Assembly (NCBI RefSeq): GCF_019969725.1
Contig: NZ_JAHXYW010000012.1
Coordinates: forward strand, 124,001 to 188,000
Direction of reading: 5' to 3'
DNA from: Neobacillus bataviensis
GTDB lineage: Bacteria; Bacillota; Bacilli; Bacillales_B; DSM-18226
Length of the DNA stretch: 64,000 nt
How positions within the stretch are numbered: position 1 is the first letter of the stretch; every line of letters begins with the position of its first letter. Position numbers and translations under genes: made by a program. The notes under the pieces were generated by a model, which saw only the letters and a list, made by a program, of their open reading frames with translations, made no database searches and was not told where the DNA came from. Below are positions 1 through 64,000 of this stretch, one piece after another.

Positions 1-135
1 GCGGTGTAAGTAACCGATGACAGGCTTTGCTTCCGTAATGATTTCGCCATCAATTTTAACTACAAGCCGGAATACTCCATGCGTACTCGGGTGCTGTGGA
101 CCGACGTTTAAAAGCATTTCTTCTGTTCTGATCAC
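1..135 (-). CDS. nuoD: NADH-quinone oxidoreductase subunit D, N-terminus only
   Basis: The first 45 codons are visible and the gene runs off the left edge. The translation begins with a GTG start and contains [18 protein letters not shown], the hallmark N-terminus of the 49 kDa complex I subunit, which helps form the quinone site with NuoB. The GTG at 135 is preceded by GGAGGTG, and this ribosome site overlaps the end of nuoC. The start therefore lies 4 bp beyond the nuoC stop, as expected for translationally coupled operon genes. An internal ATG at codon 7 has no comparable ribosome site. Confidence 0.93.
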
Positions 136-138
136 CCG

Positions 139-1425
139 CTACACCTCCACATCATACGGTTCATAATCTTTACGCAGTGGATGGCCAACCCATTCTTCTC
201 CAAGCAAAATCCGATGCAAATCCGGGTGTCCGGTAAACTTAATTCCTAATAAGTCATATGCCTCGCATTCAGGCCAGTTGGCGCCTGCCCAAATCGGCTG
301 CAAGGATTCAATTGTTGGTTCATCACGGTCTATTTTCACTTTTAACGCCACCGATTGGCGATTTTTGTATGAGAATAAGTGAACATATACTTCCATATGC
401 GTCACAAAATCCGTTCCGTGCAGCTCAGAGAGATAATCAAATGCGAGTAGCTCATTATACTTTAAAAATTGAGCCAGCTTAAAATATGTATCACGCTTTG
501 CCACAAGGGTCGGAACATCTTTGGATAGTTTATTAATATAAGAATCTTCTAAAACATCTGCACCCAGATTTTCAGCAATTACCTTCACATATTTATCTAG
601 ATATGGCTGATTGGCTGACGGTGCTGCGGCTTCTGATGCGGCTGGCGCTGTATCGCCCGCTTTACCTGCCGCTGCTGCCTTTGCTTTGGCTGCTGCCGCT
701 GCTTTGGCCTTCGCTACTGCTGCTGCCTTTGCTTTCGCTTTTTCATCATCAGTTGCGTCCGCTCCTGTATCGCCACCCGATACGGCTGCTTTCGCCTTTG
801 CCGCCTGTGATGCCTCGCCTCCGGCTAGCTCCATGGCTTTTCGTTTTGCTGCTGCTGCCGCTTTGGCTTTCGCTACGGCTGCAGCTTTTTTCTTTGCTAA
901 GTCGTCGTCGCCTGCATCGGCCGCGGTTTCTGCTGCTGGTGCAACTGGCGCCGCAGGGGCTTCTCCGCCTGCCTGTTCCATCGCTTTCCGTTTCGCCGCT
1001 GCCGCTGCTTTAGCTTTCGCTACGGCTTCTGCTTTTCTTCTAGCAAGATCATCAGCGTCGTTCGATGAGGCCTGCGGTGCGGCCGTCTCTTCTGCCGGAG
1101 CTTGTGCTTCTTTAACCGGTGCAGCTGGCTCATCCACAATGCCTTCTCGTTTCTTCTTCGCTAGTGCAGCCGCCTTTGCCTTCGCTGCTGCCGCTGCTTT
1201 TTTCTTCGCTAAATCATCGGCATCCCCGCCAGATGAAGCGTTTCCTGCCGCTTGAACCGGTTCAGCTGCCCTCGGTGACTCTTCGGCTGGTGGCTTTGGT
1301 GCTTCGGCTGCTGGTTTCGGCGCCGCTTCGCCAGCCGCCTTCGCCTGACGCTTTGCCAGTGCCGCGGCCTTCGCTTTCTCAGCTGCCTCTTTCTTTAATT
1401 GCTCGAGATCCTTATCCCCGCTCAT
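139..1425 (-). CDS. nuoC: NADH-quinone oxidoreductase subunit C with long Ala/Lys repeat extension
   Basis: 428 residues. The C-terminal 160 or so residues (about 270-428) are the 30 kDa complex I subunit, with the signature YDLLGIKFTGHPDLHRIL followed by PLRKDY. Residues 1-270 are low-complexity and contain about five degenerate copies of a 35-45 residue unit: an acidic DDLAKKK-type start, an Ala/Lys helix (AAAVAKAKAAAAAKRKA), then a Pro/Glu/Ala linker. A normal NuoC is about 150-220 residues. Ala-rich extensions are known on NuoC in some Bacillaceae, but this one is longer than the enzyme domain. The ATG has AAGGTG located inside the end of nuoB. The extension creates long false ORFs on the plus strand. 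Its role is unknown; a charged helical stalk is one inference. Confidence 0.95.
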   Translation of the reverse strand: MSGDKDLEQLKKEAAEKAKAAALAKRQAKAAGEAAPKPAAEAPKPPAEESPRAAEPVQAAGNASSGGDADDLAKKKAAAAAKAKAAALAKKKREGIVDEPAAPVKEAQAPAEETAAPQASSNDADDLARRKAEAVAKAKAAAAAKRKAMEQAGGEAPAAPVAPAAETAADAGDDDLAKKKAAAVAKAKAAAAAKRKAMELAGGEASQAAKAKAAVSGGDTGADATDDEKAKAKAAAVAKAKAAAAAKAKAAAAGKAGDTAPAASEAAAPSANQPYLDKYVKVIAENLGADVLEDSYINKLSKDVPTLVAKRDTYFKLAQFLKYNELLAFDYLSELHGTDFVTHMEVYVHLFSYKNRQSVALKVKIDRDEPTIESLQPIWAGANWPECEAYDLLGIKFTGHPDLHRILLGEEWVGHPLRKDYEPYDVEV

Positions 1426-1428
1426 CGG

Positions 1429-1938
1429 TTAGATCACCTTCTTCCCAGTCTTCGCCTCATAGCGAATCTTTTCCTTTAACTTATTAATTCCATAAATTAA
1501 TGCCGCTGGGTTCGGCGGGCAGCCTGGAATATACACATCAACAGGGACGATTTGGTCGACTCCCTTAACAACGGAATACGACTTGATATACGGTCCGCCT
1601 GCAGTTGCACATGACCCCATCGCAATAACCCACTTTGGCTCCGGCATCTGATCATATAAACGCTTTACGATCGGCGCCATTTTTTTCGTCACCGTACCAG
1701 ACACAATCATGCAATCCGACTGTCTCGGCGACGTACGGAAAAAGGAACCAAAACGGTCCAAGTCATAATTCGCGCCGCCCACGCCCATCATCTCAATCGC
1801 ACAACAAGCCAGACCAAATGTCATTGGCCACAAAGAATTACTTCGAGCCCATGCCTTAATTTGCTCCAGCGTTGCGAAAAATACATTTCGTTCTAACTCT
1901 TTCATTTCCTCTGGTGAAAGGTCCAATTTTAAATCCAT
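1429..1938 (-). CDS. nuoB: NADH-quinone oxidoreductase subunit B
   Basis: 169 residues from the ATG at 1938. NuoB carries the terminal 4Fe-4S cluster N2 of complex I and passes electrons to quinone. The cluster ligands are visible: the CC pair in [10 protein letters not shown] (about residues 45-46), the Cys in GSCATAGG and the Cys in PGCPPNP. The ATG at 1938 has AGAAGGTG eight bases upstream, so it is preferred over an upstream in-frame ATG at 1959 that sits inside nuoA. The start overlaps the nuoA end by 10 bp, which implies coupling. Confidence 0.97.
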
Positions 1939-2303
1939 TTTAGCACCTTCTTTTTCCATGCATAGATTAAGCCAATTACCAGCATAACCACGAAAATTAA
2001 CATTTCGACTAATGCAAATAGTCCTAACTTATCATAGGCCACCGCCCATGGATATAAAAACACCGTCTCCACATCAAAAATAACAAACATTAGGGCAAAA
2101 ATATAATAGCGGACATTGAACTGTACACGGGAATCGTGAAATGGCTCAATACCGCTCTCATATGTGGTATACTTCGCATCATCTGGTTTATGCGGACGCA
2201 GAAGCTTACCTAAATATAACGCCACCACTGGCAGCAACACCCCAAGACATAGGAACACAAAAACTATCAGATAATTATTCTGATATACATTCAAAAGTTC
2301 CAT
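1929..2303 (-). CDS. nuoA: NADH-quinone oxidoreductase subunit A
   Basis: 124 residues. Small membrane subunit of complex I at the junction of the membrane and peripheral arms. Three hydrophobic segments are visible, separated by the conserved loop [20 protein letters not shown]. The ATG at 2303 has GGAGGGG at good spacing; an in-frame TTG five codons upstream lacks a ribosome site. It is the first gene of the nuo operon and has its own promoter upstream. Confidence 0.96.
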
Positions 2304-2359
2304 GTCTATCCCCTCCAATGTTGAAAATTTTCATACTTATGAATATTGTAACCGAATTC

Positions 2360-2388
2360 ATTATAGCATTGTTACAAACCCCTGTCGA
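2360..2388 (-). promoter_or_regulatory. Probable sigma-A promoter of the nuo operon
   Basis: On the minus strand TCGACA, 17 bp, TATAAT, with TG one base before the -10 box (extended -10). It lies about 57 bp upstream of the nuoA start codon with no gene in between. Confidence 0.75.
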
Positions 2389-2773
2389 CAAGCCTTATTT
2401 ATAAAAATTGGAAGTCTGCCGCCGCAGAAATTGCCCATTTTTAGGCCATGAGAACAAGCCTTCAAAAAAGCAGTAAATTGGGCAATTTATACTAGTTGCT
2501 TATTCAGCAGAAACATACTTGAATTCGACAACAACACCTATTAAACACCAAAATAAGATTTTAAACAGTGAGATTTGTCATTAATTGTTCACCTTTTTTC
2601 TACATTTTTAGAACAATCTCCACTCGGCCAACCCTTCCCCTACAATCCTATTCAAAAATCAGCATTTCATGAACAAAAAAATGCCAGGCTAAACGCCTGG
2701 CCCGCTCCCTTATAAATAATTAATTCCGATTAAATATATCCAGTTTCTTTTCCGTCATTTCCTCAATCGGTTA
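2389..2773. other. Intergenic region between nuo and the aminotransferase, with a spaced inverted repeat
   Basis: No convincing gene is seen in this stretch. It holds a perfect 10 bp inverted repeat, AAATTGCCCA at 2428-2437 and TGGGCAATTT at 2479-2488, 40-100 bp upstream of the nuo promoter. That position would suit a regulator site, but this is speculative. The aminotransferase terminator lies at the right end. Confidence 0.4.
2674..2701 (-). terminator. Terminator of the aminotransferase gene
   Basis: The stem GCCAGGC/GCCTGGC with a 5-base loop (2683-2701) is followed on the minus strand by a T-rich run. It lies about 75 bp past the aminotransferase stop. Confidence 0.8.
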
Positions 2774-4108
2774 TTATACACCTTCGGCCTGCTTAATGGT
2801 GTTTTCCACTGCCGATAAGGTCTCTGATAAAATCTTCATCATTTGTACGATTTCTTCTTGATTAATAATTAATGGCGGGGCAAATACAATCGTGTCCTGG
2901 CCATCAAATACGACGGCACGGACTACCACTCCCCTTTTAGCCGCTTCCGAAACAATCAGTGGAGCGAGTGGAGTGGCGAAACGCTCGTTTGTCTGCCGAT
3001 CTTTCACAATTTCAATCGCCCCCATAAGACCCAAGGCCCTAACTTCACCAATCATGCTATGTTTGCTTTGAAGCTGCCTAAATCCGGCCAGCATTTCCGC
3101 TCCCATTTGCTTCGCATTTTCAATCAAATTTTCACGTTCGATGATTTCAAGATTTTTCAAAGCCACACTGCAAGCCATCGCATGGCCGCTGTACGTATAC
3201 CCATGCAATAATGTGCCTGTAGAGAGCTCTTTAAAATCCTGGTGCATTTTTTCCGAAATCATCACACCGCCAAGCTGGGCATAGCCACTTGTTACGCCTT
3301 TTGCAAAGCACATCATATCTGGCACAACTCCATAATGCTCGATTCCAAAATAGGTGCCTGTCCGTCCAAATCCAGTTATAACTTCATCGGTAATCCATAA
3401 TATCCCGTATTGGTCGCAAATCTCCCGGATCTCTTTAAAATAGTGTTCAGGTGCGATATGAACGCCGCCGGCACCCTGAACAGGTTCAGCGACAAAAGCG
3501 GCAATTGTGTCAGCGCCTTCTATTTCGATTAACTCGCGTAATGCGGACGTTGAAAAATGATCCACATAATAAAAGTCAGGAGCTAATGAGTTCGTAAAAT
3601 CCCGGAACGGCTTTAAACCTGTTGCGCTCGTTGCCCCCATCGCCACCCCATGGTAGGACTTCGTTCTCGTGATGATTTTCTTCTTTTCCGGCTGCCCTTT
3701 TAATATCCAATAATGCCGGGCAAGCTTATATGCGGTATCATTCGATTCCGAACCTCCTGAAGTAAAAAACGTTGCCGTTAAATTGCCCGGTGCGATTTCT
3801 GCCAATTTCGCCGCCAAGCGGATGGCCGGTTCATTGCTGTAGGTCGAAAAACAAGAGTTAAACGCTAATTTGGACATCTGTTCCATCGCTGTTTTTCCGA
3901 TTTCCTCCCGGCCATGCCCAATGTTCACATTCCACAAAGAAGACATGCCATCTATAACCCTATTTCCTTTAATATCTTCTAAAAATACCCCTTCACCCTT
4001 TGTAAAAATAAAGCCGGGGCCATCAGTCTGTTGCTGCTGGATTGGTGAAGTCGGATGTAAAAAATGCTTTTTATCTAATTCTTCTAATTCACGTACGTAG
4101 TTTTCCAT
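2774..4108 (-). CDS. Class III PLP-dependent omega-aminotransferase
   Basis: 444 residues, full length for the class III (ornithine/GABA/omega-amino acid) aminotransferase fold. Visible marks are the SSLWNVNIGHGR N-terminal motif typical of omega-amino acid:pyruvate enzymes, TSGGSESNDTAYKLAR (phosphate binding), ITDEVITGFGRTG (PLP ring Asp) and CFAKGVTSGY, whose Lys should form the Schiff base. The substrate cannot be read from sequence; beta-alanine, GABA, taurine or a similar terminal amine are candidates. It is transcribed alone, divergently from a sigma-54 activator, from a sigma-54-type promoter at 4150-4165. Related sigma-54-controlled aminotransferase loci (GABA use) are known in the B. 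cereus group, so catabolic nitrogen use is likely. Confidence 0.9.
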   Translation of the reverse strand: MENYVRELEELDKKHFLHPTSPIQQQQTDGPGFIFTKGEGVFLEDIKGNRVIDGMSSLWNVNIGHGREEIGKTAMEQMSKLAFNSCFSTYSNEPAIRLAAKLAEIAPGNLTATFFTSGGSESNDTAYKLARHYWILKGQPEKKKIITRTKSYHGVAMGATSATGLKPFRDFTNSLAPDFYYVDHFSTSALRELIEIEGADTIAAFVAEPVQGAGGVHIAPEHYFKEIREICDQYGILWITDEVITGFGRTGTYFGIEHYGVVPDMMCFAKGVTSGYAQLGGVMISEKMHQDFKELSTGTLLHGYTYSGHAMACSVALKNLEIIERENLIENAKQMGAEMLAGFRQLQSKHSMIGEVRALGLMGAIEIVKDRQTNERFATPLAPLIVSEAAKRGVVVRAVVFDGQDTIVFAPPLIINQEEIVQMMKILSETLSAVENTIKQAEGV

Positions 4109-4149
4109 CTGAATAACTCCCTTTTTAAAAATTGATTTACCTTTATTAA

Positions 4150-4165
4150 TGCAAAAAGCATGCCA
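4150..4165 (-). promoter_or_regulatory. Sigma-54 (-24/-12) promoter of the aminotransferase
   Basis: The minus strand reads TGGCAT, 5 bp, TTGCA, against the consensus TGGCAC-N5-TTGC. It lies about 42 bp upstream of the aminotransferase start and faces away from a sigma-54 activator gene, so position and context agree with the motif. Confidence 0.85.
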
Positions 4166-4202
4166 ACTTTTTCAGCCTGAAAAATCGCTAGTTTAAGGAG
4201 CG

Positions 4203-4222
4203 TTGATTTAATTTTTAATCAT
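4203..4222. promoter_or_regulatory. Candidate activator site 1 (UAS)
   Basis: TTGATT, 8 bp, AATCAT. The architecture matches a second site at 4254-4273. Its centre is about 75 bp upstream of the expected sigma-54 start point, within the usual enhancer range. Confidence 0.55.
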
Positions 4223-4253
4223 TATTAATTTAATTATTGATTAATTGTCCGAT

Positions 4254-4273
4254 TTGATTGAAAATTTAATCAA
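4254..4273. promoter_or_regulatory. Candidate activator site 2 (UAS)
   Basis: TTGATT, 8 bp, AATCAA, a better palindrome than site 1. It starts 51 bp from site 1 (about five helical turns, so same DNA face) and lies about 125 bp upstream of the expected aminotransferase start point. It directly abuts the ribosome site of the activator gene, so it could also autoregulate that gene. Confidence 0.55.
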
Positions 4274-4287
4274 AAGGGGGTTTATGT

Positions 4288-5682
4288 ATGAACGATGAAG
4301 TTAAACTCGAACTCAATAAAATCATTGAAACCTCAAACAATAACATTACAGTCACCGATGAGAATGGCATCATCTTGCGCTCCAATCCGGAACATTGGGT
4401 CATGTATGGGTTAGAACCCGGATCCTATATCGGAAGGTCTGTCTATGAATTAGAAAAAGAAGGAATTCTCTCTCCTTCGATTAATGCCCTTGTCTTAAAA
4501 GAGAAAAAAATTATCCGGATTATGCAGCATACCCAGTCAGGAAAAGTCGTCATGTCGACTGGTTATCCTGTTTTTAATCAGGAAGGACGTTTAATCAGAG
4601 TGATCAGCTACAGCCAGGACCAAACAGAGATTGTGAAATTGCAGGAGCAATACAGCCAGCTGCAATCAAAGGTGGCCGGATTCCAAACTGAAGTAGAGGA
4701 GCTGCGCGAAAAAGACGCCAGCGATCGGCCGCTTTTATTCAGAAGCACGAGCATGCAGCAAATCTTTAAGACCCTGCAGCGAGTGGCTCCAACTGATGCG
4801 GCGATTTTATTTTTAGGGGAATCGGGTGTTGGAAAAAGTACATTGGCCCGATTTATACATGATCAAAGCGAGCGGCAAAAAGAACCTTTCATTGAAGTAA
4901 ACTGCGGCACGATTCCTGAAGCGTTATTTGAATCGGAAATGTTCGGCTATGAGCCAGGTTCCTTTACAGGCGCACAAAAATCAGGAAAACAAGGCTTGAT
5001 TGAGCAAGCAGACCAGGGAACGATTTTTTTAGATGAAATTGGCGAGCTACCATTAAACATGCAGGTAAAATTGCTAAAGGTTCTCCAAGAAAGAAAGTTC
5101 CTGCGAATCGGAGGAAAAAAAGAGCGCCAAGTTAATTTCCGCCTGATCACGGCTACGAACCAAAACCTGAAGCAGATGGTCGACGAGGGGAAATTCCGCT
5201 TGGACCTTTACTACCGCTTAAATGTCATTCCTATTCACATCCCTTCTTTAAAGGAAAGAAAAGATGACATCACGATTTTACTAAAGCATTACCTGGAATT
5301 ACTGAATGCAAAATACAACGAGTCTAAAAAATTGCACACATCCACGTATGACTTATTAATTGATTATGAGTGGCCGGGCAATGTCCGTGAAATGGAGAAT
5401 TTGCTGGAACGGCTGATCCTGACGATTGAAGATGATATGATTTTGCCTGAACATCTTCCTTTTGACTTTAAGAAAAATATGAAGGATCCCACATGGGTCC
5501 TTGCGAAGGATCGTATCGAAAAAAGGAATTTAAAAGAAGTGCTGGAGGAAGTAGAAATCGAGTTATTAGCAAAAGCGTACAGAGAGTGCAAAACCACCTA
5601 CGAAATGGCGGAATATTTAGGCCTCAGCCAGCCTACTATTATTTATAAATTAAAAAAGTTTAAGGATCAGCTTTCTATATAA
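4288..5682 (+). CDS. Sigma-54-dependent transcriptional activator (PAS-AAA+-HTH)
   Basis: 464 residues. PAS sensor at about 10-112, a short coiled coil at about 115-142, an AAA+ domain at about 147-375 with Walker A GESGVGKS (177-184), the sigma-54 contact loop as GSFTGA (224-229; Ser replaces the usual Ala) and Walker B TIFLDEIGEL. The C-terminus is a TyrR/Fis-type helix-turn-helix around AEYLGLSQPTIIYKLKKF. AAAGGGGG precedes the ATG. The gene is divergent from the aminotransferase and very probably activates it through the two TTGATT-N8-AATCA sites. The PAS ligand is unknown. Confidence 0.93.
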   Translation: MNDEVKLELNKIIETSNNNITVTDENGIILRSNPEHWVMYGLEPGSYIGRSVYELEKEGILSPSINALVLKEKKIIRIMQHTQSGKVVMSTGYPVFNQEGRLIRVISYSQDQTEIVKLQEQYSQLQSKVAGFQTEVEELREKDASDRPLLFRSTSMQQIFKTLQRVAPTDAAILFLGESGVGKSTLARFIHDQSERQKEPFIEVNCGTIPEALFESEMFGYEPGSFTGAQKSGKQGLIEQADQGTIFLDEIGELPLNMQVKLLKVLQERKFLRIGGKKERQVNFRLITATNQNLKQMVDEGKFRLDLYYRLNVIPIHIPSLKERKDDITILLKHYLELLNAKYNESKKLHTSTYDLLIDYEWPGNVREMENLLERLILTIEDDMILPEHLPFDFKKNMKDPTWVLAKDRIEKRNLKEVLEEVEIELLAKAYRECKTTYEMAEYLGLSQPTIIYKLKKFKDQLSI

Positions 5683-5688
5683 TTTAAA

Positions 5689-5720
5689 AAGCCGAGAAGG
5701 ATCTCGGCTTTTATTATTTT
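5689..5720 (+). terminator. Terminator of the sigma-54 activator
   Basis: The stem AAGCCGAGA/TCTCGGCTT with a 4-base loop is followed by TTATTATTTT, immediately after the stop codon. Confidence 0.88.
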
Positions 5721-5745
5721 AAAATATCAAAGCGCTTTCATATGA

Positions 5746-6474
5746 TTATTGCTTCAAGATAAATTTATAGCTGTCCCCTAATATATACTGTTTTCCTCTA
5801 TGGACAGGCTGGCCGTTCTCATCTGTGACCGTTGTATCCATGAAAAAGAGGGGTTCGCCGCTTGCGATATTGAGCAGCTCCATTTCTTCATCGCCTGCCC
5901 TGACAATCTCCAAGGAAAGTTCGCTTGAACCGGCTGGTTTTACGCCCAGTTTTTCTTCCAATATCTTATAGATGGAGCCATCTAAATTTTCATTTAATAA
6001 AGAGTGATATTCTTTATAGGAAAAATAGTTGTTTTCAATCATGATTGGCGAATCGCCGGCATATCGGACTCTCTGGATAAATAACAGTGCATCTCCATCC
6101 TCAAGCTGGAGCATTGTTTGATCCTTTGAGGTTGGCTGGATAATTTCTTTTTTAATGACTTTGCTGCTCGCTTTTAATCCGTTCGCTTTACAAGCATCAC
6201 TAAAGCTTAAAAAATGGACAATCTTTCTTTCAATTTTCCTTTTGTTTACGAATGTCCCTTTACCCTGCCTTTTTACAAGGTAGCCCTCTTCCACCAATTC
6301 GACAATGGCTTTTCTTACCGTAATCCTGCTAATTTTATATTCTTCGCTCAACTCTAATTCTGTTGGTATTTTATCACCAAACTTTAAATCTCCATTTACA
6401 ATCGAACTGCGGATAGACTCCTTTAATTGAATATACAATGGAATTTGATCATCCTGTTTTAACATTTGTTTCAC
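5746..6474 (-). CDS. frlR: GntR/HutC-family regulator, probable FrlR
   Basis: 242 residues. N-terminal winged helix (about 10-75), with a motif of the type KISRITVRKAIVELVEEGYL followed by RQGKGTFV, and a C-terminal UTRA ligand-binding domain (about 95-240). This is the HutC/FrlR architecture, where a sugar-phosphate type effector releases DNA. It follows the epimerase gene on the same strand but also has its own promoter. The surrounding frl-like locus contains four matching 20 bp sites, three of them overlapping promoters, which I infer to be its operators. The name FrlR rests on context and domain family. Confidence 0.82.
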   Translation of the reverse strand: MKQMLKQDDQIPLYIQLKESIRSSIVNGDLKFGDKIPTELELSEEYKISRITVRKAIVELVEEGYLVKRQGKGTFVNKRKIERKIVHFLSFSDACKANGLKASSKVIKKEIIQPTSKDQTMLQLEDGDALLFIQRVRYAGDSPIMIENNYFSYKEYHSLLNENLDGSIYKILEEKLGVKPAGSSELSLEIVRAGDEEMELLNIASGEPLFFMDTTVTDENGQPVHRGKQYILGDSYKFILKQ

Positions 6475-6530
6475 CTGCCTTCTATTAAAAATGTTTAGTT
6501 GGGATTTTCGGCATTTCCTTGATACTACTA

Positions 6531-6559
6531 AGTATATATAATTTCATTTACGCTATCAA
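6531..6559 (-). promoter_or_regulatory. Promoter of the GntR regulator
   Basis: On the minus strand TTGATA, 17 bp, TATACT, 57 bp upstream of the regulator start codon. No copy of the shared operator is seen here. Confidence 0.65.
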
Positions 6560-6568
6560 TTTTGTTTT

Positions 6569-7405
6569 TTATCCTTCTATTATGCTAGATAGGACCTCCA
6601 ACGATTTTTCAATGGCAGCATCGGGGTTTTGAACGTATTGGTAGGATGTATATTCTAAAGTCAGAAACCCTTTATAGCCAATTTGGCTCAATTGATCGAT
6701 GTATTTCTGTAATGGCAGCACACCATCCCCCCAGGCAAGGTGGCCCTCCGGTTTCCCATCGATGAAATGAATATGAACTAGGTCCTGATTTAATAGGTTA
6801 TGATAATCAAGAAAATCCTCTTTTGTCAGCGCCATTGGAATCGTATCAATCATCCCTTTTAGATTAGGGCTATTGACTTCATCTAACATCGCTTTTAAGG
6901 ACTTCGCATCGTTAACCAAATTGGACTCCATTCTCGTTAATGGTTCAAACGCAAGGGTTAAATCCAGCTCTGCCGCTATACCTGCTAATTTTTCCAATGA
7001 ATCTCTCGTTCTTTTCCAGGCTTCCTGTCTATCTTCATTTTCATAGCCCCATCCAGGGGTAACTAACAGCATCGGTGCCTCTAATTCTTTTGCCGCTTCT
7101 GCTGATTTGATAAAGTATTGAATACTATTTTCACGTATCCTTTTCTCTTTTGCGGCAAGATTAATAGGGTAAACACACTGTTCTGGTGTAAAGCAGACCA
7201 CCGATAAGTCTCTTCTATCAATTTCTTTTTTTACATTTCGAATATCCTGGATGCTCATTTCTTCTACATAAAAATGAGGAGAAGCCCCCCATAGTTCAAT
7301 ATTTTTAAATTCATAGCGAACCATTGCATCTAAAAAATATTCCAATGGATAGTGCTTATAATGGAAGTTCATCCCTGTAATCTGATCCCGAGTGATCTTT
7401 ACCAC
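6569..7405 (-). CDS. Sugar phosphate isomerase/epimerase family protein (FrlC-like)
   Basis: 278 residues from the GTG at 7405. TIM-barrel AP endonuclease-2 fold. Metal-ligand type positions are visible: Glu in FEPLTRMESN, Asp in MIDTIP, the His of HIHFIDGKPEGH and Glu in LTLEYTS. The FEPLTxxESN motif and overall layout resemble E. coli FrlC, which converts psicoselysine to fructoselysine. That is a homology-based inference; the substrate here is unproven. The GTG has AAGGGGAGGG eight bases upstream, whereas a TTG eight codons earlier lies within that ribosome site. It is divergent from the deglycase gene across a 200 bp region with two operator-like sites, and is followed by frlR. Confidence 0.82.
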   Translation of the reverse strand: MVKITRDQITGMNFHYKHYPLEYFLDAMVRYEFKNIELWGASPHFYVEEMSIQDIRNVKKEIDRRDLSVVCFTPEQCVYPINLAAKEKRIRENSIQYFIKSAEAAKELEAPMLLVTPGWGYENEDRQEAWKRTRDSLEKLAGIAAELDLTLAFEPLTRMESNLVNDAKSLKAMLDEVNSPNLKGMIDTIPMALTKEDFLDYHNLLNQDLVHIHFIDGKPEGHLAWGDGVLPLQKYIDQLSQIGYKGFLTLEYTSYQYVQNPDAAIEKSLEVLSSIIEG

Positions 7406-7444
7406 GCTTCTTACCCTCCCCTTTTGCAAAAATATTCAAAATAA

Positions 7445-7473
7445 ATATAACATTATATTATGTTATAAGTCAA
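7445..7473 (-). promoter_or_regulatory. Promoter of the frlC-like gene with overlapping operator A
   Basis: On the minus strand TTGACT, 17 bp, TTATAT. The palindrome ATAACAT-N6-ATGTTAT at 7447-7466 covers the spacer and -10 region. It matches the half-sites of three other locus sites and is the most symmetric of them. Confidence 0.72.
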
Positions 7474-7521
7474 TTTAATATAAATTTTCATCTTGCTAAT
7501 AAATTTAATGTTCAAAAAAGA

Positions 7522-7568
7522 TTGACAATTATTCTGCTGGTAGTTAATATAATGTTATATAATGTATT
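7522..7568 (+). promoter_or_regulatory. Promoter of the first deglycase gene with overlapping operator B
   Basis: TTGACA at 7522, 17 bp, TAATAT at 7545-7550. Operator B (7549-7568) reads ATAATGT-N6-ATGTATT. On the minus strand it is AATACAT-N6-ACATTAT, aligned with sites A, C and D. A bound repressor would sit over the -10 and start point. Confidence 0.7.
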
Positions 7569-7607
7569 ATTATATTTCAAACCAAAGATTCTAAGGAGGA
7601 AAAATGA

Positions 7608-8594
7608 ATGGTTAATTCACAAGTAGTTGTAGATCCACAGGTTCAAACGGTATTAGATGCTTTGAAAGGACGTACGATTGACCACGTATTTTTTGTAGCA
7701 TGCGGCGGCTCTTCTGCCATTATGTATCCAAATAAGTACATAATGGACCGTGAAGCCCTTAATATTTCTTCAGATGTTTACAGTTCTAATGAATTCATTC
7801 ATCGCAACCCTAGAAAACTTGGTGAAAATTCATTGGTTGTCCTATGCTCCATGTCTGGTACAACACCTGAAACCGTTAAAGCAGCGACATTTGCCCGTGA
7901 AAAAGGCGCATTAACTGTTGGCTTTACGAACCAGCCAACTTCTCCGCTGGCACAGGAAAGTGAATTTGTTGTTAAATATGAATGGGGCGCAGAATCTATT
8001 GCCTTTAATACAAATTTAGGTTTGCTTTATCAATTAACTTTAGGTGCCTTAAACGTATTAGAAGGAAACGATAAGTTTGAAAAATTGATCAACAGCTTAC
8101 ACAATCTCGAGGCTGTTTTTGAAAAGTCAAACAAGCAATATGAAAGCCAAGCACAACAATTTGGTCAAGATTACAAAGATGAAAAAGTCATTTATACAAT
8201 GGCAAGTGGAGCTAACTATGGAATCGCCTACTCTTATGCAATTTGTATCCTAATGGAAATGCAATGGATCCATTCCAATGCTGTTCACTCCGGTGAATAT
8301 TTCCATGGTCCATTCGAAATTATCGATAAGGATGTTCCATTTATTATCCTGCTTGGCTTGGATGAAACCCGTCCTCTTGATGAAAGAGCATTGGATTTCT
8401 CGAAGAAATACGGTGAAAAATTAGTTGTTTTAGACGCTAAGGATCTTGATCTGACTGGCATAGACGAAGAATTAAAAGGCTATATTGCTCCGCTGGTATT
8501 AAATAATATTCTACGCAGATATGCTGAACAGCTTGCAGAAGCCCGTAATCATCCTCTGTCAAAAAGACGTTATATGTGGAAAGTGGAATACTAA
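7608..8594 (+). CDS. frlB: SIS-domain fructosamine-6-phosphate deglycase (FrlB type)
   Basis: 328 residues, two SIS (sugar isomerase) domains at about 20-150 and 190-310. Substrate-loop motifs VACGGSSAIMYP and CSMSGTTPETV are present, and the C-terminal half has GEYFHGPFEII, the typical GlmS/FrlB-like segment. The family cleaves 6-phosphofructosyl amino acids to glucose 6-phosphate and an amine. The start is the ATG at 7608, with AAGGAGG 8 bp upstream; an ATG four bases earlier runs into a stop after three codons. The gene is alone on the plus strand, while the kinase and transporter are on the minus strand. A second, divergent paralogue lies at 9780. Confidence 0.87.
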   Translation: MVNSQVVVDPQVQTVLDALKGRTIDHVFFVACGGSSAIMYPNKYIMDREALNISSDVYSSNEFIHRNPRKLGENSLVVLCSMSGTTPETVKAATFAREKGALTVGFTNQPTSPLAQESEFVVKYEWGAESIAFNTNLGLLYQLTLGALNVLEGNDKFEKLINSLHNLEAVFEKSNKQYESQAQQFGQDYKDEKVIYTMASGANYGIAYSYAICILMEMQWIHSNAVHSGEYFHGPFEIIDKDVPFIILLGLDETRPLDERALDFSKKYGEKLVVLDAKDLDLTGIDEELKGYIAPLVLNNILRRYAEQLAEARNHPLSKRRYMWKVEY

Positions 8595-8602
8595 TCCATT
8601 GG

Positions 8603-8634
8603 AGCTCCTCAAGTTAGACTTGAGGGGCTTTTTC
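8603..8634 (+). terminator. Terminator of the plus-strand deglycase
   Basis: AGCTCCTCAAG pairs with CTTGAGGGGCT around a 5-base loop and is followed by TTTTTC, just after the stop codon. Confidence 0.88.
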
Positions 8635-8665
8635 TTTACTGTTGTTTTAGGCCATCACAAGACAA

Positions 8666-8815
8666 TACGTGACCGGTTTATCTTCTCAAGCCCTTTTTCG
8701 GACACATAGACCTTTTCTACGTGACCATTTCCTCTGCTCCAGACCTTTTTCGGGCACGTAGAGCCTTTCTACGTGACCATTTCCTCTGCTCCAGACCTTT
8801 CCCAGGCACGTAGGA
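8666..8815. repeat. 52-bp tandem array, three copies (CACGTAG family)
   Basis: Three units start with TACGTGACC at 8666, 8718 and 8770, exactly 52 bp apart. Units 2 and 3 are nearly identical; unit 1 is diverged. Each unit ends in CGGGCACGTAGAGCC or a variant, so ACGTAG and CTACGT flank a short spacer as an inverted repeat at each junction. The same core and same period recur in the array at 34299-34720. It fills the gap between the convergent deglycase and kinase genes. Confidence 0.9.
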
Positions 8816-8827
8816 ACGCAACGGAGC

Positions 8828-8856
8828 AAAAAAAGACCAGCCCCATAGGACCGGCC
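8828..8856 (-). terminator. Terminator of the frl-like transport/catabolic operon
   Basis: A nine-pair stem with some G-U pairs (8835-8856) is followed on the minus strand by seven T residues, 18 bp past the kinase stop. Confidence 0.72.
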
Positions 8857-8873
8857 ACCATCAAATACATAGA

Positions 8874-9710
8874 TTACCCAATGACAATCCTTTTCTCCCG
8901 CTTCTTGCCATGGCCAAATGCGCCAAAGCGTCCGCACGTTTCAGCCGCAGCCGCAGCACCCCTTTGCATCGCAGCCTTTGCATCACCATGCTGGACGTAC
9001 TCCTTTAAGAACACAGCCACAAACGTATCGCCTGCTCCTAATGTATCAACGACATCGGCATCGGCAATTCCATGTTCATAAACCTGACGGGAATCCGAAA
9101 ATACCGATCCCTCTGAACCTCTGGTTACGATCACATTTGGTGTTCCTGCTGCATGAACTTTCGCGATCAGCGCTTCACACTCTTGCTTCGTTAAATCGCC
9201 TCCAGAGAAGATTGCAAATTTGACATGGGGACAAACCAGCTCCAAATACTCATCATCGTACCTTGTTGAAAAATCAAAGGAAATATCGATGTATGTTTTC
9301 AATAAAGGCAGTTCCTTTTCGATATAGCTATATACACTTGTGTGCAGCAATGAGAAAGTATTAATAAACTCCAATTCCGCTTCTGCAAAATTCAGTTTTA
9401 CAAGCTTTTGAACCCCGCCCTTATTCGAGCCTACAAACTTCCGATCTCCTTGCTCGTCTAAAGTGACAACAGCCTCACCCGATGGTCCAAACACTTTACG
9501 AACCTGGGAAACATCGATATTTTCCTGCTTTAACGAACTGACGATATGATCGCCCTCTTCATCATTCCCGACAATTCCAATATAGGAAACGAACTCGGCG
9601 CCATATCGTTTCCAAAATACCGCTACATTGACGGCATTTCCGCCCGGGAACATCTCCCCGCGGTCTTCATAGTAATCTACTACGTTATCCCCAACAGCAA
9701 TTAACTTCAT
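8874..9710 (-). CDS. frlD: PfkB-family kinase, probable fructosamine 6-kinase (FrlD)
   Basis: 278 residues from the ATG at 9710, which has GGGAGG 8 bp upstream; 21 further in-frame residues upstream have no ribosome site. Ribokinase fold with the N-terminal sugar motif PGGNAVNVAVFWKRYG and the C-terminal anion-hole/catalytic motif DTLGAGDTF, whose last Asp is the base. In frl pathways FrlD phosphorylates the fructosyl amine at C6 before deglycation, and this gene sits last in the operon behind a deglycase and an ABC importer. The substrate is inferred from that context. Confidence 0.87.
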   Translation of the reverse strand: MKLIAVGDNVVDYYEDRGEMFPGGNAVNVAVFWKRYGAEFVSYIGIVGNDEEGDHIVSSLKQENIDVSQVRKVFGPSGEAVVTLDEQGDRKFVGSNKGGVQKLVKLNFAEAELEFINTFSLLHTSVYSYIEKELPLLKTYIDISFDFSTRYDDEYLELVCPHVKFAIFSGGDLTKQECEALIAKVHAAGTPNVIVTRGSEGSVFSDSRQVYEHGIADADVVDTLGAGDTFVAVFLKEYVQHGDAKAAMQRGAAAAAETCGRFGAFGHGKKREKRIVIG

Positions 9711-9779
9711 AATTGAATCCTCCCATTCGTTGAATAGCAGAAAGATACAACGAAACATTGTATCTTCCCGCAAATTATT

Positions 9780-10793
9780 TTAATAAGTTACCGTACGATA
9801 ATATCTTCTAATTTCTAACGAGTGATTACGTTTATCTTCTAAATGGACGCTGAGTCTTTGAAGCTGAGTAGATGTAACGATTGGTGACAAATATTTTCTA
9901 AACTCTTCGCTGATCCCTTCTAACTCGTAATCCTTCGTATCAAGGATTGTTACTTTCTTCGTATACTTTTCTGAAAAGCGCTCCACACGTTCCATCAGCG
10001 GGCGCGTTTCATCTTCACCCGTTAGGAGAATCATGCTTGTGTTTTCATCGACTAACTCCAATGTGCCATGGAAGAATTCTGCTGCGTGAATCGATTTTGT
10101 TTTGATCCACTGCATTTCCTCCAACACACACATCGCATAGGAGTAAGCGCGTCCCCAAGTTGACCCGGAACCCACCACCATATGATAAGGCTCATCTTTA
10201 TAGGCAACCGCAAATGCTTCTGCCCTAGCTTCGAACTGTTCTTTTACTTCGATTAATTTTTCAGGAAGTACCTCTAATTGGGCTGCAAATGCCTCATAGT
10301 TAGGGAAATCGCCATTTTTATTCATTAGTTTAAAAATCAACAAATAGAGCACTAACTGATTGGAATCGCTGGCAAAATCATTTTCTGCAAAATTCACAAG
10401 AGGAAAATCAACTGTATCAGCAAGCGGCTTATTGTATTCGCCTGTCAAGCCAATCGTTGTCGCTCCCCTTTCTTTACAGTATTTTGCTGCAGCGACCGTC
10501 TCTTCTGTCGTTCCAGATAGTGACGAAAGAATCACAAGTGAATCTGAAGTAAACTGTTTATGATTTTGCAGCACAAATTCCGCTGCAATTTCCGCATAGG
10601 CAGGAATCGTTGATGTCGAGTTGATCATATATTCAAACGGATAAAAAGTGGCTACCGCCCCGCCTGATCCAATTAAGAAAATATTTTTAAATCCTTTTTC
10701 ATAAACCTGGTCAGCAACCTTCTCAATTTCCTCTCTAAGGCCCACAGCGCCGCCAGTTACTGTAAGATATTTTTCCCTGTTAAAATTCAACAT
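9780..10793 (-). CDS. Second SIS-domain deglycase (FrlB paralogue)
   Basis: 337 residues from the ATG at 10793; AGGGAG lies 8 bp upstream, while a GTG three codons earlier is too close to it. Two SIS domains with LIGSGGAVATFYP, LSSLSGTTEETV and a HAAEFFHGTLELV segment. The organisation is the same as the deglycase at 7608 but the sequence is clearly diverged, so this is an old paralogue or a separate acquisition rather than a recent duplication. Two different deglycases in one locus suggest two substrate classes, as with the paired GfrE/GfrF enzymes of Salmonella; this is inference. Confidence 0.85.
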   Translation of the reverse strand: MLNFNREKYLTVTGGAVGLREEIEKVADQVYEKGFKNIFLIGSGGAVATFYPFEYMINSTSTIPAYAEIAAEFVLQNHKQFTSDSLVILSSLSGTTEETVAAAKYCKERGATTIGLTGEYNKPLADTVDFPLVNFAENDFASDSNQLVLYLLIFKLMNKNGDFPNYEAFAAQLEVLPEKLIEVKEQFEARAEAFAVAYKDEPYHMVVGSGSTWGRAYSYAMCVLEEMQWIKTKSIHAAEFFHGTLELVDENTSMILLTGEDETRPLMERVERFSEKYTKKVTILDTKDYELEGISEEFRKYLSPIVTSTQLQRLSVHLEDKRNHSLEIRRYYRTVTY

Positions 10794-10820
10794 TACTTTC
10801 ACTCCCTTTGATTTATATGT

Positions 10821-10840
10821 AATACATTATAATACGTTAT
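10821..10840. promoter_or_regulatory. Operator C inside the frl-like operon
   Basis: AATACAT-N6-ACGTTAT, matching sites A, B and D in half-sites and 6 bp spacing. It lies in the 84 bp gap between the permease gene and the second deglycase. A minus-strand TATAAT (10827-10832) with a weak -35 suggests a possible internal promoter, so the last two genes may be separately controlled. Confidence 0.55.
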
Positions 10841-10876
10841 ACATTTATTCGAGAAGCAGGGGGAGGATTCCCCCTT

Positions 10877-11797
10877 TTATCCCTTGACGCTTCCTTCAGC
10901 CAAACCGCGGACAAAGTATTTCTGCATGAAAATAAAAATCACAATAAGCGGCAGTGCTGAAATCACTAGTCCTGCCATTAATACTCCCCAGTTAGTATTA
11001 AGCGCATCTTTAAAGACTAATAGACCAGAAGTTATCGGCTTTAATTCCTCTGTTTGTATGAAGATGATAGAAAATAAGAACTCGTTCCACGCATAATAAG
11101 CGGTTAAAATGATACCCGTGAACATAATCGGTTTGCTCATTGGCATGTAGATTCTTGCGAATACATCCAAGCTTGTCGCCCCATCCAGAAACGCGGATTC
11201 TTCCAGCTCTTTCGGAATCGACAAGAAGAAGGACCGGATTAAGAGAACCGTTAATGGAATCCGATAAGCCGTAAAGGTTAATATCAGAGCCCAATGTGTA
11301 TCAAAAATCCCCATTTTTTGAACTAATTCATAAAGAGGGATTAAACTGCTCTGTGGTGAAAACATCAGGCCGGCTGAAACGAAAAGCAGAAGGAACTTGC
11401 CGCCTTTAAGTTGATAGCGAGTCAAACCAAAGGCACAGGCTGCACTGATTAAAACCGTCAGAATACACGTGCCTCCCGTGATAATCAAGCTATTAACGAA
11501 GTAACTTGAAACCCCTTGTTCCCAGGCGGTCGTATAGTTTGAAAAGAGCCATTCTTTCGGAAGTCCCCAGCTGTCGTTAAAAATCTCAGCCGTGTTTTTA
11601 AAAGAATTGACAATCATCCAAAATAAAGGATAGGCAATGGCAATAAAGTACAGAGTAAGGAAAAGAAAGATTAGTCCGACTGTTATTGATAAGCCTGGCT
11701 TTCTTTTGGAAGCCTTAAAGTTTTTATTCGGAAACTTTAAGATCTTTCCGCCGGGACTAACCATTTGTGAATCTTCATGTGCTTCCATCGGCTTCAT
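10877..11797 (-). CDS. ABC sugar-amine transporter permease (MalG type, FrlM-like)
   Basis: 306 residues, six predicted membrane segments after a cytoplasmic N-terminus of about 35 residues. The EAA loop with the ESAFLDGATSLDVFARIYMP motif contacts the ATPase. It belongs to the CUT1 family of carbohydrate importers. GGGGAGGAG precedes the ATG and overlaps the stop of the upstream permease gene (2 bp gap), so the two permeases are coupled. No ATPase gene is present in the locus; a shared MsmX-type ATPase encoded elsewhere probably energises it, as known for several Bacillus CUT1 importers. Confidence 0.88.
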   Translation of the reverse strand: MKPMEAHEDSQMVSPGGKILKFPNKNFKASKRKPGLSITVGLIFLFLTLYFIAIAYPLFWMIVNSFKNTAEIFNDSWGLPKEWLFSNYTTAWEQGVSSYFVNSLIITGGTCILTVLISAACAFGLTRYQLKGGKFLLLFVSAGLMFSPQSSLIPLYELVQKMGIFDTHWALILTFTAYRIPLTVLLIRSFFLSIPKELEESAFLDGATSLDVFARIYMPMSKPIMFTGIILTAYYAWNEFLFSIIFIQTEELKPITSGLLVFKDALNTNWGVLMAGLVISALPLIVIFIFMQKYFVRGLAEGSVKG

Positions 11798-11799
11798 CT

Positions 11800-12675
11800 T
11801 TACTCCTCCCCTGTTTTTAAGAACTTATTTTGGATAAAGTAGAAAATGAGTGTGATACCCAAAATCACGTTGGCAATCGCTGAAGCAAACCCAGGTTCAT
11901 TGTCGATAAAGGCCTTCTGGTATAGATATGTACTAAATACTTGTGACGAGTTACTAGGACCACCAGCTGTTAATACATATACTTCACTGAACACCAAGAA
12001 GGAGCCTGTCACTGTATAGATTAATAGAACAAACGTCATTTCTTTTACCTGTGGAACCGTAATGCTAAAGAATGTCCGGATTTTACCCGCTCCATCGATC
12101 GTCGCTGCTTCGTATAATTCCCCAGGGACTTTTTGAACCGCCAGCACATACAACATAACGGTATAACCGATACTTTGCCATTGGGAAACAGCAATGACAG
12201 CAAAAATAGATGTTTTTGGATTTCCTAGCCAGCCTTCCGTCCATTCACCCAAACCTACCAATCTTAGAAAGCTATTTAGCAAGCCGACATCTGGATTATA
12301 GATAAAGCTAAAGAGGATCCCAATAACCGTCATTGAAATGAGAACCGGGATAAAAAAGGTTGTCCGGAAGAAGGTGGAAAATCTCCTGAAAATCTTATCT
12401 TCTAATATCGCTGCAATCACTAATCCAAGCCCAACCTGGAGGATAACGGAGATAATGGCGTATAGGAGATTGTTCTTCAGTACCGTGAAGAAGACGGGAT
12501 CTTTAAACAAGCGTGTATAGTTATCTAGTGAAACAAAGCTTCTATCTAATGTGAATGGGTTCCATTCATAAAAGCCATTAATGATATTTCGAACCAAAGG
12601 ATAGTATACAAATAGGGCCAGCATCAATAAGGCGGGTGCCATATAAATAAGCGGGACTATTCTCGTTCTACGCAT
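11800..12675 (-). CDS. ABC sugar-amine transporter permease (MalF type, FrlN-like)
   Basis: 291 residues with six membrane segments and the EAA loop ELYEAATIDGAGKIRTFFSI. It pairs with the downstream permease and the lipoprotein encoded upstream to make a CUT1 importer. GGGAGGGG precedes the ATG. The assignment to fructosamine uptake comes from the adjoining kinase and deglycase genes. Confidence 0.88.
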   Translation of the reverse strand: MRRTRIVPLIYMAPALLMLALFVYYPLVRNIINGFYEWNPFTLDRSFVSLDNYTRLFKDPVFFTVLKNNLLYAIISVILQVGLGLVIAAILEDKIFRRFSTFFRTTFFIPVLISMTVIGILFSFIYNPDVGLLNSFLRLVGLGEWTEGWLGNPKTSIFAVIAVSQWQSIGYTVMLYVLAVQKVPGELYEAATIDGAGKIRTFFSITVPQVKEMTFVLLIYTVTGSFLVFSEVYVLTAGGPSNSSQVFSTYLYQKAFIDNEPGFASAIANVILGITLIFYFIQNKFLKTGEE

Positions 12676-12768
12676 CTATACCCCTCCCATCAACATCTAT
12701 GAAAATGTCGGTTTAATAGGAAGCTAGTTTCCTATTAACCGACACCTTCTAGAATTCATTATTCTTTA

Positions 12769-14046
12769 TTACTTTACTTGCTTCGCTGCATCCTGGACGG
12801 CCTTCATGATTTGTTCAGGCTTCATCGTGCCGCCAATCATAGCTTGAACGCCATCTCCATAAGGCTTGAAAATTCGAGTATCTAATGCGCTGTCTGTCCA
12901 GATCAGCATGTTTGGCTGTTCTTTAATCATATCCATCGCTTTTACATCAGCTTCCGTTGCGGTATTGGCATTAACCGCTCCTTCAACTGTACTTGGCATA
13001 CCGGTATCCTTAGCTAATTTCTCCCCGTTTGCCTTAGAAGTTAAGAATTTTAAGAACTCGACTGCTTCTTTAGGGTGTTGGGATTTGCTGTGAACCATAA
13101 ATCCTTCTGGAGCCCCTATTAAGCCTCCCTGGTCTCCTTTAGCACCATCGATGGTCGGTACTTTAAAGGAATCCCACTTAAACGCAGCGTTTTTCATATA
13201 CGTAATTTCCTGTGTTTCTAGGAACATGATCGCGGCTTTTCCGCCAAGGAATAAGTTTCTTGCTTCATCATGTGCAGTCGCATTTGGATTTTCATTAAAG
13301 AATGGACGTAATTCATCGAGCTTCTTTAATGCCTCAACATAACTAGGATCCGTGAACTCTGCTCCCTTAAAGCTTAAATCTTTTGCTAACACATCCTGTG
13401 GTACAATTCTTTGATTCAATGCTGTTACATAGTGAGCAGCTGCCCATGGTGATTTATTTCCTAAGATGATTGGAGTTTGTCCGCTCTTTTTAATGGTTTT
13501 AAGTACAGTGATAAACTCATCCCATGTAGTTGGTGCTTTCAAACCTAATTTATCAAATAGATCTTTGTTGTAGAAGAATAGTTTACTGTCGGTAAATAGT
13601 GGAACACCATAGGTTTTATCATCCTTTTGGAAGAATTTCACCTGTGATGCGATTAAATTGTCTGACCAGGCTTTGTCATCTTGGTAGTATTTTGTAAGGT
13701 CTAAAGCTACACCATCACGAATAAACTTTTGACCATATTCACCAGCCCAAGTAAAGAAAACATCCGGTGGATTCTTGCTTCCAAGAAGTACGTTTGCCTT
13801 TTGTTTGTAATCATCGTTTAACGCTGTTACCTGTTCAACATGAACGTCTGGATGCTGTTTTTCAAACTCTTTAATCACACTATTAAAATATGTTTTGTAC
13901 GGCTCATTTGGCCATCGGTAGAAAAATGTGATCGTTTTCTTTCCATTTTCCGATTTGGATGAGGTAGAGCTGCTTGACGAACATCCTGCTAGTATTAATG
14001 ACATTACCATGAAAATACCAACTGCTAGAGTAAACCAACGTTTCAC
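12769..14046 (-). CDS. ABC transporter substrate-binding lipoprotein (FrlO-like)
   Basis: About 425 residues. Lipoprotein signal peptide with lipobox LILAGC, then a Ser-rich linker and a family 1 extracellular solute-binding fold (YRWPNEPYKTYFNSVIKEFE onward). It should capture the glycated amino acid outside the membrane. The start is probably the GTG at 14046, which has GGGGG 7 bp upstream; the in-frame ATG at 14052 is only one base from it. It is the first gene of the transporter-deglycase-kinase operon, under promoter/operator D. Confidence 0.88.
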   Translation of the reverse strand: MKRWFTLAVGIFMVMSLILAGCSSSSSTSSKSENGKKTITFFYRWPNEPYKTYFNSVIKEFEKQHPDVHVEQVTALNDDYKQKANVLLGSKNPPDVFFTWAGEYGQKFIRDGVALDLTKYYQDDKAWSDNLIASQVKFFQKDDKTYGVPLFTDSKLFFYNKDLFDKLGLKAPTTWDEFITVLKTIKKSGQTPIILGNKSPWAAAHYVTALNQRIVPQDVLAKDLSFKGAEFTDPSYVEALKKLDELRPFFNENPNATAHDEARNLFLGGKAAIMFLETQEITYMKNAAFKWDSFKVPTIDGAKGDQGGLIGAPEGFMVHSKSQHPKEAVEFLKFLTSKANGEKLAKDTGMPSTVEGAVNANTATEADVKAMDMIKEQPNMLIWTDSALDTRIFKPYGDGVQAMIGGTMKPEQIMKAVQDAAKQVK

Positions 14047-14084
14047 ATACATACCCCCAATTATTTATTCCTTATACAACTCAT

Positions 14085-14098
14085 CTAAAACGCTTTCA
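14085..14098. promoter_or_regulatory. Possible cre (CcpA) site in the frlO leader
   Basis: CTAAAACGCTTTCA, 12 of 14 against the cre consensus TGNAANCGNWNNCA, with both mismatches at one end. It lies between the operon promoter and the start codon, a position suited to roadblock-type carbon repression of a catabolic operon. Confidence 0.4.
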
Positions 14099-14184
14099 TC
14101 TTTGAATAAGTTCAGTATTGCAGCTCTTTAGCCTCCCTCTCTATGGAACACGTTATATCTCATGTCCAATTGTATTATAAGATT

Positions 14185-14213
14185 ATATTACATACTATAA
14201 CGTTTGAAGTCAA
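14185..14213 (-). promoter_or_regulatory. Promoter of the frl-like operon with overlapping operator D
   Basis: On the minus strand TTGACT, 17 bp, TAATAT. Operator D (14187-14206), ATTACAT-N6-ACGTTTG on the plus strand, covers the -10 and spacer and aligns with sites A-C. The leader to the start codon is about 140 bases and includes a possible cre. Confidence 0.7.
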
Positions 14214-14404
14214 TATCGAAATAAGGGGAATTTTCAAATTATTTTTTATACAACTTCCTTTCTATGGATAAAACTACATAGGTATACTACGATAGTTTAT
14301 TTATAAGATAAAATACCACAAAATCAATAATTATAATAGTTAAAATATTATTACGATTACAGTTCTTTATTTCCATTTTCACAAAACTGCTATAGAATAA
14401 GAAA
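14214..14404. other. AT-rich intergenic stretch
   Basis: Between the frl-like operon promoter and the SDR terminator. I see no ORF with a ribosome site, no repeat array and no clear structure. Confidence 0.4.
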
Positions 14405-14426
14405 AAGCCAGTCAAATGACTGGCTT
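14398..14426 (-). terminator. Terminator of the lic-like operon
   Basis: The stem AAGCCAGTCA/TGACTGGCTT (14405-14426) is followed on the minus strand by TTTCTTATTC, 15 bp after the SDR stop. Confidence 0.85.
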
Positions 14427-14440
14427 CATTAGGAATACTA

Positions 14441-15217
14441 TTAATTTGAATTCGCCGACATTCCGCCATCAATCCGATGCTGGCTGCCGCTAATAAAAGA
14501 ACTATCATCGGAAGCAAGGAATAATACCAGGTTCGCAACATCAATCGGCTCCGCGTAACGGCCGAATGGAATCAGTCCAGCAAACATTTCCCTTGCCTTT
14601 TCTGACTCACCCGGGTTCATGGCCTCTTCAATCGACCTCATCATTCTTGTATTCACACTTGTCGGGTGAATCGAATTGACCCTTACATTGGCATGTGCCG
14701 CCTCATTGGCCGCTGTTTTTGTCAGCCCGACGACAGCATGCTTGGCCGCTACATATGGCCCTAAGTCCGTATACCCCATCCAGCTGGCATCTGACGCCGT
14801 ATTAATGATGCTGCCACTTCGTTGTTCCATCATGATCGGCAATACATGCTTTAAGCCTAAAAACACACCCCGTACATTGACATTCATCACCTTATCAAAA
14901 TCCTCAACCGCTACATCCACGAGCTTGCAAATCGGCCCTTCAATTCCGGCATTGTTAAAGAAAATATCAATTTTCCCAAAATGGTCCATGGTCGTTCTGA
15001 CATATTTCATCGTGTCCTCTTCTTCAGAAACATCCGCCTGTACGACAAGAACCTCACCGAAAATCTCGAGCTCTGCCTTGGCCTTGAGCAGTTTTTCCTC
15101 GGTTTGCCCGACTAAAACAACCTTCGCCCCTTCTTTTAAAAATAACCCGGCCGTTTCAATTCCGATTCCGCCAGCGCCGCCTGTAATTATCGCTACTTTT
15201 CCATCTAATTTCCCCAT
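14441..15217 (-). CDS. SDR-family oxidoreductase in the lic-like operon
   Basis: 258 residues from the ATG at 15217 (GAGAGGGG upstream; nine in-frame codons further up lack a site). Classical short-chain dehydrogenase: cofactor motif TGGAGGIG near residue 12, NNAG around 90, catalytic Ser in NTASDAS, YVAAK catalytic pair around 155. The Asp normally specifying NAD at the end of the second strand is not obvious (LVGQTEEK). It is the last gene of an operon with a choline-type permease and a nucleotidyltransferase/kinase fusion. Its substrate is unknown; an amino-alcohol or aldehyde is a guess from context only. Confidence 0.85.
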   Translation of the reverse strand: MGKLDGKVAIITGGAGGIGIETAGLFLKEGAKVVLVGQTEEKLLKAKAELEIFGEVLVVQADVSEEEDTMKYVRTTMDHFGKIDIFFNNAGIEGPICKLVDVAVEDFDKVMNVNVRGVFLGLKHVLPIMMEQRSGSIINTASDASWMGYTDLGPYVAAKHAVVGLTKTAANEAAHANVRVNSIHPTSVNTRMMRSIEEAMNPGESEKAREMFAGLIPFGRYAEPIDVANLVLFLASDDSSFISGSQHRIDGGMSANSN

Positions 15218-15256
15218 TATGTATCCCCTCTCTTCATCAGCCAAAAAGGCAGCAAA

Positions 15257-16222
15257 TTAAGCTGCTGCCTTTTTGAAGAATTTTTTGAAGTTAAGTTCGT
15301 CTGGATTTGCGACTGTAATAATCGAACCTACAATAATCATGACACTGCAAATGAGCAGTTTTGCTGTAACCGGACTTCCAAAGAAGATAAACCCGAAGAA
15401 AATTGTCCAAGACACATAAGTAATATTGATGGCCATCGCTCTAGTCGGCCCGATTTCGTTAATCGCTTTGTAGTAGCCTAAGTAAGAAACGGCGCCACAT
15501 AATCCGACTAATGCAATATAGATCATTTCTTTAGACATGATAATGTCACCTACTACGGCATATCCGCCAAAGATTGGAATAATGATCAATCCGAATACCA
15601 AGGCAGAAGTAACTTGTCGAATCTGTAACGCGTGTTCTGGTGTCACATCATCCTTCATCCCATAAGCGCAGATGACACATTCCATCCCCCAGCCGAATAC
15701 CGAACCTAAAGCAAAGATGAACCCTAAGGTTGCGTTAGGACCAAGCTCCCCGCTTGAATACCCTAAAATAAAGATAAAGAGGATACTCACAAACAGCCCA
15801 ATCCAGTTTCGGACGGATAGTTTATCTTTTAACCATAAGAAGGCAAACAAGGCGCCAACAGCCGGATAGACGGCCGAAATCGAAGCCGTATACGAAGCCC
15901 CAATATACTTTACTGCTAAAACGTAACAGGTCATACCGACCGGCCCGCCCATTAACGCTGCCAGCATGACATATCGGCCGCTGCGTGTCTTCATTTTCGC
16001 GAACGAGTTCTTTAGTTCGCCTTTAAATGCCATATAAATCATTACCCAAACGGCTGAAAAGGCATCATGGAAATAGGTACTGATCAGCGGTGCTAAAAAG
16101 ATAATTTGGTCCGTTGACACAAATAAAGTATGTGCTAGGATCACTCCAATAAAAACCGTATCTAACGCCCAGGTCATTGCCGAAATGACGGCAGCTATAG
16201 TTCCTTTAGTTTTTGTATTCAA
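15257..16222 (-). CDS. DMT/EamA-family permease, LicB-like choline transporter candidate
   Basis: 321 residues with ten hydrophobic segments in two EamA halves, as in drug/metabolite transporters. The neighbouring gene encodes a choline kinase-like protein, and the pair matches the lic1 arrangement of Haemophilus and pneumococcus, where LicB is a DMT permease for choline. The start is a TTG at 16222, supported by GGGGAGGG 8 bp upstream; the gene overlaps the end of the kinase fusion by 17 bp, so translation is coupled. Choline specificity is inferred from context. Confidence 0.75.
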   Translation of the reverse strand: MNTKTKGTIAAVISAMTWALDTVFIGVILAHTLFVSTDQIIFLAPLISTYFHDAFSAVWVMIYMAFKGELKNSFAKMKTRSGRYVMLAALMGGPVGMTCYVLAVKYIGASYTASISAVYPAVGALFAFLWLKDKLSVRNWIGLFVSILFIFILGYSSGELGPNATLGFIFALGSVFGWGMECVICAYGMKDDVTPEHALQIRQVTSALVFGLIIIPIFGGYAVVGDIIMSKEMIYIALVGLCGAVSYLGYYKAINEIGPTRAMAINITYVSWTIFFGFIFFGSPVTAKLLICSVMIIVGSIITVANPDELNFKKFFKKAAA

Positions 16223-17834
16223 GCACTTTTCCCTCCCCTAGAACCTTCTTAATATTTTCTTTAGCACGGTCGAAACGATGAATTCCGTATGAACCGAAAT
16301 CATCACCTGCTGCTTCCTTTATGACCGTCCAGGTGCTCCATAAGAAATCCTGGAAGATCTTGTTCATTAAGATTCTTGTTTTGATCTCTTCCTTAACTTC
16401 TTCTCCCTTAAAGTAATGGGATAAGAACAATTCCTCGTCTTCCGGAGAAAACACACTTTCCATCGAATGTGCCGCGATGTCCCACATTGGATCACTCAAG
16501 CCGCTGTATTCCCAGTCAATTAGATAAAGTCTTTCGCCGCTTTTCACCATGTTTTCGGCAACAGGGTCAACATGGCATGGAACAAACTGAATATTCATCG
16601 CTTTATAAATCTTCTCGATTTCCTTCACCTGATTGCGTACTTCCTCATATCCTTCATAAAATTGGCCTTCCGCTTCGATGACTAATTGTTCATATTTATC
16701 CATTTCCTTAAATACATCCCACGTATTTTCCATAGGGATGTTTGACTGATGCAGCGTGCGAAGTCGGTCCGTCGTCAGCTCCATGATGTCTTCTCGCTTA
16801 CACATTTTCCCGTTTAACGTTTCGGCATTTGGAATAATCTCCGAAATCTTCACACCCGTTTCGGCATTAAAATAAATTAATGGCGAATCGAGCCCGATTT
16901 CACTGACAAGATTAGAATTGATTTTTTCTGCAAATCTATTAATCATGGCTTCCGTTCCAACACCTGGAATCCGCAATACATAGTCCTTTTGATTCGTTAA
17001 GGTAATCTTGAAGTTTTTATTTGTCATTCCGCCAAAAGGAACAATGCTCTCAATCTCAGCTTCGCTTACATTTAACGCTTTTGTGACCAGCTCATGAATT
17101 TGCTCTTTTTTAAATTGAGCTTCCCTGCGTTTTAATTTTGGCAGCACAACATTTCTGGCATTAATATAATCTTCAGTGGTATCGATATCCGTCCAGATTA
17201 AGTCATTCATTTTAACAAAGCCGACATTATACTCTCTTGCAACATCCAACAGTAAGTATTCATAGTTTAAATAAGGGTTTTTATTCTCTTTATATTCCTC
17301 TGTCATTTTAGAAAAAACTTCAAAGGAAAGCTTACTGATGCCGACCATTTCGCCATCAACCTTATTAAATTGCGCGATATCCTTCGAAATTTTATATAAA
17401 TAGCCGTTCTTTAACTCAACAAAAGCCTCGGCTCCGGATCCGCTTTCATTTGTAAGCAAAATGCAGGACCTTTGGCTATTTTCGAGTAATTGATCAAAAG
17501 TCTCTTCCTCTGTGTAGATATCATGCTCTACCAACAGGAAATCGCCTGTTATGTATTCTGCTGCACAGGCAAGCGATGCCATCGAACCCGTCCACTTGTA
17601 CTTGTTGTTTTCGGCTAAATAAACTCCTTCTACATCCTTTAAGAAATCAAAGGCTTCCTTCTTATAGCCTGTTACGATGACAATTTTTTCGATTCCTTTT
17701 TGCTTTAATAGATTTAGGTGTCTAGTTAATAAATTACTATTATCCAGTTCAAGCAGGCTAACCGGCTCTTCAAAATCCACACTTTTTCCTGCCGCTAAAA
17801 TAACCGCTTCACGGACTTTAAATTGATTTTCCAT
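16206..17834 (-). CDS. Fused NTP-transferase and choline kinase-like protein (LicC-LicA fusion type)
   Basis: 542 residues. Residues 1-235 form a nucleotidyltransferase domain (AVILAAGKS at about 10-18, VEHDIYTEE metal-site region, WTDIDTTEDY near the end). Residues 245-530 form a choline/ethanolamine kinase-like domain with FGGMTNKNFKITL, CHVDPVAENMV (catalytic His/Asp/Asn) and LIDWEYSG (Mg-binding Asp). Together they could phosphorylate choline and activate it to CDP-choline. Oddly, the usual GxGxRxxPKxL segment is changed: after LAAGKS it reads VDFEEPVSLLEL, without the PK lysine. Alternatives are activation of another amino-alcohol phosphate or of aminoethylphosphonate (PntC type). GGGAGG precedes the ATG. 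It is the first gene of a three-gene operon. Confidence 0.8.
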   Translation of the reverse strand: MENQFKVREAVILAAGKSVDFEEPVSLLELDNSNLLTRHLNLLKQKGIEKIVIVTGYKKEAFDFLKDVEGVYLAENNKYKWTGSMASLACAAEYITGDFLLVEHDIYTEEETFDQLLENSQRSCILLTNESGSGAEAFVELKNGYLYKISKDIAQFNKVDGEMVGISKLSFEVFSKMTEEYKENKNPYLNYEYLLLDVAREYNVGFVKMNDLIWTDIDTTEDYINARNVVLPKLKRREAQFKKEQIHELVTKALNVSEAEIESIVPFGGMTNKNFKITLTNQKDYVLRIPGVGTEAMINRFAEKINSNLVSEIGLDSPLIYFNAETGVKISEIIPNAETLNGKMCKREDIMELTTDRLRTLHQSNIPMENTWDVFKEMDKYEQLVIEAEGQFYEGYEEVRNQVKEIEKIYKAMNIQFVPCHVDPVAENMVKSGERLYLIDWEYSGLSDPMWDIAAHSMESVFSPEDEELFLSHYFKGEEVKEEIKTRILMNKIFQDFLWSTWTVIKEAAGDDFGSYGIHRFDRAKENIKKVLGEGKVLEYKN

Positions 17835-17890
17835 GTGGCGCCTCCCAAATGTTCACATTATGAATTAATTCAATTTTTGAACCCATTATT

Positions 17891-17920
17891 ATCTTAGCAG
17901 TAAAACTGGGCTTTTGTAAA
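17891..17920 (-). promoter_or_regulatory. Probable promoter of the lic-like operon
   Basis: On the minus strand TTTACA, 18 bp, TAAGAT, about 57 bp upstream of the fusion gene start and downstream of the atp terminator. Confidence 0.5.
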
Positions 17921-17982
17921 TTAAATTTTTTCGAAAAATGTCGACATTTGGTGAGGCTTGTCCACCAAAAAATCCAATAAAT

Positions 17983-18013
17983 GCAAAAAACCCCTCCAAA
18001 AACTGGAGGGGTT
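17983..18013 (-). terminator. Terminator of the atp operon
   Basis: AACCCCTCC pairs with GGAGGGGTT around a 7-base loop and is followed on the minus strand by TTTT, 15 bp after the atpC stop. Confidence 0.9.
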
Positions 18014-18027
18014 CCATTATATTCAAA

Positions 18028-18435
<408 letters not shown>

Positions 18436-18453
18436 TTACCCTCCTGGCGCACT

Positions 18454-19932
<1,479 letters not shown>

Positions 19933-19979
19933 TCACGAAAAATTTATTTAAACTGCAAGGCTGGCCTCACGCCAACCCA

Positions 19980-20117
19980 CTATATGACTTCGATTACTGT
20001 CCAGCTACAGCGCCTAGGGGCTCGGGGTCATAAGCCAATCCGTCGAGAATGTTAAAAAGCAACCTTCACGCCGGCTCGTCTTATGCCTGTCGCCCCTGTT
20101 CAAGGCGCTTCCGCATT
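19980..20117 (-). repeat. Dispersed palindromic repeat, copy 1, within the atp operon
   Basis: An element of about 120 bp containing GCGCCTAGGGGCTCGGGGTC, a central small inverted repeat and an end reading AAGGCGCTTCCGC. The outer parts are complementary (GCGCC..AGGGGC with GCCCCT..GGCGC; CATAAG with CTTATG), so it folds into a long hairpin. Near-identical copies lie at 44113-44249 and, inverted, at 50635-50756, and a short form at 55850-55922. It sits between atpG and atpD and must be co-transcribed. No ORF. The strand given is that of transcription. Confidence 0.85.
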
Positions 20118-20118
20118 T

Positions 20119-20982
<864 letters not shown>

Positions 20983-21065
20983 TCACCACCCTCATTCAAA
21001 GAATGTTTAGCATCAGCACCTCTTGAGCAAGGTGCTGGTGCCGAAACTTATGTCAGACCCTATAC

Positions 21066-22589
<1,524 letters not shown>

Positions 22590-22624
22590 CTACGATACTT
22601 TGCATATACTTTTCGCAACATGCG

Positions 22625-22697
22625 ACTTTGATAATTGTCCAGCTCCGGCTCCCAGCGACTAGTGTACTTCGCTAAACGGTCGCCTCCGCTTTTCGTC
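22625..22697 (-). repeat. Diverged relative of the dispersed repeat between atpA and atpH
   Basis: Begins GACTTTGATAATTGTCCAGC like the flank of the element at 19980 and ends CCGCTTTT, but the inner sequence differs (CCCAGCGACTAGTG and onward). It fills most of the 123 bp atpA-atpH spacer. It may be a separate subfamily or a decayed copy. Confidence 0.5.
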
Positions 22698-23812
<1,115 letters not shown>

Positions 23813-23879
23813 TTAAAATAACAGACATAAAGTAATGGCGAAGTTTTTACGCGCTTCGCCATCTGGAGTTTTTGTCATT

Positions 23880-24128
<249 letters not shown>

Positions 24129-24143
24129 TTATTTTGTATAAAA

Positions 24144-24863
<720 letters not shown>

Positions 24864-24878
24864 TCACCTCGCTTCCCA

Positions 24879-25253
24879 TTATTTATGTACATGCAACGCA
24901 TGATAAAAATAATCTATCATAATGACAATATAGGATGTCATTAGTCCTACCACTACAAATGCGATGTGGAAGTACTCAGGGTATCGAAGCGCAATGACGC
25001 CCGCGATTCCGGCTGTCGCCATCCTTTGCAGCGACCCCAGGGAGCGTACCTTCTTCCCTTCTGAAACAGCTTTATCAAACCTTTCAGTCTTCCGCACCAA
25101 TAACCAAAGATTCAGGAAACTGAAAACAGTCCCAAGAAACAGTCCAAGAAACACTGTTTTGTACTCGGTGAAGCCCCAGCCAAGAACATAAATGGACAAC
25201 AAGTAGAAAATCCATTTCTTTTGCCTGTTGTACATCTTTCGAAAATCTGGCAT
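24879..25253 (-). CDS. atpI: ATP synthase accessory protein I
   Basis: 124 residues from the ATG at 25253 (MPDFRKMYN) with AGGAG upstream. About 40 extra in-frame codons upstream would overlap the preceding gene and carry no ribosome site. Four hydrophobic segments, in the order seen for AtpI proteins that assist c-ring assembly or Mg uptake. It lies directly upstream of atpB. Confidence 0.9.
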   Translation of the reverse strand: MPDFRKMYNRQKKWIFYLLSIYVLGWGFTEYKTVFLGLFLGTVFSFLNLWLLVRKTERFDKAVSEGKKVRSLGSLQRMATAGIAGVIALRYPEYFHIAFVVVGLMTSYIVIMIDYFYHALHVHK

Positions 25254-25255
25254 CG

Positions 25256-25480
25256 TTATTTTTCTCCTGAATAAAAATGGCGGATTGAAATCAGCATGGA
25301 ATATGTTCCCGCTGCAAGTCCAACAAGCAATCCGACTATTAAAAAAATTGGCTCGGTACCCCAATGTCGATCCAGCCATCTACCTGCAAATATACCTATG
25401 AGAATGGAACCAACTAACTGGGAGACAATTGCGGACATCAAAGCCATAGCTTGAAATGGGTTGCGGTTATTTTGACGCAT
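25256..25480 (-). CDS. atpZ: AtpZ/AtpI-like small membrane protein
   Basis: 74 residues from the ATG at 25480; a GTG five codons upstream is also possible, as GGAG/GAGG sequences serve both. Two membrane helices separated by RWLDRHWGTEP, the family pattern of putative Fo-associated Ca/Mg transporter subunits that partner AtpI. It is the first gene of the operon, with 2 bp to atpI. Confidence 0.85.
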   Translation of the reverse strand: MRQNNRNPFQAMALMSAIVSQLVGSILIGIFAGRWLDRHWGTEPIFLIVGLLVGLAAGTYSMLISIRHFYSGEK

Positions 25481-25585
25481 ACTATCGATCCTCACTCCAA
25501 GAGAATGTCAAGCGGGTAAGAGGTAAATTAATACGTCTAAAATGTATCAATTATGTGAAAACCCTATCATTTTACACCCTTTGTT

Positions 25586-25614
25586 AGCATACAATAGCGA
25601 CTTGTCAATGTCAA
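25586..25614 (-). promoter_or_regulatory. Promoter of the atp operon
   Basis: On the minus strand TTGACA, 17 bp, TATGCT, about 105 bp upstream of atpZ. TTGACA occurs twice in tandem; the upstream copy gives the better spacing. The rest of the gap to the protease gene (25615-25770) shows nothing else clear. Confidence 0.7.
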
Positions 25615-25770
25615 TGAATTTACGTGAAATATACCACAAACAATTTCCCATGATTTTTGGCATTTTTGGATTTTCGTTTCCACTATCATTGTATTGTAAA
25701 TATTGAAGAATTTTTGACCTTTTTGTGTCTATTTTGTGAACAATGTTTTCAGAAATTTCGGGAAATAATT

Positions 25771-27978
25771 CTAATTTGGGATGGTGATCATCGTCTCCAT
25801 AAAATCCTCCCTGCCCGCCTTTTTGGCAAACACTTTTGCCAAGTAAGTCCCCTTCGGCGGCAGCTGTTCTTCCGTGAGTACTTTTTCAAGCTGTCCTTTT
25901 TTTAGATTGGTTCCCGTATCGAGAAAACCAATGAACCGGTAATCCTCCGGGTTAAACAGGGCAATCCCGAATTCCTCTGCGCCGCCAGGCAAATACACTT
26001 CATATTTATACTGCCCCGGCTGATCTCCCTCCCCAAAATCAAAGCCCATCACCCGCGGGTAATTGGGTTCCTCGAGTACATAGAGATAGGGAATTTGAAC
26101 CTTGGCCGCCCCCGCCTGCAGACTCAAGTATCCATCCTGAACCTTTCCTTTGAAAAGAGCCGGGTCCACCGTCAACTCCACCGTAACATCCTTAGTTTGC
26201 TTCGGCTCTAAGGTGAACGCCAGCGGCAGCCGCCATTCAAGCCCGTCGACATGGTGCGGGATATCAAACGTGTAACGGAGGGTGCGTCTGCTTGTGTTCT
26301 CTATCTTAAGGACGGACTTATGAACATCCTCTTCGTGAAATTTGCCAAAGTGGAGCGAGCTTGGGGTGACGAGTGATTCCGCCTTAACTGCCTCAGCCAC
26401 CTGAATCCGTCCAGCCCCCTGTTCGTAGGTGCGATAAAAGGCAGCCGCTTTCGTTAATGGCTTAGCTGTATTCATCAACGCCGCCTTAATTTGCTCCGGC
26501 GTCCAATCAGGATGCGCCTGCTTTATCAGCGCACAGGCCCCGGCCACATGCGGCGCCGCCATACTTGTCCCCTGCAGGCTCAAGTATCCGCCCGGAATTG
26601 TCGAATTTATCGCCACCCCCGGCGCGATCAGGTCCGGCTTAATCTCCCATGTCCCCGTCACAGGCCCCCGCGAGCTGAAGTCCGCCAGCCGGTCCACTTC
26701 CTCCGTGACCTCAAGCCTTGCTTGTACACTTCGTTTACTTAATTCTTTTTTCAAAAAGACTCCGTCACCCTTCGCGAGTGCTCCGACCGGGAGGGTCAGC
26801 TGAGTTTCCAGGTTCCCCATGAAGCTGCCGCTCATATTATTGTAGATTAATACAGCCCTTGCCCCAGCCTTGAGGGCATTTTCCGCCTTTTCGCTGAACG
26901 TTATCGTGCCTCTTTTGATCAACGCAATTTTGCCTTGGACATTTTGAAGGTCCTGCGGCCGGCCGTTGCCGCCATCGACTAATTCTACGGATCGGTCCAG
27001 ACTCCATTCAGCCGAGCCTTCGAGCGGCTGAATCCGAAATTTTTCCCGCGTTCCTTCTATTAATAATTTCGGGATTTTCATCGTCGGTGTCGAAGCGCCA
27101 ACGGAGATGGCTTTTGAGGCGGTCCCTGGTGAGCCGACCGTCCACACATCCGGCCCAGAATTGCCGGAAGCCGCCACGGCAACAATTCCCTTATCAACGG
27201 CCCGGTTAAGTGCAAGACTGATCGGAAGGTCGGGGCCATTGATATCGTTCCCGAGTGAAAGGTTCACGATATCGACCTTGTCCTTGATTGCCTGTTCAAT
27301 CGCCGCGAGCACCTGCTCCGTTGTCCCGCCGCCGCCCGGACCGAGCGCACGGTATGCGACGATCTTTGCCTCGGGGGCGACGCCTTTAATTTTTCCATTG
27401 GCGGCAATGATTCCGGCAACATGGGTGCCGTGGATGGTTGCTCTGCCAATAGCCTTCGTTTCCATTGGGTCGCGGTCATTATCGACAAGGTCGTGGCCGC
27501 CTGCATAATTTCGCTGCAGGTCGGGGTGCGTATAATCGACGCCTGTATCAATAACGCCCACCTTGACCCCCCTCCCCGTTAGTCGTTCGTTTTGTTCGTC
27601 AAAATACCTTCGTACTTCTTGGCCGCCAATAATTTTGACACTTTCCTCGGTTTCAGCCTGGTATTGGACAACGGGCGAGACATTCAGGATCCGTTTTTGT
27701 TGGGAGAGCTGCTCTATGCTTTCGGGGCTGCCTTCGATGGAAAATCCGTTAAGGGCCTCACGAAAAATACGGCGCAGCTTTACATGTTGGTAAGGTTTGA
27801 TCAGTTGTCTGATTTCCTGCTCAGATTGCGGCTGATCAAGAACCACAATGGCAACCGATGTTGTTTTTGGAATGGGTGGATGAATTAGGATTTTTGAAGG
27901 TTGAAAGGCTTGTGCATGCTGTGGTTTGTAAGATACCGGAATTTGCATAGCCAAGAGCAGGCATAATAGAAGTTTCAT
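25771..27978 (-). CDS. Secreted subtilisin-like serine protease (Vpr type)
   Basis: 735 residues. Signal peptide 1-24, an inhibitor-I9-like propeptide (about 40-110), and an S8 peptidase domain with the triad Asp in VIDTGVDYTHPDL (about 144), His in HGTHVAGI (about 183) and Ser in GTSMAAPHVAG (about 480). A PA-type insertion lies between His and Ser (about 310-420, KIALIKRGTITFSEKAENA), as in Vpr, followed by a beta-rich C-terminal region of about 200 residues. Exported and presumably self-processed. AGGGGAAA precedes the ATG. It is transcribed as a single gene between upp and atp. Slightly shorter than B. subtilis Vpr. Confidence 0.9.
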   Translation of the reverse strand: MKLLLCLLLAMQIPVSYKPQHAQAFQPSKILIHPPIPKTTSVAIVVLDQPQSEQEIRQLIKPYQHVKLRRIFREALNGFSIEGSPESIEQLSQQKRILNVSPVVQYQAETEESVKIIGGQEVRRYFDEQNERLTGRGVKVGVIDTGVDYTHPDLQRNYAGGHDLVDNDRDPMETKAIGRATIHGTHVAGIIAANGKIKGVAPEAKIVAYRALGPGGGGTTEQVLAAIEQAIKDKVDIVNLSLGNDINGPDLPISLALNRAVDKGIVAVAASGNSGPDVWTVGSPGTASKAISVGASTPTMKIPKLLIEGTREKFRIQPLEGSAEWSLDRSVELVDGGNGRPQDLQNVQGKIALIKRGTITFSEKAENALKAGARAVLIYNNMSGSFMGNLETQLTLPVGALAKGDGVFLKKELSKRSVQARLEVTEEVDRLADFSSRGPVTGTWEIKPDLIAPGVAINSTIPGGYLSLQGTSMAAPHVAGACALIKQAHPDWTPEQIKAALMNTAKPLTKAAAFYRTYEQGAGRIQVAEAVKAESLVTPSSLHFGKFHEEDVHKSVLKIENTSRRTLRYTFDIPHHVDGLEWRLPLAFTLEPKQTKDVTVELTVDPALFKGKVQDGYLSLQAGAAKVQIPYLYVLEEPNYPRVMGFDFGEGDQPGQYKYEVYLPGGAEEFGIALFNPEDYRFIGFLDTGTNLKKGQLEKVLTEEQLPPKGTYLAKVFAKKAGREDFMETMITIPN

Positions 27979-28109
27979 GTGTAAATTTCCCCTTTTTCAT
28001 ATCGTTTTCATTGAGCGGGGAAAGTATGCAGCTAGCTTTAATAATTAACTAGTATGCAAAAGTTTTGTTCATTGCCCAAAAAGGAAGGAAGTAAGCTTCC
28101 ACGGGCATT

Positions 28110-28142
28110 GAAAATAAAAAAGCCGAGCATTTCTACTCGACG
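28110..28142 (-). terminator. Terminator of upp
   Basis: The stem GTCGAG/CTCGGC (one G-U pair) around an 8-base loop is followed on the minus strand by TTTTTTATTTTC, 13 bp after the upp stop. Confidence 0.75.
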
Positions 28143-28154
28143 TTTTCAAAAAAT

Positions 28155-28829
<675 letters not shown>

Positions 28830-28892
28830 TTACAGAAAAATAATGCAATGAGCAACTCGGATACCGGGTCCGGAAACAAGTTAGATTTTTCA

Positions 28893-28930
28893 AAAAAAAC
28901 CGGCCTAATTATAAAAGTAATTAGGCCGAT
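28893..28930 (-). terminator. Terminator of glyA
   Basis: CGGCCTAATT pairs perfectly with AATTAGGCCG around an 8-base loop (28901-28928) and is followed on the minus strand by eight T residues. Confidence 0.92.
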
Positions 28931-28940
28931 TCTCTGCTGC

Positions 28941-30182
28941 TTAGTATTCTGGATATAATGTAAATTTGCTTGTTAAAGCTTCAACGCGTCCGCGTGCTTC
29001 TTCAAGCTTCGCTTCGTCTTCGTGATTTTTCAAAGTGAACGCAATGATGGAAGCAATTTCGTCCATTTCGTCTAAACCGAAGCCGCGTGATGTTACCGCA
29101 GCTGTTCCGATGCGGACACCGCTTGTGACAAACGGACTGTTTTGATCGAATGGAATCGTGTTCTTATTAACAGTGATGCCGATTTCATCGAGTACCTTTT
29201 CAGCGATTTTTCCTGTTAAGCCGAGGCTTGTTACATCCACTAATAATAAGTGGTTGTCCGTCCCGCCGGAAACTAATGTTAAGCCTTCTTTTACCAAGCT
29301 TTCAGCTAAACGCTGGGCATTGGCAATGATATTGCCGGCATATTCTTTAAAGCTGTCCTGCAGTGCTTCGCCAAAAGCAACCGCTTTGGCTGAGATCACG
29401 TGCATCAATGGACCGCCCTGAATTCCTGGGAAGATTGATTTATCGATCTTCTTGCCAAATTCCTCTTTGCAAAGGATCATCCCGCCGCGAGGACCGCGTA
29501 AGGTTTTATGTGTAGTAGTTGTAACAAAATCTGCATACGGCACTGGATTTTGGTGCAGGCCTGCTGCCACAAGTCCAGCGATGTGCGCCATATCCACCAT
29601 AAGGTAAGCGCCAACTTCATCAGCGATTTCACGGAACTTGGCAAAATCGATTGCACGCGGATAAGCACTGGCACCGGCAACGATTAGCTTCGGCTTATGC
29701 TCAAGAGCTTTCGCACGAACGTCATCATAGTTGATGCGGTGAGTGGTTTCATCCACACCGTATTCAACGAAATTATATTGGATACCACTGAAATTGACTG
29801 GGCTGCCGTGTGTTAAGTGGCCGCCGTGGGATAAATTCATGCCAAGCACTGTGTCGCCTTGCTCTAAGATCGTGAAGTAAACGGCCATATTGGCTTGTGC
29901 ACCGGAATGCGGCTGAACGTTGACATATTCCGCACCAAAAATCTGCTTCGCACGGTTGCGGGCAAGGTCTTCCACGATATCAACATATTCACAACCGCCA
30001 TAGTAACGGCGCCCTGGATATCCCTCTGCGTATTTGTTCGTTAAAACTGACCCCTGTGCCTCCATAACGGCTTCACTGACAAAGTTTTCTGAGGCAATTA
30101 ATTCGATTTTAGTACGCTGACGGCCAAGTTCTTTTTGAATCGCTTGAAAAACCTGCTCGTCCTGTTGAGACAAATGCTTCAT
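28941..30182 (-). CDS. glyA: Serine hydroxymethyltransferase
   Basis: 413 residues, usual length. PLP enzyme interconverting serine and glycine with tetrahydrofolate. Visible are the [11 protein letters not shown] substrate region, [12 protein letters not shown] with the PLP Asp and His, and [14 protein letters not shown] with the Schiff-base Lys. GGGGGAT precedes the ATG. Upstream (30183-30352) I see no riboswitch-like structure. Confidence 0.98.
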
Positions 30183-30352
30183 GATTATCCCCCTTGTATG
30201 TAAAAGACTGTGGACTATTTCGAAAATTCCCTTTTAATTTTAACACGAACTACTATGAAAATAAAAGAGAAACATTTTTCGTTTTTTAAACAAATTCCGG
30301 ATGAATTTCCTGTACTACCCACCAGATAAACAGTAAATCACGAACATTACAA

Positions 30353-30919
30353 TTAAGAACAACTTGAATTTTCGTCTTTTCGTTCATACACCGCTCTGGC
30401 GCCGCCGATTAGCTTCGGCCGCGTTTTGGCAAGTGTCACATGGGCATGGCCGACATTTTTCTGATTGACACGCAACGGCACGGCAACATGCTTTAAGTGC
30501 ATGCCGATGAACGTATGGCCGATATCGATTCCCGCCTCTGCCTTCACAAATTCCACGACAACGGCATCGTCCATGTTTTCAAAGGCATAGGTCGCCATCG
30601 CCCCGCCAGCGGTACGTGCCGGGACAACCGAAACCTCATCTAAATGTCGATCAATGGCTGTTTTACGCTCGACCACCAAGGCCCGGTTTAAGTGCTCGCA
30701 GCACTGGAATGCCAGCTGGATACCCGTATCTCCCTGCAACTTTTTCAAACTTTGAAAAATCATTTCGGCCACTTCGAACGTGCCAGCAGTCCCGATTCGT
30801 TCGCCGATCACTTCGCTCGTGCTGCAGCCGACCACCAGCAGCTGTCCCGGTTTAAACCCGGCCTGCTCTTTGAATTCTGCTAGAATCGCTTCAAGTTCCT
30901 TTTCCCATTCTTGGATCAT
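30353..30919 (-). CDS. ywlG: YwlG/DUF436 family protein
   Basis: 188 residues. A conserved Bacillota family of unknown function (TIGR01440). Visible conserved segments are [14 protein letters not shown] near the N-terminus, [15 protein letters not shown], and [19 protein letters not shown]. The CCEH segment suggests metal or thiol chemistry, but nothing is proven. It keeps the B. subtilis position between rpiB and glyA. Confidence 0.9.
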
Positions 30920-30948
30920 CGTGAACCTCGACCTTTCTGAAAAGAAAG

Positions 30949-31395
30949 TTATAAATGCTTTTTCTCGTATTCCGTGATTTTGCCGACACGTCCTGCATGA
31001 CGGCCGCCTTCAAATTCCTCTGTCAGCCAGATTTCCACAATATCGCGGGCAAGCCCTGGGCCAATGACGCGTTCGCCCATTGCAAGCATATTGGTATCAT
31101 TATGTGCGCGTGTTGCCTTCGCACTGAAGGTATCGTGCACAAGAGCGCAGCGGATTCCCTTCACCTTATTTGCAGCAATGCTCATGCCAATTCCTGTGCC
31201 GCAAATCAGGATTCCCCTGTCAAACTCGCCGCTCGCGACCTTCTCGGCCACCGGCAGCGCGTAGTCCGGATAATCGACGGACGTTTCACAATCGCAGCCA
31301 AAATCCACATATTCTATTTTCAATTCCTCTAGCAGATGGGCGATTTCCTTGCGAATATTGACCCCGCCATGATCAGATGCTAATGCTACTTTCAC
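30949..31395 (-). CDS. rpiB: Ribose-5-phosphate isomerase B
   Basis: 148 residues, normal for RpiB/LacAB. Active-site Cys in [14 protein letters not shown] (about residue 66), N-terminal ASDHGG phosphate/sugar site, and the His in RAHNDTNML. Pentose phosphate pathway. The start is a GTG with AGGGGG upstream. 29 bp before ywlG. Confidence 0.96.
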
Positions 31396-31523
31396 GTAAA
31401 GACCCCCTGTTTTTCAACTCAATCTTCTTTTAATTTTGACATACCGCCTGAAAAATATAAAGAAAAAAACTGTGTTAAACTAGCCTGTTGATTTCCGATC
31501 CAGTCGCTTCGCTTTTCACAGCC

Positions 31524-31553
31524 AAAAAAAAAAGCCCTCATCGAAGAGAGCTT
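31524..31553 (-). terminator. Terminator of ywlE
   Basis: AAGCTCTC/GAGGGCTT around a 6-base loop, then ten T residues on the minus strand, directly after the ywlE stop. It separates ywlE from rpiB. Confidence 0.88.
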
Positions 31554-31556
31554 GTT

Positions 31557-31997
31557 TTATGAGTTTATTTTTCCAATTGCTTTTTCAATTAATTTGTCCA
31601 GCTGATTAAAGGTTTCTTTATATTGTGCTAAACTGCCGCCATAGGGATCGATGACATCATGGTCAAACGGTTCCCCAGTATATTCCTTCAGTGTATATAC
31701 CTTCGCGGTCGAATGAGGGTATTGCTGTTGGATGGCAAATTTATGGGAGGAGGTCATCGTTAAAATCAAATCCGCCCAGTCCACCTCTTGATTCGTTAAC
31801 AGCGTGGAACGGTGATTATGGGCTACTTTGTTGTCATCTAGCACCTGTTTGGCATGGGCCGATGCCTCGCTGCCATGTGCGGCATAAATTCCCGCGGACC
31901 TGACTTCCATCTCACCGATTTTCTTATGTCTTAAAATCGCCTCAGCCATTGGACTCCGACACGTATTTCCCGTACAAACAAATAATATCCGCTGCAC
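31557..31997 (-). CDS. ywlE: Protein-arginine phosphatase (LMW-PTP fold)
   Basis: 146 residues. P-loop VCTGNTCRSP with nucleophile Cys8 and Arg14. Thr12 occupies the place that in YwlE selects phosphoarginine over phosphotyrosine, so it should reverse McsB arginine phosphorylation. General-acid region VIDPYGGS near residue 120. The start is a GTG with GGGGG upstream. Confidence 0.92.
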   Translation of the reverse strand: MQRILFVCTGNTCRSPMAEAILRHKKIGEMEVRSAGIYAAHGSEASAHAKQVLDDNKVAHNHRSTLLTNQEVDWADLILTMTSSHKFAIQQQYPHSTAKVYTLKEYTGEPFDHDVIDPYGGSLAQYKETFNQLDKLIEKAIGKINS

Positions 31998-32062
31998 TAT
32001 AAATGCCCCCTTTCCCCCTATTATAAAACAAAATTTCCACCATTCAAAAATGCCTGCTCCAC

Positions 32063-33529
32063 TTAGCGATAAGAGATGGCTTGTTTCCCCATTTGCTCCC
32101 AGCCGCGTTTGAAGGCGCTGATGGAAACTTTACGATTTTTAGTAACACTTAGCGGGTCATTGAAATAAATATATTGGCTGTCATAGCCTGTGATCAGGAC
32201 GCTGTGCTCTTTATAGGTAATAGAAATTCTTCCTGTCGGCGTATTCCATGTTTGCCAGTATTGGGATGGGACCGTATCGAACAACACATTGTTGATGACC
32301 CACACCGGTTTGCCACTGTTCAGATGCTTATAGATTTCCTCAAAGCTGCTGCCCGTGAAATCGATCACCCGGTTTGGCAGGTAGCGTTCCGCCAAATCCG
32401 CAATTGGCCCGTGGTAAACCCCAAGCCCTGGCTTATTAAACGTATACATGTCGCCGACAAAACCCGAATACGGATTTCCGAAGTATACTTGGCCATTCGT
32501 TTTCGAATATGGCGTCGGGTCTTTCCGCACCTGGGAAGCAAGCGTCATTTTTGAAACATTTTTTCCAGCATCCAAGAGCAACATGTCGAGTGACGTCACT
32601 TCACAGCCGCGCGGCAGCTCCGGCATTTGCGCAACTAGCGGAACATCCAGCTGAACTGATGAAACGTACCCCTTGCTGCCTAGGTAAAAACGGTCCTTTC
32701 CGCTTTGGATCCAGCTGCCGCTCCTCATCGAGCCGTCACTATTGAGATAGTACCACTTGCCGCCATCGAGCAGCCAGCCTGTTTTCATAGCCCCATTTGA
32801 TGCAAGATAGTACCATTTACCGCTAGTGAAAACCCAGCCCGTCTGCATCGCACCTTTGCTGTTCATATAGTACCAACGGCTTCCGTCCTTCACCCAGCCG
32901 CTTAGCATCTGCCCGGAACCGCTTAAATAATACCACTTGCCGCCATCCAGGAGCCAGCCGGTCTGCATGACCCCCTTAGAGTCAAGAAAATACCATTTGC
33001 CACCTGTTTGAATCCAGCCCGTTGCCATAGCGCCGTTATTTTTTAAAAAATACCACTTGCCATTCTCTAATAACCAGCCCGTTTTCATCACACCAGATTG
33101 GTCAAGATAATAGGCTTGGCCTTTGTCGGTGATCCAGCCTGTTTGCTTTTCTCCATTTGTTCCATAATAATACCAAAGGCTGCCTTCTTTAACCCATCCT
33201 GTTACGGCTGTCTTAACTAACAATTCGTATGTATGATTGGCCCCATCCTCCGCCGAAATCGTCAGCATCGTGCCTGCTGGCTGCTTTGGAATGGCCACTT
33301 CAAATTGTCCTGCCGAATCGGCTGGAGCAGAGCCCAGGATTCCCTGATTGTTTTCCACTGAGACTTTTGCGTTTTCAATCGTTTTCCCTTTAATCGACGT
33401 CGTTTGATCGGTCACTTTTTCGAATAATTGGATTTCCGAGGTTGTTTCCGCTGTTGCCAGTCCCGGAACAAGAGAATAAGAGATAACGATCAGAGCAATA
33501 CAAATTTTTACCCAAATGTTTGGCTGCAC
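32063..33529 (-). CDS. Secreted choline-binding-repeat protein with C39-like cysteine peptidase domain
   Basis: 488 residues from the GTG at 33529 (GGGAGGGG upstream). A longer in-frame reading overlaps mntP and is rejected. Signal peptide 1-27 (cut near ATAETTS), an Ig-like domain about 32-106, then 8-9 choline-binding-type repeats of 20 residues (about 109-291; typical unit TGWLLDGGKWYYLNSDGSM), then a C39-like peptidase_C39_2 domain (about 293-488) with Cys in PRGCEVTSL, His in YKEHSVLITGYD and Asp in YFNDPLS. The repeats should anchor it to phosphocholine on wall polymers, which fits the lic-like operon at 14.4-17.8 kb. The peptidase target is unknown; a bacteriocin- or wall-directed role is possible. 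It breaks the otherwise conserved mntP-ywlE order. Confidence 0.88.
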   Translation of the reverse strand: MQPNIWVKICIALIVISYSLVPGLATAETTSEIQLFEKVTDQTTSIKGKTIENAKVSVENNQGILGSAPADSAGQFEVAIPKQPAGTMLTISAEDGANHTYELLVKTAVTGWVKEGSLWYYYGTNGEKQTGWITDKGQAYYLDQSGVMKTGWLLENGKWYFLKNNGAMATGWIQTGGKWYFLDSKGVMQTGWLLDGGKWYYLSGSGQMLSGWVKDGSRWYYMNSKGAMQTGWVFTSGKWYYLASNGAMKTGWLLDGGKWYYLNSDGSMRSGSWIQSGKDRFYLGSKGYVSSVQLDVPLVAQMPELPRGCEVTSLDMLLLDAGKNVSKMTLASQVRKDPTPYSKTNGQVYFGNPYSGFVGDMYTFNKPGLGVYHGPIADLAERYLPNRVIDFTGSSFEEIYKHLNSGKPVWVINNVLFDTVPSQYWQTWNTPTGRISITYKEHSVLITGYDSQYIYFNDPLSVTKNRKVSISAFKRGWEQMGKQAISYR

Positions 33530-33603
33530 ACGCCGCCCCTCCCCAATTAATAGAATGATATATTCTACAATTCTATTTATTTGGAGGATAATCCTGTTTA
33601 TTT

Positions 33604-34170
33604 TTATAAAATTTGCCAAAGTGGTGCTAGCAGTTTTATGCCAAAGGCCAATAAAATTGCTCCGCCTAGTGCCTCGCTGTAGCTCCCCATCCAGCTGCTG
33701 ACCTTTCTTCCGAGCAGTAACCCCGCCCATGTTTGCACAGTTGCCGCGATTCCAAAGCATAATAAGACCAAAAGCGTTTTGGCACCGTATATGCCTAAGG
33801 AAAGTCCGACGGAAAAGCTGTCGAGGCTGACGCTGAGCGCAAATATGATTAAGCCAATCCCGGCAGGTGTGATGGCTTTTTCCTCCCCTTTTTTGAGGCT
33901 TGCCCAAATCATCTGCACCCCTAAAACGATTAAAAGTAAGCCGCCAATAAAGGTGGCGAAGGCTCCAAATTTTTCTGATAAAAATTTGCCTGCAACGAGG
34001 CCCAAAAGCGGCATCCAAACATGGAAAAGTCCAATAGTGATGCCGATTTCAAAGATTTTTTTGAGCCGCAGTTTGTGCATTCCCATGCCGAGCGCGACCG
34101 AAAAGGCATCCATCCCTAGTGCAAATGCCATTAATAGTAGTGTCATGACTTCTCCGAACATCTCCGACAT
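33604..34170 (-). CDS. mntP: Putative manganese efflux pump MntP
   Basis: 188 residues, six membrane helices in two halves, each carrying a DAFSV-type motif: [12 protein letters not shown] and [12 protein letters not shown]. These acidic membrane motifs are the family hallmark and probable Mn path. AAGGGGG precedes the ATG. Equivalent to B. subtilis ywlD, between sua5 and ywlE. No yybP-type riboswitch is seen; upstream is the 52-bp repeat array. Confidence 0.92.
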
Positions 34171-34298
34171 TCTGTCTTCGCCCCCTTGGACTAACTATTT
34201 CAGCATATGCACGTCCTATATGATTTAGAAGTAGAGCGGGGAAATGGCTGGGGCGTTTACTTCTATTTTAGCGCTTCTGGAAATTGGGAAGGGATGGG

Positions 34299-34720
34299 GC
34301 TACGTGACCGAATTAGTTCTGGAATCGAGGTTACGGGCACGTAAACGGGGGCTATGTTACCCAAATTGCTTCTGTACCAAGTTTTCCGGCACGTAGGCGG
34401 GTTCTACGTTACCCAAATTGCTCCTATACCAAGTTTTCGAGCACGTAGGCGGGTTCTACGTTACCCAAATTGCTCCTATACCAAGTTTTCCGGCACGTAG
34501 GCGGGTTCTACGTTAACCAAATTGCTTCTGTACCAAGTTTTCCGGCACGTAGGCGGGTTCTACGTTAACCAAATTGCTCCTATACCAAGTTTTCCGGCAC
34601 GTAGGCGGGTTCTACGTTAACCAAATTGCTCCTATACCAAGTTTTCCGGCACGTAGGCGGGTTCTACGTTACCCAAATCGCTCTTGTACTGAGTTTTCCG
34701 GCACGTAGACTGGGGCTCCT
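34299..34720. repeat. 52-bp tandem array, eight copies (CACGTAG family)
   Basis: GGCACGTA (or AGCACGTA) recurs at 34336, 34388, 34440, 34492, 34544, 34596, 34648 and 34700, always 52 bp apart. The unit is GGCACGTAGGCGGGTTCTAC then GTTAACC/GTTACCC, AAATTGCTCC/TCTG, TATACCAAG and TTTTCC. ACGTAG and CTACGT form a small hairpin or dyad in each unit. The outermost copies are most diverged, and the left end (CTACGTGACC at 34299) resembles the array at 8666. It fills most of the 615 bp gap between sua5 and mntP. No ORF. Confidence 0.95.
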
Positions 34721-34745
34721 TTTAAAAAAAAGCTTGCGTACATAC

Positions 34746-34784
34746 AAAAAAACACCAAGCCCCGCAATTCAGCAGGACCTGGTG
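34746..34784 (-). terminator. Terminator of sua5
   Basis: An imperfect stem (CACCAAGCCCCGC with GCAGGACCTGGTG, some mismatches) is followed on the minus strand by GTTTTTTTG, immediately after the sua5 stop. Transcription should end before the 52-bp array. Confidence 0.75.
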
Positions 34785-34785
34785 C

Positions 34786-35829
34786 TTACTCGCCAATTAT
34801 TTTATTCCCAGCAGCCTTCAAAAGGCGGTTCATGATCGCATGCCCCACACCTTCATTCGGAAACATCTCACTAAAAATAATATCCACCTTTAATTGATTA
34901 AAACGGCGGAGCGTATCATATAGCGCTGCCGCAACCGTCTCCAGCTCGGCCCGCTGCCCGCAGGCGAGCACCACATCCGCCTTAAACAGATCCACGTACT
35001 CTTCCGTCGTTAACACTCCGGCCGAAAGCCCTTCCTTCTCCTTTTCTTCCACTAAACGCTGAAGAAAATCTCTGGTGCCTGACACCAAATATAGCGGAGC
35101 ATTCGGGGCATAATGCTTGTATTTCATGCCCGGGGATTTTGGCTTCGAGGCTTCATCCGTCAAAGCCGGGTCGACCCGAACCTCGCCAATCACAGCCTCA
35201 AGCTGCTCCTTCGTCACTCCGCCCGGGCGCAAAATAACCGGTACTGCTTCGGTGCAGTCTACCACCGTTGACTCCACGCCAACTCCCGTCGGTCCGCCAT
35301 CCACAACCCCGGCAATTTTCCCATTTAAATCATCGAGCACATGATCCGCACTTGTCGGACTCGGCTTGCCCGAGCTGTTCGCACTTGGCGCCGCAATCGG
35401 CAGCCCGCATGACTTCAACAAAGCCAGAGCCACCGGATGATCCGGCATCCTTACTGCCACGGTCGAAAGTCCAGCCGTCGCTTTTTCCGACAGAACGCCC
35501 TCTTTCTTATTAAAAACAATCGTCAGCGGCCCAGGCCAAAACGCATCCATTAACACTTCCGCTGTCCGAGGAACCTCACTCACAAATCTACTAAGCTGCT
35601 CTTTATCGGCGATGTGAATAATTAACGGATTATCCCCAGGCCTCCCCTTGGCAGCGAAAATTTTCGCCACCGCCTCGTCACTTTCAGCGTTGCCGCCGAG
35701 GCCATAAACGGTCTCTGTCGGCAGGGCCACCACTCCATTTTCCCGCAAAAAATTCGCTGCATCCACAATTTGTGGATTACTTTCTAAATTATCCACATTT
35801 TTATCCACTATCCAGACCTTTGTGTTCAT
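34786..35829 (-). CDS. sua5: L-threonylcarbamoyladenylate synthase
   Basis: 347 residues. Makes TC-AMP for the t6A37 tRNA modification. YrdC domain about 20-210 (VVALPTETVYGLGG, KGRPGDNPLIIHI, PSANSSGKPSPT) and a C-terminal Sua5 domain about 235-347, joined by SPGMKYKHYAP. The equivalent of B. subtilis ywlC. The 5' end and promoter area are packed with DnaA boxes. A 13 bp palindromic core, GGTGTCAGGCACC, also found in the palindrome at 51861, lies in the coding sequence at 35074-35086. Confidence 0.96.
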   Translation of the reverse strand: MNTKVWIVDKNVDNLESNPQIVDAANFLRENGVVALPTETVYGLGGNAESDEAVAKIFAAKGRPGDNPLIIHIADKEQLSRFVSEVPRTAEVLMDAFWPGPLTIVFNKKEGVLSEKATAGLSTVAVRMPDHPVALALLKSCGLPIAAPSANSSGKPSPTSADHVLDDLNGKIAGVVDGGPTGVGVESTVVDCTEAVPVILRPGGVTKEQLEAVIGEVRVDPALTDEASKPKSPGMKYKHYAPNAPLYLVSGTRDFLQRLVEEKEKEGLSAGVLTTEEYVDLFKADVVLACGQRAELETVAAALYDTLRRFNQLKVDIIFSEMFPNEGVGHAIMNRLLKAAGNKIIGE

Positions 35830-36050
35830 AGTTATCCACCTTTATCAGAAACGAGTCTTTTATCGAAATTTGACGAAAAACGGCGATTAGACTCATATTT
35901 TACAAATAGTACGTTTGAAAGTATAAAAGAAGGCGGGGATAAATACAAGTTTTATCCACAAATTGTGCATAAGTTTCTGGAAATAGTGGATAACTTTGTG
36001 GATATATCCACAGTTATAAAGAAAATTTTAAAAATAATGAGTTATCCACA
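35771..36050. promoter_or_regulatory. DnaA-box cluster at sua5 (ywlC)
   Basis: Exact TTATNCACA boxes at 35789, 35952, 36042 (plus strand) and 35964 (minus strand, TTATGCACA). One-mismatch boxes at 35771, 35801, 35832, 35985, 35997 and 36004. That is ten in 280 bp, across the sua5 start and the spacer to the GNAT gene. In B. subtilis the ywlC upstream region is one of the known DnaA-binding clusters outside oriC, so position and motif agree. Confidence 0.85.
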
Positions 36051-36460
36051 TTCAAAACGTGTCGAATATGTTTTGATCCATAAAACTGCTGCGGTAAATC
36101 TCCCCGTCCAATTTTCTGAAAGCCCATTAATTCAAAAAACGGAAGGGCCGTTCCTTTATTTGTTGCCAAAAATAAACTTTGCATTCCTTTTTCTTTCGCC
36201 AATTGCACCATTTGATCGAAAAGAACAAAAATCTCCTTTTCAGCTTGTCCAGGCGTAACGACAAGCGAGCGCAGCAGCCCAAAATCCGTATAAGCCTCCA
36301 TCCCAAGCGTGCCCTTAAGCGTACCTTCCTCATCTTCTAGCAGCAAAAAGCAGCCAATCGAGTCCTCATTTACTCCATCCGTCCCAAGATTGGCCCGCTC
36401 CAAAAACTCTCTTAAATTGCCGAGATCCTCTTTACCCGCCTTGCGAATTAATAATTCCAT
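36014..36460 (-). CDS. GNAT-family N-acetyltransferase (YwlB-like)
   Basis: 148 residues from the ATG at 36460, with GAGGTGG upstream; eight in-frame codons further up lack a site. GNAT fold with LLRSLVVTPGQAEKEI (acetyl-CoA loop region, weakly conserved) and ATNKGTALPFFELMGFQKIGR, typical of the C-terminal half. The substrate is unknown. It sits where ywlB is in B. subtilis. The 3' end overlaps the DnaA-box cluster. Confidence 0.85.
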   Translation of the reverse strand: MELLIRKAGKEDLGNLREFLERANLGTDGVNEDSIGCFLLLEDEEGTLKGTLGMEAYTDFGLLRSLVVTPGQAEKEIFVLFDQMVQLAKEKGMQSLFLATNKGTALPFFELMGFQKIGRGDLPQQFYGSKHIRHVLNVDNSLFLKFSL

Positions 36461-36534
36461 CTTATCCACCTCTTCTTTTTTCATTTCTACTCTATGAATA
36501 TTAAAAAGATAGATAAAATAGAACCGGCAAATCT

Positions 36535-36570
36535 ATTAAAAAAACCAGCTCCGCTGAAAGGAACTGGTTT
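36535..36570 (-). terminator. Terminator of spoIIR
   Basis: AAACCAG/CTGGTTT arms around a partly paired loop (36542-36570) are followed on the minus strand by a T run. It overlaps the spoIIR stop codon. Confidence 0.75.
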
Positions 36571-37456
36571 AATTAAATAGCTTTTCCCACATCTCTACCA
36601 CGAAAAACTTCACTTTCACCGGCTGTTCATCCTCTGCCGTATAAACCGGTTTTTTCTCTTGCTTAACCGTTTCTATTTCTTGCACAGGCTCTTCTTCTAA
36701 AAGCTGCTCTTGCTTCGCTAACGTATAATTTTCCACTACAGCTGACGATTTTTCAACCGTCTCTTTTTTAACGGGTGCTTTCGGCTGCTTTACCACTGAT
36801 ACTTGCGGCTGTCTTTCAACCGGTTTAGTCTTCACTTGTGGTTGCTTTTCAACAGGTTTAGTCTTCACTCGCGGTTCGACCGCTGCCTTAACCGGCTCTT
36901 CCTGGACCGTTTGCGCTTCAACATGTTCCTTTTCATCAAAGCCTTTGCTTACGGCAATCCCATTTGAAAAATCCAGAAAGCATAACGGCGGGTACAGCAC
37001 ACACCACCAATTGGCCCCCTCACCTTTACCCAATGTAATCAAAATCGCCTGGTATTCTCCGGCCGGATATAAAAACTGGCCATAAAGCTTTGTCGGAAAC
37101 TGAACCTTGCCAAATTCTACTTTCACCGATTGATCGGAATTTTGCTCGCGCACCACTTGTTCCGCAATCGCTTGAATCTCCGGCAGCTTCGCATTGATCA
37201 CCGCTCTTGCTTTTTCCATCGACGTTAAATCCTGCACCCATAAGGTAATCTGGGCATTAACCGCGTCGCGCACCTTCCGCTTGATCGCCTGGTCCTGTTC
37301 AAAATCACTATTCGCCAATATTCGGAGGCGGATTGCTTCCCCTGGAATTACAATCGATTCCTTCTCTGCCGCTTCCGTTTTTGGCATATATAAACTCAAC
37401 ATTGTTCCCAATGATAATACCACTAAGTAAGCCCAAACCACTACTTTGCTTCTCAC
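36569..37456 (-). CDS. spoIIR: Stage II sporulation protein R with charged C-terminal extension
   Basis: About 295 residues. SpoIIR is made in the forespore under sigma-F and exported to trigger SpoIIGA cleavage of pro-sigma-E. N-terminal membrane/signal segment, then the conserved domain (about 35-175) with IRLRILANSDFEQDQAIKRK, GEYQAILITLGKGEGANWWC and VLYPPLCFLD. Residues from about 185 on are a Lys/Pro/Glu/Gln/Val-rich tail of about 110 residues including the repeats VKTKPVEKQPQ and VKTKPVERQPQ, absent from standard family members of about 200-230 residues. The start is unclear: the GTG at 37456 with AAGGGA upstream is preferred over upstream TTG/GTG codons. Confidence 0.88.
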   Translation of the reverse strand: MRSKVVVWAYLVVLSLGTMLSLYMPKTEAAEKESIVIPGEAIRLRILANSDFEQDQAIKRKVRDAVNAQITLWVQDLTSMEKARAVINAKLPEIQAIAEQVVREQNSDQSVKVEFGKVQFPTKLYGQFLYPAGEYQAILITLGKGEGANWWCVLYPPLCFLDFSNGIAVSKGFDEKEHVEAQTVQEEPVKAAVEPRVKTKPVEKQPQVKTKPVERQPQVSVVKQPKAPVKKETVEKSSAVVENYTLAKQEQLLEEEPVQEIETVKQEKKPVYTAEDEQPVKVKFFVVEMWEKLFN

Positions 37457-37576
37457 TCTCAGCACCGTCCCTTCGATATCCTCATTGTGGACAGAAACCA
37501 AGAATCTTAAACTAGTAAATTTTAATATTTTTACCCGAACATTTCATATTACTCCGCACTAATCAACCGCTACCGC

Positions 37577-37760
37577 CTTTATTTCAGCCCAGCGGGCTTT
37601 ATGAACCTTTCTTATCGACCGTTGCACCCTTTTTTCCAGGCTCACGGGCATTATGAACCTCTCTTATCGACCGTCAAGACTCTTTTTCCAAGCTCGCGGG
37701 CTTTATGAACCTCTCTTATCGACTGCCAAGACTCATTTTCTAAACTCACGGGCATTATGA
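37577..37760. repeat. 52-bp tandem array, four copies (GGGCTTTATGAACC family)
   Basis: CGGGCTTTATGAACC or CGGGCATTATGAACC recurs with its GGG at 37594, 37646, 37698 and 37750, again exactly 52 bp apart. The conserved second part is TCTTATCGACCG, and the unit contains CTTTTTCCAAGCTC before the next CGGG. The core differs from the CACGTAG arrays, but the period and the TTTTTCC-GGC layout match. It fills the spoIIR-prmC spacer (37457-37790). Confidence 0.92.
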
Positions 37761-37772
37761 AACCCACACAAT

Positions 37773-37800
37773 AAAAAAAGCCCCGGGAGATCACTTCCCG
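37773..37800 (-). terminator. Terminator of prmC
   Basis: CGGGA/TCCCG arms around a 7-base loop, extended by GC pairs, are followed on the minus strand by a run of seven T residues. The stem overlaps the prmC stop region. Confidence 0.8.
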
Positions 37801-38642
37801 AAGCCAATTTCCGCAAACACCATCCGGTCCTTGCCGTTTATATCATTCACGATTTCAACCTTAACTTCCTTAAATGCTTTTTGAAAAAGCTCCGCTACCG
37901 CTTCGCCCTGACCGGCCCCAATTTCGAAACATACCAGCGCGCGCGAAGCTAGCACTTCAGGCAGCTCGTGCATAAAGCGGCGGTAAAAATCAAGTCCGTC
38001 CTCGCCCGCAAACAAAGCCCGATGCGGTTCATGTTCTGTGACCACTTCCGACATCGTCACCATATCCCCCGTCGGAATATACGGCGGATTAGAAATGACA
38101 ACATCAAACTCGCCGCCCATAAACGGCTTTAATAAATCACCCTGAATAAATTCAACGTCGGCCTCAAGCCGGCTGGCATTTTCCCGTGCCACAATTAAGG
38201 ATTCCTCCGCAATATCAGAAGCGAAGACCTTTAATGCTGGCTGCTCCAGCTTCACGCTGATGGCAATTGCACCGCTACCCGTACCGATATCCACTACCTT
38301 TTTTAAACCCAGCTTATTTATTCTCTTAAGCGTTTCGTAAACGAGCTCCTCAGTTTCCGGCCTTGGAATGAGCACTTCTTCATTGACCAGGAACGTCCGG
38401 CCGTAAAACTCCTCAGAGCCGATCATATACTGAACCGGTACACCGCGGACATGCTCGTGAACAGCTTTCTCGAAACGTAACAGCACAGCCGGATCTACAT
38501 CATCGCGCATATTGGCAAACAGCTGCGACCGCGACATCCCGGTAAAATGCCGAAGCAATAGCTCGCCCGCATTCTCATCCCGATTTGCTTTTTTTAAAAA
38601 AGAAGAAGCCCAATTAAGAGCTTCGAATACTTTTTTACTCAT
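37791..38642 (-). CDS. prmC: Release factor glutamine methyltransferase
   Basis: 283 residues. Methylates the Gln of the GGQ motif in RF1/RF2. SAM motif [15 protein letters not shown] (about 112-125) and the catalytic NPPY in [12 protein letters not shown] (about 188). The N-terminal helical domain recognises the release factor. The start lies inside the prfA end (8 bp overlap), so it is coupled to its substrate gene. Confidence 0.97.
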
Positions 38643-39708
38643 CTGCAGCCTCTTCCAGTCTTTTCGCTTGATCTTCCATAATCAAGGCATCGATGACTTC
38701 ATCCAGCTTGCCTTCTAATATTTGGTCCAGCTTTTGAATCGTTAAACCAATGCGATGGTCCGTCACACGATTTTGCGGGAAGTTGTAAGTACGGATTCGC
38801 TCAGAACGGTCGCCGGTACCAACCGCTGATTTACGCACTTGATCGTATTCCGCCTGTGCTTCCTGCTGGAATTTATCATAGACGCGCGCGCGCAATACTT
38901 TCATCGCTTTGTCTTTGTTCTTATGCTGTGATTTTTCGTCCTGACAGGATACCACAATTCCTGTTGGAATGTGCGTTAAACGAACAGCTGACATCGTTGT
39001 ATTAACGGACTGTCCGCCGGCACCACTGGAGGCAAACGTATCAAAACGAATATCCTTATCGTGGATTTCAATCTCTACTTCTTCCGCTTCCGGCAAACAA
39101 ACAACCGTTGCTGTTGAAGTATGAATCCGTCCGCCTGATTCGGTTTCCGGCACACGCTGTACACGATGGGCGCCATTTTCAAATTTCAATTTGGAGTAAG
39201 CGCCGGCACCATTGATCATAAAGCTGATCTCTTTGTAGCCGCCAAGGCCAGTCGGATTGGCATCAATCAAATCTGTTTTCCAGCCCTGCGCTTCGGCATA
39301 ACGGCTGTACATCCGGTAAAGCGAACCAGCAAACAGCGCTGCCTCTTCCCCGCCGGCCGCACCGCGAATTTCGAAGATAACGTTTTTGTCATCGTTCGGG
39401 TCCTTTGGAATCAGAAGAATCTTCATGCGGGATTCCAGCTCTTCGATTTGCGCTTCCAGCTCGTTTACTTCTTCCTTCACCATTTCACGCATTTCGGCAT
39501 CGAGCTTATCCTCAAGCATCGCCTTTGCGTCAGCCAGCTGTTCGCGAGCCTCTTTATATTGGCGGTACGTTTGCACAGTTTCTTGTATGTCAGATTGTTC
39601 TTTTGAATATTCACGTAGTTTTTTTGAATCATTAATGATTTCCGGATCGCTTAAAAGTTCATTTAATCTTTCGTAGCGATCTTCAACGGATTGAAGACGA
39701 TCAAACAA
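38635..39708 (-). CDS. prfA: Peptide chain release factor 1
   Basis: 357 residues. GGQ motif in [12 protein letters not shown] and the stop-codon reading region [18 protein letters not shown] typical of RF1. The best start is a TTG at 39708: GAGGTG lies 6 bp upstream and the resulting [13 protein letters not shown] matches the known RF1 N-terminus. A GTG at 39717 lies within that ribosome site. Confidence 0.96.
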
Positions 39709-39786
39709 GTTATTCACCTCGAGTTTTAGTCCATAACATTCTAATTATAGTATAGGCGTTAAACTCAGTCAAAACCAATTTTTGAT

Positions 39787-39820
39787 ACAAAAAAACATGC
39801 CCTGGTAAACAGAGCATGTT
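39787..39820 (-). terminator. Terminator of the YhcN/YlaJ-type lipoprotein gene
   Basis: AACATGC/GCATGTT with inner CTG/CAG pairing (39794-39820), followed on the minus strand by TTTTTTTG. It overlaps the stop codon. Confidence 0.82.
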
Positions 39821-40292
39821 ATCTTCGGTCTTCCTTCACTCTAACTTCGATATTGTAACGCGGCAGGGCCCGCATTAGTTTGCGGTGGAGGCGTGCTTCA
39901 GCGTCCATTCTTTCCCTGTCGGAGAGCATGCCTTTTTTATAAACAGAAACCCACATCCGGTCGCCATTCATCCAAACGGAGTCGGTGACAAACTCGTCTG
40001 TTGCCGCAATAACCTTTTTCGCCTTGTCGACATCGCTGCCCTGATTTTCACCATCAAATTCTCCGCGATCTCCTGACCTATTCAGATTAAGGAAGTTAGG
40101 ATTTTGGTCGGCAATATCATTTTCCGCCACGTCCCGCTCGCCCCCATTATTGCGGTTGGACATAAAATTAGGTGACGTTCGGTCTTTCCGCAAATCATAT
40201 GCGCTATCTTTTTCCTCAGCCGCACGATTGTTCTGACATCCAGTTACCATTAACAACATGATAAACGAGAAAAACATCCACTTTTTCCGCAT
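39819..40292 (-). CDS. YhcN/YlaJ-family sporulation lipoprotein
   Basis: 157 residues. Lipoprotein signal with lipobox MVTGC (Cys about 19), a polar Asn/Asp-rich linker to about 85, then the conserved YhcN/YlaJ domain (KKVIAATDEFVTDSVWMNGD, and a C-terminal RLHRKLMRALPRYNIEVRV). Family members are linked to spores and germination. It lies between tdk and prfA as a single gene. Confidence 0.8.
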   Translation of the reverse strand: MRKKWMFFSFIMLLMVTGCQNNRAAEEKDSAYDLRKDRTSPNFMSNRNNGGERDVAENDIADQNPNFLNLNRSGDRGEFDGENQGSDVDKAKKVIAATDEFVTDSVWMNGDRMWVSVYKKGMLSDRERMDAEARLHRKLMRALPRYNIEVRVKEDRR

Positions 40293-40361
40293 AAAACACC
40301 TCCATTACTATCATGCCCGCCAGCTTGCCGAACTGAACGAGAGAAATCTTTCCAAGCCTAC

Positions 40362-40397
40362 AAAAAAAACTGCCCAGGAATCACTTCCTAGACAGTT
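40362..40397 (-). terminator. Terminator of tdk
   Basis: AACTGTCTAGGAA with TTCCTGGGCAGTT (two G-U or mismatched pairs) around a 4-base loop, then TTTTTTTT on the minus strand. Confidence 0.85.
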
Positions 40398-40409
40398 ATG
40401 TATCATACA

Positions 40410-41021
40410 TCAAACTTCCTGCTCAACCGCCCCGCGGTATGATGCTGTTTTTGGCACTTCATGGTGGTGACGGCAGCGAGGCTCGTACGCTTCGGACGCG
40501 CCGACCATGATAACCGGGTCATGATACGAGGCAGGTCGTCCATCAATCAGACGCTGCGTCCGGCTCGATGGTGAACCGCATACCGTACAAACCGCCTGCA
40601 GCTTCGTTACCGTTTCAGCAATCGCCATCAACGCCGGCATTTGTCCAAACGGCTCCCCGCGGAAATCCATATCAAGACCAGCACATACGACGCGATGACC
40701 GCTGTCTGCCAGCTGCTGCACTACCCTTACAATGCCCTCATCAAAAAACTGCACTTCATCAATTGCAATAATATCCATATCTGCCTCGACATGATGCAGA
40801 ATCTCAATCGAATGGGAAATTGGCTTCGCATGAAAAGAAGAGCCATTATGGGAAACGACAGACTGTTCACTGTAGCGATTATCAATCTTCGGCTTAAACA
40901 CAGCTATTTTTTGTTTGGCAAATTGAGCCCGCCGAACACGGCGAATCAATTCCTCCGACTTTCCAGAAAACATACTGCCACAGATAACCTCAACCCATCC
41001 GCTTTGCTTCATTAAATACAT
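40410..41021 (-). CDS. tdk: Thymidine kinase
   Basis: 203 residues. Type II TK: P-loop [14 protein letters not shown] (about 16-29), DEVQFFDE Walker B with the catalytic Glu region, zinc lobe [13 protein letters not shown] and a further C..H cluster near the C-terminus ([10 protein letters not shown]). AAGGAG lies 9 bp before the ATG at 41021. Confidence 0.97.
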
Positions 41022-41093
41022 AAACGGCGTCTCCTTCCTCTAAACGAACCCTGATACACGATCATATTTATAGTAAAATTATCATTTTAGTCA

Positions 41094-41133
41094 AATAAAA
41101 AAACAGGCAAGTAAGTTTTCCCACTCGCCTGTT
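41094..41133 (-). terminator. Terminator of rpmE
   Basis: AACAGGC/GCCTGTT outer arms with inner pairing (41102-41133), then TTTTTTTATTTG on the minus strand. Confidence 0.85.
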
Positions 41134-41146
41134 GTCTTTGCAAAAA

Positions 41147-41356
41147 TTATTGTTGCTGCTTAAGGCCGTATTTTTTGTTGAAACGGTCAACACGTCCGCC
41201 AGCTTCAGCGAATTTTTGGCGACCAGTATAGAATGGATGACATTCTGAACAAGTTTCAACGCGAATTTCTTTCTTAACAGAACCAGTTTCAAATGTATTA
41301 CCACATGCACATGTCACCGTTACTGTTTTATAATTTGGATGAATTCCTGCTTTCAT
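41147..41356 (-). CDS. rpmE: 50S ribosomal protein L31, zinc-containing type
   Basis: 69 residues from the ATG at 41356 ([10 protein letters not shown]). The ATG three codons earlier directly touches AAGGAG and is unlikely. CxC (CACGN) and CxxC (CSEC) supply four Cys for zinc, so this is the zinc form that is exchanged for YtiA-type L31 under zinc limitation. Confidence 0.97.
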
Positions 41357-41452
41357 TCTTTTCATCTCCTTCCGCCCTGAATCTTTCGAAACAGAGTTAT
41401 ATAAATGCCTGTCTTAAAAACAAGCATGAAATACTAAAAACACACTGCACCC

Positions 41453-41481
41453 ATTATAACAAGGGTAACCTACTTTTGCAA
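41453..41481 (-). promoter_or_regulatory. Promoter of rpmE
   Basis: On the minus strand TTGCAA, 17 bp, TATAAT, about 100 bp upstream of the start codon. Confidence 0.75.
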
Positions 41482-41567
41482 GTTGGGATTTTTTTGAAAA
41501 GGACTTCTTTATTTTTGAAAAAGGAACTTAAGCCTGTGACTAAACCAGGCCGGCCCTTCTATTCCAT

Positions 41568-42833
41568 TTAGGAACGACGTGACTTTAGTTCCTCGTTCAG
41601 CTGTGCAAAGAACTCTTCGTTTGACTTCGTCTGTCTTAATTTTTTCAAGAAGCGTTCTGCAAAATCCGGTGAATCGGACATTGACTTACGAATCGCCCAT
41701 AATTTATCAAGATGATCCTTTGGAATAAGCAATTCTTCCTTACGTGTTCCGGAACGGCGGATATCAAGCGCAGGGAAAACACGGCGCTCAGCAAGACTGC
41801 GGTCAAGATGCAGCTCCATATTGCCTGTCCCTTTAAATTCCTCATAAATAACATCATCCATCCGTGACCCGGTATCCACAAGTGCCGTAGCCAAAATAGT
41901 CAAGCTGCCGCCCTCTTCAATATTACGGGCAGCCCCGAAGAAACGCTTCGGACGGTGGAACGCAGCCGGGTCAATACCGCCGGAAAGCGTACGGCCGCTT
42001 GGCGGAATGACAAGGTTATAGGCACGCGCTAAACGCGTGATACTATCCATCAAAATGACAACATCGCGTTTGTGCTCAACCAAACGCATCGCACGGTCCA
42101 GCACAAGCTCAGCGACTTTAATATGATTTTCCGGCACTTCATCAAACGTTGAGCTGACGACATCACCCGCAACAGAACGCTCAATATCGGTAACCTCTTC
42201 CGGACGCTCGTCGATTAAAAGTACGATTAATTCAACATCCGGATGGTTTGTCGTAATGCTGTTGGCGATTTCCTTTAACAGCATCGTTTTACCGGCTTTA
42301 GGAGGAGCGACAATCAGTCCGCGCTGTCCAAAACCAACCGGAGCAACTAAATCCATGATTCTGGTAGAAAGATGTTTTGGCGTTGTTTCCAGCTTCATTT
42401 GACGGTTCGGATACAACGGTGTCAATGCCGGGAAGTAAACGCGTTCTTTTGCCGATTCAGGGTCTTCACCATTAACTGCTTCTACATGCAGCAAACCGTA
42501 GTAACGTTCATTTTCCTTTGGGGGACGAACTTTACCGGACACTTTGTCCCCGTTGCGCAGATCGAAACGGCGGATTTGCGAGGCGGAAATATAAATATCT
42601 TCTGAACTTGGCGAATAGTTAATCGGACGCAGGAAGCCAAAGCCTTCTGACTGGATGATTTCCAAGACGCCTTCCATAAAGAAATAGCCCTGCTGCTCGG
42701 CACGGGATTTTAAAATCGCAAAAATTAATTCTTTTTTGGTTAATTTGCTGTAATAGGTCACTTTATATTCACGCGCAAGCTCATAAAGCTCCTTCAGCTT
42801 CATGTTTTCTAAACTTGAAATTGTTAAGTCCAT
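41568..42833 (-). CDS. rho: Transcription termination factor Rho
   Basis: 421 residues. N-terminal helix bundle, cold-shock-like RNA-binding domain ([18 protein letters not shown], about 60-75), hexameric ATPase with Walker [14 protein letters not shown] (about 175-187), Walker [17 protein letters not shown] and the Q/R loop region [12 protein letters not shown]. Its start has no strong ribosome site (weak purines upstream), which fits low expression. Confidence 0.97.
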
Positions 42834-42988
42834 TTGTACACCACACTTTTAAATTTTCCCTTCGAATCCGCTCTTTCTTTTTGTAAAAGATGGTCAATAG
42901 GTAATTAAGAGATTAGAGGAATTGAAATAGAAGTAGAATTGAAATGAATAGATTTGCAGAAAAATATGCAAGATAAAAAACAATATCT

Positions 42989-43018
42989 ATTTTACCCCCT
43001 TAGCAAAAAAATAATCAA
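42989..43018 (-). promoter_or_regulatory. Possible promoter of rho
   Basis: On the minus strand TTGATT, 18 bp, TAAAAT, giving a leader of about 150 bases before the rho start. The leader (42834-42982) shows no ORF or clear hairpin. The Rho leader in B. subtilis is autoregulated; nothing here proves that. Confidence 0.45.
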
Positions 43019-43086
43019 CTAGATTTTCTTTTATCTAATGTTGGAAATTTTTTCTGAAAGGAATCCCTCTTGGAGATATGGAGTTT

Positions 43087-43113
43087 GGGAGACCAGCCGC
43101 TGGCTGGTCTCCC
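43087..43113. terminator. Strong hairpin between glpX and rho
   Basis: GGGAGACCAGCC pairs perfectly with GGCTGGTCTCCC around a 3-base loop. The T-rich tail lies on the plus-strand side (CTTTATCTGTTTTTATTT), while all neighbouring genes are on the minus strand, where it is followed by AAACTCC. It may act as a structured 3' end, or terminate antisense transcription. Confidence 0.6.
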
Positions 43114-43125
43114 CTTTATCTGTTT

Positions 43126-44088
43126 TTATTTAATCACTAGATTTGGCTTCTTGTTCAAGCTGTGACGGCCTTCAATGAAGCGGACCGTGCCGGATTTAGC
43201 ACGCATGACAATCGAGTGTGTCGATGCATGTGATCCTTTGAATTGAACGCCGCGCAATAATTCACCGTCAGTTACACCAGTTGCGGTAAAAATAGCGTCA
43301 TCGCCCTTTACGAGATCCTCCATACGAAGCACGCGGTTTACATCTAAGCCCATTTTGATGCAGCGCTCAAGCTCGGCATCATTTTGAGGCAGAAGTTTTC
43401 CCATGATTTCGCCTCCGAGACATTTCAGCGCAACCGCCGAAATAACTCCCTCTGGCGCACCGCCAGAGCCAAACAGAATATCGACACCGGTATCGTCGAA
43501 TGCCGTATTGATGGCACCAGCGACGTCACCATCGTTGATCAGCTTAATCCGGGCGCCTGCTTCACGAAGCTGGGCGATGATATGCTCGTGGCGAGGACGG
43601 TTCAATACGGTTGCCACGACATCCTGGATATCTTTGTTTTTCGCTTTGGCAACAGCCTTCAGGTTGTCCAAAACAGAAGCATTGATATCAATTTGGCCAA
43701 CGGCTTCTGGGCCGACGGCGATTTTTTCCATGTACATATCTGGGGCATGAAGAAGGTTTCCATGATCAGCTACTGCTAAAACGGCCAAAGCATTCCAGCC
43801 GCCAGACGCTAAAATATTGGTGCCTTCAAGCGGGTCAACAGCAACATCCACGCGCGGGCCATAGCCGGTTCCAAGCTTTTCGCCGATATAAAGCATTGGT
43901 GCTTCATCCATTTCCCCTTCACCAATTACAACGGTACCTTTCATTGGAACGGTATCGAATACATCGCGCATCGCCGATGTAGCTGCACCGTCAGCTTCAT
44001 CCTTTTTTCCGCGGCCCATCCAGCGTGCAGAGGCCAGCGCCGCTCCTTCTGTGACGCGGACAAGTTCCATCGTTAAGCTTCTTTCCAT
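43126..44088 (-). CDS. glpX: Fructose-1,6-bisphosphatase class II
   Basis: 320 residues from the ATG at 44088 ([15 protein letters not shown]), with GGGGGA 8 bp upstream; an ATG three codons earlier touches that site. Family motifs: [29 protein letters not shown] (metal site) and [12 protein letters not shown]. Gluconeogenic enzyme in an operon-like run with murAB, tal and fbaA. Confidence 0.96.
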
Positions 44089-44112
44089 GAATTCCATCCC
44101 CCGTTTTCATTT

Positions 44113-44249
44113 ATATAACTTCGATTAATGTCTAGCTGCAGCGCCTAGGGGCTCGAGGTCATAAGCCAATCCGTCGAGAAGGTTAAAAAACAACCTTCCC
44201 GCCGGCACGTCTTATGCTTGTCACCCCTGGGCAAGGCGCTTCCGCTTTT
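44113..44249 (-). repeat. Dispersed palindromic repeat, copy 2, between murAB and glpX
   Basis: Near-identical to the element at 19980-20117, including the outer flank TATATAACTTCGATTA and the central AAGGTT/AACCTT mini-hairpin. Like copy 1 it starts at the 3' edge of an upstream gene (murAB stop at 44250) and would lie in the mRNA. Confidence 0.88.
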
Positions 44250-45539
44250 CTATGTGTTTTTCAACTGCTCGACTTCTTCGTTCGTTAAAGCTTCACGCCA
44301 AACCGTCGCACCGAGGCCATTTAATTTTTCAACCAGATTGCTATAGCCACGATCGATGTGTTCAAGGCCAGTTACTTCGGTAATCCCTTCTGCCATGAGG
44401 CCGGCGATAAAGAGAGCCGCTCCGGCACGAAGATCGCTCGCCTTCACTTTTGCCCCTTGAAGCTGGATAGGACCATTTATGATTGCCGAACGGCCTTCCA
44501 CTTTAATATTGGCGTTCATTCTTCTAAGTTCATCGATATGTTTAAAGCGGGCACCATAAATCGTATCGGTGACGACGCTTGAACCGGTCGCTTTTGTTAA
44601 AAGAGTTGTAAATGGCTGCTGCAGGTCGGTTGGAAAGCCAGGATAAACAAGCGTTTTGATATCAACAGCCTTCAATTTCGCCGCTCCGCCGTCGACAAAC
44701 ACCTGGTCGTCGCCTGATTCAATGTAGACGCCCATTTCACGCAGCTTGGCAATTAATGATTCCAAATGCTGCGGGATGACATTGTCGATGAGGACTCCTT
44801 CCCCAACGGCGGCTCCCAAAATCATATAGGTTCCTGCTTCAATCCGGTCAGGAATAATCGTATGACGGCAGCCGTGCAGCGTATCGACGCCATCAATCCG
44901 GATCACATCCGTTCCGGCCCCTTTAATCTTCGCGCCCATGTTCGTTAAAAGTGTAGCGACATCAATAATTTCTGGCTCTTTCGCCGCATTTTCAATGATT
45001 GTCCGTCCTTTTGCCCGAACGGCAGCAAGCATGATATTGATGGTCGCACCCACACTGACGACATCGAGATAAATCCGTGCGCCGCGAAGCTCGTCCGCAC
45101 GCAAATAAATCGCCCCTTGTTCGTTGGTGATTTGCGCGCCAAGTGCCTCGAAGCCTTTAATATGCTGATCAATCGGTCTTGGCCCCAAATGGCAGCCTCC
45201 TGGTAAACCAATGACAGCTTTTTTAAAGCGGCCGAGCATTGCTCCCATTAGATAATAGGACGCACGCAGTTTTTTTACTTTTCCGTTTGGCAGCGGCATA
45301 GAAATCATCGTCGATGGGTCAACCGTCATTTCATCGTTCGTTATTTCAACTTTGCCGCCGATTTCTTCGAGCAAATCCTTTAAGATTTCCACGTCCGAAA
45401 TCTCCGGCAGTCCTTCAATTGTCACTGGTGATTCTGCTAAAATGGTGGCAGGAATTAAGGCAACGGCACTATTTTTGGCTCCGCTGATGCGAACCGTTCC
45501 CTTCAGCGGATATCCGCCTGCAATTTTAAGTTTTTCCAT
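44250..45539 (-). CDS. murAB: UDP-N-acetylglucosamine 1-carboxyvinyltransferase (second MurA)
   Basis: 429 residues, equal to B. subtilis MurAB/MurZ. First committed step of peptidoglycan synthesis. Catalytic-loop Cys in [15 protein letters not shown] (about residue 117), substrate Lys22/Asn23 in [12 protein letters not shown]. The ATG at 45539 has AAGGGAG upstream; 27 in-frame codons above lack a site. Context (fba, tal, glpX) identifies the MurAB paralogue. A Cys at the loop predicts fosfomycin reactivity. Confidence 0.94.
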
Positions 45540-45753
45540 TTTCGACTCCCTTCTAAGCCATGCCTTATTCCGAATGCGCTTACAGCGGTTTGTAAAAAAA
45601 ACACCTTGATGTTGACGCAAGGCTCTAGGTATATTTTTCCAACATAAAAAGTCAAATTCCGACAGTTTGTCTATCTTATAGTTTACACTAAAATTTTATT
45701 TTCATGTATCCATATTAAAAAAATTTGACGAAAATGGAAAAACTGCAGATTAA

Positions 45754-46404
45754 TTATGCGTTATTACGGGCATTCCAGTCTTTTAGGAAGCCTTCAATCC
45801 CTTTATCTGTTAATGGATGATGGAACAAGCTGATTAGAACTTTGTAAGGAATTGTCGCAATATCTGCGCCTCTTAATGCTGCTTCGGTTACATGGATTGG
45901 GTTACGGATAGAGGCAGCAATGATTTGGGTTTCAAGGCCATGTACGGCAAAAATATCAGCAACCTGCGAAATGAGCTCTAAACCATTTTGACCGATATCA
46001 TCCAATCTGCCAAGGAACGGAGAAACATAAGTAGCACCTGCTCTTGCAGCAAGCAATGCTTGGTTCGCATTAAAAATCAAGGTTACGTTTACCGTTACTC
46101 CCTTTTTTGAAAAATGATTACATGCTTTTAATCCATCTGGAGTCATTGGAACTTTAATCGTAATATTTGGGGCAATGGCAGCTAGTTCTTCTCCTTCTCT
46201 AATCATGCCTTCAGCATCAAGAGAGATAACTTCCGCACTGACTGAACCAGGAACAAGCGCCGCAATTTCTTTAATACGGTCATGGAAAGAAACGTCTTTT
46301 TCTCTTGCAACTAGAGATGGATTCGTTGTTACACCTGCTAATAACCCTAACTCATGCACTTCACGGATTTCTTCTAAATTCGCAGTATCGATAAAAAACT
46401 TCAT
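45754..46404 (-). CDS. tal: Transaldolase / fructose-6-phosphate aldolase family
   Basis: 216 residues, the short MipB/TalC type. Schiff-base Lys in [12 protein letters not shown] (about residue 83), and [23 protein letters not shown] and [14 protein letters not shown] signatures. Equivalent to B. subtilis YwjH. It could be transaldolase or F6P aldolase; the subtype is not decided by sequence alone. GGAGGG precedes the ATG. Confidence 0.93.
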
Positions 46405-46455
46405 GATTTTCCCTCCAAATTTCGACTAAATTTTCAGTTTACGTTGAACACACTG

Positions 46456-46482
46456 AAACCGCCCTTAGATAAGGGCGGTTTT
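46456..46482. terminator. Hairpin between fbaA and tal
   Basis: AAACCGCCCTTA/TAAGGGCGGTTT, nearly perfect, with a very short loop. The T tail is better on the plus side (TTTTCATTTTATC) than on the minus side (TTTCAGTG). Possible partial terminator between fbaA and tal. Confidence 0.6.
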
Positions 46483-46537
46483 CATTTTATCACAATTGCG
46501 GCAAACTACAAAAACGGCCATAGAAGGCGTTCTTGTA

Positions 46538-47395
46538 TTACGCTCTGCCTGAAGAACCGAATTCGCGCATTTTGCCAGAAACCGTTTCTTTAATGGCATC
46601 GCGAGCTGGTCCTAAATATTTACGTGGATCATATTCATTTGGTTTAGCTGCCAATACTTCGCGAACCACTTTCGCAGATGCGATTTGGTTTTCAGTATTA
46701 ACATTGATTTTCGCTGTTCCTAAAGAAATGGACTTTTGGATATCAGCTGTTGGGATTCCTGTTCCACCATGAAGAACAAGCGGAAGACCAGTAGCTTGAC
46801 CGATTTCTTCCATTTCCTTGTAACCAAGCTTTGGTTCGCCTTTGTAAGGGCCGTGTACGGAACCTAGTGCTGGTGCAAGGCAGTCGATGCCTGTACGAGT
46901 TACTAGCTCTTTACACTCTGCAGGATCTGCATAGATAACGCCGTCAGCAACCACATCGTCCTCTTGGCCGCCAACTGTTCCTAATTCTGCTTCAACTGAA
47001 ACACCTTTTGAATGAGCGTATTCTACTACTTTTGAAGTCGTAGCGACATTCTCTTCAAATGGGTGGTGGGAAGCATCGATCATAACAGATGTGAAGCCTG
47101 CATCGATTGCTTCTTTACATTTTTCAAAGCTTGAACCGTGGTCAAGGTGAATCGCAACTGGAACGGTAACATTTAAATCTTCCATTAATCCCTCTACCAT
47201 TTTTACAACGGTTTTGAAGCCGGACATATAACGGGCTGCCCCTTCAGACACACCAAGAATAACCGGTGATTTTTCTGCTTCAGCAGCTTGAAGAATCGCT
47301 TGGGTAAACTCTAAGTTATTAAGGTTAAATTGCCCAACCGCGTAGCCTTCCGCCTTTGCTTTGTTAAGCATTTCTGTCATGGAAACTAAAGGCAT
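46538..47395 (-). CDS. fbaA: Fructose-1,6-bisphosphate aldolase class II
   Basis: 285 residues. Zinc-dependent glycolytic aldolase: [15 protein letters not shown] with zinc His, [28 protein letters not shown] with zinc His, and [16 protein letters not shown] precedes the ATG. Confidence 0.97.
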
Positions 47396-47603
47396 TTCTA
47401 TTCCTCCTTAAATTGGGTCGTTATCTTTTCATATAAATGTTTTCCCTAATTAAAATGAATATGTATCCATCTGAAAAGATAGCAACCGGTCAAAGTTCAT
47501 ATGTATCATATCAGAATAAAAGTAGAAATGCCATTAATCTAACAGTGTTTTTAAAAGTGTCATAATGAAAGCGCGGTCATTTTCCTATTTCCACCTTTTG
47601 TAT

Positions 47604-47632
47604 GAAAAAAAGGCATTTTCGCTGCCTTTTTG
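47604..47632 (-). terminator. Terminator of spo0F
   Basis: AAAAGGCA/TGCCTTTT around a 7-base loop with T runs on both sides, 40 bp past the spo0F stop. The rest of 47396-47669 holds no gene that I can see. Confidence 0.8.
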
Positions 47633-47669
47633 TCTTTTTGAATCTAGTTATTTTTTTAAAAAAATGACT

Positions 47670-48041
47670 TTAGTTTGCCTTTTGCGGAATGTGCTTTCGT
47701 ACTGCAGCACGGATATCATCAATATCAAATGGTTTAGCAAAATGAGTGATGGCACCAAGGTCTTTTGCTTCTTGAATCATATCCAATTCTCCGTAGGCGG
47801 TCATGATGATCACACGGATGTCTGGGTCGATGACTTTCATTCGCTTCAAGATTTCGATTCCGTCCATGCCCGGGATTTTCATATCCAAAAGGACAAGATC
47901 AGGGTCGTGCTTTGTTACAATATCAAGTGCCTGAACGCCGTTAGCCGCCTGGAATGTTTGATACCCTTCTTTTTGGAACACCTCATTTAGCAAAATGCGA
48001 ATACCAAATTGATCGTCAACGATTAAAATTTTCTCTTTCAT
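47670..48041 (-). CDS. spo0F: Sporulation phosphorelay response regulator Spo0F
   Basis: 123 residues, a stand-alone receiver domain. Acid pocket [11 protein letters not shown] (Asp10, Asp11), phospho-acceptor Asp54 in [12 protein letters not shown], Thr in VIIMTAYGE and Lys in [11 protein letters not shown]. It passes phosphate from sporulation kinases to Spo0B. AGAGGTGG precedes the ATG. The divergent upstream region has a perfect spaced inverted repeat. Confidence 0.97.
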
Positions 48042-48126
48042 ACTTCCACCTCTTCCCGATTTGATAGATTCTCAATTTTTAGTAAATTCCACCTAAACAC
48101 TCACTTGTTATTGTTCTACATTTTAA

Positions 48127-48152
48127 GGCAAAATTCCTGCAAAAATTTTGCC
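48127..48152. promoter_or_regulatory. Perfect inverted repeat in the spo0F-ywjG divergent region
   Basis: GGCAAAATT, 8 bp, AATTTTGCC. It lies 86-111 bp upstream of spo0F and just upstream of the ywjG -35 box. A minus-strand TGTAGAA (one mismatch from the Spo0A box TGTCGAA) lies close by. Candidate operator shared by both genes. Confidence 0.45.
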
Positions 48153-48167
48153 TAGAATAATGTTATT

Positions 48168-48196
48168 TTGTGGAATTTTTTAAAAAAGTCTATAAT
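48168..48196 (+). promoter_or_regulatory. Promoter of ywjG
   Basis: TTGTGG, 17 bp, TATAAT, 24 bp upstream of the ywjG start codon. Confidence 0.72.
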
Positions 48197-48220
48197 AGGG
48201 GTGCGATAAGGAGGATTATC

Positions 48221-48727
48221 ATGTTAAAAATGTTTGCTACTCAATTAACTGGGTTATTTAAAAGACTTGACGAAAAAGAAGAATTTGCGTTTGAGGATGG
48301 CGCCCGCCTGCTTGCACAGGGGCAGTCCATTTTTATTTTTGGCACGAAAGAAATGAAAGCTGTGGAGTTCGAGGCATTAGAGGGTGCAGAGCCGCTTAAG
48401 GGGGCACAAGGCTTAATCAATGTAGAGAAAGTTAGTGAAGCCGATCGGGTGCTGATTTTCACGAGGCAGTCCGATGATGAAGCCGCCGTGGAGCTCGCGA
48501 GTCAGCTTCAGGAAAAAGGCATCCCTTTTGTTGCAGTATCGACGGTCGTTGATGGGGGCGGTTTGGCTGATTTGGCTGATGTTCATATTGATTTGCGGCT
48601 GACAAAAGGCTTACTTCCAGATGATTTAGGAAATCGGTACGGATATCCTTCGGCGATGGCCGCTTTGTTCGTGTTTCATGGTTTAAAATTCACGATTGAT
48701 GAGATTTTGGCGGAATATGAGGAGTAA
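48221..48727 (+). CDS. ywjG: YwjG/DUF2529 family protein
   Basis: 168 residues from the ATG at 48221, with AAGGAGG at good spacing; 17 in-frame codons upstream overlap the promoter. A SIS-like Rossmann layout is suggested by IFIFGTKEMKAVE and VLIFTRQSDDEAAVELASQL, but the catalytic function is unknown. It is divergent from spo0F and convergent with pyrG, as in B. subtilis. Confidence 0.88.
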   Translation: MLKMFATQLTGLFKRLDEKEEFAFEDGARLLAQGQSIFIFGTKEMKAVEFEALEGAEPLKGAQGLINVEKVSEADRVLIFTRQSDDEAAVELASQLQEKGIPFVAVSTVVDGGGLADLADVHIDLRLTKGLLPDDLGNRYGYPSAMAALFVFHGLKFTIDEILAEYEE

Positions 48728-48757
48728 AAACGGCCTTGATTGGGGCCGTTTTTTGTT
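48728..48757 (+). terminator. Terminator of ywjG
   Basis: AAACGGCC/GGCCGTTT around an 8-base loop followed by TTTG, immediately after the stop codon and directly before the 21-bp array. Confidence 0.85.
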
Positions 48758-48872
48758 TTGTCTATTTTTGGGGCGGTTTTGTCTATTTTTTGAGTGGGTT
48801 TGTCTATTTTTAGGGCAGGTTTGTCTATTTTTTTCGGTCGTTTGTCTATTTTTTCGCAGGGTTTGTCTAAAT
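48757..48872. repeat. 21-bp tandem array, six copies (TTTGTCTATTTTT family)
   Basis: GTCTAT (last copy GTCTAA) recurs at 48760, 48781, 48802, 48823, 48844 and 48865, exactly 21 bp apart. The core TTTGTCTATTTTT is constant, while the remaining 8 bp change between copies (GGGGCGGT, TGAGTGGG, AGGGCAGG and others) and stay mostly G-rich. Located between the convergent ywjG and pyrG terminators. The same core and period recur at 59525-59597. Confidence 0.93.
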
Positions 48873-48883
48873 ATACATTTATT

Positions 48884-48920
48884 CCCAAAAACAAGACCAG
48901 TCCCCCAAAGGAAACTGGTC
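48884..48920 (-). terminator. Terminator of pyrG
   Basis: GACCAGT/ACTGGTC arms (48895-48920) are followed on the minus strand by TTGTTTTTGG, just after the pyrG stop. Confidence 0.8.
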
Positions 48921-48930
48921 CATAAAATCT

Positions 48931-50629
<1,699 letters not shown>

Positions 50630-50634
50630 CGCAG

Positions 50635-50756
50635 AAAAGCGGAAGCGCCTTGATCAGGGGCGACAAGCATAAGACGAGCCGGCGGGAAGGTTGCTTTTTA
50701 ACCTTTTCGACGGATTGGCTTAGACCAAGAGATCCCCTAGGCGCTGCAGCTGGACA
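50635..50756 (+). repeat. Dispersed palindromic repeat, copy 3 (inverted), in the pyrG leader
   Basis: Reads AAAAGCGGAAGCGCCTTGAT at the left and GGCGCTGCAGCTGGAC at the right, the reverse complement of copies 1 and 2 with one diverged patch near 50722. It separates the pyrG attenuator from the coding region. Confidence 0.87.
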
Positions 50757-50759
50757 AAA

Positions 50760-50797
50760 ATAAAAAGCGCTCCGCTTACGCAATGGTAAGGGAGCGC
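50760..50797 (-). terminator. pyrG leader attenuator
   Basis: The stem GCGCTCC..CTTAC with GTAAG..GGAGCGC (50767-50797, one bulged base) is followed on the minus strand by TTTTTA. It starts 40 nt after the GGGCTCC initiation region. In B. subtilis pyrG, CTP shortage causes repeated G addition at the start and the poly-G tract pairs with the CUCCCUU-type 5' arm of the terminator. The 5' arm here contains CTCCCTTACC, which fits that mechanism. Confidence 0.85.
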
Positions 50798-50830
50798 ATT
50801 GTAAGTAAATAATGTATCGTCCTTTTTTAA

Positions 50831-50873
50831 GGAGCCCAAAAAAGATAATACAAGGGCATGGATGAAAAGTCAA
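50831..50873 (-). promoter_or_regulatory. pyrG promoter with GGGCTCC initiation region
   Basis: On the minus strand TTGACT, 17 bp, TATTAT, then seven bases and GGGCTCC with +1 expected at 50837. The GGGCT start is the hallmark of reiterative-transcription control of pyrG in Bacillus. Confidence 0.87.
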
Positions 50874-50893
50874 GCCGAAATCCCGGGTAAAAA

Positions 50894-51481
50894 TTACAAG
50901 TCTTCGTCTTCTTCTTCGTCTAAGTCGGCCTCATCATCTTCATCTTCATCAAGATCGTCATCAAGATCATCTTCTTCGTCAAGATCGAAATCTTCGTCGT
51001 CCTCAATCACTTCTTCATCATCATCGTCAAACTCGTCGACTTCATCAAGTTCATCGAAGGCATCGTCATCATCATCAAGGAGATCATCTTCGTCGTCAAA
51101 TTCATCAACGTCATCGTAATCTTCATCCTCAATTTCATCGAAATCGTCAAGATCCTCTTCATCGACGACTTTCTTCGCCTTTTTCTTCTTCGGCTTCACT
51201 GTGTTCACAACTTCTTCTTCCGCTGTATCTACCGGATACCAAACGCGAAGTCCCCAGCGATTGTCGCCTAATGCAAGGAAACGGCCATCTATATTCATGT
51301 CAGTATAAAATTGTGCCAGCCGCGCGCGAACCTCTGCTTCAGAAAGCTCGGCAGCCTGTGTAATTTCATTGACCAATTCATTGAAGGAGATTGGTTGCTT
51401 GCTATTTTTTAAAAATTCGTAAGCCATTTCTATGAGGGATAACTCTTGTAATTCCTCTTTTGAGTATTGTGCTAAACTCAA
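50894..51481 (-). CDS. rpoE: RNA polymerase delta subunit
   Basis: 195 residues. Folded N-terminal HARE-HTH domain (about 1-90, ending in the conserved FYTDMNIDGRFLALGDNRWGLR) and an extremely acidic Asp/Glu tail from about 115, preceded by the basic KPKKKKAKK patch. Promotes polymerase recycling. The likely start is a TTG at 51481 (MSLAQYS, as in other delta proteins), with AAAGGA 10 bp upstream; a GTG at 51490 touches that site. Confidence 0.95.
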   Translation of the reverse strand: MSLAQYSKEELQELSLIEMAYEFLKNSKQPISFNELVNEITQAAELSEAEVRARLAQFYTDMNIDGRFLALGDNRWGLRVWYPVDTAEEEVVNTVKPKKKKAKKVVDEEDLDDFDEIEDEDYDDVDEFDDEDDLLDDDDDAFDELDEVDEFDDDDEEVIEDDEDFDLDEEDDLDDDLDEDEDDEADLDEEEDEDL

Positions 51482-51619
51482 TATTGGCACTTCCTTTCTC
51501 TATTTAACACTCTAAAAAGAGTGATAAGGGCATTTCTCCCAGTTTGCATATTCTTCATTATAAACAAATTCTTACCGTTTATGCTAGTTCTAGCTGACCA
51601 ATCCCTTGATTTTTTCCTG

Positions 51620-51781
51620 CTAGTCGTCCTTTTTGTTGAATTTTTTTAATTCTTTAATCGAAATAACGAGAAAGAAGATCGATAAAAGCAGGAATGAGAC
51701 GGCACCTAACTGGCGCTCATACAGATAATATAACGGCCAGGCAAAAATGATTAAAATAATGATCATCGTACGTAGCTTCAT
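51620..51781 (-). CDS. Small membrane protein of 53 residues
   Basis: A short ORF starting MKLRTMIIILIIFAWPLYYL and ending LKKFNKKDD, with AGGTG 8 bp before the ATG. Two hydrophobic helices (about 5-20 and 28-42) are separated by YERQLGA, with positively charged ends. I do not recognise a family. The ribosome site, codon pattern and clean stop support a real gene. It lies between icmF and rpoE and would be transcribed from the icmF side or its own promoter. Confidence 0.72.
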   Translation of the reverse strand: MKLRTMIIILIIFAWPLYYLYERQLGAVSFLLLSIFFLVISIKELKKFNKKDD

Positions 51782-51860
51782 ATCTTCACACCTGCCATGA
51801 TCCTCGAAGTTTGTTCACTAGTTTGATTATATAAGATAATTCTTTTTTGTAAAACAACGG

Positions 51861-51901
51861 TGTCAGGCACCATGTGAAAATTTCACATGGTGCCTGACAC
51901 T
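51861..51901. repeat. Perfect 20-bp inverted repeat with one-base centre
   Basis: GTGTCAGGCACCATGTGAAA, one A, then its exact complement. It lies 10 bp after the icmF stop. The core GTGTCAGGCACC is a repeat I know to be scattered through Bacillaceae genomes. Without a long T tail it is a doubtful terminator but a very stable RNA end. Confidence 0.88.
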
Positions 51902-51910
51902 CAACATTCC

Positions 51911-54900
51911 TTACATATTTCTTCGGTACTGCCCGCCGACTTCGTAAAGGGCGCGGGTAATTTGGCCGAGACTTGCTACTTTGACGGTTTCCATCAGTTC
52001 GGCAAAAATGTTGCCATTATTGACGGCTGCTTCCTTAAGGCGTTTTAGCGCCGCCGCTGCTTCGGCTTTGTGGCTTTCCTGAAACGTGCGTAAATTATGA
52101 ATCTGCAGCTCTTTTTCCTCGGTTGTAGCACGGGCCAATTCCATATTGTTAACGTCTTCCTCGGACGGAGGATTCGGATTCAAATACGTATTGACGCCAA
52201 TAATTGGCAGTTCACCGGTATGCTTTTTCATTTCATAATACATCGATTCATCTTGAATCTTGCCTCGCTGGTACTGGGTTTCCATCGAACCAAGCACACC
52301 GCCGCGGTCATTCAAACGTTCAAATTCTTGTAAAACCGCTTCTTCGACAAGTTCCGTAAGCTCTTCCACAATGAACGCACCCTGAAGCGGATTTTCATTT
52401 TTCGTTAAGCCGTGCTCGTTTGTGATGATCATTTGAATCGCCATCGCCCGTCTTACTGATTCCTCAGTTGGCGTTGTAATCGCCTCATCATAAGCATTGG
52501 TATGAAGGGAATTACAGTTATCATGTAAGGCCATTAATGCCTGCAATGTAGTCCGGATATCATTAAAATCGATTTCCTGAGCATGCAGTGAGCGGCCGGA
52601 TGTCTGAACATGGTACTTCAGCTTTTGGCTCCGTTCGTTTGCACCATACTTATCGCGCATCACCGTTGCCCAAATGCGGCGGGCCACACGGCCGATAACG
52701 GTATATTCCGGATCTAAGCCGTTACTGAAAAAGAATGATAAGTTCGGCGCAAAGTCATCAATCTTCATGCCGCGGCTTAAATAGTACTCGACATAAGTAA
52801 AGCCGTTTGACAGCGTGAACGCCAATTGTGAAATCGGATTTGCTCCCGCTTCAGCAATGTGATAGCCGGAAATGGAAACGGAATAGTAGTTGCGTACCTG
52901 ATGGTCAATGAAATATTGCTGGATATCTCCCATCATTCTTAGGGCAAACTCTGTTGAAAAAATACAAGTGTTCTGGCCTTGGTCTTCTTTTAAAATGTCG
53001 GCCTGCACCGTACCGCGGACAGTCCGCAATGTATAGGCACGGACTTCGGCGAATTCTTCCACCGTCAGCACGCGTCCTAACTCCGCTTCTTTCCGCTTCA
53101 CCTGCTGATCAATTGCTGTATTCATGAACATCGCTAAAATGATCGGCGCTGGTCCATTGATCGTCATTGAAACCGAAGTCGATGGGTGGCAAAGATCAAA
53201 GCCGTCATATAGCTTTTTCATGTCGTCCAACGTACAAACACTGACGCCGCTTTCCCCGACTTTCCCGTATATATCAGGACGGTAGTCTGGGTCTTCTCCA
53301 TACAAAGTAACTGAATCAAATGCCGTACTTAAACGTTTCGCATCGTCGTCCTTCGATAAATAGTGGAAACGGCGGTTCGTTCTTTCCGGTGTACCTTCGC
53401 CGGCAAACTGGCGTTTCGGATCTTCCCCTTCACGCTTGAATGGGAAAACACCTGCTGTATATGGGAATGAACCCGGTACGTTTTCCTGATAGACCCAGCG
53501 GAGAATCTCGCCGTAATCCTTGAATTTTGGCAGCGCCACTTTTGGAATATCAAGCCCTGATAAGCTCTTTGTTTTTAAAATTGTAATAATCTCTTTATCA
53601 CGGATTCTGGTGACAAATTTATCACCGGAATATGCTTTCTTCGTATCTTCCCAGCTGTCTAAGATTTTCTTCGATTCCGGGGTTAATTTCGCTTCTGTTT
53701 CCGCTTTAACGGCTTCGAGTGCCGCAATTACGCCGGGCTCTTGGACCGCTTCAATCGCACCCTCAAGCTGGAATAATTTCCGGGCAATATTGGCCTGCTC
53801 TTCGGCCTTCTTATGATAGCCGCGCACTGTTTCCGAGATTTCACGTAAATAGTAGCGGCGGTCCGTTGGAATAATCACGTTTTGCTTTTCCACAACGGCA
53901 TTTTTATTAAAGGAAGTTACCCACTCAGTGTCCATTTTTTCGTTAATTTTTTCAATTAACGCAGCAAACAAAGCGTTTGTGCCATGGTCATTGAACTGGC
54001 TGGCAATTGTTCCGTATACCGGCATTTCAGACGGGTCTTTTTCAAACAGCATATGGCTGCGCTGGTATTGCTTTTGCACTTGGCGCTTCGCGTCCTCTGA
54101 ACCCTTGCGCTCGAATTTATTGATGACGATCAGGTCGGCAAAGTCGATCATATCGATTTTTTCAAGCTGAGACGGTGCCCCGAATTCTGAAGTCATGACA
54201 TATAAAGATACATCACAGATTTCAGTAATTTCGGCATCTCCCTGTCCGATCCCGCTTGTTTCCACGATGACAAGGTCAAAGCCCGCTGCCTTTGTCACGG
54301 CAACAGCATCTTTAATCGCCAGTGACAGCTCGTTTTTCGAATGTCTTGTCGCAAGGCTGCGCATATATACATTTGGTGAAAAAATCGCATTCATACGGAT
54401 ACGGTCGCCAAGAAGGGCTCCGCCTGTTTTTTGCTTTGTCGGGTCAACCGAAAGGATCGCGACTTTTTTATCAGGCAGCTCGTTGATAAAACGGCGGATC
54501 AATTCATCGGTTAACGAACTTTTTCCAGCACCGCCCGTTCCAGTAATCCCAACTACCGGAATTCCCTTCTCAAGCGACTTCACCTGCTCGAGCACTTCTT
54601 CAGCTGTTGCCGCTGCTTCGTTCCGTTTATCAACATGAAGCTCTGCCATTGTTATCAGCTTAGCAATAGCGTTAACATCCCCCGAAGGGAGTTTTTCGAT
54701 TTGCTCACTGATATCGTCTGTGACAGTTGAAAAATCACACTCCTCAATCATCCGGTCAATCATGCCCTGAAGGCCAAGTTTGCGGCCGTCTTCAGGTGAG
54801 AAAATCCAGGCAATTCCGTACTCATGAAGCTCATTTATTTCCCGAGGGATAATCACGCCGCCCCCGCCGCCGTAAATCCGGATATGCGGTGCGCCTTTTT

Positions 54901-55165
54901 CTTTTAATAAGTCATACATGTATTTAAAATATTCGACATGTCCGCCTTGATAGGATGAAATCGCGATTCCTTGGGCGTCCTCTTGAATCGCAGCGTTCAC
55001 GACCTCCTCAACGGAGCGGTTATGACCAAGGTGGATGACCTCGGCCCCGCTTGACTGAAGGATTCGACGCATAATATTAATAGAAGCATCGTGGCCGTCA
55101 AACAGACTGGACGCTGTGACAAAACGGATATGATGCTTCGGCTGGTATTTACTCGTTGTTTTCAC
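51911..55165 (-). CDS. icmF: Fused isobutyryl-CoA mutase (IcmF)
   Basis: 1084 residues in the IcmF order: B12-binding domain (about 10-145, DGHDASIN with the cobalt-ligating His), a MeaI-type GTPase chaperone (about 200-420, P-loop GTGGAGKSS 209-217, NKFER), and the acyl-CoA mutase TIM barrel (about 560-1084). It interconverts isobutyryl-CoA and butyryl-CoA, and members may act on pivalyl- or isovaleryl-CoA. The start is a GTG with GGGGG upstream. Last gene of the acyl-CoA operon, 25 bp after fadR. Confidence 0.95.
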
Positions 55166-55190
55166 GCTTAGGTTCCCCCTTTTTTTAAAA

Positions 55191-55832
55191 TTAGCCCTTT
55201 TTTTGCGGCTGAAATTGGCGTAATCCTGACAGTAATTGCTCGGTTTGCAGCTCGATGTATTCGTCTAATGTAAATAATTTTCGTAATGCCCAGCGGCGGA
55301 AGCCCCACATTTGTCCTTGGACAAAAATATTATGGGCAATGATTTTGACCTGCTGTTCAGTTAACTCAAGCTCCCCGTTCTCAATACAGCGGGAAAGCAA
55401 GTTTTCAAACATGGCCACCATGGCTTCTTCTTTTTTCAACACATATGGAAGGGCGTCTTTTGACAGCGATTTGACTTCCTGATACATGACCAGCACTTCG
55501 GACTGCATTTCGTCCATTACATGGAAAAAGTTCGCGATACCGAGCTTTAAGCTCTCCAATGTCCCTTTTTTGACAGACAAGTCCTGCTCGAGGCGCTCGC
55601 TGACATGGTCATAGATGCTGTCGCAGACGAGATAAAGCACATCTTCCTTTGTGCGGATGTATTCATAAAGCGTCCCAATGCTAAAGCCGGCCGCTTTGGC
55701 AATTTCCCTTGTCGTCGTCCGGTGAAACCCCTTTTGTTTAAAAAGTGCTACGGCCCCTTTGATCATTTGGTCACGCCTCTTTTGAACGAGGCGCTCATCC
55801 TTGACCGAGGCCTGAACTTCCCGCTTTTTCAT
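55191..55832 (-). CDS. fadR: TetR-family regulator, probable FadR
   Basis: 213 residues. N-terminal TetR helix-turn-helix (about 20-65, [18 protein letters not shown]) and a helical acyl-CoA-binding type C-terminal domain. It lies inside an acyl-CoA degradation operon, and FadR-type boxes precede both fadF and the thiolase gene, so control of beta-oxidation with release by long-chain acyl-CoA is likely. AAGGTAGG precedes the ATG. Confidence 0.85.
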
Positions 55833-55849
55833 CGCTTTTATCCTACCTT

Positions 55850-55922
55850 TGTCTAGCTCCAGCGCCTAGGGGCTCGGGGTCTTATGCCCGTCGCCCCTGG
55901 TCAAAGCGCTTCCGCTTTTTCT
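55850..55922 (-). repeat. Dispersed palindromic repeat, short form lacking the middle
   Basis: Begins TCTAGCTCCAGCGCCTAGGG like copies 1-2 but jumps from GGGGTC straight to CTTATGCCCGTCGCCCCTGG, missing about 45 bp that include the central mini-hairpin. The outer stem is kept. Located between acdA and fadR in the same transcript. Confidence 0.85.
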
Positions 55923-55924
55923 TT

Positions 55925-57064
55925 TTACTTCGTAATCATTCTAGAAATAACGAGGCGCTGGATTTCCTGAGTGCCTTCGTAGATTTGCGTAATTTTTGCA
56001 TCGCGCATAAATCTCTCAACTGGATAATCCTTTGTATAACCGTAGCCGCCAAATACTTGGACTGCTTCTGTCGTTACCTTCATCGCTGTATCGCCGGCAA
56101 GAAGCTTCGACATTGCGGACTCTTTTCCGTACGGAAGTCCGTTAGACTCAAGCCATGCTGCTTGATAGGTTAATAGTCTTGAAGCTTCGATGCCTGTTGC
56201 CATATCAGCAAGCTTGAAGCTGATTCCTTGGTTGGCCGCGATTGGCTTGCCGAATTGGTGGCGTTCTTTGGCATAGTCGACAGCAGCGTCTAGAGCACCT
56301 TGGGCGATTCCCACTGCTTGCGCCGCGATGCCGTTACGTCCGCCATCAAGCGTCATCATCGCAATTTTGAAGCCTTCGCCCTCTTCGCCAAGACGGTTGG
56401 CAACTGGAACACGGCAATCTTCAAAAATAATTTCCGTTGTCGGTGATGAACGAATGCCTAGTTTCTTTTCCTTTTTCCCTACTGAGAAACCTGGGAAATC
56501 TTTTTCCACGATAAATGCAGTTGTGCCTTTTTGTCTGCTGGATGGATCGGTTAAAGCAAAAACAACATAGATGTCGGCGATGCCGCCGTTAGTGATAAAA
56601 ATTTTGGAGCCGTTTAGGACGTAATGGTCGCCTTCAAGACGTGCTGTCGTTCTCATGCCGCCTGCATCGGAACCGCTGCCTGGCTCTGTTAAGCCGTAAG
56701 CACCGATCTTGCTTCCTTCTGCCATTGGGCGCAGATAGGTTTGCTTTTGTTCTTCGTTGCCGAATTTGTAAATCGGCCAGCCTGCAAGTGAAGTGTGAGC
56801 AGAAAGAGTTACGCCAATTGAGGCATCAACACGGGAAAGTTCTTCTACTGCGATGCAGTATGCTAAGTAATCGCTGCCGATTCCGCCGTACTCTTCCGGC
56901 CACGGAATGCCTGTTAAGCCAAGATCTGCCATTTTGTCAAAAATCTCACGATCAAAGCGTTCGTCCTCATCACGTTCTGCAGCGGTTGGCGCCACCTCGT
57001 TGCGCGCGAAATCACGAACCATTTTACGAATCATTTCATGTTCTTCGGATAGTTTGAAGTTCAT
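55925..57064 (-). CDS. acdA: Acyl-CoA dehydrogenase
   Basis: 379 residues, FAD-dependent first step of beta-oxidation. [18 protein letters not shown] (FAD/substrate), [14 protein letters not shown], the C-terminal [22 protein letters not shown], and [13 protein letters not shown] with the catalytic Glu. AAAGGAGG precedes the ATG. Close relative of the next gene upstream (57346-58476); electrons should go to ETF and then FadF. Confidence 0.95.
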
Positions 57065-57087
57065 TTTTGGAATCCTCCTTTAAACTT

Positions 57088-57318
57088 TCTACAAATTTTA
57101 GTGGGTATTCTACAAAAATCAGTTTGGAATCTACAATTTTTGGTGTGCTTTCTACAAAATTCAGGTTGATATCTACAATTTTGAGACCACATTCTACATT
57201 CCGAAAAACTTACTACCTATTTTTCGGAACTTACGACATATTTTCAGCTGCTTACTACGTCTTTTTTGGTACTTACGACATATTTTCAGCTACTTTCTAC
57301 TTCTTTTCAGAACTTATC
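57088..57318. repeat. 21-bp tandem array, about eleven copies (TTCTACAATTTT family)
   Basis: CTACA recurs at 57089, 57110, 57131, 57152, 57173 and 57194, exactly 21 bp apart. After that the core drifts to CTTACTAC/CTTACGAC, with CTT at 57209, 57230, 57251, 57272 and 57293, again 21 bp apart. Later units end in TATTTTTCGGAA or TATTTTCAGCTG. Two sub-blocks with different cores share one period. It fills the acdA-acyl-CoA dehydrogenase spacer within one operon. Confidence 0.93.
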
Positions 57319-57345
57319 AACATTTACTGGATACTTTTGTAAAAC

Positions 57346-58476
57346 CTATAGATTCTTACTTATCACAATCCGCTGGATCTCACTCGTACCCTCATAAATC
57401 TCCGTAATTTTCGCATCGCGGAAATACCGTTCAACCGGGTAATCCTCTGTGTAACCGTAGCCGCCGAAAACTTGGATGGCTTCTGTCGCAACCTCTACCG
57501 CCGTCTTCGATGCATAAAGCTTCGCCATCGAAGCTTCCAAACCGCACTTCACACCTCGTGCGCGCAAATCGGCTGCACGATAGACTAATAGTTTTGCAGC
57601 TTCCACACTAGTTGCCATATCAGCTAGCTTAAAACCAATCCCCTGCTGGGCGGCAATCGGTTTGCCGAACTGCTGGCGGTCCTTTGCATAGGCAGTTGCG
57701 GCTGACAGTGCGGCCTCAGCGATTCCCAGCGCCTGGGCGGCAATTCCGATACGGCCGACATCGAGGTTGGCCATCGCAATTTTAAAACCGTCGCCTTCTG
57801 CACCAAGAAGGTTCTCAGCCGGCACCCTCATGTCCTCGAACGTCAGCTGGACCGTTCTGGAGCCGTGCAAGCCCATTTTCTTTTCATCCTTGCCAATAAC
57901 GAGGCCAGGCGTCCCCTTTTCCACAATAAACGCCGACATTCCTCTGCTGCCTAACTCCGAATTTGTTTTCGCAAACACAATATAGACATCAGCTTCACCG
58001 CCATTTGTGATAAACACCTTCGAGCCGTTAATCACATAATGATCGCCGCTTCGAACTGCCCGAGATTTCAAGCTGGCTGCATCCGATCCAGAGCTCGGTT
58101 CCGTTAAGCAAAATGCTCCAAGATACTCACCGGATGCCATCTTTGGCAAATATTTTTGTTTCTGTTCCTCGGTTCCGAAGTAAAGAATCGGGTTGGTACC
58201 GACGGAGGTATGAACAGACAGGATGACGCCGATGGTGGCGCTTACTTTGGAAAGCTCATTAATGGCGATGATATAGGAAGTGAAATCCATCTCAGCGCCG
58301 CCGTATTTTTCTGGAACCGGAATTCCCATCAGGCCCAGTTCCCCCATTTTGCGAAGAACTTCGCGCGGAAACTCACCCTTTTCCATTTTTTCAATAAATG
58401 GAGCAATTTCGTTTTCGGCAAAATCGCGGACCATTTTTCGCATCATTTCTTGCTCTTCTGTGAATGTTAGATTCAT
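57346..58476 (-). CDS. Acyl-CoA dehydrogenase (second)
   Basis: 376 residues from the ATG at 58476 ([16 protein letters not shown]), with AAAGGAG upstream; 16 further codons in frame are not needed. Same motifs as acd[44 protein letters not shown] and [13 protein letters not shown] with the catalytic Glu. Probably short- or branched-chain specific (MmgC/BCAD-like). Similarity to acdA indicates an old tandem duplication. Confidence 0.94.
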
Positions 58477-58620
58477 GATGATTTCTCCTTTTGGAGAATC
58501 TAAAGTGGCAGTATTCATCCTCAAGCATCCCCTTTTTTGAAAAATAGAATGGAACTGGGCTTAAATTATTTTTTCCTATGTTATTCGTACATGTAAAAAC
58601 TGCGGCACGATTCTCTTACT

Positions 58621-59472
58621 CTATTCGTATGTGTAAAACCCTCGGCCGGTTTTCTTGCCGAGCCAGCCTGCTTTTACATATTTGCGAAGAAGCGGACATG
58701 GACGGTACTTGTCGTCGCCGAACCCTTCATGAAGTGTTTCCATAATGTAAAGACATGTATCCAAGCCGATAAAATCAGCTAACGTCAGCGGCCCCATCGG
58801 GTGATTCATGCCGAGCTTCATTACTTCGTCGATAGCTTCTTTTGTAGCAACACCTTCGTATAACGCATAAATCGCTTCATTGATCATTGGCATGAGGATG
58901 CGGTTGGAGATAAAACCTGGGAAGTCATTCACTTCCACCGGCACCTTACCGAGTGTTTTCGTCATATCTTCTATCACTTGGTATACTTCATCTGCTGTCG
59001 CTAAGCCGCGAATTATTTCAACCAGCTTCATAACCGGCACGGGATTCATGAAGTGCATGCCGATAACCTTTTCCGGACGTTTTGTTGCCGCTGCAATTTC
59101 CGTAATCGGAAGCGATGATGTGTTGCTTGCTAAAATCGCATGTGCCGGAGCAATTTCATCCAGCTGCGCAAAAATTTTCGTCTTAATGTCCATGTTTTCA
59201 ACCGCTGCTTCGATGACCAAATCAACTTCGGCTGCATCATGAAGGTCAGTTGAGGCTGTGAGTCTTGCCAGCACTTCTTGCTTTTGCTCGTCTGTCATCC
59301 GTCCTTTGTCCACGTTGCGAGATAGATTTTTGTTGATGACTCCTAAGCCGCGTTCAACAAATTCAGATTTAAGATCATTTAATAAGACATTGTAGCCTGC
59401 CTGGGCGCATACTTGAGCGATCCCTGAGCCCATTTGTCCTGCTCCGATTACCATTACTTTAGAAACCTTCAT
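58621..59472 (-). CDS. hbd: 3-hydroxybutyryl-CoA dehydrogenase
   Basis: 283 residues. NAD-binding [12 protein letters not shown] at residues 9-20, [12 protein letters not shown], and the catalytic His in [16 protein letters not shown], with the C-terminal helical domain [19 protein letters not shown]. Oxidises 3-hydroxyacyl-CoA (MmgB-like). GGAGGGG precedes the ATG. Confidence 0.96.
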
Positions 59473-59524
59473 GTTTTCCCCTCCAAATGGGGGCCGCAGC
59501 CCCGTATTTTATATCCAAATATGG

Positions 59525-59597
59525 TTTTGTCTATTTTTTCAGGTGTTTTGTCTATTTTTTCAGGTGTTTTGTCTATTTATTAAGCCCCATTGTCTAT
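59525..59597. repeat. 21-bp tandem array, four copies (TTTGTCTATTTTT family)
   Basis: GTCTAT at 59529, 59550, 59571 and 59592, exactly 21 bp apart. The unit is TTTTGTCTATTTTTTCAGGTG, and the last copies are diverged in the filler. Same core as the array at 48757-48872. It lies in the spacer between the thiolase and hbd genes of one operon. Confidence 0.92.
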
Positions 59598-59631
59598 TAA
59601 GACAATTTTTGGAAAAATCCAACCCATAATA

Positions 59632-60819
59632 TTACCCCTTAGGAACTTCAATCATCACCGCATCGCCCTGGCCGCCGCCGGAGCAAATCGCTGCAATCCC
59701 GATTCCGCCGCCGCGGCGCTTCAATTCGTGCATTAACGTGATGATAATGCGGGCTCCACTTGCTCCAATCGGATGTCCAAGAGCGACCGCACCGCCGTTG
59801 ACATTGACCTTTTCTGGATCAAGGCCGGCAATTTGGCTGCTCGCTAATGCGACTGCCGCAAAGGCTTCATTGATTTCAAAAAGGTCTATTTCTTCCAGGC
59901 TCCGGCCTGTTTTTCGTAAAATTTCATTGATGACAAGACCTGGTGTCTGCGGGAAGTCCTTTGCTTCCACAGCAATCGCCGCATGCCCCAAAATGAATGC
60001 TTCCGCTTTACGGCCTTCGCGTACAGCGCGCTCTTCACTCATCAGCACGAGGGCAGCCGCACCGTCATTGACGCCAGGGGCATTTCCCGCTGTAATCGTA
60101 CCCGTTGAATTAAACGCTGGAGCAAGCTTGGAAAGGCGGTCAAGAGAAGTATCTTTACGTGGCGCTTCATCATGCTCAACCACAATCGAAGCCCCTTTTC
60201 GCTGCGGCACTTCCACCTTAACGATTTCTTCAGCAAATTTACCGCTTTCAATCGCGGCAACTGCCCGTTCATGGCTTCTCAATGCCCATTCATCCTGTGC
60301 CTCTCGGGAGATCTCCATCTCTGCTGCCGTCGAATTTCCGTATGTGCCCATGTGAACACCAGTAAAGCTGCAGCTCAAACCATCATGAATCATTAAATCA
60401 TTTACGGCAGCGTCGCCAATGCGCAGTCCCCATCTTGCTTTTGGCAGAATGTACGGCGCATTGCTCATCGATTCCATGCCGCCTGCAACAATGACTTCCT
60501 CATCGCCGGCACGGATGATTTGGTCTGCCAAAGTCACGCTCCGCATTCCGGAAGCGCAAACCTTATTAATCGTTTCTGTTTTCACTTCCCACGGCAATCC
60601 GGCATGTCTTGCCGCCTGACGAGACGGAATTTGCCCCTGTCCTCCTTGTAAAACCGTTCCAAGGATGACTTCCTGAACCTCTTCAGCTTTCACATCGGCC
60701 CGCACTAAAGCTTCCTTTACCGCGATTCCTCCCAGTTCTGATGCCGTGAAGCCGCTCAAGGATCCTGCGAATTTGCCAAAAGGCGTTCTAACTCCGCTTA
60801 AAATAACCGTTTTCCCCAT
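59632..60819 (-). CDS. Acetyl-CoA acetyltransferase (thiolase)
   Basis: 395 residues. Nucleophile Cys88 in [11 protein letters not shown], His in [10 protein letters not shown] (about 350) and the second Cys in CSGGGQGDA (about 380). MmgA/AtoB-like; it can act in beta-oxidation or in acetoacetyl-CoA metabolism. AAAGGGAG precedes the ATG. First gene of the thiolase-hbd-acd-acdA-fadR-icmF run, behind a FadR-type box. Confidence 0.95.
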
Positions 60820-60866
60820 TCAAAACACTCTCCCTTTTATGTTTATTAAATACCCCTTCAACAAAG

Positions 60867-60884
60867 TGACTGAACGCTCGCTCG
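60867..60884. promoter_or_regulatory. FadR-type box upstream of the thiolase gene
   Basis: TGACTGAACGCTCGCTCG matches the minus-strand reading of the fadF box (TGACTGAATGCTCATTCA) at 14 of 18 positions and keeps the TGAnTGA pattern of B. subtilis FadR sites. 48 bp before the thiolase start codon. Confidence 0.6.
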
Positions 60885-60891
60885 ATAACAA

Positions 60892-60918
60892 ACTAAAAAA
60901 TTAACGCATCAATGCGTT
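60892..60918 (-). other. Leader hairpin of the thiolase operon
   Basis: AACGCAT/ATGCGTT with a 2-base loop (60903-60918), followed on the minus strand by AATTTTTTAG. It has the form of a small intrinsic terminator but lies between fadF and the operon start, next to the FadR box. It may be an operator dyad or attenuator. Confidence 0.4.
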
Positions 60919-60934
60919 TAACAAAAAAAGGAAA

Positions 60935-60948
60935 TGTAAGCGTTTTAC
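60935..60948. promoter_or_regulatory. Possible cre (CcpA) site
   Basis: TGTAAGCGTTTTAC, 12 of 14 against TGNAANCGNWNNCA. Upstream of an acyl-CoA catabolic operon, where carbon repression is expected. Confidence 0.45.
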
Positions 60949-60965
60949 TCTATATTCTATTTTAC

Positions 60966-61046
60966 ATAAAAAAGAGTAGAAGTTGAAATATTTTTACGCA
61001 AAATTCCTAAAATTTTATGAATTCACGAAAATACTCAACCTCTACT
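60966..61046 (-). terminator. Terminator of fadF
   Basis: Long stem AGTAGAGGTTGA with TCAACTTCTACT (11 of 12 paired), extended by TATTTT/AAAATA, then CTTTTTTATG on the minus strand. It begins 9 bp after the fadF stop. Confidence 0.75.
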
Positions 61047-61054
61047 ATTCTTGA

Positions 61055-63166
61055 TTAAGATGCTACTGCCTTTAAATCACCGCAGACTGCTTTTTCTAAT
61101 AGCTCGGCAACATCATATGTGGACACCTGATCTTCCACTTCCTTCGCCTTTGTTCCGTCGGTAATCATTGTTAAGCAGTATGGACAGCCCGAACTGATAA
61201 CCGATGGATTTACAGCAAGCGCCTGCTCGGTTCTTGCTACGTTAATACGATTTCCTGTTTCTTCCTCCATCCACATCAAACCGCCGCCGGCACCGCAACA
61301 CATGCCTTTTTCACGGTTCCGTTCCATTTCGACAAGCTTGACGCCAGGAATGGATTTCAGAATCTCACGCGGTGCGTCGTACACGTCATTGTAACGTCCT
61401 AAGTAACAAGAATCATGGAACGTAATCGTTTCGTTAACCGCATGCTTCGGTATAAGGCGTCCATCCCTCACTAGCTCAAACAGAACCTCTGTATGGTGGT
61501 AAACCTCTGCCTCTAGGCCGAAGTCAGGGTATTCATTTTTGAAAATATTGTAGGCATGCGGGTCAATCGTTACGATCTTCTTAACCTCAGCCTTTTCAAA
61601 TTCTTCGACGTTTTTTGCAGCTAAGTCCTGGAATAAGAACTCGTTTCCTAAACGGCGCGGTGTATCACCGGAGTTTTTCTCTTTGTTTCCTAAGATCGCA
61701 AACTTCACACCTGCTTCGTTCAATAGCTTCGCAAATGACAGGGCAATCTTTTGGCTGCGGTTGTCGTAGGAGCCCATGGAACCAACCCAGAATAAGTATT
61801 CAAATTCTTCGCCGGCCTTGTTCATTTCCTTCACAGTCGGAATATGAACATCTTCGCGGACTTCGCGCCAGTTTTCGCGCTCTTTACGGTTTAAGCCCCA
61901 AGGATTGCCTTGGCGTTCGATATTCGTCATCGCTCGCTGTGCATCGGCATCCATTTTTCCTTCTGTTAAAACTAAATAACGGCGAAGGTCGATAATCTTA
62001 TCCACGTGCTCGTTCATAACCGGACATTGGTCTTCACAGTTACGGCAGGTTGTACATGCCCAGATTTCTTCTTCAGTAATGACCTCGCCAATCAAGCTTG
62101 GACTATAAGCAAGGGCTGCAGCCGATTCTTGTGCACCTTGTCCGCTCGCAGCCAAAGCAATTTGGTTTCCTTTTGTACCGCTAAAAGCAAAGGTCGGTAC
62201 CCATGGCTGCTTTTGTGTTACCGCGGCACCGTGGAATGTTAAATGGTCACGCATTTTCACAATTAAATCCATTGGCGACAGCATTTTGCCAGTGCCGGTA
62301 GCCGGACACATGTTGGTACAGCGGCCGCACTCTACGCAGGCATAAAAGTCGATCATTTGGTGCTGTGTGAAGTCTTCAATTTTTCCAACCCCGAATGATT
62401 CTTGGGATTCATCTTCGAAATCTACTTTTTTCAGCTTGCCTGGTTTTTCTAAACGGTTAAAATACACGTTCGCCGGTCCCGCGATTAAGTGCGCGTGTTT
62501 GGACTGCGGTACGTAGACTAAGAAGGTTAACAAGAACAATAAATGCGCCCACCAGGCAATGTAGAAGATCACAATGGAGGCGGTTTCACCAATGCCTGAA
62601 AAAATAACCGAGATCACCGAAGCGACCGGCTCTGTCCAAGACGTTTCTTCGCCGTGCCAGATGATGCCCATTCCATTTCCGATTAAAACAGAGACCATCA
62701 AACCGCCGATAAACAACAATACAAGGCCTGATTTAAAATTGCGCTTAAGACGGACTAATTTTTCAACATAACGGCGATGGAAAGCCCAAATGACCGCTAC
62801 TAAAATCATCAACGTAACGATTTCTTGGAAAAACGTAAACCCTGCATAAAGTGGACCAAGCGGCAGGTGTGAGCCTGGGGCCAGTCCCTTCCAAATGAAA
62901 TCAATCGCTCCAAATTGAACGAGAATGAAGCCGTAAAAGAACATGACGTGGATGGCACCACTCTTTTTGTCCTTTAGAAGCTTTTTCTGTCCAAAAACGT
63001 TGACCCAAATTTTTTGCAGACGTTCTTTGACATTGTTGTCAAACTCGACTTTTTTGCCAAGCTTGATGAATTCAATCCGCGTTTTGACAACGTAAACGAA
63101 CAGGCTAATCGCGTAAGCGGTTACAGCCAAGAATGCAATCAGGTTAACCCATAATAAACCATTCAC
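61055..63166 (-). CDS. fadF: Membrane Fe-S oxidoreductase (FadF/YwjF, ETF:quinone reductase type)
   Basis: 703 residues. N-terminal NarI-like membrane part with about five to six helices (1-220), then two 4Fe-4S motifs (CVECGRCTNMCPATG near 280 and CTTCRNCEDQCPVM near 370), and two CCG-type domains (FHDSCYLGRYND, EKGMCCGAGGG, SGCPYCLTM). This is the heterodisulfide-reductase-like family, now regarded as linking electron-transferring flavoprotein to menaquinone. The start is a GTG with AGGGGCG upstream. Its promoter contains a FadR-type box. Confidence 0.92.
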   Translation of the reverse strand: MNGLLWVNLIAFLAVTAYAISLFVYVVKTRIEFIKLGKKVEFDNNVKERLQKIWVNVFGQKKLLKDKKSGAIHVMFFYGFILVQFGAIDFIWKGLAPGSHLPLGPLYAGFTFFQEIVTLMILVAVIWAFHRRYVEKLVRLKRNFKSGLVLLFIGGLMVSVLIGNGMGIIWHGEETSWTEPVASVISVIFSGIGETASIVIFYIAWWAHLLFLLTFLVYVPQSKHAHLIAGPANVYFNRLEKPGKLKKVDFEDESQESFGVGKIEDFTQHQMIDFYACVECGRCTNMCPATGTGKMLSPMDLIVKMRDHLTFHGAAVTQKQPWVPTFAFSGTKGNQIALAASGQGAQESAAALAYSPSLIGEVITEEEIWACTTCRNCEDQCPVMNEHVDKIIDLRRYLVLTEGKMDADAQRAMTNIERQGNPWGLNRKERENWREVREDVHIPTVKEMNKAGEEFEYLFWVGSMGSYDNRSQKIALSFAKLLNEAGVKFAILGNKEKNSGDTPRRLGNEFLFQDLAAKNVEEFEKAEVKKIVTIDPHAYNIFKNEYPDFGLEAEVYHHTEVLFELVRDGRLIPKHAVNETITFHDSCYLGRYNDVYDAPREILKSIPGVKLVEMERNREKGMCCGAGGGLMWMEEETGNRINVARTEQALAVNPSVISSGCPYCLTMITDGTKAKEVEDQVSTYDVAELLEKAVCGDLKAVAS

Positions 63167-63238
63167 ATAAAACGCCCCTTTCGTTGTATGTTTTGTAAGT
63201 TGTAAAAATAAATAATTTTCTGAATCATCTTTAATTCT

Positions 63239-63266
63239 ATTATATTATGAATGAGCATTCAGTCAA
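63239..63266 (-). promoter_or_regulatory. fadF promoter with FadR-type box in the spacer
   Basis: On the minus strand TTGACT, 16 bp, TATAAT. The box TGAATGAGCATTCAGTCA (63248-63265) occupies the whole spacer and part of the -35, a clear repressor position. It follows the B. subtilis FadR pattern TGAATGANTANTCATTCA with three mismatches. Confidence 0.82.
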
Positions 63267-63350
63267 CCAGTTTTTTGAAAGAATCGTTCGACTTATAGAA
63301 ATCATGGCCTTCGGAAAAACTAACAGAACGGATTGGAGGAACGATTCCAC

Positions 63351-64000
63351 ATGCAATTTGCACTTATTTTGATTGGGCTGATCATTCTTTGGATGGTTTT
63401 CGATTTTAAATTAGGCCGAAAGAAGCATCTTTCAATAGCCCGAAATACCGAAACGGCCATCCTTCATGGGAATTTTGAGATTTTCACTCACGGCAAGGAC
63501 CTGTTCCTCGATTATTTCTCCGGAATCCGCCAGGCAAGAAAGCATGTTCATGTCTTGTTTTATATTGTGAAGGACGATACATTTGGCCAGGAATTCCTCT
63601 CGTTGTTAAAAGAAAAAGCACGCCAAGGGGTGGAAGTCCGGCTGCTCGTCGACCGGCTCGGCAGCTGGAAACTCAAGAAGAAAATCATTCAGGATTTGCG
63701 GGCAGCAGGCATTCATTTTGCCTTTAGCAACCGGATTAAGCTCCCCTTTCTGTTTTATTCCTCGCAGGTTCGGAATCACCGAAAGATTTCAATTATTGAT
63801 GGGGAAATTGGGTATCTTGGCGGATTTAATATTGGCCAGGAGTATATTGACGGTGATCCCAAGCTGAGCCCATGGCGGGATTATCATCTAAAAATAACCG
63901 GCGAGAGCGTCGATTTTTTACAGAGTGAGTTTTTAATGGACTGGAAGGAGTATGCTGGGGAGAATTTGCAGCGCTCGCAGCAGTACTTTCCTGATTTGCC
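63351..64000 (+). CDS. ywjE: Phospholipase D-family cardiolipin synthase, 5' part
   Basis: The first 216 codons are present and the gene leaves the window. One N-terminal membrane helix (MQFALILIGLIILWMVFDF), then the first PLD half with HVHVLFYIVKDDTFGQEFL and the HKD-type motif NHRKISIIDGEIGYLGGFNIG. GGAGG is 11 bp before the ATG. The position beside fadF matches B. subtilis ywjE (minor cardiolipin synthase). No ORF break is seen to base 64000. Confidence 0.9.
   Translation, partial: MQFALILIGLIILWMVFDFKLGRKKHLSIARNTETAILHGNFEIFTHGKDLFLDYFSGIRQARKHVHVLFYIVKDDTFGQEFLSLLKEKARQGVEVRLLVDRLGSWKLKKKIIQDLRAAGIHFAFSNRIKLPFLFYSSQVRNHRKISIIDGEIGYLGGFNIGQEYIDGDPKLSPWRDYHLKITGESVDFLQSEFLMDWKEYAGENLQRSQQYFPDL

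Follow-up and report, generated by a model that had tools for sequence, protein, structure and literature searches.

Tandem repeats with units of 20–21 or 51–53 nt were reportedly first described for Bacillus in the Journal of Bacteriology in 2020. Among 4029 tandem repeats from 176 Bacillus genomes, 66.2% have these two sizes and combine a constant length with a variable sequence; their function is given as unknown, nucleoid-protein and small-RNA roles have been suggested, and the purpose of such two-size bacterial satellites stands as an open question in the literature (Subirana & Messeguer 2021, PMC8161180). The same study lists B. subtilis as having few repeats of this kind. We analyzed a 64,000-nucleotide stretch of Neobacillus bataviensis DNA (the window), whose arrays (Table 1) resemble the Bacillus repeats, as the available text of that study describes them, in unit size, in constant length with variable sequence, in non-coding location, in partial conservation between strains, and in carrying short characteristic sequences together with their reverse in one repeat. 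The original prediction held that no named element fits, and here it must give way, as both unit sizes are already in print for Bacillus. The two-period pattern itself is thus already described; new here are data on dyad frame, word sharing, register, and placement, of which the 27-bp dyad frame, the in-register change of word, and the placement relative to terminators, together with a shared end element, add to the available text of that study. Three arrays of the window have fewer copies (2.8 at 8666, 3.9 at 37559, and 3.6 at 59524) than the four-repeat minimum stated in its search rule. Our literature search on such arrays found no additional paper.

Table 1. Repeat arrays of the window and one end element (TRF, Tandem Repeats Finder)
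Positions	Strand	Feature	Arms or core	Copies	Flanks or detection
8666..8813	+	52-bp array	arms GGGCACGTAG / CTACGTGACC	2.8	flanked by two convergent genes
34296..34713	+	52-bp array	arms CGGCACGTAG / CTACGTTAAC	8.0	TRF, lag scan
37559..37761	+	52-bp array	GGGCATTATG...CTTATCGACC	3.9	prmC on one side, spoIIR on the other
48755..48885	+	21-bp array	core TTTGTCTATTTTT	6 cores (5.5 copies by scan)	TRF, lag scan
57088..57198	+	21-bp array	TCTACAA core (CTACA)	five to six units	TRF, lag scan
57209..57316	+	21-bp array	CTTACTAC-type core	about five units	abuts the array at 57088..57198
59524..59598	+	21-bp array	core TTTGTCTATTTTT	3.6	TRF, lag scan
59589..59626	+	end element of the 59524 array	inverted half-unit (TTGTCTATTAAGACAA) then TTTTTGGAAAAATCC		read by eye

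Iteron-type arrays of plasmid origins and partition sites consist of ∼20–22 bp direct repeats with a conserved core and a variable spacer, laid out on one helix face, and the 21-bp arrays resemble them in this layout. Unlike iterons, however, the arrays studied here occupy tens of chromosomal loci behind terminators, and the inspected loci have no adjoining replication or partition gene. CRISPR arrays likewise alternate a palindromic part with a spacer at constant period, but here the spacers are near-identical within an array instead of unique, the loci are many, and the size is different, a distinction from CRISPR that is also drawn in the Bacillus study (PMC8161180).

Two repeat periods in the window and in the genus

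At a threshold score of 20, an ORF-masked lag scan of the window returned seven intergenic rows, all of them outside ORFs and at period 52 (three rows) or 21/42 (four rows); the remaining seven rows lie inside ORFs and have periods of 24, 147, 60, 120, 33, 30, and 51. Shuffled controls gave 0 rows in the window (blocks of three) and 0 rows in 400 kb (blocks of two). TRF and the lag scan together place arrays of periods 21 and 52 where they had been predicted, and at low threshold TRF adds three weak intergenic repeats of ∼2 copies each (period 15 at 4214, 21 at 35960, and 17 at 42919). The region starting at 57088 does have the predicted 21-bp period, but in place of a single array it contains two abutting arrays with different cores (CTACA and CTTACTAC), both with a best lag of 42 and a TRF period of 21 as well. 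The scans delimit these two arrays at 57088–57182 and 57209–57307, and the 48755 array at 48755–48869. The neighbors of the 34296 array are a threonylcarbamoyladenylate synthase gene and an MntP-like gene, and the 48755 array lies inside a convergent gene pair, one member of which encodes CTP synthase. At Rfam gathering thresholds the arrays of the window gave no match, a point against an RNA function; the only match was an L31 leader elsewhere in the window (41366–41396).

Our genus survey comprised the window and 100 fetched loci (2.03 Mb from 22 genomes of a single genus). Its 128 intergenic rows divide into 58 of class 52, 54 of class 21, and 16 others, where the class-52 count includes at least one tRNA cluster (L128:951, lag 103) and pieces of one array may count twice. 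The exact period is 52 in 48 rows and 21 in 44 rows; the two classes also include periods 51, 53, 103, and 104 and periods 22, 41, 83, 123, 125, and 146, respectively. Many words occur across the 22 genomes, with size constant while sequence varies, and two words followed in genome G001 and the window are spaced by 21 bp in 51 cases, by 20 bp in 3, and by 42 bp in 9. The predicted dominance of two periods therefore extends to 22 genomes, and the continuous range of periods that would speak against it was not obtained in these samples. Helical phasing, which had been offered as the cause, by itself leaves the absence of units of three, four, and six turns unexplained.

Array density is patchy: in the nearest genome, two 200-kb stretches yielded only four rows. 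Such patchiness would suit neutral satellites, in which slippage or unequal recombination duplicates units where insertion is harmless, the period being inherited and words being spread by inter-strain recombination. The recurrence of both periods with different words in 22 genomes argues against this account, which we regard as somewhat unlikely.

Dyad geometry of the 52-bp unit

The 52-bp unit contains a dyad whose geometry is constant at 10+7+10 bp. With a cut of 8 of 10 arm pairs, a footprint of 27 bp fits 30 of 46 arrays, compared with 9 of 920 in the control with shuffled units, and footprints of 26 or 28 bp fit none of the 46; this large excess of odd-centered dyads over shuffled units speaks against neutral satellites. 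Sixteen arrays fall below the cut, among them two of the window's three 52-bp arrays (34296 and 37559, with 6 of 10 arm pairs each); in the 8666 array, 9 of the 10 arm pairs match within the 27-bp frame. All three share one layout with GG-x-C...7 bp...xCC-type ends, which contradicts the notion that their sequences are unrelated. Inside a 52-bp unit the two half-sites lie 17 bp from each other, a distance that does not correspond to whole helix turns. Within arrays, variation is 0.061 in arms versus 0.134 in loops and 0.115 in spacers, a difference that is partly built in, the arrays having been picked for a good dyad. At the foot of the dyad, 32 of the 34 arrays listed have KGKC or a similar sequence. 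Solitary dyads were also seen, adjoining LysR-like and phosphoesterase-like ORFs (named by eye).

Words are termed species specific in the available text of the Bacillus study (PMC8161180), whereas one dyad word is present here in 26 of 61 Neobacillus genomes (backward control, 1 of 61). The same word is accompanied by different 25-bp spacers in different arrays, and its recurrence beside unrelated spacers argues against neutral duplication. In many 52-bp arrays, on the other hand, the spacers are near copies of one another, as recent duplication of units would leave them.

The dyad could fold into a hairpin, and RNA-seq reads from 52-nt repeats are on record for B. coagulans (PMC8625621); both points would be in keeping with an RNA function, in which transcripts of the arrays would serve as small RNAs with hairpins, as sponges, or as elements at mRNA 3' ends. 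Among 1050 pairs read on the gene-sense strand, however, there are 39 G-T and 38 A-C mismatches, as against 123 of other kinds. We thus find no G-U excess and rejected a hairpin whose stem would be preserved through G-U wobble in the transcript. The 21-bp units moreover have no internal dyad.

Placement and variation between near strains

Of 68 codirectional arrays, 42 have a terminator-like site separating them from the upstream gene and 6 have one past their far end; ordinary gaps are also terminator-rich, with such sites in 57 of 126 within the first 150 nt. That a detectable terminator precedes the array in most codirectional cases argues against an RNA function, which would be favored by those codirectional arrays with no terminator found ahead (12 of 38 and 10 of 30) and which we consider distinctly improbable. 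Arrays are rare but occasionally present in divergent gaps, and their rarity there, like their position behind terminators, would also be expected of neutral satellites. Median distances between array and terminator T-run are 14 and 44 bp for the 21 class and 43 and 55.5 bp for the 52 class; the distances scatter widely, and the idea of a fixed attachment to the T-run was dropped.

In the single array that aligns cleanly between near strains, a 21-bp array, differing sites amount to 6 of 130 in cores versus 15 of 99 in spacers (p = 0.0097), about threefold fewer. The predicted retention of cores beside variable filler is upheld in this array, and duplication alone would not yield 21-bp arrays that retain cores but not spacers. 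The ratio of indels to substitutions is 11:163 in arrays compared with 51:322 in other intergenic DNA (Fisher p = 0.013), as counted from BLAST alignments of repeats, in which the alignment itself may slip; 3 of the 11 array indels are exactly 21 bp. Relative to substitutions, indels are thus rarer in arrays, in line with the proposed constancy of length. At one locus, two near strains have kept period, register, and flanks, and the word differs in 5 of 5 aligned cores. The G001 orthologue of the 48755 array has the core TTTGGACATTTTT compared with TTTGTCTATTTTT in the window, the 8666 and 48757 loci have different words between near strains, and the cores of the 57088 array are conserved against G001.

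The window and G001 also differ in array presence and copy number, in line with neutral satellites, and whole arrays found in one are absent from the same site in the other. The latter would also fit a mobile or copy-pasted element, for instance palindromes maintained through a Y1 transposase of RAYT type, or entire arrays relocated by recombination. Ends of the kind listed in Table 1 occur in other arrays with other words, and the sharing of this end element by arrays of the TTTG-word family across words and species also favors mobility, as do Y1_Tnp (PF01797) matches in 58 of 61 genomes, many of them in ORFs of ∼180–280 aa. REP/BIME elements with RAYT are likewise many-copy intergenic palindromes and often clustered. 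REPs are tagged by GTAG or CGTC (PMC3733652), but neither tag is found at the dyad foot here, and the period is fixed at 52 or 21 bp. None of the eight fetched Y1 neighborhoods, out of many listed, has a 21- or 52-bp array within ∼3 kb, and the RAYT-like genes in them adjoin other repeats; one has an adjacent 39-bp array with GGGGGCCTGTCCCCC, and these Y1 proteins look tied to another repeat. A REP/RAYT origin was set aside on these eight neighborhoods, and mobility in general appears very improbable. Exact matching of two word patterns against viral contigs gave no match, and a phage origin was rejected on that exact matching; we also considered, and set aside, rut sites, Xer sites, Tn7 ends, and fork traps.

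Rows of candidate protein sites

We read the arrays as rows of candidate sites for sequence-specific DNA-binding proteins, serving as post-terminator insulators or nucleoid clamps, and assign this reading a probability of roughly 45%. Its starting points were computed, namely geometry, spacing, place, core conservation (in one array), word sharing, and in-register word change. A 52-bp unit would form one dyad, its inverted 10-bp half-sites separated by 7 bp in an arrangement that a homodimer would bind; in a 21-bp array, half-sites would recur in one orientation at intervals of two helix turns, and arrays of the TTTG-word family would close with an inverted half-site. We propose that spacing is held constant because neighboring proteins must meet on one fixed helix face, and the word being read could switch in all units of an array. 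Behind terminators, the likeliest job would be that of a protein patch that halts read-through or separates transcription or supercoiling domains. What we infer is a protein that binds cooperatively and acts as an insulator or within the nucleoid. The roles in bending, nucleoid structure, or supercoiling that had originally been suggested are likewise conjectural. Several words per genome would call for several proteins or a loose reader, which weighs against protein sites. So do the gain and loss of arrays among closely related strains, their scarcity across long stretches, the 16 arrays below the dyad cut, the terminators in ordinary gaps, the arrays in divergent gaps, and the restriction to two and five turns, which phasing leaves unexplained. 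The same placement would also result from a neutral satellite that is tolerated in dead zones alone.

A more far-reaching version, which we think unlikely, is a satellite system spread over the Neobacillus chromosome that inherits a frame (a 27-bp dyad per 52 bp, or a half-site per 21 bp) and not a sequence. Dimeric DNA-binding proteins of a rapidly evolving family would read swappable words, the arrays would mark transcription-unit boundaries, and the word would change across an entire array at once, comparable to the way in which the centromere satellites of eukaryotes evolve alongside their proteins. The dyad frame, the word found in 26 of 61 congeners, the in-register word change, and the terminator placement supply defined baits and specific predictions. 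Should protein binding be real, the arrays would be a bacterial parallel to satellites that co-evolve with the proteins bound to them, and would constitute a chromosome boundary of a new kind.

The orientation of arrays was considered separately. For two 21-bp words, it matches the local GC skew in 19 of 21 arrays, and orientation set by the gene rather than by replication was rejected; strand composition bias is a possible cause of the match.

Two periods in intergenic DNA

The original prediction described six intergenic arrays with units of 52 or 21 bp, and these arrays were recovered both by Tandem Repeats Finder (TRF) and by a period search with masked ORFs (lag scan). The array at 57088 is real but comprises two adjoining arrays with different cores, not the single array proposed. 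All seven intergenic rows found by the lag scan in the window have a period of 52 or 21/42 bp, its remaining seven rows are located within ORFs, and shuffled sequence yielded zero rows. TRF at low threshold added three weak intergenic rows of two copies each (periods 15, 17, and 21 bp). ORF masks can conceal arrays, as a long spurious ORF runs through a ∼14-copy 52-bp array in G001, the nearest genome (contig C21, 31202–31958). G001 is collinear along the window, has 34% of sampled 31-mers in common with it, and is mostly 92–98% identical in large blocks (lower in the first 2.5 kb). In a protein-based locus search its next relatives are nearly all Neobacillus or Bacillus sp., and we thus term the group Neobacillus-like.

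The window and loci L061–L160 (2.03 Mb, 22 genomes) together contain 128 intergenic rows, with fragments of a single array possibly counted separately. Using class boundaries of our own definition, 58 rows belong to class 52, 54 to class 21, and 16 have other periods. Class 52 consists of 48 rows at exactly 52 bp, eight at 51 or 53 bp, and two at lags 103 and 104, the lag-103 row being a tRNA cluster. Class 21 has 44 rows at exactly 21 bp, the remainder falling at 22, at 41, or close to a multiple of 21 (146 at most). One set of these loci was picked around known matches, and another is the spoIIR region of 20 congeners. We find four rows in 400 kb picked blind, 15 in a set that was blind except for contig C3 (where two arrays were already known), and 27 in 20 evenly spaced stretches of the related genome G013, 15 of them at exactly 52 bp. 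Twenty stretches from other genera of the order returned 17 rows of mixed periods, eight of which are at 20–22, 41–42, or 53 bp.

Architecture of the 52-bp and 21-bp units

The 52-bp unit contains a dyad of two inverted 10-bp half-sites separated by 7 bp (footprint 27). At least 8/10 positions are paired in 30 of 46 merged arrays at this footprint and in 0/46 at footprints 26 and 28 (25 and 29 have a common centre with it and are not independent); 9/920 shuffled units pass. The unmerged arrays give 34/48 at footprint 27 and 1/48 at either neighbor. Half-sites usually take the form KG[TG][CA]N6, and 32 of 34 listed arrays have G at the second position. In the window, the 8666 array forms 9 pairs, and the 34296 and 37559 arrays form 6 each and retain the outer layout. 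The minority-base rate is 0.061 in arms, 0.134 in centres, and 0.115 in spacers. Units of 26 arrays to which a gene direction could be assigned (260 consensus pairs) provide 1050 dyad pairs, of which 850 are Watson-Crick, 39 G-T, 38 A-C, and 123 other, with no excess of G-T wobble over A-C. With at most one mismatch allowed, 26 of the genus's 61 genomes contain the word GGNNACGTAGA-N5-TCTACGTNNCC (backward control, 1/61), and the spacers around it vary between arrays. Near-perfect ACGTAGA dyads are also found solitary, outside arrays, at L069:17505 and L181:9648 (G001), the latter between two ORFs that by eye resemble a LysR and a catalase gene.

In G001 and the window, the 21-bp words TTTGTCTATTTTT and TTTGGACATTTTT are spaced by 21 (51 times), 42 (9 times), or 20 bp (3 times), and in 19/21 of their arrays the T-rich strand keeps one orientation relative to local GC skew. 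Congeners contain other 21-bp words: a relaxed three-unit pattern matches in 5/60 relatives, and different cores are seen. By eye, many TTTG-word arrays terminate in TTTA-GACA or a close variant followed by TGGAAAAA or ACCAAAAA, with some deviating ends, and this end element also appears in G005, G017, G018, G021, and G031 despite their different words. No TTTA-GACA-type end was seen in the window's CTACA and CTTACTAC arrays. Cores had been described as steadier than filler, and this holds in one array (57087), where 6/130 core sites and 15/99 spacer sites differ from G001.

Genomic position and change between strains

A terminator-like site is located between the upstream gene and the codirectional array in 23/38 class-52 and 19/30 class-21 cases, inside the array in 3/38 and 0/30, and beyond it in 5/38 and 1/30; none was found for 12/38 and 10/30, respectively. 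Ordinary codirectional gaps (200–700 bp, some possibly array-bearing) have such a site in their first 150 nt in 57/126 cases, and thus one-sidedness is a stronger argument than presence. Divergent gaps make up 18% of intergenic length (ORFs of at least 80 aa) and contain 0/48 class-52 and 3/41 class-21 rows. A word-based scan of partly different loci labelled 1/15, 2/6, and 1/13 arrays divergent for three words. We propose, at a probability of roughly 0.45, that the arrays are DNA-level rows of protein-binding sites behind terminators. The frame, the constraint on cores in one array, the sharing and changing of words, and the placement are seen in the data; we infer a binding protein, its cooperativity, and a function of the arrays. 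We place less weight on this reading because some arrays do occur in divergent gaps and most of the window's own 52-bp arrays fall short of the dyad cut. An L31-Firmicutes ribosomal protein leader (41.3 bits) maps to window 41366–41396, minus strand.

Words change in register between strains: the five aligned cores of the 48757 array all have GTCT in one of the two strains and GGAC in its counterpart, with one 21-bp unit difference between alignable flanks, and the arms of the window's 8666 array, CACGTAG, correspond to CACTCTG in G001. At window positions 39787 and 40361, which have no array, G001 contains one array with 52-bp units and a second, judged by eye, with 21-bp units. On the prmC side of spoIIR, an array lies within 1.3 kb in 11/80 named loci (one with an intervening ORF), several of the 80 ending too early there to reveal any. 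The unit is 52 bp in five Neobacillus-type loci and 20–21 or 41 bp in six others; G013 and G021 have 52-bp arrays in this gap too, and the words of spoIIR-gap arrays are not alike. Compared with G001, array positions show 163 substitutions and 11 indel events (three of exactly 21 bp), versus 322 and 51 in other intergenic DNA (p = 0.013). Copy number also changes by whole units. The chief rival, that the arrays are a neutral satellite, appears unlikely to us. About 5.6 kb, with a TTTGTCT 21-bp array at 99830, is present in G001 and absent from the window (C5:98756–104413 versus window 28032–28116). Two ∼140-bp window inserts (19981–20119 and 44108–44251), similar by eye and missing from G001 at the same places, are a dispersed repeat, MITE-like or of another kind.

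Nucleoid proteins or small RNAs have been suggested for Bacillus repeats, with 20–21 bp corresponding to two helix turns (PMC8161180); there is also an earlier survey (PMC6749651), and transcription is reported in B. coagulans (PMC8625621). In the sections of these papers that were covered, we found neither the dyad footprint nor a word shared across species, a word change in register, the placement relative to terminators, or the end element; we regard these features as new only within the reach of our literature searches.

39-bp repeats and Y1-transposase-like ORFs

Four rows have a period of 39 bp, three in G007 and one in G006.

Coordinates of 39-bp arrays with GGGGGCCTGTCCCCC palindromes
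Locus	Genome	Position
L084	G007	7608–7895
L084	G007	13011–13208
L084	G007	14640–14736
L278		3410–3479

One of these arrays adjoins a Y1-transposase-like ORF of 180 aa, a combination that we take to resemble a RAYT with its own repeat. Two Y1-transposase-like ORFs of G013 have the C-terminal sequence GDSPPV(L/P), which a 39-bp-type repeat could encode.
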